In this document: piece by piece, positions 1 through 23,060 of the stretch
How positions within the stretch are numbered: position 1 is the first letter of the stretch
How the letters are laid out: each line of letters opens with the position of its first letter
From: a virus
Virus record (IMG/VR): IMGVR_UViG_3300020478_000072
Span: 1 to 23,060 of that record
Strand: one strand, 5' to 3'
Length of the DNA: 23,060 nucleotides
Notes under the pieces: model-generated
Databases searched by the model: none
What the model was told of the DNA's origin: nothing
Seen by the model: only the letters and a program-made list of their open reading frames with translations
Translations under genes and position numbers: made by a program

Positions 1-2
1 TT

Positions 3-419
3 GGTTATAAAGTAAAAGATGTATTAAGATTAAAATTTAATATGATACAACCACATCCAGATTTCAAAGAAGGTATGTATAACACAGCACATATTGATGA
101 TGAAGAAATGGCACAACATTTTGTTTTAATTTATTATCCAATAGATTCTGATGGCGATACTTATTTGTTTAATGAGAAATTTGATAAGCTAAAGAAACCA
201 GAAAAACTAACTATACATAAGAGAATATCACCAAAAGCAAATAGGTGTATTATGTTTAAAGGAAATAGATTCCACGCAAGTGCTAATCCAATGAAAAATG
301 AAATGAGAATTGTTTTAAATTGTAATTTTTCTTTATTAGAAAAAGAAGAGTTTAATGAACATAATAGAGATACAAGAAATGATCCTTTTAAAGGAACAAG
401 TATAGAAGGTAAAGACTAA
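3..419 (+). CDS. 2-oxoglutarate/Fe(II)-dependent oxygenase, 3' part (5' end outside window)
   Basis: The reading frame is open from position 3 through the first ATG (42) with no stop, so the gene very probably starts left of the window. The double-stranded beta-helix metal site is visible: an H-x-D pair (HID, about 17 residues after the ATG at 42), a distal His in the segment RFHAS, and an Arg about 11 residues later (EMRIV) in the usual place for binding 2-oxoglutarate. Members of this superfamily oxidise an amino acid, nucleobase or small molecule using O2 and 2OG; the substrate here cannot be told. It overlaps the next gene by one base (TAATG), suggesting translational coupling with the terminase genes. 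Small 2OG oxygenases are common in marine T4-like phages. Confidence 0.75.
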   Translation, partial: GYKVKDVLRLKFNMIQPHPDFKEGMYNTAHIDDEEMAQHFVLIYYPIDSDGDTYLFNEKFDKLKKPEKLTIHKRISPKANRCIMFKGNRFHASANPMKNEMRIVLNCNFSLLEKEEFNEHNRDTRNDPFKGTSIEGKD

Positions 420-904
420 TGGGAAAACTAGAAGACAAAGTAAATGATATTTTAGGCATTAAGGAAGAAAGTACTCCTGTCGCTGAATTAATGGTGCAAG
501 AGAAAAAAGTTCCTGTGCCTAGACAAGAGGATCCTAAAAAGGACGATATAGATAACGATTACAAATATAGTAGAGAGAATTATTATAATCTTATTGAGAG
601 AGGACAAGACGCAATACAAGGTATATTAGATGTTGCAAAAGAAGGACAACATCCAAGAGCATATGAAGTTGCAGGTGCATTAATTAAAAATGTAGCAGAC
701 ACCGTTGATAAATTACAAGACTTACAAGCTAAATTATCAAAATTAAAAGAGGTGCCTAATAAGACAACTGCCAATATCAAAAATGCTTTATTTGTTGGGA
801 GTACTACAGACTTGCAAAAGATGTTAAAAGATAAAAAAATTAAAACAACTTCAGAAACAATGCAAGATGAATTAGAACCAATAGAGACAAAAGATGATAA
901 GTAA
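419..904 (+). CDS. 16: Terminase small subunit, gp16-like
   Basis: 161 residues, close to T4 gp16 (164). The protein is highly charged. Its central helical region (about residues 53-110) resembles the gp16 core, including the segments NLIERGQDAI and HPRAYEVAGALIKNVAD followed by a coiled-coil-like LQDLQAKLSKLK. Gp16 oligomers recognise concatemeric DNA and regulate the gp17 packaging motor. It starts at a TAATG overlap with the upstream oxygenase and overlaps the gp17 start by 11 bases. The call rests on this motif plus its place directly before gp17. Confidence 0.88.
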   Translation: MGKLEDKVNDILGIKEESTPVAELMVQEKKVPVPRQEDPKKDDIDNDYKYSRENYYNLIERGQDAIQGILDVAKEGQHPRAYEVAGALIKNVADTVDKLQDLQAKLSKLKEVPNKTTANIKNALFVGSTTDLQKMLKDKKIKTTSETMQDELEPIETKDDK

Positions 905-2531
905 TGACGCATATTTAGGTAATCCTAATTTAAAAAAATCAGGTGTTCAATCCGAGTTCACAAAAGAACAGGTTGAGGAGTTTGCGAAGTGTAGTGGAGA
1001 CCCATTATACTTTATTAAAAACTATGTAAAGATTGTATCGCTTGATGAAGGTTTAGTTCCTTTCACAACTTATAAGTTCCAAGATAAGATGATTGATACT
1101 ATGCACAACAATAGGTTTTCAATCTATAAACTACCTAGACAAAGTGGTAAATCTACAACTATCATATCTTACTTATTACATTATGCGTTATTTAATCCCA
1201 ATTCAAGTATAGCAATTCTTGCCAATAAATCTTCTACTGCTAGAGATATATTGGGAAGATTACAACTAGCTTATGAAAACTTACCTAAATGGTTACAACA
1301 AGGTGTATTGAATTGGAACAAAGGTAATATTGAATTAGAAAATGGAAGTAAAATAGTTGCGGCCGCTACATCTTCAAGTGCTGTCCGAGGTGGTTCATAT
1401 AATATAATATTCCTTGACGAGTTTGCTTTCGTACCTACAACGATTGCCGAACAATTTTTTAGTTCTGTTTATCCTACTATTACTTCTGGTAAATCAACTA
1501 AAGTAATTATAGTATCAACTCCACACGGAATGAATCAGTTTTATAAACTATGGATAGATAGTGAGAACGGAAAAAATAATTATGTTCCATTAGAAGTACA
1601 TTGGTCAGAAGTACCAGGTAGAGACGCAAAATGGAAAGAAGAAACAATTAGAAATACATCGGAAGCACAATTTGCTAGTGAGTTTGAGTGTGAATTTTTA
1701 GGTAGTATAGATACATTAATAGCTGCCTCAAAAATAAAAGCGACACCGTATATTACACCACTTAAAACAAATGGTAGATTAAGTATCTTTGAAGAACCTG
1801 TAAAAGGCAACACATATCTATGTACGGTTGATGTTGCCAGAGGTACATTAAAAGATTATTCAGCATTTATTGTTTTTGATGTAACCAACTTGCCTTATAG
1901 AGTGGTTGCTACATTTAGAGACAATGAAATTAAACCTATGTTATTTCCAGAAATGATTGCTAAAGTATGTAAGCAATATGACAATGCACATATACTTGTT
2001 GAAGTAAATGATATAGGCGCTCAGATTTCAGATGGACTACATTTTGAAATTGAGTATCCAAATGTATTAATGACTACACAAAAAGGTAGAGCAGGTCAAA
2101 TCCTAGGTGCTATGTTCAGTCAAAGAGGAAGCCAATTAGGTGTTCGTATGACAAAACAGGTAAAGAAAATGGGTACTGCTAATATAAAATCAATTGTAGA
2201 AAGTGATAAACTAGTTATAAATGACTTCAATATTATAGAAGAAATGTCTACTTATACCCGAAAAAATCAATCTTGGCAGGCAGAAGAAGGTTGTAATGAC
2301 GACTATATGACCTGTCTAGTTATACTTGGTTGGGTTGCAAATCAAAGGTTTTTTAAGGAAATGACAGACAGAAACATACGAGCAGAAATGTACAAAGAAC
2401 AAGAGAAGTTAATAGAGCAAGATATGGCACCTTTTGGCTTTGTAGATGATGGTATAACCAAAGAGGAAGACAAACCGACCGTAGATGAATATGGAACGGT
2501 CTGGCATCCTGTAGTACGCAAAGGACAATAG
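894..2531 (+). CDS. 17: Terminase large subunit, gp17-like ATPase/nuclease
   Basis: DNA-packaging motor and headful nuclease. The N-terminal ATPase has the terminase-style Walker A RQSGKST (residues 82-88), Walker B IIFLDE (171-176) and a coupling STP motif (208-210). The C-terminal RNase H-fold nuclease shows its acidic residues in TVD (Asp313), VEVND (Glu370/Asp373) and CNDD (Asp469/470), matching the order of T4 D401/E458/D542. At 545 residues it is a little shorter than T4 gp17 (610). The start lies inside the end of gp16, as in T4. A GCGGCCGC octamer at 1359-1366, within codons for V-A-A-A, is unusually GC-rich for this genome. Confidence 0.97.
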   Translation: MISNDAYLGNPNLKKSGVQSEFTKEQVEEFAKCSGDPLYFIKNYVKIVSLDEGLVPFTTYKFQDKMIDTMHNNRFSIYKLPRQSGKSTTIISYLLHYALFNPNSSIAILANKSSTARDILGRLQLAYENLPKWLQQGVLNWNKGNIELENGSKIVAAATSSSAVRGGSYNIIFLDEFAFVPTTIAEQFFSSVYPTITSGKSTKVIIVSTPHGMNQFYKLWIDSENGKNNYVPLEVHWSEVPGRDAKWKEETIRNTSEAQFASEFECEFLGSIDTLIAASKIKATPYITPLKTNGRLSIFEEPVKGNTYLCTVDVARGTLKDYSAFIVFDVTNLPYRVVATFRDNEIKPMLFPEMIAKVCKQYDNAHILVEVNDIGAQISDGLHFEIEYPNVLMTTQKGRAGQILGAMFSQRGSQLGVRMTKQVKKMGTANIKSIVESDKLVINDFNIIEEMSTYTRKNQSWQAEEGCNDDYMTCLVILGWVANQRFFKEMTDRNIRAEMYKEQEKLIEQDMAPFGFVDDGITKEEDKPTVDEYGTVWHPVVRKGQ

Positions 2532-2547
2532 TATAGATTTGGTTAAT

Positions 2548-2555
2548 CATAAATA
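2548..2555 (+). promoter_or_regulatory. Possible late promoter (CATAAATA) upstream of gp18
   Basis: One mismatch from the T4 late consensus TATAAATA. It lies in the 139-base gap before the sheath gene, where a late promoter would be expected. Predicted initiation near 2561 would leave a leader of about 110 nt. Weaker than the exact boxes at 8164, 8850 and 11517. Confidence 0.4.
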
Positions 2556-2621
2556 TAAGCAATTGAGAAATTTGAATATGGGCGTATGAATAATACGACT
2601 TTTGAACAATAAGGTAAATTA

Positions 2622-2641
2622 TGTATTTAAATTTAAATACA
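2622..2641 (+). repeat. 20-bp perfect AT-rich palindrome in gp18 leader
   Basis: Positions 2622-2641 read the same on both strands and contain two overlapping TTTAAA units. The palindrome ends 15 bases before the gp18 ribosome-binding site (AGAGGAG, 2656-2662), so it could form an AU hairpin in the leader or bind a dimeric protein. A smaller inverted repeat, CGTAT-GAATA-ATACG, lies at 2583-2597. Function unknown. Confidence 0.6.
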
Positions 2642-2670
2642 AAAACAAATAATAAAGAGGAGAAAACCTA

Positions 2671-4611
2671 ATGGCATTTCAAGTATCACCAGGAGTTCTC
2701 GTACAAGAAAAGGATTTAACTAATATAATCCCAGCTGTATCTACTAGTATTGGAGCATATGCTTTCAATTCTACAAGAGGTCCAGTAGGAGAGGTAACAC
2801 TTATCTCTTCCGAACAAGATTTTGTTAGTGTTTTTGGAAAACCAACTGCAAGCAACTTTGAAGAGTATTTTACTGCTTCATCTTTCCTTCAGTATTCCAA
2901 TGCCCTAAAAGTTGTACGAACAGAAAATACTGGTATAAAAAACGCTGTAACCAATTCAGGTACAGCACTATTGATCCGACACACGGATCATTATAGTTCT
3001 ACATACTTAGCGGATGGTGCTTATACAGGAATCTCTGGCATTGAGTTTGCTGCTAGAACAGCGGGAGCTTGGGGTAATGGATTAAAAGTATCTGTTTGTC
3101 CTTCAGCGACTGCTTATGAACAAGAAGGCGTAACCACGGTTTCTGATTCAGCTGTAGCAGTAGGCGATACACAAATCACGGTAGCAAGTGGAACCAACAT
3201 TGGTGTTGGTGACATTATATCTTTCTCATCTACGGCAGGAACTAACGACTATGATGACGGCCTAGAATACGAGGTTACTAATGTTTCATCTAACGATATT
3301 ACATTTAAGAAAAAAGTAGGTACTGGTGGACTTGGAGCAATCTGTCCAAACGGTGCTAATGTAAGACGAAGATGGCAATATTATGACCAAGTAAATGGAG
3401 CACCTGGAACATCTCCAGATGTTGAAAAAGCAGGAAGAAGTAATGACGAGCTACACTTGGTTGTTGTGGATGCAGACGGTTCAGTAAACGGTACTAAAGA
3501 CGAAGTATTAGAGATATACGAAAAAGTATCAAAGGCAAAAGACGCCAAGGATGCAGGTGGTTCAAATAATTTCTATGCAGAAGTTATTTACAGAAAATCA
3601 TCTTTCATCTATTGGGGAGACCACAACGCAAACGGAACTAATTGGGGAGATTCAAAAACGGCAGCTACTTCTGCTTATACAGATGTTACCGCTCCTATCG
3701 CACTAACCTTTTCTGGTGGTGTAGATGGTACGGTTACTGATGGAGCAAGAAAGACTGCGTTTGAGAAATTTGCTGATTCAGAAACGGTTGATGTTGGATT
3801 AATAATGGCTGGAAACGCTTCCGCTACTTTAATCGGTGATTTAATTACAATCGCTGAACAAAGAAAAGATTGTGTAGTGTTTGCTAGTCCTGAAAGGTCC
3901 GATGTAGTCAACATCACTTCTGCGATAACACAAACGAAAAATGTATTAGCATTTTTTAATACAATTCGTTCATCATCTTACATAGTTTTTGATAGTGGTT
4001 ACAAATATACATACGACAGATATAACGATGTCTATAGATATGTTCCACTAAACGGAGATATGGCTGGCTTATGTGCTAGAACAGACCTAACTAACGATCC
4101 TTGGTTTAGTCCTGCTGGATTAAATAGAGGTATTATTAGAGGTGCTGTTAAATTGGCATATAGTCCTAATAAAACTCAAAGAGACGAGTTATATAGAGCT
4201 AGAATCAATCCTGTTGTTTCATTCCCTGGACAAGGTATTATCTTGTTTGGAGATAAAACTGGATTAACTACTCCATCTGCGTTTGACAGAATCAATGTCA
4301 GAAAATTGTTTATCGTATTAGAGAAGGCAATCGCTACTGCTTCTAAATTCCAACTATTTGAATTCAACGATGAATTCACTAGAGCTGGTTTTAGAAATAT
4401 GGTAGAACCTTTTTTAAGAGAAGTACAAGGTAGACGAGGTATCACAGACTTTTTAGTAGTGTGTGATGAAACTAACAACACAGGCGAAGTAATTGATAGA
4501 AATGAATTCATTGCTGAGATTTATATTAAACCAGCAAGAAGCATTAACTTTATCACATTATCTTTCGTTGCAACGAGAACTGGCGTGGCTTTTGAAGAAG
4601 TCGCAGGTTAA
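2671..4611 (+). CDS. 18: Contractile tail sheath protein, gp18-like
   Basis: 646 residues, against 659 for T4 gp18. The N terminus (FQVSPGVLVQEKDLTNIIPAVSTSIGA) is the typical sheath opening that interlinks neighbouring subunits. The C-terminal domain shows the conserved block with LYRARINPV, GIILFGDKT and NVRKLFIVLEKAI, followed by a final beta-rich segment. The sheath surrounds the tail tube and contracts during infection. The middle third (about residues 100-250) is the variable, surface-exposed part. Translation starts at an ATG behind a strong AGAGGAG site. It is followed 23 bases later by the tube gene, as in T4. Confidence 0.96.
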   Translation: MAFQVSPGVLVQEKDLTNIIPAVSTSIGAYAFNSTRGPVGEVTLISSEQDFVSVFGKPTASNFEEYFTASSFLQYSNALKVVRTENTGIKNAVTNSGTALLIRHTDHYSSTYLADGAYTGISGIEFAARTAGAWGNGLKVSVCPSATAYEQEGVTTVSDSAVAVGDTQITVASGTNIGVGDIISFSSTAGTNDYDDGLEYEVTNVSSNDITFKKKVGTGGLGAICPNGANVRRRWQYYDQVNGAPGTSPDVEKAGRSNDELHLVVVDADGSVNGTKDEVLEIYEKVSKAKDAKDAGGSNNFYAEVIYRKSSFIYWGDHNANGTNWGDSKTAATSAYTDVTAPIALTFSGGVDGTVTDGARKTAFEKFADSETVDVGLIMAGNASATLIGDLITIAEQRKDCVVFASPERSDVVNITSAITQTKNVLAFFNTIRSSSYIVFDSGYKYTYDRYNDVYRYVPLNGDMAGLCARTDLTNDPWFSPAGLNRGIIRGAVKLAYSPNKTQRDELYRARINPVVSFPGQGIILFGDKTGLTTPSAFDRINVRKLFIVLEKAIATASKFQLFEFNDEFTRAGFRNMVEPFLREVQGRRGITDFLVVCDETNNTGEVIDRNEFIAEIYIKPARSINFITLSFVATRTGVAFEEVAG

Positions 4612-4634
4612 TAGGTAAAGAGGAGAAATAAAAA

Positions 4635-5162
4635 ATGGCAAACATAAATGACTTCAAAACCAAACTTGCAGGCGGCGGAGCTCGTAAGAACCAGTTTAAG
4701 GTAACTATGCCTTTTCCTGGTTACGCACAAGTTGGTGGAGAAACAGAAGAACTGGCGTTCCTAGTACAAACTACTACTATTCCAGCTATGACACTTGGAC
4801 TTACAACGGTTAATTTCCGTGGTAGACCAATATACTTAGCAGGTGATAGAACATTTGAAGCTTGGGATATTACGGTACTTAACGATACAAACTTTAGATT
4901 AAGAGACGCATTTGAAAGATGGCAAAATGGTATTAATAATATGTCAGATAACGAAGGATTAACAAATCCTGTTGATTATCAAGTTGACGCATTTATTGAC
5001 CACCTTGACAGAAATGGCGCTACTATTAAATCTTATACTATGAGAGGATGTTTTCCAATATCCGTAAGTAGTATTGAGTTAGATATGGCACCAACGGACA
5101 ATGTTGAGACTTTTGATGTTTCGTTTAGATACCTAAATTTTGAAGCGAGAACGACTACTTAA
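4635..5162 (+). CDS. 19: Tail tube protein, gp19-like
   Basis: 175 residues (T4 gp19: 163). The start MANINDFKTKLAGGGARKNQFKV, the segment VQTTTIPAMTLG and the later NFRGRPIYLAGDRTF are typical of T4-type tube monomers, which stack as hexameric rings inside the sheath. It sits between the sheath and portal genes as in T4. A strong ribosome-binding site, AAGAGGAG, lies about 10 bases upstream of the ATG. No promoter is visible in the 23-base gap, so it is probably co-transcribed with the sheath. Confidence 0.96.
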   Translation: MANINDFKTKLAGGGARKNQFKVTMPFPGYAQVGGETEELAFLVQTTTIPAMTLGLTTVNFRGRPIYLAGDRTFEAWDITVLNDTNFRLRDAFERWQNGINNMSDNEGLTNPVDYQVDAFIDHLDRNGATIKSYTMRGCFPISVSSIELDMAPTDNVETFDVSFRYLNFEARTTT

Positions 5163-5168
5163 TAGTTG

Positions 5169-5176
5169 AATAAATA
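5169..5176 (+). promoter_or_regulatory. Possible weak late promoter (AATAAATA) before gp20
   Basis: One mismatch from TATAAATA, in the 39-base gap between the tube and portal genes. The same octamer also occurs inside coding sequence (for example within uvsW), so this is suggestive only. Confidence 0.25.
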
Positions 5177-5201
5177 ATAAAGAACAAGTGAGGAAAACAT
5201 A

Positions 5202-6725
5202 ATGGCGGAACTTTTCGGTTTTCAAATAACTAGAGTTAAACAAACTCCAGACCCGAAACAAAGTTTTACACAACCTAAAGCGGATGACGGTACACAAACC
5301 GTCGCCGCTGGAGGTTATTTTGGTCAGTACCTTGATATGGAAGGTACTGCTAAAACTGAGCAAGACTTAATTCGTAGGTATAGGGAGATTTCAATACATC
5401 CAGAATGCGATATGGCCGTTGAAGATATAGTCAACGAAGCTATTGTTGCAAACGAGATTGAGAAAGATCCAGTTAGAGTAGACCTAAGCGATACAGACTT
5501 TTCTGATAACATTAAAAGAAAAGTTGAAGATGAATTTAAAGAAGTTTTAAGACTTCTAAACTTTTCTACGAAAGGACACGATATATTTCGTAGATGGTAT
5601 GTAGATGGAAGAATTTACTATCATAAAATAATTGATAGAGATTCTCCAATTAAGGGTATTACAGAATTAAGATATATTGACCCGAGAAAAATTAAGAAGA
5701 TAAGAGAAATTAAAAAAGGTAGACCTGTTCCTATTGCAAATATACAGGTTATACACGATTATAACGAATACTTTTTATATAATGAAAAAGGTGTTGCAGG
5801 ACCAGGAATGGCAAGTGGTGGATTAAAAATCGCTACAGACGCTATTACTTTTTGTCCAAGTGGTTTAGTTGACTTGAATAAGAATATGGTTATGTCTTAT
5901 ATGCACAAAGCAATTAAACCTGTCAATCAATTAAGAATGATTGAAGACGCTGTTGTTATATACAGAATTGCAAGAGCACCTGAAAGAAGAATTTTTAAAA
6001 TTGATGTAGGTAATTTACCTAAAGTAAAAGCAGAACAATATTTGCGTGATGTAATGGCAAGATACAGAAACAAACTTGTCTATGACGCAAGTACTGGAGA
6101 AATTAGAGACGATAGAAACTATATGTCTATGCTTGAAGACTTTTGGTTACCAAGTAGAGAAGGTGGTAGAGGAACAGATATTACTACTCTTCCTGGTGGT
6201 CAAAATTTAGGCGAAGTTGCGGATATAGAATACTTCCAAAGAAAACTATACCGTTCGCTTAATGTACCTATTAGTAGATTAGAAGCAAGTCAAGGATTCA
6301 ATCTAGGTAGAAGTACCGAGATTACTAGAGACGAACTTAAATTTACAAAATTTGTACAAAGATTGCGTAAGAAATTTACAGAATTGTTTAGTGATTTGCT
6401 GAGAACACAATTAGTTTTAAAGGCAATCATAAACGAAGACGATTGGGTGAATGTCAAAGAGAAAATTAAATATGATTTTCTACAAGATGGTCACTTCTCG
6501 GAACTGAAAAATGCTGAATTATTAAAAGAAAGAATAATGTTGGCAAATGATGTACGAGACTATGTTGGTAAATATTTTTCAGTTAAGTATGTTAGACAAA
6601 ATATACTTAAACAATCTGAAAGAGAAATAGCTGATATAGACAGACAAATTAAGAAAGAAATTAATGATGGTATCATATCTAGTCCAACCGTTCAGGTTAC
6701 TGGAGATGAAACTGATATAATATAG
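5202..6725 (+). CDS. 20: Portal vertex protein, gp20-like
   Basis: 507 residues (T4 gp20: 524). This is the dodecameric ring at the unique head vertex through which DNA is packaged and ejected, and which nucleates prohead assembly. Diagnostic stretches include HPECDMAVEDIVNEAI near residue 66, ELRYIDPRKIKKIREI, RIARAPERRIFKIDVGNLP, FWLPSREGGRGTDI and LYRSLNVPISRLE. The ATG follows a GAGG ribosome-binding site. It lies between the tube gene and the gp67-like core gene as in T4. Confidence 0.97.
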   Translation: MAELFGFQITRVKQTPDPKQSFTQPKADDGTQTVAAGGYFGQYLDMEGTAKTEQDLIRRYREISIHPECDMAVEDIVNEAIVANEIEKDPVRVDLSDTDFSDNIKRKVEDEFKEVLRLLNFSTKGHDIFRRWYVDGRIYYHKIIDRDSPIKGITELRYIDPRKIKKIREIKKGRPVPIANIQVIHDYNEYFLYNEKGVAGPGMASGGLKIATDAITFCPSGLVDLNKNMVMSYMHKAIKPVNQLRMIEDAVVIYRIARAPERRIFKIDVGNLPKVKAEQYLRDVMARYRNKLVYDASTGEIRDDRNYMSMLEDFWLPSREGGRGTDITTLPGGQNLGEVADIEYFQRKLYRSLNVPISRLEASQGFNLGRSTEITRDELKFTKFVQRLRKKFTELFSDLLRTQLVLKAIINEDDWVNVKEKIKYDFLQDGHFSELKNAELLKERIMLANDVRDYVGKYFSVKYVRQNILKQSEREIADIDRQIKKEINDGIISSPTVQVTGDETDII

Positions 6726-6735
6726 GAGAAAAAAT

Positions 6736-7122
6736 ATGGCTGATAATGAAACAAAACAGACAGATACAGAAAAGTTTGTTGATAAACTTGCAAGTGGTGA
6801 TAACAAAAGTGCTGGTGAAGCATTTAAAGACGCATTAAGAAATAAAGTTGGTGACGCTTTGGATGCTAGCAGAAAAGATTATGCGAGTAATCTATTTAAT
6901 GCTGCTAGGGATGTTATGACACAAACGCCTGGACAGGCAGAACCTCATTCGGATCCTAAACCAGAAGTGGCTGATCCGATTGCTCAGACTGCAACAAGGG
7001 ATGATGTACAAACAGCAATGACGCCAGATGGAGCTGCTAATGCTACACCTGCTGATACGGCACCTGCCGAAACAGCACCTGCAGAAGCACCTGCTGATTC
7101 TGGTTCAGAACAAAGTAATTAA
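6736..7122 (+). CDS. 67: Prohead core protein, gp67-like
   Basis: 128 residues. Residues about 12-58 (including KFVDKLASGDNKSAGEAFKD, then ALRNKV and LFNAARDVM) match the pattern of the T4 gp67 helical core: a short stretch with Lys/Asp, 'A..AF..AL..K..DAL', and a second helix of similar spacing. It sits immediately after the portal, where gene 67 sits in T4. The T4 protein (80 residues) has an acidic tail. Here the tail is instead low-complexity Ala/Pro/Thr/Glu with repeated APAET/APAEAP units (about residues 95-120). Gp67 helps form the scaffolding core and is degraded by the prohead protease. An AGGAG ribosome-binding site precedes the ATG. Confidence 0.65.
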   Translation: MADNETKQTDTEKFVDKLASGDNKSAGEAFKDALRNKVGDALDASRKDYASNLFNAARDVMTQTPGQAEPHSDPKPEVADPIAQTATRDDVQTAMTPDGAANATPADTAPAETAPAEAPADSGSEQSN

Positions 7123-7136
7123 CAGGAGAATAAAAA

Positions 7137-7373
7137 ATGGCATTAACGGTATCAAGTATAGTTGGTAATGTATCAGGTTTTATCGGTAACGACAAATATA
7201 TAAATCTTTCGCCATCAATGAAAGAAGCAGTTAAACAATTAATTGAATCTTTAGATGGTGTTGATTGGTCGCAACCACAAGATTTGGTTAACATTATTGA
7301 AACTAAAGTATCAGAAGTAGCGGCGGCAACGGGAGTTGTTGAAGCAGACATTAAAGCATACTTTGAAGAGTAA
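7137..7373 (+). CDS. Small hypothetical protein in prohead region
   Basis: 78 residues, not recognised. Predominantly helical by eye with an acidic end, no cysteines, no membrane segment. The motif LSPSMKEAVKQLIESLDGVDW suggests a compact helical domain. A good ribosome-binding site (ACAGGAG) precedes the ATG, and the gene lies 14 bases after the gp67-like gene. In T4, gene 68 (a small core protein) occupies about this position, but I see no convincing similarity. Real gene status is supported by spacing, codon use and ribosome-binding site. Confidence 0.7.
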   Translation: MALTVSSIVGNVSGFIGNDKYINLSPSMKEAVKQLIESLDGVDWSQPQDLVNIIETKVSEVAAATGVVEADIKAYFEE

Positions 7374-7378
7374 GAAAT

Positions 7379-7750
7379 ATGACTTTAGTTGTCAATACAA
7401 AAGTTGATGACACCAATAAGGCAATTATAACTGCTAGTGGTGTAGGCGAAGATAGCGGAACTTTATTTAGCTCCGACAAGAGTATATCATTAGCGAATGT
7501 ATATTATGAGATAAGAGGAAATGATTACGAAAATGAAATCTATCCAAAAGTGACTCTTACACTCGGAGACCAAACTTTAGTTTTAGAAAGGTTTGGTAAT
7601 TGGGGATTAAAAGAAGGAGAAGCACGAAAGGTTATAGACCAAAAATTAGATACGGCTACTGAATTAAAAGTTTCTGCTGATAAAGAAGTTAGTAAGTTTG
7701 ACTTGGCAGTAGAAGTACAAAAAGAAACAGAATTAGGACCAAATAGTTAG
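7379..7750 (+). CDS. Hypothetical beta-rich protein
   Basis: 123 residues, family not recognised. Alternating hydrophobic strands (TLVVNTKV, NKAIITASG, ANVYYEIRG, PKVTLTLGDQTLVLERF) suggest an all-beta domain, followed by a charged helical tail (EGEARKVIDQKL onward). It begins 5 bases after the preceding stop with only a weak ribosome-binding site, so translation is probably coupled. Position among the head genes suggests a minor virion or assembly role; this is inference only. Confidence 0.65.
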   Translation: MTLVVNTKVDDTNKAIITASGVGEDSGTLFSSDKSISLANVYYEIRGNDYENEIYPKVTLTLGDQTLVLERFGNWGLKEGEARKVIDQKLDTATELKVSADKEVSKFDLAVEVQKETELGPNS

Positions 7751-7760
7751 AGGATAAAAA

Positions 7761-8156
7761 ATGGCAGACGCAATAACAACGCAAATAGTATCAGATACAG
7801 CAGGCGTAAAATATGTTGTTAAGAGAACAAACATAAGTGATGGTACTGGTGAAACTGATAGTGTGTTAGTTAATCCGACAACATCTAATTTTATGACAAC
7901 AGATGGTACCAAGACTATTGCTAAAGTCTGGTATTCAATTAATACAGCAAACTCAAAATCGGCAGTAGAGATATCCTGGGGAGGTTCTTCTGCCAACACA
8001 ACAGCACTTGTATTATCAGGAAATGGAGTTTTTGACTTTAGAACTGCAGGAAATGATATAGCTAATAACGCTACTGGTGCTACTGGTTATGTATATTTGT
8101 CAACTAAAAACTTTGCTTTACACGACAATTACACATTGATTGTTGAATTTAGATAA
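7761..8156 (+). CDS. Hypothetical beta-rich protein, possible virion/decoration protein
   Basis: 131 residues, dominated by Ser, Thr, Gly, Ala and Asn with regularly spaced beta strands (VKYVVKRTNISDGTGE, IAKVWYSINTANSKSAVEISW, NGVFDFRTAG, YTLIVEFR). The N terminus MADAITTQIVSDTAG and the block 'vwY....avei.W........LSGnG.fDF' resemble small beta-rich proteins I recall encoded near the head genes of marine phages and often annotated only as structural. A decoration-type role would fit composition and position but is not shown. Ribosome-binding site AGAGGA lies just upstream. Confidence 0.65.
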   Translation: MADAITTQIVSDTAGVKYVVKRTNISDGTGETDSVLVNPTTSNFMTTDGTKTIAKVWYSINTANSKSAVEISWGGSSANTTALVLSGNGVFDFRTAGNDIANNATGATGYVYLSTKNFALHDNYTLIVEFR

Positions 8157-8163
8157 TAAAATG

Positions 8164-8171
8164 TATAAATA
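8164..8171 (+). promoter_or_regulatory. T4-type late promoter (TATAAATA) for gp21
   Basis: Exact match to the T4 late -10 consensus, in the 39-base gap between the beta-rich gene and gp21. Initiation about 6 bases downstream (near 8177) leaves a leader of about 19 nt containing the purine-rich AAGGAAAGAGAGAG ribosome-binding region. The cognate sigma factor (gp55) is encoded at 15341. Confidence 0.85.
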
Positions 8172-8195
8172 TTAAGGAAAGAGAGAGATAGACTA

Positions 8196-8849
8196 ATGAA
8201 ACTCATAACAGAAGCAATAGATAATGTAGAATACATTAAAGAAGATAACGGACAAGGTGGCAAAAACTACAAAATCCGTGGAGTATTCTTACAATCAGAA
8301 ATTAAAAATAGAAACGGTAGAGTCTATCCAAAAGAAACTTTATCAAAAGAAGTAAGTAGATATAATAGAGAATTTGTTGAACAGAAGAGAGCTTTTGGCG
8401 AGTTAGGACATCCTGACGGACCAACGGTAAACTTGGAAAGAGTATCACATATGATAACTAAACTATATCCAGATGGAAATAACTTCATCGGAGAAGCAAA
8501 AGTTATGGATACTCCATACGGAAAGATTGTAAAAAATCTTATAGATGAAGGCGCTAAATTAGGCGTATCTAGTCGTGGTATGGGTTCATTACAAAGAGGT
8601 AGAAACGGTGAGGCACAGGTCGGACAAGACTTTTATCTTGCTACTGCCGCTGACATTGTTGCAGATCCATCAGCTCCAGACGCTTTCGTAGAAGGAATTA
8701 TGGAAGGAAAAGAGTGGATATGGGAAAACGGTGTCATTAAACAAAAAGAGCTAGAAGAATATAAAGAGTACATCCAAGAGGCAAAACGACTAAAAATCGC
8801 AGAAGCAAAGGCGAAAGTCTTTGAATCGTTCCTTAAAGGATTGTATTAG
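8196..8849 (+). CDS. 21: Prohead core scaffold protease, gp21-like
   Basis: 217 residues (T4 gp21: 212). The serine protease site of the T4 prohead protease family is visible: His72 in FGELGHPDG and the serine in KLGVSSRGMGS (Ser125/126), with the typical upstream NRNGRVYPKE and the ADIVADPSAPDAFVEGI block. It matures the prohead by cutting core and shell proteins after Glu and then destroys itself. It precedes the scaffold and capsid genes and has its own late promoter at 8164. Confidence 0.97.
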   Translation: MKLITEAIDNVEYIKEDNGQGGKNYKIRGVFLQSEIKNRNGRVYPKETLSKEVSRYNREFVEQKRAFGELGHPDGPTVNLERVSHMITKLYPDGNNFIGEAKVMDTPYGKIVKNLIDEGAKLGVSSRGMGSLQRGRNGEAQVGQDFYLATAADIVADPSAPDAFVEGIMEGKEWIWENGVIKQKELEEYKEYIQEAKRLKIAEAKAKVFESFLKGLY

Positions 8850-8857
8850 TATAAATA
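8850..8857 (+). promoter_or_regulatory. T4-type late promoter (TATAAATA) for gp22-gp23
   Basis: Exact late consensus beginning one base after the gp21 stop codon. Predicted start is near 8863, giving a leader of about 46 nt. The leader contains a 14-bp AT palindrome (AAAATAATTATTTT, 8873-8886) and the ribosome-binding site AAGGAG. It would drive the abundant scaffold and capsid genes up to the terminator at 11467. Confidence 0.85.
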
Positions 8858-8908
8858 TCTAGCAAAGAAAAGAAAATAATTATTTTTTTAAATTAAGGAG
8901 AACTTCAT

Positions 8909-10069
8909 ATGGCCGAAACAGAAAAAAGTGTTAGCGAAAACACGGTAGCAGACGCTCCTAAAAAGAACGCTGTTCCTGCTGAGCCAACGCCATTGAAAAA
9001 TGACGCTGAGGATTTAGGTAAAGCTGTAGTTAAACCTACAGACGAAAACCCTAAAGCTAACGCAAGCACAAAAGAAGTTTCTGGACAAGCACCCCAAAAG
9101 AACGAAGGTAAGCCAGACGCTATGCCTACTCTTAAAGGTGAAGAGAAAGAAACTGATTCTGAAGGCAAGAAGATTTCCGAGGGAGAAATGCCTGACGGTC
9201 TAAAAAAATTCCTAGATAAGAAAGACGACAAAAAAGAATCTAAAGACGCTGAAGTTAAAGTATCTAAAGATGATGAAGTCAAGTCTGAGGAAAAAGATGA
9301 CCAGAAAGCAAAAGATGTTGATGTAAAAGAACACATTGACGCTTTAACCTCTGGAGAAAAAGACTTGTCAGAAGAATTTAAAGCCAAAGCTGCTACTATA
9401 TTTGAAGCTGCTATCAAATCTAAAGTTAGAGAGATAGAAGAATCAATGGAAGCAGATTATAATAAAAAATTTGAAACTGAAAGTACTAAGCAAAAATCAG
9501 AACTTGTTGAAAAAGTAGACAATTATTTGAACTATGTTGTCAATGAGTGGATGAAAGAAAACGAACTTGCTATTGAAAAAGGTATCAAGGGAGAGATTGC
9601 TGAGGACTTCATTAACGGTCTGAAAAAACTTTTTGAAGACCACTATATAGATGTACCTGATGAAAAATATGATGTGTTAGAAGACCAAGCTTCTAAAATA
9701 GAAGAGTTGGAAAAAAAACTTAACGAAGAAATCGGAAAAAATGTTGAATTGAACAAAAAAGCAAATATGCTTGAGAGAACTGATATTTTAGCTGATGTTG
9801 CTTCTGATTTAGCAGACACTTCAAAAGAGAAGTTTGCTAAACTTACAGAAGAAGTTGAGTATTCCGACGCTGATAGTTTTAGAAAAAAATGTGAGACTAT
9901 TAAAGAGTCTTACTTTGGATCTAAAAAAGAAGCTAATTCTGACAGCGAAGTAGATAATGCGGTAGCTGGACAATCTAATGAACAAAATTCAGAAGACTTG
10001 TCTAATGCAATGGCTGCTTATACTACCGCTATTAGTAAAACTAAAGACATTAAGTTGTCTGTAAAATAA
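8909..10069 (+). CDS. 22: Prohead scaffold core protein, gp22-like
   Basis: 386 residues (T4 gp22: 269), extremely rich in Lys, Glu, Asp and Ala. The first about 135 residues are low-complexity, charged and probably disordered. The rest is helical (CDVKEHIDAL onward; LFEDHYIDVPDEKYDVLEDQ; a coiled coil with KIEELEKKLNEEIGKNVELN near residues 270-290). The segment FINGLKKLFEDHYIDVP is typical of gp22 from marine T4-like phages. It forms the internal core on which gp23 assembles and is proteolysed by gp21. The protein is longer than in T4 because of the N-terminal charged extension. It sits directly between gp21 and gp23, behind a strong AAGGAG site. Confidence 0.9.
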   Translation: MAETEKSVSENTVADAPKKNAVPAEPTPLKNDAEDLGKAVVKPTDENPKANASTKEVSGQAPQKNEGKPDAMPTLKGEEKETDSEGKKISEGEMPDGLKKFLDKKDDKKESKDAEVKVSKDDEVKSEEKDDQKAKDVDVKEHIDALTSGEKDLSEEFKAKAATIFEAAIKSKVREIEESMEADYNKKFETESTKQKSELVEKVDNYLNYVVNEWMKENELAIEKGIKGEIAEDFINGLKKLFEDHYIDVPDEKYDVLEDQASKIEELEKKLNEEIGKNVELNKKANMLERTDILADVASDLADTSKEKFAKLTEEVEYSDADSFRKKCETIKESYFGSKKEANSDSEVDNAVAGQSNEQNSEDLSNAMAAYTTAISKTKDIKLSVK

Positions 10070-10090
10070 TAATAGAGAGAGGAAAAAGAT

Positions 10091-11428
10091 ATGTATTTAT
10101 CTGAAAACTACCAAAAAAAATGGCAGCCAGTATTAGACCATCCTGATTTACCAAAAATCAGCGATAGCTACAAAAGAGCTGTAACCTCGGTTATCTTGGA
10201 AAACCAAGAAAGAGCACTTAAAGAAGACGCTCAATTTATGGCCGAAGCTGCTCCTGCCAACGCTACAGGTGCTAACATTGCTAACTGGGATCCAATCCTA
10301 ATTAGTTTAGTTAGACGAGCTATGCCAAACCTTATCGCTTACGATATTGCTGGTGTACAACCTATGAGCGGACCTACTGGACTTATTTTCGCAATGAGAA
10401 GCAGATACAAAACTCAAGGCGGAACTGAAGCATTATTTGACGAAGCTGAATCTAAATTTTCTGGAAACGCTGCTAACGCAAACATTCCTGGAAGTGCTGG
10501 TACTTCTTCAAATTCACCTGCTCAAAACAACCCTGGTGTATTAAACGACTCACCTGCTGGAACTTATACTTCTGGTTCAGGTATGGCGACTAGTGCTGCT
10601 GAAGCACTTGGAGATTCTGCTGGAAACGCTTTTGCTGAAATGGCTTTCTCAATTGAGAAATCAACGGTAACTGCGAAAAGTAGAGCTCTTAAAGCAGAAT
10701 ACACAATGGAACTTGCACAAGACCTTAAAGCAATTCACGGATTAGACGCTGAGACAGAATTAGCGAACATCTTATCTGCTGAAATCCTTGCTGAAATTAA
10801 TAGAGAAGTTGTTAGAACAATTTACATTAATTCAGAAAAAGGTGCTCAAACGGACACAACTAACGCTGGAATCTTTGATTTAGATACAGACTCTAACGGT
10901 AGATGGTCAGTTGAGAGATTTAAAGGTTTAATGTTCCAATTAGAGAGAGACGCTAACGCTGTTGCTCAAAGAACCAGAAGAGGTAAAGGGAACATAATCG
11001 TTTGTTCTTCTGATGTTGCTTCTGCTCTTCAAATGGCTGGCATCCTTGACTATGCTCCTGCACTTAATAACAATCTAAATGTTGATGACACAGGCAATAC
11101 TTTCGCTGGTGTTCTTAACGGTAGATTTAAAGTGTATATAGACCCTTACTCAGCAAACCAAGCTGCTAAACAATTTTATGTAGTTGGTTATAAAGGAACT
11201 TCTCCTTATGACGCTGGTATGTTCTATTGCCCATATGTACCTTTACAAATGGTTAGAGCAGTTGGCCAAGACACTTTCCAACCAAAAATCGGTTTCAAAA
11301 CAAGATACGGCTTACAGGCAAATCCTTTTGCTGAAGCTAGTGCTTCTTCTGACGCTGTGATTGATGGTGCTGGTGCTGCTAACTCTAACAGATACTACAG
11401 AAAAGTACAAGTTGTTAACCTTGCGTAA
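10091..11428 (+). CDS. 23: Major capsid protein, gp23-like
   Basis: 445 residues (T4 gp23: 521). Strong agreement with gp23 in LVRRAMPNLIAYDIAGVQPMSGPTG, KSRALKAEYTMELAQDLKAIHG, AEILAEINREVVR, FKVYIDPYSA, YKGTSPYDAGMFYCPYVPL and the C-terminal FQPKIGFKTRYGLQANPFAE. The N-terminal about 52 residues form the scaffold-binding delta domain. The best gp21 cleavage candidate is after Glu52 (FMAE/AAPA). It is more GC-rich and uses more codons ending in C or T than neighbouring genes, as expected for a very highly expressed gene. It follows gp22 by 21 bases with a GAGAGAGGA ribosome-binding site and ends just before a strong terminator. Confidence 0.98.
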   Translation: MYLSENYQKKWQPVLDHPDLPKISDSYKRAVTSVILENQERALKEDAQFMAEAAPANATGANIANWDPILISLVRRAMPNLIAYDIAGVQPMSGPTGLIFAMRSRYKTQGGTEALFDEAESKFSGNAANANIPGSAGTSSNSPAQNNPGVLNDSPAGTYTSGSGMATSAAEALGDSAGNAFAEMAFSIEKSTVTAKSRALKAEYTMELAQDLKAIHGLDAETELANILSAEILAEINREVVRTIYINSEKGAQTDTTNAGIFDLDTDSNGRWSVERFKGLMFQLERDANAVAQRTRRGKGNIIVCSSDVASALQMAGILDYAPALNNNLNVDDTGNTFAGVLNGRFKVYIDPYSANQAAKQFYVVGYKGTSPYDAGMFYCPYVPLQMVRAVGQDTFQPKIGFKTRYGLQANPFAEASASSDAVIDGAGAANSNRYYRKVQVVNLA

Positions 11429-11466
11429 TTGCAATTAATAACTATATTATCTGTAAACTGAAATAG

Positions 11467-11502
11467 AAAAAGGCGAGACCTAAAAAATCTCGCCTTTTTT
11501 TT
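11467..11502 (+). terminator. Strong intrinsic terminator after gp23
   Basis: GGCGAGA (11472-11478) pairs with TCTCGCC (11488-11494) around a 9-nt loop. The stem is extended by five A-T pairs (11467-11471 with 11495-11499), and the T run continues to 11502. It separates capsid transcription from gp3. Confidence 0.93.
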
Positions 11503-11516
11503 CGTTTAAAAACTCA

Positions 11517-11524
11517 TATAAATA
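11517..11524 (+). promoter_or_regulatory. T4-type late promoter (TATAAATA) for gp3
   Basis: Exact late consensus immediately after the terminator. With T4 geometry (box at -13 to -6) transcription would start at 11530, which is the A of the gp3 ATG. No Shine-Dalgarno sequence lies between box and ATG, so the mRNA would be leaderless. Confidence 0.85.
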
Positions 11525-11529
11525 ATAGT

Positions 11530-12153
11530 ATGACTGAAACAAACGCTATAACGAGACAACCCACGCAACTTGATTACGCTTCACCAGCGCAGTTTAGGTT
11601 TAAAATTACAAAACTTCCTAAAGTAGAATACTTTTGCACCGAGATTAATATACCTGGTTTGCAAATGTCTAGTGCTACACAAAATACTGCTTTGAGAGAT
11701 ATTCCAATACCTGGAGATAAACTTGATTTTGGAGATTTAGTACTTACATATATGGTAGATGAGAAGTTTGATAATTTTGAAGAATTATACAATTGGTTAA
11801 GAGGACTAGGAATACCTATTGACCATAAAGATTATGCTAATCTTGTTTCTGCTGGAAGAGATAGATTTCCTAATCAAGGAAAAGACTTTAATCCAAGTAG
11901 AGGAACTAAAGAACAACCTGCTGTACCTATGGGTACTGCTCTATCAGACGCTACACTATCAATTTTATCAGCTAAAAATAATGTAATAAAAGAAGTTAGA
12001 TTTATAGATTTATTTCCTGTATCAATAACTGGTGCTAGTTTTACACAACAAGCACAGGATATTAACTATATAACTTCTACGGTTAATTTTAAATATTCTT
12101 ACTATGAGTTTGCTACACCTGGAAAAACTTCTAGTAAGGTTCCTACTACATAA
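11530..12153 (+). CDS. 3: Tail tube terminator (tail completion protein), gp3-like
   Basis: 207 residues (T4 gp3: 176). The order of segments matches gp3: an N-terminal strand (AQFRFKITKLPK), a TEINIPGLQM strand equivalent to 'QTVPIPGVRIP', then LDFGDLVLTYMVDEKFDNFEELYNWLRGLGIP, equivalent to 'DPLIVRFIVDEELKAWIGMYEWMLG'. Gp3 caps the head-proximal end of the tail tube and helps attach the tail to the head. The fold is shared with the tube protein gp19, so a generic tube-like name is the alternative. Its position between gp23 and uvsY, as I recall it from marine T4-like phages, supports gp3. Downstream ATGs would remove the conserved first strand, so the leaderless ATG at 11530 is preferred. 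Confidence 0.8.
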   Translation: MTETNAITRQPTQLDYASPAQFRFKITKLPKVEYFCTEINIPGLQMSSATQNTALRDIPIPGDKLDFGDLVLTYMVDEKFDNFEELYNWLRGLGIPIDHKDYANLVSAGRDRFPNQGKDFNPSRGTKEQPAVPMGTALSDATLSILSAKNNVIKEVRFIDLFPVSITGASFTQQAQDINYITSTVNFKYSYYEFATPGKTSSKVPTT

Positions 12154-12168
12154 AATAGTCCCAGGTCA

Positions 12169-12197
12169 TTGACAAACACTACCAAATAGTGTATTAT
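12169..12197 (+). promoter_or_regulatory. Sigma70-type promoter for uvsY operon
   Basis: TTGACA (12169-12174), 17-base spacer, TATTAT (12192-12197). Predicted start near 12204, giving a leader of about 14 nt with GGAG (12209-12212) before the uvsY ATG. The spacer holds a perfect inverted repeat CACTA-CCAAA-TAGTG (12177-12191) that could be an operator. No MotA-like box is seen. Confidence 0.85.
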
Positions 12198-12217
12198 ATA
12201 TTAATAATGGAGATATT

Positions 12218-12646
12218 ATGACACTTGAAGAATTACAAGAAATCACCGAAAAGAAATTAAAAATTAATGATACGGAGTTAGATGTTGAAGCATTAAAAAC
12301 TCCACAACTACATAATGAGTTTTTAAAACACTATAACAAATTTAGACTTTTACTTAATAGAACTGAAAGCGAATTAGCAATTATTAAATTGCATAAGTGG
12401 GAATACTATACAGGAAAAGCTGACCCAGCAGTATATCAAACTAAACCATTCAATTTAAAAATTTTAAAACAAGATGTTGATAAGTACATTGAAGCAGATG
12501 AAGATTACATAAAGTTAAAACAAAAAGTTGAGTATCTAAAAACTATATGTGATTACCTAGACAAAACAATCAAACAAATATCTAATAGAGGATTTTTAAT
12601 TAAAGACGCAATTGAATGGCGTAAATTTACTTCTGGCGCTATTTAA
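12218..12646 (+). CDS. uvsY: Recombination mediator UvsY
   Basis: 142 residues (T4 UvsY: 137). Shared features are the N-terminal TLEELQE, the central KWEYYTGKADPAVY (T4: 'RLDYYSGRGDGDEF'), and the C-terminal ISNRGFLIKDAIEWRKFTSG (T4: 'IKSRGFAIKHIQDMRAFEAG'). UvsY loads the RecA-like UvsX onto gp32-coated single strands for recombination-dependent replication. It is the first gene behind the promoter at 12169 and lies three genes before the UvsW/gp55 region. Confidence 0.95.
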   Translation: MTLEELQEITEKKLKINDTELDVEALKTPQLHNEFLKHYNKFRLLLNRTESELAIIKLHKWEYYTGKADPAVYQTKPFNLKILKQDVDKYIEADEDYIKLKQKVEYLKTICDYLDKTIKQISNRGFLIKDAIEWRKFTSGAI

Positions 12647-12648
12647 TT

Positions 12649-13212
12649 ATGAATTTAGAGAAACTATACTGGCGACAGGACGGTCTATTCGATTCTTCTT
12701 TTATTAAGAAAGTAAAAGAATTAGCTAGTCAACAGAAATTAAAAGACTTACAATTACAAGATAAAAACCGAGAACTATTAACTAGAGATAGTAAAGGTTG
12801 TTTTATAAACAGCACTTGGTTACAAACTCAATTAGCTCCTGTTATTAACGATACAAATAAAACTTTAGGTTGGAACTTTAAACTATCAAAGTTTGAAGAT
12901 TTACAATATACATCATACGATAAATCACAACACTATTCTTGGCATACAGATACACACGCTAAACCATATGCAGATGGTATGGTTAGAAAAATTAGTTTCT
13001 CTTTAATATTAAATGAAGAATTTGAAGGTGGTGACTTTGCAATATGTGAACCACATCCAGACCATACTAAATCAATAATACATAGATTTGAAAAAACAAA
13101 ACCAGGTACTATTATAGTATTCTATTCTGGTTTATGGCATAAAGTTTATCCTGTTAAATCAGGACAAAGACAATCACTAGTAGGTTGGACATTAGGTTCC
13201 AAATTTCAATAA
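12649..13212 (+). CDS. 2OG-Fe(II) oxygenase, prolyl-hydroxylase-like
   Basis: 187 residues. Double-stranded beta-helix dioxygenase with H99-T-D101 (in YSWHTDTH), distal His164 (SGLWHKVYPV) and Arg174 for 2OG binding, preceded by the strand GTIIVFYS. The strand SFSLILNEEFEGGDF is typical of the prolyl 4-hydroxylase / PKHD-type subfamily. It would hydroxylate a protein or small-molecule substrate, which cannot be inferred here. It sits between uvsY and uvsW, starts 2 bases after uvsY and overlaps uvsW by one base (TAATG), so it is an integral part of this operon. It is not part of the T4 core and is presumably an accessory gain. Confidence 0.9.
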   Translation: MNLEKLYWRQDGLFDSSFIKKVKELASQQKLKDLQLQDKNRELLTRDSKGCFINSTWLQTQLAPVINDTNKTLGWNFKLSKFEDLQYTSYDKSQHYSWHTDTHAKPYADGMVRKISFSLILNEEFEGGDFAICEPHPDHTKSIIHRFEKTKPGTIIVFYSGLWHKVYPVKSGQRQSLVGWTLGSKFQ

Positions 13213-14690
13213 TGGTTGAACATAGATACTTAATATTAGAAAAGAAAAATGAAGTCTATCTTACTATAGAAGCAGACGCTGATATTCGTAGAGACTTATC
13301 GGAGTTTTTTACTTTTGAGGTTCCTGGATATAAGTTTATGCCACAATATAGAAATAGATATTGGGACGGAAAGATTAGATTATTTAAGTATGCTAGTGGA
13401 GAAATATACTATGGTCTATTACCTTATATAAAAAAATTTTGTGTTGACAATAATATAGCAATTGTATCTAAACTAAAGACAGAAAAGGAACCATTAGATA
13501 AGATAGAGTGTGCTAAATTTTGTAAAGCATTGAAGATACCTTTAACTATTAGAGACTATCAATTTAATGCGTTTTATCACGCAATACAAGAAGACAGATG
13601 TTTATTGTTATCTCCTACAGCGTCTGGTAAATCATTAATCGCATATCTAATATTAAGATTTCAGTTGTTAAGATTAAGAAATAAGAAAGCAAATAAGGTA
13701 TTAATTATTGTACCTACAACAAATTTAGTAGAACAATTATACAAAGATTTCAAAGACTATGGATATAATACAAGTCATATTCATAGAATATATCAAGGAC
13801 ACGATAAAGATACTCCAAAGAAGATAGTAATATCTACTTGGCAATCAGTATATAAACTGCCTAAAAAATGGTTTTCTGATTTTGGTTGTATCATTGGAGA
13901 CGAAGCACATTTATTTAAAAGCCAGTCCCTAACAAGTATAATGACAAAGATGACTAATTGTAAGTATAGAGTGGGTATGACAGGAACTTTAGATGGTAGT
14001 AAAACACATAAACTAGTACTAGAAGGATTATTTGGTGCTGTTAATAAAGTCGCACAAACAACAGATTTAATTGAGAAGAAACAATTAGCGAAGTTTAAAA
14101 TCAATTGTTTAATATTAGCACACGGAAAGAATAGTAGAGACTACTTAAAAGATAAAACATATCAGGAAGAAATGGACTTTTTATGTTCAAGTAAAGCTAG
14201 GAATAAATATATAAGAAATCTATGTTGTGGTCTTCAAGGTAATACACTTTGCTTATTTCAATATGTTGAAAAGCACGGTAAAGTACTTAAACAATTAATA
14301 GAAGACAAACAAGAAAACAGAAAGGTGTTTTTCGTTTATGGAGGAGTGGACGCAGACGAAAGAGAAAAGATTAGAGCAATTACGGAAAAAAGCGATAACG
14401 CTATTATCGTTGCAAGTTATGGGACTTTCAGTACAGGCATTAATATACGGAACTTGCATAACATTATTTTTGCTAGTCCTAGTAAGTCTAGGATAAGAAA
14501 TCTACAATCAATAGGTCGTGGTCTCCGACTAGGAGATAACAAGACAAATGCAACTTTATATGATATATCCGATGATGTATCATATGGAGAAAAAGAAAAT
14601 TATACTCTACAACACTTTAGAGAAAGAATAAATATATACAATGAAGAAGGATTTGATTATGAAATCCATAATGTGGAACTAAAGGAGTAA
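13212..14690 (+). CDS. uvsW: ATP-dependent RNA-DNA/DNA helicase UvsW
   Basis: About 492 residues (T4: 503). The N-terminal DNA-binding domain (DLSEFFTFEVPGYKFMPQYR, YWDGKIRLF) precedes a superfamily 2 motor: Walker A-like SPTASGKS (134-141), LIIVPTTNLVEQL, ISTWQSV, DEAH box (230-233), GMTGTL (255-260), ASYGTFSTGINIRNL and QSIGRGLRLG. UvsW unwinds R-loops and drives branch migration, switching replication from origins to recombination. The frame could also start at ATG 13185, but the TAATG overlap at 13212 and the fit with the T4 N terminus favour the later start. Confidence 0.95.
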   Translation: MVEHRYLILEKKNEVYLTIEADADIRRDLSEFFTFEVPGYKFMPQYRNRYWDGKIRLFKYASGEIYYGLLPYIKKFCVDNNIAIVSKLKTEKEPLDKIECAKFCKALKIPLTIRDYQFNAFYHAIQEDRCLLLSPTASGKSLIAYLILRFQLLRLRNKKANKVLIIVPTTNLVEQLYKDFKDYGYNTSHIHRIYQGHDKDTPKKIVISTWQSVYKLPKKWFSDFGCIIGDEAHLFKSQSLTSIMTKMTNCKYRVGMTGTLDGSKTHKLVLEGLFGAVNKVAQTTDLIEKKQLAKFKINCLILAHGKNSRDYLKDKTYQEEMDFLCSSKARNKYIRNLCCGLQGNTLCLFQYVEKHGKVLKQLIEDKQENRKVFFVYGGVDADEREKIRAITEKSDNAIIVASYGTFSTGINIRNLHNIIFASPSKSRIRNLQSIGRGLRLGDNKTNATLYDISDDVSYGEKENYTLQHFRERINIYNEEGFDYEIHNVELKE

Positions 14691-14691
14691 T

Positions 14692-15189
14692 ATGGCACCT
14701 AACCCTAAAGATATGAATCCTGATGGAACTACAACGGTTAAAATCGTTAAGATAATAAACGGAACAGATGTTGTTTGCGTTATACCTACAAACAAAGAGA
14801 CGCCAAACTCACCATTACTTACACTTGATAAACCATTAGAGATTAAATATGTACCCCAAATAACCAACTTGGGTATTAAAGATTATATTGCCTTGGTGAA
14901 ATGGGCAGGTTATACGCAAGACCAATTGGTGACTATACCAAAAGATAAGATACTTACAATTACCAACGCTTCCGATGAAATGATTAAGTCATATAAAAAG
15001 GTCGTTGGCGAGTATCATATTGTTGATAAATTGCATAGACGAGACGATAACCCGAGAACTAGAAAACTTATGGACCGAGAACTAATGAACAAAATGGAAC
15101 AAGAGGAATTAAATAATAAACTTGATGAAATAATAGACGAATTTACTGATATACACGATGACGATGTTAAGAAGAAAACTATCCATTAA
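14692..15189 (+). CDS. Hypothetical protein with LSm-like N-terminal domain
   Basis: 165 residues. Residues about 15-105 show an Sm-like pattern: VKIVKIINGTDVVCVI, then LDKPLEIKYVP, a middle strand with ALVKWAGYT, and VTIPKDKILTITNASDEMIKSY. This resembles small proteins I recall from marine phages ('i..l..G..vi..v......i..Pl.i......l..W.p.t.d....i....Il......e.l...Y'). The C-terminal about 60 residues are charged and helical, with an acidic end. If LSm-like, it might bind RNA or protein. It follows uvsW by one base and precedes the gp55 promoter region. A gp33-like transcription coactivator role was considered because of the acidic tail, but there is no motif to support it. Confidence 0.6.
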   Translation: MAPNPKDMNPDGTTTVKIVKIINGTDVVCVIPTNKETPNSPLLTLDKPLEIKYVPQITNLGIKDYIALVKWAGYTQDQLVTIPKDKILTITNASDEMIKSYKKVVGEYHIVDKLHRRDDNPRTRKLMDRELMNKMEQEELNNKLDEIIDEFTDIHDDDVKKKTIH

Positions 15190-15219
15190 TAGATATAATC
15201 TCTTTATAGACTCTATCTC

Positions 15220-15237
15220 TCAGCGGCAACACGCTGA
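15220..15237. promoter_or_regulatory. Hairpin (TCAGCG/CGCTGA) in gp55 upstream region
   Basis: Perfect 6-bp stem with a GCAACA loop, 31 bases after the LSm-like gene. No T run follows on the + strand, so it is not a standard terminator. It overlaps the predicted start of the minus-strand promoter at 15237-15265. It could be an mRNA 3'-end stabiliser or part of a regulator site. Confidence 0.4.
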
Positions 15238-15265
15238 TAATATCATAAACATTTTAATCTGTCAA
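15237..15265 (-). promoter_or_regulatory. Antisense sigma70-type promoter with extended -10
   Basis: On the minus strand: TTGACA (15265-15260), 17-base spacer, TATTAT (15242-15237), with TG one base before the -10 hexamer. Predicted start near 15230, reading leftward into the 3' end of the LSm-like gene. No credible minus-strand gene follows, only a hydrophobic frame of about 25 codons from 15186 without a ribosome-binding site. Confidence 0.6.
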
Positions 15266-15302
15266 TAGTCCAACAATCGGGACCGAAATTTTAGTTAGGT
15301 TA

Positions 15303-15331
15303 TTGACTCTAACAACAAAATATAGTATAGT
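15303..15331 (+). promoter_or_regulatory. Sigma70-type promoter for gp55
   Basis: TTGACT (15303-15308), 17-base spacer, TATAGT (15326-15331). Predicted start is near 15338, only about 3 nt before the gp55 ATG. GTTAG (15294-15298) and CTAAC (15309-15313) form an inverted repeat flanking the -35 box, a possible operator. Confidence 0.8.
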
Positions 15332-15340
15332 GAGAACATA

Positions 15341-15919
15341 ATGACAATTGATAATAAACCCAAAAGAATACGAACTCCTGCCAAAAAAGAACACTATGTA
15401 AATAACAAAGTGTTTTTAGAGGCAATGATTGAGTATAAGAAGAAGTGTAAAGCAGCCAAAAAGAGAGGACGCAAAAATCCTCCTGTAACCAATTATATAG
15501 GCGAGTGCTTTTTAAAGATAGCAAACCATCTATCATATAGACCGAACTTTATTAATTACACATTTAGAGACGATATGATAAGTGATGGCATAGAAAATTG
15601 TTTGCAATATCTAGCAAACTTTAATCCAGAAAAATCTAAAAATCCATTTGCTTATTTTACACAAATAATATATTACGCATTTATACGAAGAATACAGAAA
15701 GAAAAGAAACAAACTACAATTAAACATAAACTAATCCAGGACGCAAATTATGATGATATGACTTTGCAACCAGGAGACGATAGAGAGTTTAAAAATCAGT
15801 TTACTGAATTTTTACAAAAGAATCTTCCAATGGAAGACGAAACAAAAGAAAAGAAAAAACCGAAACCGACAAAAAAACGAGTAAGAAAAGCGAAGGCGAA
15901 TTTAGAAGACTTTATATAA
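15341..15919 (+). CDS. 55: Late-transcription sigma factor, gp55-like
   Basis: 192 residues (T4 gp55: 185). Similarity runs from YVNNKVFLEAMIEYKK (T4: 'YVNNKELLQAIIDWK') through FRDDMISDGIENCLQYLANFNPEKSKNPFAYFTQIIYYAFIRRIQKEKK (T4: '[20 protein letters not shown]...[24 protein letters not shown]'), the sigma region 2-like part that reads TATAAATA. The C terminus is Lys-rich and ends in NLEDFI, in the position of the T4 'SLDFLYE' sliding-clamp-binding motif. It would direct host RNA polymerase to the late promoters seen at 8164, 8850 and 11517. It is expressed from its own sigma70-type promoter and overlaps no neighbour. Confidence 0.93.
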   Translation: MTIDNKPKRIRTPAKKEHYVNNKVFLEAMIEYKKKCKAAKKRGRKNPPVTNYIGECFLKIANHLSYRPNFINYTFRDDMISDGIENCLQYLANFNPEKSKNPFAYFTQIIYYAFIRRIQKEKKQTTIKHKLIQDANYDDMTLQPGDDREFKNQFTEFLQKNLPMEDETKEKKKPKPTKKRVRKAKANLEDFI

Positions 15920-15920
15920 T

Positions 15921-16979
15921 ATGAAAATAGCATTATTGAACGACACCCATTTCGGTGCTAGAAATGATAATCCTGCGTTTGTAAAATACTTTAATAGATT
16001 TTATGATGAAATCTTTTTTCCGTATATAATACAAAACGACATCAAAACATTAATCCATTTAGGCGATGTTGTTGATAGACGAAAGTTTATTAACTTCAAT
16101 ACTGCTCATAACTTCCAAGAAAACTTTTGGAAAAGATTATGGGACTTAAAAATAGATACACATATTATACTAGGTAACCACGACACATATTATAAGAATA
16201 CAAACAAAGTAAATTTCACACACTTAATCAAAACCTTTGATGGACAAAATGAACCTTGGATATATGAGAAACCGACAACGGTTAACTTTGATGGTTTAGA
16301 TGTATTATTATTACCTTGGATATGTCCTGAAACAGAAGAAGAAAGTATATACGAGATTGATAACTCACACGCCGAAGTTGCTATGGGTCATTTAGAAATT
16401 AAAGGTTTTGAAATGCACAAAGGACACTTCCAAGATGTTGGTTTAGATATGAATCAATTTAAAAGATTTGACAAAGTATTATCAGGACACTATCATAGAA
16501 AATCAGATAACGGAACAATATATTATTTAGGAACTCAATATGAAATAACTTGGTCAGATTATCAATGTCCAAAAGGGTTTCATATATTTGATACAGATAC
16601 AAGAGAACTAACTAGAATACCAAATCCACTTACTATGTTTGAAAAGATTATATACAATGATACAAAACAAAGTTATACTAATATGGATATATCAAAGTAT
16701 AAAGATAAACATTTAAAAGTTATAGTAGAAGAAAAAACAGACACAACACAATTTGGAGAATTTGTTGATAGATTACATAATGAAATTAACACATACGAAG
16801 TTAATGTTATAGAAGATAGTTATAATATCAATTCTACTGCCGATGTTAATATCATAGACCAAGGAGAAGATACTTTAACTTTCTTACAAAATTATATTAA
16901 TAGTTTAGATACTGAACTAGATAAGGCAAGAATAAACTCTATAATGAAAGATTTTTACCAAGAGGTACAAGAGAAGTAG
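15921..16979 (+). CDS. 47: Recombination nuclease subunit gp47 (Mre11-like)
   Basis: 352 residues (T4: 339). Calcineurin-like phosphoesterase motifs appear in order: D8-x-H10 (LLNDTHFG), IHLGDVVDRR (Asp49), ILGNHD (Asn86/His87), AMGHLE, and LSGHYHRKS. With gp46 it forms the Mre11-Rad50-type complex that resects DNA ends for UvsX/UvsY-dependent recombination. It begins one base after the gp55 stop. Its stop overlaps the GTG start of the next small gene (TAGTG). Confidence 0.97.
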   Translation: MKIALLNDTHFGARNDNPAFVKYFNRFYDEIFFPYIIQNDIKTLIHLGDVVDRRKFINFNTAHNFQENFWKRLWDLKIDTHIILGNHDTYYKNTNKVNFTHLIKTFDGQNEPWIYEKPTTVNFDGLDVLLLPWICPETEEESIYEIDNSHAEVAMGHLEIKGFEMHKGHFQDVGLDMNQFKRFDKVLSGHYHRKSDNGTIYYLGTQYEITWSDYQCPKGFHIFDTDTRELTRIPNPLTMFEKIIYNDTKQSYTNMDISKYKDKHLKVIVEEKTDTTQFGEFVDRLHNEINTYEVNVIEDSYNINSTADVNIIDQGEDTLTFLQNYINSLDTELDKARINSIMKDFYQEVQEK

Positions 16980-17239
16980 TGAAAACAATTATTCACATTA
17001 ATAAAAATGTTTTACAAAAGAATAACAAAAGAGGAACAAAACTTCCAGTTTGTAGAGTTGAACTAAAAGGAAAGACTTGGTATGGCAGTAAAGTTGATAT
17101 ATTAGGTCCTAGTGAAATGATTTATAGTCCAGATAAACCGAGAAAGTGTGGTGCGAGATTATGGATTGAAACCGATTCCGAGGTTGTTATTCATAATAAA
17201 ACAACATATAGAGAAATGACAAATGATAATATTTCATAA
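16979..17239 (+). CDS. Small conserved-type protein between gp47 and gp46
   Basis: 86 residues with a GTG start that overlaps the gp47 stop (TAGTG). The end overlaps the gp46 start by 17 bases. The sequence has KTIIHINKNVLQKNNKRG, then VCRVELKGKTWYGSKVDILGPSEMIYSPDKPRKCGARLWIETDSEV. I recall proteins with 'EILGPS.i.YSP.kPL.CGAR.WIET' between the 47 and 46 genes of marine T4-like phages, without known function. Its lock-step position suggests a partner or regulator of the nuclease complex; this is inference. Beta-rich by eye, two cysteines, no membrane segment. Confidence 0.75.
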   Translation: MKTIIHINKNVLQKNNKRGTKLPVCRVELKGKTWYGSKVDILGPSEMIYSPDKPRKCGARLWIETDSEVVIHNKTTYREMTNDNIS

Positions 17240-18938
17240 TATAACCTGGAAGAACTTTTTATCAACAGGTAATACTCCTATAAGTGTTAATCTAGCAGAA
17301 AAACCTACAACATTAATTATTGGAACTAATGGGTCAGGTAAATCAACATTGTTAGACGCAATATGTTTTGCTTTGTTTAATAAACCATTTAGAATTATTA
17401 AGAAAGACCAGATGGTCAATACGATTAATAATGCTGATACCGTAGTAGAATTAAACTTTAGTGTAGGTCCTAAAAAGTATAAAGTTGTTAGAGGAATTAA
17501 ACCTAATGTATTTGAAATATACCAAGACGGAATTTTAATTAACCAAGACGCAAGTACTATAGACTATCAAAAACATTTAGAAAAAAATATAATGAAACTA
17601 AACTATAGGTCCTTTTGTCAAGTTGTTATTTTAGGGTCTTCTTTATATGAACCATTTATGAAGATGAGAGCAAGGAATCGTAGAGAAGTAATTGAAGAAA
17701 TATTAGATATTAAAGTATTTCAAAATATGAACTACTTATTAAAGAGCAAACAAAACGATTTAACAAAAGACATTACTACATTAAGACATCAAGTAGATTT
17801 GATTGAGAATAAAGTTGAACTACAAGAGAAACATTATAATGAATTACAAGGTAGAGATACAGACGCTATATCTAAAAAGAAAGAAGACATAGAAAAAGCA
17901 CATAGTCATAAGAGAGATTATATGACTAGAATAGAAAGTCTTAATAAAGAACTTAATGAGAACGAACAGAAATTATTAGGCAAGACAAAGACAAAAGATA
18001 AGTTTACACAATTACATAAGTTAGAAGCAAAGATAGACCAGAACTTAAAGACACATAAGAAGACATTAAAGTTTTTTGAAGACAATACTAGTTGTCCTAC
18101 TTGTACACAGGAGATAGAACAAGGTTTTAGACAGACAAAGATTAGTGAGGAGAAAGACGCTGTATCTAAATTACAAGATGGTTATAAAAAACTATTAACA
18201 GAAATAACTAATACAGAAGAAGAAATATTAGGATTTGATAACATTGCACAAAAAGTTAGAACTATAGAAACTAATGTTGCAAAACTAACTACTTCTATTG
18301 ATGAGATTAAAAGACATACAGATAGAATACAAGATGAGATAGATAGATTATCAGTTGAGGATGCTGGCGGCCTAAATATAAAAGAAGAAATTGCTAAACT
18401 AAAAAGAGAATTAGTTGACGCAAAAGTACAAAGAGATAATGTTATTGAGGAGAAAAAATATATTGATATATTGAGACAGATAGTAGACGATAGTGGAGCA
18501 AGAGCACAAATTATTAAAAAGTATTTACCGATTATGAATACTTTAATTAATAACTATTTACAAGCTATGGACTTCTTTGTATCATTCCATTTAGATGAAG
18601 AATTTAACGAAACGGTTAAGAGCAGACATATGGACTCCTTTAACTACAATAACTTTAGTGAAGGTGAAAAGATGAGAATAGACCTTGCATTATTATTTAC
18701 TTGGAGAAGTATTGCAAAAATGAAAAATAGTGTTAATACAAACTTACTAATATTAGACGAGATATTTGATTCAAGTTTAGATGGACAAGGAACAGATGAC
18801 TTCTTTAAAATTATTAAGACACTATCAAAAGAAAACATCTTTATCATATCACATAAAGGAGATATAATGTTTGATAAATTTACTAATATAATTAAATTTG
18901 AAAAGTACCAAAACTTTACGAGGATAGCAAATGTCTAA
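17223..18938 (+). CDS. 46: Recombination nuclease subunit gp46 (Rad50-like ATPase)
   Basis: 571 residues (T4: 560). SMC/Rad50-type ABC ATPase with the N-terminal ATP lobe (Walker A GTNGSGKST, 34-42), a long coiled coil (about 170-420) interrupted by the zinc-hook CPTC (Cys291/Cys294), and the C-terminal lobe with signature FSEGEKM (478-484), Walker B LLILDE (508-513), D-loop SLDG and switch His544. It powers DNA end processing with gp47. The start is embedded in the preceding small gene, and the end overlaps the deformylase start by 8 bases. Confidence 0.97.
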   Translation: MIIFHNITWKNFLSTGNTPISVNLAEKPTTLIIGTNGSGKSTLLDAICFALFNKPFRIIKKDQMVNTINNADTVVELNFSVGPKKYKVVRGIKPNVFEIYQDGILINQDASTIDYQKHLEKNIMKLNYRSFCQVVILGSSLYEPFMKMRARNRREVIEEILDIKVFQNMNYLLKSKQNDLTKDITTLRHQVDLIENKVELQEKHYNELQGRDTDAISKKKEDIEKAHSHKRDYMTRIESLNKELNENEQKLLGKTKTKDKFTQLHKLEAKIDQNLKTHKKTLKFFEDNTSCPTCTQEIEQGFRQTKISEEKDAVSKLQDGYKKLLTEITNTEEEILGFDNIAQKVRTIETNVAKLTTSIDEIKRHTDRIQDEIDRLSVEDAGGLNIKEEIAKLKRELVDAKVQRDNVIEEKKYIDILRQIVDDSGARAQIIKKYLPIMNTLINNYLQAMDFFVSFHLDEEFNETVKSRHMDSFNYNNFSEGEKMRIDLALLFTWRSIAKMKNSVNTNLLILDEIFDSSLDGQGTDDFFKIIKTLSKENIFIISHKGDIMFDKFTNIIKFEKYQNFTRIANV

Positions 18939-19749
18939 AAAAACAAGAAGACCAATGACGGTTGAAGAAGAAGAAAAATTTAAAGATGAAATGATGGCGA
19001 TGGCAGATAAACAATTAAAAGAAGGTACTCCAGATACGCAAGAAGGCGTGTGGGAAGATACAACCAACATCAAAGAAAAATTAGAAAAACAAGCAGAAGA
19101 GAATAAAATTTTGCAAGAAGTACCAGTAGAAGATATACCTTACGAAGTAAGAGACGGAGTTAATCCACAGACATTTAATAAACAATTAATAGAACCAGCT
19201 AATCCTATGTTAAGGACTCCTGTTGCACCTTATAAAGATGAACTACTTAAAGAGTTTGGTATTAAAGATAGAAAAGAATTAGTAGCTAGTATGTTTGAAC
19301 TTATGCACAAATATGGTGGAATAGGTTTGAGTGCGATACAAGTAGGATTACCTTTTAATATGTTTGTTGCAGGTGACCATCAATCAATTGAAAAAGGTAT
19401 GAAACTTGCGATGTTTAATCCTGTAATATTATCAACTAGTGAAGAAACGGTTATGATGAAAGAAGGTTGTTTAACTTTTCCTTTCTTATTCATTAACATT
19501 GTTAGACCTAGAAAATGTGTTATGAAATACGAAGATGAAAATGGCGATTTAAAAGAAGCACATTTAGATGGTATGATGAGTAGAGTATGCCAACACGAAT
19601 ACGACCATCAAGCAGGAATACTAATGCCAATGAAAGTTAGTAAAATGAAACTAGACTTGGCATATAAAAAAGCAGAAAAAGAAATGACAAAGTGGAGACG
19701 ATATAAGAAACAAATGGAAAAATCAAAACCACAAAAGGTGAGTAAATAA
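18931..19749 (+). CDS. def: Peptide deformylase with N-terminal extension
   Basis: 272 residues. All three deformylase motifs are present: GGIGLSAIQVG (129-139; usual GxGLAAxQ), EGCLTFP (178-184; usual EGCLS, with the metal-ligand Cys180) and QHEYDH (221-226) with the metal His and catalytic Glu. It should remove formyl groups from nascent proteins. Residues 1 to about 85 are an extra charged, mostly helical region absent from ordinary deformylases (about 170 residues) and from the small phage forms. A Lys-rich C-terminal helix follows the catalytic core. It starts inside the end of gp46 with a GAGGA ribosome-binding site. A phage deformylase may help maintain host proteins, but its target is not shown. 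Confidence 0.93.
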   Translation: MSKKTRRPMTVEEEEKFKDEMMAMADKQLKEGTPDTQEGVWEDTTNIKEKLEKQAEENKILQEVPVEDIPYEVRDGVNPQTFNKQLIEPANPMLRTPVAPYKDELLKEFGIKDRKELVASMFELMHKYGGIGLSAIQVGLPFNMFVAGDHQSIEKGMKLAMFNPVILSTSEETVMMKEGCLTFPFLFINIVRPRKCVMKYEDENGDLKEAHLDGMMSRVCQHEYDHQAGILMPMKVSKMKLDLAYKKAEKEMTKWRRYKKQMEKSKPQKVSK

Positions 19750-20231
19750 TGGTTGAAATAATTAATGACATATCACAAATAAAAGATTTTGATTCTTTTA
19801 AACACGATGGTTTTGAAACAGGTTTATTAAATGTTGATAATACAGCGTTTGATGATACAAGATGGCCTCCGTTAAAGAAAGAGTTTTTAAACGATAAAGC
19901 AAAACAAGAAATAGAAAAGATTAAAGCTCAATTAGAACCAATTTTTAAAAAGAGATACAATAATATAAAATTAAGAAATACTGGTATCTGGCAAGGTTAT
20001 GTTGAAGGTGTACGAGGTAATGTTATAGTCTACCTAGATAAGGCACCATATACTACAGATAACTTTATTGAGGTAACAGCACTAGACAGATGTAAAATAT
20101 TTCCAGAACAAGGAGAATATGTTTGGTTTAACGATAACATAAAATTTCATAGAAGATTTAACAACGATGAGGTAAATAATATAAGGTTTATATACTTTGA
20201 TTATAAATTGACCAATGACAATGATGAGTGA
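19749..20231 (+). CDS. Hypothetical protein, possible divergent beta-helix (DSBH) fold
   Basis: 160 residues. Not firmly recognised. The C-terminal half (GIWQGYVEG, NVIVYLDKAPYTTDNFIEVTALDRCKIFP, GEYVWFNDNIKFHRRF, IRFIYFDYKL) has the strand rhythm of a double-stranded beta-helix, with a His in the distal-ligand position (FHRR) and a following Arg (NIRF). The H-x-D pair of active 2OG oxygenases is missing, so it may be inactive or another cupin-like protein. It overlaps the deformylase stop by one base and the following fusion gene by 17 bases, so it is translated as part of the accessory operon. Confidence 0.6.
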   Translation: MVEIINDISQIKDFDSFKHDGFETGLLNVDNTAFDDTRWPPLKKEFLNDKAKQEIEKIKAQLEPIFKKRYNNIKLRNTGIWQGYVEGVRGNVIVYLDKAPYTTDNFIEVTALDRCKIFPEQGEYVWFNDNIKFHRRFNNDEVNNIRFIYFDYKLTNDNDE

Positions 20232-21417
20232 TAAAGACTTGCAAGAGTACGAAGATAATATTAAAATGATGAAAGAAAAGGAAATGAAACCTTGGCAAAA
20301 AGGATTTGATTTAGATTATCTAAAGAAGTTAGAAAAGAATTTTAATAGTTATAACAAGTATGCTCAACACGAATTAAGTAAGTTTAAAAAGAACAATATT
20401 GCTGAAGCATTGAGTAGAGATAATATTCAATTAATAGGTCCAGCACTTATCCACGCAGAAGAAACAAAGAGTAAAGTAAATATATGGATGTTTCCAGGAG
20501 TACTTTTAGGTACGAAGTATCCAGGAGACTTACACATTAAACATTTAGGTTATACAGACGAACAAGATAGAAAGAATATTATCACAACATTAACAGAAGA
20601 TATAAGATACATAACTAAAAATGTATGGTTATATATTAATGAAGAAAATCCTAACGATAAAGATATTGCTGAAAAAGCAGGATTTAAAAAAGTAGGTGCC
20701 AAATACAATTCAGTTGCAGATTTGATTGGTGTTTATTTTAAAGATTCTAATAGTGCTTTAGAAGATAGACAACACCCACATATTCCAACTTACGAAAAAT
20801 ATACATTAAAACCACTTGACCTAGACTTCACAAAAATAGTACCAAAACTTGCAAAACAATTAGAAGAAAAATCACTAGAGTTTACCAATCACTATTCAAA
20901 CTATAATAAAGAAAAAGCTTGGAGTGCTATATCATTAAGAGGTTATAGTCCTGATTGGAGATTTATTACCAAACCAGTAGAAATGAATAAGAAGTGGCAA
21001 GAAGAAAATAAAGATGAAAAATTTGAATTACAAGATACAGAATTAAGAAAAGAGTTTCCATTAGTTGAAGATATACTATCTTCATTTAAAACTGAAATAC
21101 ATAGAGTTAGATTTATGAACTTAAAACCAGGTGATGGAGAACTTGAAAGACATACAGACCAAGTTGATCCAGACCTAGGAATATCAAATGGAAGATTAAT
21201 GAGATTACATATTCCTATTGTAACCAATTCAAAAGTAGAGTTTACAAGTTGGGGTACAACAGGAAGTAAAACAATTGTTAATATGGAAGAAGGACATTGT
21301 TGGTATTTGGATATAAGAAAACCACATAGAGCAATCAATGGTGGAAATTCTTGGAGAACTCATTTAGTTATAGATGTAGTTGCTAATGAACAAGTGAGAG
21401 GATTACTATGCACATAA
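20215..21417 (+). CDS. GNAT-like / aspartyl(asparaginyl) beta-hydroxylase fusion
   Basis: 400 residues. The C-terminal domain (about 200-400) carries the aspartyl/asparaginyl beta-hydroxylase signature: RVRFMNLKPGDGELERHTD (Fe ligands H313 and D315), RLHIPIVTN, an acidic MEEGHCWYLD, KPHRAINGG (distal H371) and RTHLVIDV (Arg381). The N-terminal part (about 70-178) looks like an acetyltransferase fold, best at NVWLYINEENPNDKDIAEKAGFKKVGA, a GNAT-type helix-plus-'AGF' strand. The hydroxylase family acts on Asp, Asn or Arg side chains or free amino-acid derivatives. Several ATGs cluster at the start (20215, 20221, 20224) and none has a clear ribosome-binding site, so the exact start is uncertain. 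Translation is coupled to the upstream gene. Confidence 0.82.
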   Translation: MTMMSDKDLQEYEDNIKMMKEKEMKPWQKGFDLDYLKKLEKNFNSYNKYAQHELSKFKKNNIAEALSRDNIQLIGPALIHAEETKSKVNIWMFPGVLLGTKYPGDLHIKHLGYTDEQDRKNIITTLTEDIRYITKNVWLYINEENPNDKDIAEKAGFKKVGAKYNSVADLIGVYFKDSNSALEDRQHPHIPTYEKYTLKPLDLDFTKIVPKLAKQLEEKSLEFTNHYSNYNKEKAWSAISLRGYSPDWRFITKPVEMNKKWQEENKDEKFELQDTELRKEFPLVEDILSSFKTEIHRVRFMNLKPGDGELERHTDQVDPDLGISNGRLMRLHIPIVTNSKVEFTSWGTTGSKTIVNMEEGHCWYLDIRKPHRAINGGNSWRTHLVIDVVANEQVRGLLCT

Positions 21418-22322
21418 CACCAGTAGATTATAGAGAAGGTATATACTGGAAACGAGACGACTTATTTAAACCATTTGGAGATTATGAAGTTAATGGTGGT
21501 AAAGTAAGACAGGCATTAAAATTATTTGAAACAAAATTAGACGATATAAGAAACAAACATAATAACGGAGTTATAACTGCCGCTTCAGTACACTCTCCAC
21601 AATCAGCAAACATAGGTAAAGTGGCACAGAAATATGGTGTAAAATGTATTGCCGCTGTAGGTGGAACTAAACCAGAAAATTTAGATAAACTTCCTCAAAT
21701 GAGATTAACAAAACATTATGGTTGTGAAATTAGAATAGTTGCAGGCCACGGAATGACTGCCGTTATTCACGCAAGGATGAAAGATATAGCTAAAGAAACT
21801 GGTTATATGCCTATTGAAATGGGTGAGTTATTAAAAACAAATCCAAAAGAAGTATTTGAAGCAACAGCAGAACAAGTACAAAATATACCAGATGAGTTAG
21901 ATAATCTTATTATACCTACAGGTGTTGCAATTCAAACTGCTGGAATTTTAATTGGACTTAAAAGATACAATAAGAAAGTAAAGCGTATTGTTTGTGTATG
22001 TGTAGGTCCTACAAGAGAAAAGAAACTTGCAGGTTATTTTAAAGATGTTTATGAAGATGATATAAAAAACTATCATCCATTTGAAATGATTGCTCATAAG
22101 GCACCTTATTCAAAATCTATGAACTTTAAAATTGAAGGAGAATACATTGATGATATTTACGAAGGTAAAGCATACGATTGGTTGTTAAAGAATATAGATT
22201 ATAAGAAAGAAAAAACTATGATGTGGTTAGTGGGTAAAAGACCAAGAACGGATGAGATAGAACATTTAATATCAGAAAAGAAGATTATTGAAAATGAAAC
22301 ACGCAACAATAGAAGACTTTGA
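21408..22322 (+). CDS. PLP-dependent ACC deaminase / D-cysteine desulfhydrase-like enzyme
   Basis: 304 residues. Fold type II (tryptophan synthase beta-like) PLP enzyme: WKRDDLF and NGGKVRQAL with the Schiff-base Lys32, the asparagine loop as HSPQSANIGKVAQKYG (62-77), the phosphate-binding region PTGVAIQTAG (170-179, replacing the usual Gly-rich 'SGGT'), and the terminal YEGKAYDWLL typical of this subfamily. Relatives deaminate 1-aminocyclopropane-1-carboxylate or desulfhydrate D-cysteine. It is slightly shorter than cellular relatives (about 330), and the changed phosphate loop makes the exact activity uncertain. It overlaps the hydroxylase fusion by 10 bases, behind GAGAGGA. Confidence 0.8.
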   Translation: MHITPVDYREGIYWKRDDLFKPFGDYEVNGGKVRQALKLFETKLDDIRNKHNNGVITAASVHSPQSANIGKVAQKYGVKCIAAVGGTKPENLDKLPQMRLTKHYGCEIRIVAGHGMTAVIHARMKDIAKETGYMPIEMGELLKTNPKEVFEATAEQVQNIPDELDNLIIPTGVAIQTAGILIGLKRYNKKVKRIVCVCVGPTREKKLAGYFKDVYEDDIKNYHPFEMIAHKAPYSKSMNFKIEGEYIDDIYEGKAYDWLLKNIDYKKEKTMMWLVGKRPRTDEIEHLISEKKIIENETRNNRRL

Positions 22323-22722
22323 TACAATTAAAAATATCTTCAAAGGATATAGAGATATATTTCCTTATTTAAGATTTGATAGTTTAAAGAATAAGGTTGA
22401 AGAAGGTAAAGTTATATACGATTCGGGTGTAGTTATAACTTATAATAAGTACAAAAGAAACCAGAAACTAGGTAATGTACAAGCTAAAAAAGGTGATATA
22501 GTTATACAAGAGATAGTAAAAGAGGAAGCTGGTAATAGCGTAGAGGTATTTAAGAGATTTGCAGATTTCGTAAAAGAAGATATTTGGTTAACCGTTAGAA
22601 GGGATAATCAAAAAGCTAAAAGGTTTTACGATAAGGTAGGTATGAAGGTAGTAGGTGAGGTTGTATGGTCTAAAGGAACCTTGATGGGAGATGTGTATAA
22701 GTACAGCATATTGACAAATTAA
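22294..22722 (+). CDS. GNAT-family N-acetyltransferase
   Basis: 142 residues from ATG 22294; the frame extends to an upstream TTG, but MKHATIEDFDTI is the usual GNAT opening. Residues 97-121 (IWLTVRRDNQKAKRFYDKVGMKVVGE) are the characteristic beta5-alpha4 region, where a conserved Asn and Tyr assist acetyl transfer. The acetyl-CoA loop (around EEAGNSV, 78-83) is degenerate. The substrate is unknown. The gene overlaps the PLP enzyme by 29 bases and closes the accessory operon. Confidence 0.82.
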   Translation: MKHATIEDFDTIKNIFKGYRDIFPYLRFDSLKNKVEEGKVIYDSGVVITYNKYKRNQKLGNVQAKKGDIVIQEIVKEEAGNSVEVFKRFADFVKEDIWLTVRRDNQKAKRFYDKVGMKVVGEVVWSKGTLMGDVYKYSILTN

Positions 22723-22739
22723 TAGGAAGCTGATAATAT
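22711..22739 (+). promoter_or_regulatory. Sigma70-type promoter for the terminal small-gene cluster
   Basis: TTGACA (22711-22716), 17-base spacer, TAATAT (22734-22739). The promoter overlaps the end of the GNAT gene. Predicted start is about 22746, the first base of the next ATG, implying a leaderless message. Confidence 0.7.
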
Positions 22740-22745
22740 AGTAAT

Positions 22746-22898
22746 ATGATAAAAATAATAGATTATCTGATAGACAAATTAACCAAGTTAAGGAATAGAC
22801 TAGATAGAAATAACTTTGTATCTATGCCTTTAACAGATACACCACAGGACGAGTGGTTAAAAGGATATTGGAAATGGCGAAAGCAAAACAAAAAGTAA
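22746..22898 (+). CDS. Small hypothetical protein (50 aa)
   Basis: Starts at ATG 22746 and ends at TAA 22896-22898. The sequence begins MIKIIDYLIDKLTKLRNRLD, an amphipathic basic helix, and ends with DEWLKGYWKWRKQNKK, a Trp-rich basic tail. No ribosome-binding site is seen; it would be leaderless from the promoter at 22711. The highly basic, Trp-rich composition suggests nucleic-acid or ribosome binding, but no family is recognised. Its 3' end overlaps the next small gene by 25 bases. Too short to be certain it is expressed. Confidence 0.55.
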   Translation: MIKIIDYLIDKLTKLRNRLDRNNFVSMPLTDTPQDEWLKGYWKWRKQNKK

Positions 22899-23041
22899 GA
22901 GAAAAGATATACGAGAGAAACCCTAACACAGGAGTTATTCGTTGGCGTTATGTAGGCGAAAGTCCTGATAAGTTTGGGTGGCCAAATTATGGAAGGATAT
23001 TGAAAGATGGAAAAAAACGAAAGATACTTAAAAGCACTTGA
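22874..23041 (+). CDS. Small basic hypothetical protein (55 aa)
   Basis: Start chosen at ATG 22874 with AGGA (22862-22865) at good spacing; an in-frame GTG at 22853 is less likely. The protein (MAKAKQKVREKIYERNPNTG, then VIRWRYVGESPDKFGWPNYG and a Lys/Arg tail) is strongly basic, with a central Gly/Trp/Tyr-rich strand region. It overlaps its neighbours on both sides, typical of tightly packed small phage genes. Function not recognised. Confidence 0.6.
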   Translation: MAKAKQKVREKIYERNPNTGVIRWRYVGESPDKFGWPNYGRILKDGKKRKILKST

Positions 23042-23060
23042 AAAGATGAAAAGTAAGAAA
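23007..23060 (+). CDS. Start of a further small gene, cut by window end
   Basis: ATG at 23007 preceded by AAGGA (22993-22997). Eighteen codons (MEKNERYLKALEKMKSKK) remain open to the edge of the window. The start lies within the preceding small gene in another frame. It looks like a charged helix; nothing more can be said. Confidence 0.5.
   Translation, partial: MEKNERYLKALEKMKSKK

Follow-up and report, generated by a model that had tools for sequence, protein, structure and literature searches.

Why does a 23,060-nucleotide stretch of viral DNA contain neither CATG nor ACGT, and what has removed them? The stretch, analysed whole and called the window here, is a fragment of a marine T4-like phage close to Pelagibacter phage Mosig, with these landmarks:

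1..23060, the window in full: fragment of a marine T4-like phage, genes likely on the + strand; gene set, named via synteny with Mosig, of terminase, sheath, tube, portal, protease, capsid, UvsY, UvsW, gp55, gp47 and gp46
894..2531, + strand: gp17, large terminase gene, second query for relatives
10091..11428, + strand: gp23, major capsid protein gene, 82.1% amino-acid identity to Pelagibacter phage Mosig; query for relatives and basis of the tree

The relatives are mostly fragments, of which those of at least 6 kb were retained, with shorter loci and 21 listed duplicates excluded; at 95% identity, 115 T4-like contigs form 76 clusters, 61 HTVC019P-like contigs 14, and 45 HTVC010P-like contigs 32. 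Contig G001 (50.9 kb, 32.6 kb of it beyond the window) is 98% identical to the window, and G003 (72.9 kb) has ~83% nucleotide identity. HTVC008M and Mosig share one recorded host, SAR11 strain HTCC1062.

Word counts, written as observed/expected with H for not G and D for not C, were compared with 500 synonymous-codon shuffles that hold proteins and codon usage constant, and a second separate run was also made. We find that CATG and ACGT are each entirely absent from the 23,060 bases, as the initial annotation had it, and its estimate of some tens of each agrees with shuffle means of 36.2 (minimum 22) and 40.4 (minimum 27); for neither word does any of the 500 shuffles reach zero. TCGA, described there as nearly absent, occurs exactly once (mean 40.3, minimum 22, 0/500 shuffles reaching the observed count), and CCGG, also claimed missing, is indeed at zero (mean 11.3, minimum 3, 0/500 shuffles reaching 0), while CGCG at 0/5.9 is weak from the window alone (1/500 shuffles). 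The codon adjustments that had been noticed are real as well: where the next codon starts with G, His is CAC in 21/21 cases, and where it does not, His is CAT in 77/101; none of the 238 ACG triplets on the + strand is followed by T. Of the other palindromes described there as repeatedly present, GTAC (66) and CTAG (67) are frequent, but AGCT (53/98.7) and TGCA (57/86.8) are partly reduced. The missing words it named hold, but the list was incomplete, as ACWGT (0/32.8), CASTG (0/15.1), AGSCT (0/19.1) and TCDHGA (0/40.5) are also gone, together with the unflanked classes HGATCD (0/31.6), HGTNACD (1/24.9) and HCTNAGD (1/35.5). CATG, ACGT, TCGA, ACWGT, CASTG and AGSCT thus each fall below an observed/expected ratio of 0.1 with more than 15 copies expected; many patterns were tried (608 palindromic ones in one scan), and the effects for the named words lie far outside the shuffle range. 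The surviving GATC, GTNAC and CTNAG sites nearly all have G on the 5′ side or C on the 3′ side, as do 12/12 of the GATC sites. Individual survivors are:

529..534: GGATCC, a spared GATC flanked by G and C
6951..6956: GGATCC, spared GATC site
7549..7555: the sole GTNAC lacking a flanking G/C, where 24.9 were expected
9284..9290: the sole CTNAG lacking a flanking G/C, where 35.5 were expected
10288..10293: GGATCC, spared GATC site
12689..12692: the sole TCGA, 40 expected

The absence repeats when the count is extended, as had been proposed, to the part of G001 that lies beyond the window (32.6 kb; CATG 0/53, ACGT 0/39, ACWGT 0/44, HGATCD 0/42, TCDHGA 0/45), so that it spans 55 kb of the species, and G003 has CATG 0/137, ACGT 0/143, TCGA 0/116 and ACWGT 0/145. 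It is also maintained. The 325 differences between the window and G001, placed like for like, would make ~26.8 forbidden words; seven of eight forbidden words tested are at zero in G001, with only TCGA present (4 in 50.9 kb), and the 702 differences to contig L005 would make 56 such words where L005 has 4. Purifying selection, not composition, is therefore removing forbidden words at present, and the pressure is not confined to past hosts, to which the initial annotation had assigned it. The set itself turns over: relatives on the capsid tree have lost differing sets, and the fewest changes, with intermediate-ratio states omitted and the window's states assigned by hand from its counts, are 8 for CATG, 7 each for CTNAG and CASTG, 5 each for ACGT, TCGA and GATC, and 3 for ACWGT. 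Mosig has ACGT 0/232 and TCGA 79/185, HTVC008M 103/310 and 2/200; because these phages differ on the same strain and SAR11 is reported to be almost restriction-free (PMC7029224), the word set is no fingerprint of a host strain, contrary to the earlier suggestion, and reads as a record of the phage lineage's history. On the sense strand, the asymmetric word GATGC/GCATC is lost as HGATGC (0/47 in G001, 0/68 in G003) and as GCATCD (0/19 and 0/37), which places the selection at the level of DNA and on both strands.

We take the avoided words to be Type II recognition sequences or parts thereof, namely those of NlaIII (CATG), HpyCH4IV (ACGT), TaqI (TCGA), HpaII (CCGG), TspRI (CASTG), DdeI (CTNAG), MaeIII (GTNAC), HinfI (GANTC), MboI (GATC), SfaNI (GCATC), Hpy188III (TCNNGA), HpyCH4III (ACNGT) and Hpy99I (CGWCG); we know of no enzyme that matches AGSCT. 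The window's losses are likely the result of Type II restriction site elimination, and shielding at CC would form a further layer of lower certainty. There is good support for selection by restriction-type enzymes, since the words are palindromic, Type II-like and eliminated on both strands against a protein-preserving null, the set changes and removal continues. Site-bearing genomes would have been cut and lost, so that substitutions, mostly silent, would have erased nearly every copy of a site, and purifying selection would keep clearing those newly arisen; the agents would be restriction enzymes carried by particular hosts. Two observations count against restriction: roughly a dozen systems would be a large number to meet within a single host range, and SAR11, the host of Mosig and HTVC008M, rarely has restriction systems by the account in PMC7029224. 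One host search of genome contigs gave three loci (two MAGs with one locus each, and a further locus in Endozoicomonas), none of them SAR11.

The sparing of words that overlap CC or GG goes beyond the initial annotation. T4-like relatives spare GATC-C, GANTC-C, GTNAC-C, GCATC-C and TCCNGA. Avoiders were picked by depletion of one class (unflanked sites; AA/TT/TA for TCNNGA; A/T for ACNGT), so only the remaining classes give an unbiased test, and each palindromic site was counted on both strands. Among T4-like avoiders, unflanked, one-flank and both-flank sites stand at 4/3111, 636/1849 and 294/173 for GATC, 0/677, 140/179 and 22/21 for GANTC, and 4/916, 1188/702 and 94/89 for GTNAC; HTVC008M has GANTC at 0/412, 64/109 and 16/12, and TCNNGA is spared as TCCNGA/TCNGGA only. 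The sparing persists with a single contig per 95% cluster, at which level flanked GATC sites fall below 30% of expectation in 12/27 GATC avoiders. Among avoiders of GATC, GANTC and CTNAG in the HTVC019P-like podophages, little or no sparing is seen, with GATC at 0/1382 unflanked, 0/889 with one flank and 0/39 with both, and GANTC at 18/1738, 6/414 and 0/20; this contrast between T4-like phages and podophages is new here.

In T4-like phages, a site would escape when an overlying CC has its first C inside the site, after A or T, and that C may be chemically modified in phage DNA so that cutting is blocked. The CC rule was derived from flanks before TCNNGA was split by inner bases, and the prediction was not written down beforehand. 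CC-overlapping sites are spared except for GATGCC and AGSCT, which are avoided despite containing CC, and CCGG; CCGG, GCGC, CTNAG and CGWCG obey other flank rules, in a comparison that took for GATC only contigs with one-flank sites at 25% of expectation or more. The first form of the rule, in which C would be marked behind either G or C, is rejected, as TCGCGA, which holds GC, is at 0/32 while TCCNGA is spared, and is also contradicted by one-flank CATG (24/708) and CASTG (30/252), which are hardly spared. ACNGT at first seemed clear-cut (ACWGT 0/677, ACSGT 924/529) and is given little weight because HTVC010P-like podophages show the reverse, eliminating ACSGT (10/343) and keeping ACWGT; ACGT avoiders in that group (2/18) retain some flanked ACGT (0/45 unflanked, 10/23 with one flank). 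We tentatively propose, from word counts, that T4-like pelagiphages modify a base at CC where A or T precedes, using an enzyme that belongs to none of the known methyltransferase families, and that the position of the mark is readable from genome sequence alone through the tolerated contexts of eliminated restriction sites. This modification is possibly a previously undescribed one.

The same restriction pressure could instead act on an unmodified phage if the enzymes themselves refuse CC/GG-overlapping sites, their true specificities being HGATCD, HGANTCD, HGTNACD, TCDHGA and ACWGT, and we regard this as a serious contender that nevertheless falls short of an even chance. It gains from the search for a modification gene: the whole records of HTVC008M and Mosig hold no match to PF00145, PF02086, PF01555 or PF00303, and that both show sparing all the same counts against shielding. 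Specific avoidance of W or S forms occurs in podophages too (ACSGT as above; GCWGC 17/1128 with GCSGC 1367/268), and the flank rules of CTNAG, CGWCG and CCGG depart from the CC rule. Set against it, at least five unrelated enzymes (GATC, GANTC, GTNAC, GCATC, TCNNGA) would need one odd intolerance, shared only among enzymes that T4-like phages meet; in HTVC019P-like podophages, GATC, GANTC and CTNAG are avoided and sparing is slight or absent.

Several sources of a mark were considered. PF01555-like genes occur in G001, G008, G014 and G016, and the window's species carries such genes, but a phage methyltransferase of this kind is rejected as the source since HTVC008M and Mosig follow the sparing rule without one. 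The 7-deazaguanine and hydroxymethylcytosine routes receive no support, with no gene for them in the annotation, which covers most of the HTVC008M and Mosig records, ends excepted, and no PF00303 match in either phage. The only methyltransferase-like string found in these two phages is NPPY/DPPY, in a small protein of 153-177 amino acids that in HTVC008M is DUF6433. Should a modification exist, conserved T4-like pelagiphage genes of unassigned function would be candidates for making it, for example the 276-aa gene that lies between uvsY and uvsW in HTVC008M, phrog_30607, the DUF6433 protein and the 2OG-Fe(II) oxygenases. The SPPC motif, seen in Melnitz and contig G013 only, is absent from ORFs of at least 100 amino acids of the window, G001, G003, G008, HTVC008M and Mosig, as scanned in fragments for the window and contigs and in joined sequences that leave out a few kb of HTVC008M and Mosig.

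Restriction by hosts could be dispensed with altogether if the phage's own frequent-cutting nucleases destroy host DNA and the words are absent to spare the phage. Such self-avoidance would account for the zero tolerance, for turnover between lineages and for the rarity of SAR11 restriction described in PMC7029224, but is improbable: HTVC019P-like podophages (~42 kb) eliminate five 4-letter and seven 5-letter words (e.g., GATC 0/1478), and with one endonuclease named in the HTVC019P annotation, where many genes are without assigned function, one enzyme per word is unlikely. That mutation or composition erased the words, through bias in codons or dinucleotides or through deamination of methylated cytosine, is very improbable; in its favour, many relatives have low counts of TGCA, AGCT and CGCG, but codon usage is excluded by the shuffles, a dinucleotide model of the window expects 66 CATG and 48 ACGT, neither CATG nor ACWGT contains CpG, and contig G002, equal to the window in GC content, keeps 14 TCDHGA where the window has none. 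Selection on RNA by mRNA-cutting toxins, for which no support was found, is scarcely credible, as GATGC/GCATC is lost from genes in both orientations (eliminated in 2/5 genomes, strongly reduced in the other 3) and the remaining words are closed under reverse complement.

If Type II site elimination with shielding at CC is the correct reading, a widespread ocean phage group meets a large and shifting restriction repertoire although its presumed SAR11 hosts are thought to be nearly without one, so that either wild SAR11 or other hosts hold enzymes missed by reference genomes or the pressure arises elsewhere. The sparing rule would then offer a way to detect DNA modifications in metagenomic sequence, with words under lethal selection showing where DNA is protected.

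Among phages with marked DNA, Synechococcus phage S-B43 is T4-like. It carries 5-carboxymethylcytosine placed via CmoX at a GC motif, and the account in PMC12783734 resembles ours in describing a short-motif cytosine modification that blocks restriction in a marine cyanobacterial phage; it differs in that the motif is GC, not CC, and the SPPC motif is absent from the window and its species. The chlorovirus enzymes M.CviPII and M.CviQIX are described as cytosine methyltransferases that recognise CC and place on the leading C of CC(D) the mark that would be present here (PMC9636781), but HTVC008M and Mosig have no PF00145 match. On the restriction side, SAR11 genomes are described as seldom carrying such systems (PMC7029224), and lytic phages as eliminating Type II recognition sites (Rusinov et al. 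2018, PMC6286503). Like the phages treated there, ours is a dsDNA phage with palindromic, orthodox Type II-like words at observed/expected below 0.1 and more than 15 expected; unlike the cases set out there, about a dozen words are lost together, graded by CC/GG overlap, in phages whose presumed hosts are without a known cognate enzyme. Depletion of GANTC in pelagiphages is reported in PMC9516812, for SAR11 phages that lack this methylation motif and whose hosts have no restriction systems that could be identified; where that account names GANTC alone, we find many words, and HTVC008M loses GANTC only where no G/C flanks the site.

The 23,060-base window, taken from an IMG/VR virus record, carries 28 likely plus-strand genes, which we picked from the ORF list. 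Synteny with Mosig shows that they are arranged as in the T4-like pelagiphage block of structural and replication genes. Its capsid protein is 82.1% identical to that of Pelagibacter phage Mosig, 74% to that of Methylophilales phage Melnitz and 72% to that of HTVC008M. One 304-aa ORF (21408-22322) resembles, by eye, a PLP-dependent enzyme and is a candidate for one.

We find that the complete loss of CATG and ACGT reported in the initial annotation is exact (0 each, against 36.2 and 40.4 expected), and that none of 500 shuffles preserving protein and codon usage fell below 22 for either word. The same shuffles bear out the near-absence of TCGA (1/40.3, observed/expected, here and below) and CCGG (0/11.3), and GTAC (66/60) and CTAG (67/65) are untouched. 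The observation was correct but understated. Further words lost from the window, judged against the same shuffles, are ACWGT (0/32.8), CASTG (0/15.1), AGSCT (0/19.1) and TCDHGA (0/40.5), together with sites lacking a 5' G or 3' C flank, namely HGATCD (0/31.6), HGTNACD (1/24.9) and HCTNAGD (1/35.5); unflanked GATGC is also missing (0/30, both strands summed). Contig G001, of the window's species (98% identity across ~17.7 kb), supplies 32.6 kb of further sequence with CATG 0/53, ACGT 0/39, TCGA 3/45, CCGG 0/13, ACWGT 0/44, CASTG 0/17, AGSCT 0/24, HGATCD 0/42, HGTNACD 0/38, HCTNAGD 0/39 and TCDHGA 0/45; this separate stretch shows the same losses, which bears out the word list. The window's GATC sites (381-21166) look unevenly placed: 11 of 12 fall within the opening 10.3 kb, and the 12.8 kb that follow contain one. 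CGCG hardly occurs across T4-like contigs (pooled ratio 0.01), and TCTAGA and TCATGA are low even after the counts of TCNNGA avoiders are subtracted; this scarcity is possibly an older ban common to these contigs.

Selection acts on DNA rather than RNA, since the asymmetric word GATGC, unflanked and within genes, is lost or rare in both orientations (GATGC, GCATC): 0/47 and 0/19 in G001, 0/68 and 0/37 in the relative G003, 9/131 and 1/76 in the relative G008, 5/113 and 4/68 in HTVC008M, and 8/89 and 5/60 in Mosig. It is still active in the window's species. Differences between window and relative were reassigned to matched positions, with base change, codon position and synonymous class kept. 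On this basis, the 325 differences from G001 (188 synonymous) were expected to create ~26.8 forbidden words, and G001 holds seven of eight tested words at 0, with four copies of TCGA in 50.9 kb. The 702 differences from L005 predict 56, and that contig has TCGA 1, CASTG 2 and TCDHGA 1. For the more distant G002 and G003 (1,541 and 1,569 differences; 126 and 125 expected), CATG, ACGT and ACWGT stay at 0 or 1, and other words are present (TCDHGA 14 in G002; CCGG 33, CASTG 14 and TCDHGA 1 in G003), so most bans are kept and some lifted or added between ~84% identical relatives.

Avoided word sets vary among 80 related contigs. In an 84-row capsid tree, built by a quick method without bootstrap and with unscorable rows excluded from change counts, the minimum number of changes is 8 for CATG (avoiding in 31 rows, present in 21), 7 each for CTNAG and CASTG, 5 each for ACGT, TCGA and GATC, 3 each for ACWGT, GTNAC and GANTC, and 1 for TGCA. 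All six scored rows of the window's eight-row clade avoid CATG, ACGT, TCGA, ACWGT and GATC, and L056 and L064, on a distant branch, also arrive at avoidance of the first four. Mosig and HTVC008M, with one recorded SAR11 host strain, differ in ACGT (0/232 versus 103/310) and TCGA (79/185 versus 2/200).

Several words are eliminated in T4-like relatives in certain contexts only.

Flank classes in T4-like contigs chosen by depletion of the unflanked class, both strands counted (unflanked; one flank; both flanks)
GATC, 41 of 100 testable contigs: 4/3111; 636/1849; 294/173
GANTC, 7 of 107: 0/677; 140/179; 22/21
GTNAC, 16 of 107: 4/916; 1188/702; 94/89
CTNAG, 21 of 95: 10/1278; 396/543; 46/59
GATGC, 15 of 34: 24/822; 102/181; 28/14

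Where the 3' base is not C, GANTC is at 0 following any dinucleotide not ending in G, as is GATC in contigs with one-flank sites at 25% of expectation or more. In 53 contigs chosen by loss of AA, TT and TA inside TCNNGA, the inner pairs AC (4/145), AT (0/306), GA (3/113), GC (0/32), AA (18/752) and TA (0/567) are lost, CA (455/403), CT (472/452) and CC (31/37) are kept, with equal reverse complements, and CG is partial (16/67). These splits indicate sparing where CC/GG overlaps the word so that the word includes the leading C of CC; CTNAG after a C, which lies outside the word, is not spared (5 of ~300). The picture is unchanged with one contig per 95% cluster, and the window obeys the rule (TCNNGA: AA 0/23 and TA 0/15 versus CA 16/11 and CT 11/13; GTNAC: 2/49, 48/36 and 6/4).

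HTVC019P-like podophages, which serve as the control, avoid three of these words and show little or no sparing (GATC 0/1382, 0/889, 0/39; GANTC 18/1738, 6/414, 0/20; CTNAG 4/652, 22/305, 6/34), and HTVC019P has the same recorded host strain as Mosig and HTVC008M. When each cluster is represented by a single contig, flanked GATC, GANTC and CTNAG rise above 30% of expectation in 0 of 11, 0 of 9 and 0 of 4 of these contigs, versus 15 of 27, 5 of 5 and 13 of 14 T4-like contigs. HTVC010P lacks CTNAG in every class (0/82, 0/37, 0/6). HTVC019P-like contigs also eliminate GGCC (2/183), CCGG (1/165), GGWCC (0/56) and CCWGG (0/63), and T4-like contigs retain GGCC (1424/1180), GGWCC (940/956) and CCWGG (1832/1773), with CCGG at roughly half of expectation (450/930). 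The two groups may nonetheless meet different enzymes. Among 61 HTVC019P-like contigs of at least 6 kb (HTVC019P and loci among L142-L220), GATC is missing throughout (0/1466); this group also has GCWGC at 17/1128 versus GCSGC fivefold above expectation (1367/268), and GGATG/CATCC at 3/518. The 45 HTVC010P-like contigs (HTVC010P and loci among L222-L300) eliminate ACSGT (ACCGT 1/88, ACGGT 9/255, total 10/343) with normal ACAGT/ACTGT, the mirror image of the window and T4-like pattern; their GGCC stands at 1/143.

A base modification at CC that shields overlapping sites in T4-like phages is a tentative reading, which we rate somewhat below an even chance given several contrary results. The whole records of HTVC008M and Mosig contain no gene of four modification families. 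No SPPC motif turned up in ORFs of at least 100 aa across all but a few kb of the two isolates, and the one NPPY/DPPY string found in them lies within a small protein (DUF6433 in HTVC008M). GATGCC (3/98) and AGSCT are unspared despite containing CC, so that shielding would need the rule "A or T before CC". Other flank patterns fall outside a CC rule: CCGG is reduced after A, C or T and retained after TG, CTNAG is retained after TG or CG, and CGWCG after AG or GG. The reversed ACSGT/ACWGT pattern of HTVC010P-like podophages also counts against shielding, as do the two of these contigs that avoid ACGT and retain 10 of 23 flanked sites, a flank effect outside T4-like phages. Genes seen among the window's relatives are as follows.

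G001, L114 12332-13576: 414-aa DNA-methyltransferase-like gene, TSPPY motif, weak PF01555; relatives in G008, G014 and G016
G001, L114 15123-16211: 362-aa DNA-methyltransferase-like gene, PF01555 (E 2.6e-38); a relative in G008
G001, 30842-31999: 386-aa distant paralogue of the 414-aa gene
Melnitz, L384: 405-aa SPPC-motif protein like the CmoX family, matching PF00145
Contig G013, 4101-5270: SPPC-motif protein like the CmoX family
L134 21550-22035 and L083 22255-22737 (HTVC008M): both annotated "DNA endonuclease V", which looks doubtful; a match to 2OG-Fe(II) oxygenase (PF13640) for one of them, and for its counterpart phrog_274 only, with no Pfam match

The phenomenon is known in kind, and is here extreme and context-graded; the points of interest are which agent cuts and what may shield the sites. 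Published reports describe complete or near-complete site elimination in roughly one in ten viral genomes (PMC6286503), pelagiphage GANTC depletion without identified host restriction systems (PMC9516812), and a restriction system encoded by only 1 of >100 SAR11 genomes (PMC7029224). Among the matches listed from the open literature, titles and abstract openings report neither CC-dependent sparing of eliminated sites nor base modification in HTVC008M-like phages. CCGG is at 0 in every flank class in all three 49-kb cyanophage stretches (P-SSM2, L137; S-PM2, L138; S-SSM7, L139), unlike in T4-like pelagiphages. Precedents for short-motif marks are chlorovirus enzymes marking CC (PMC9636781) and the GC mark carried by a Synechococcus phage (PMC12783734).
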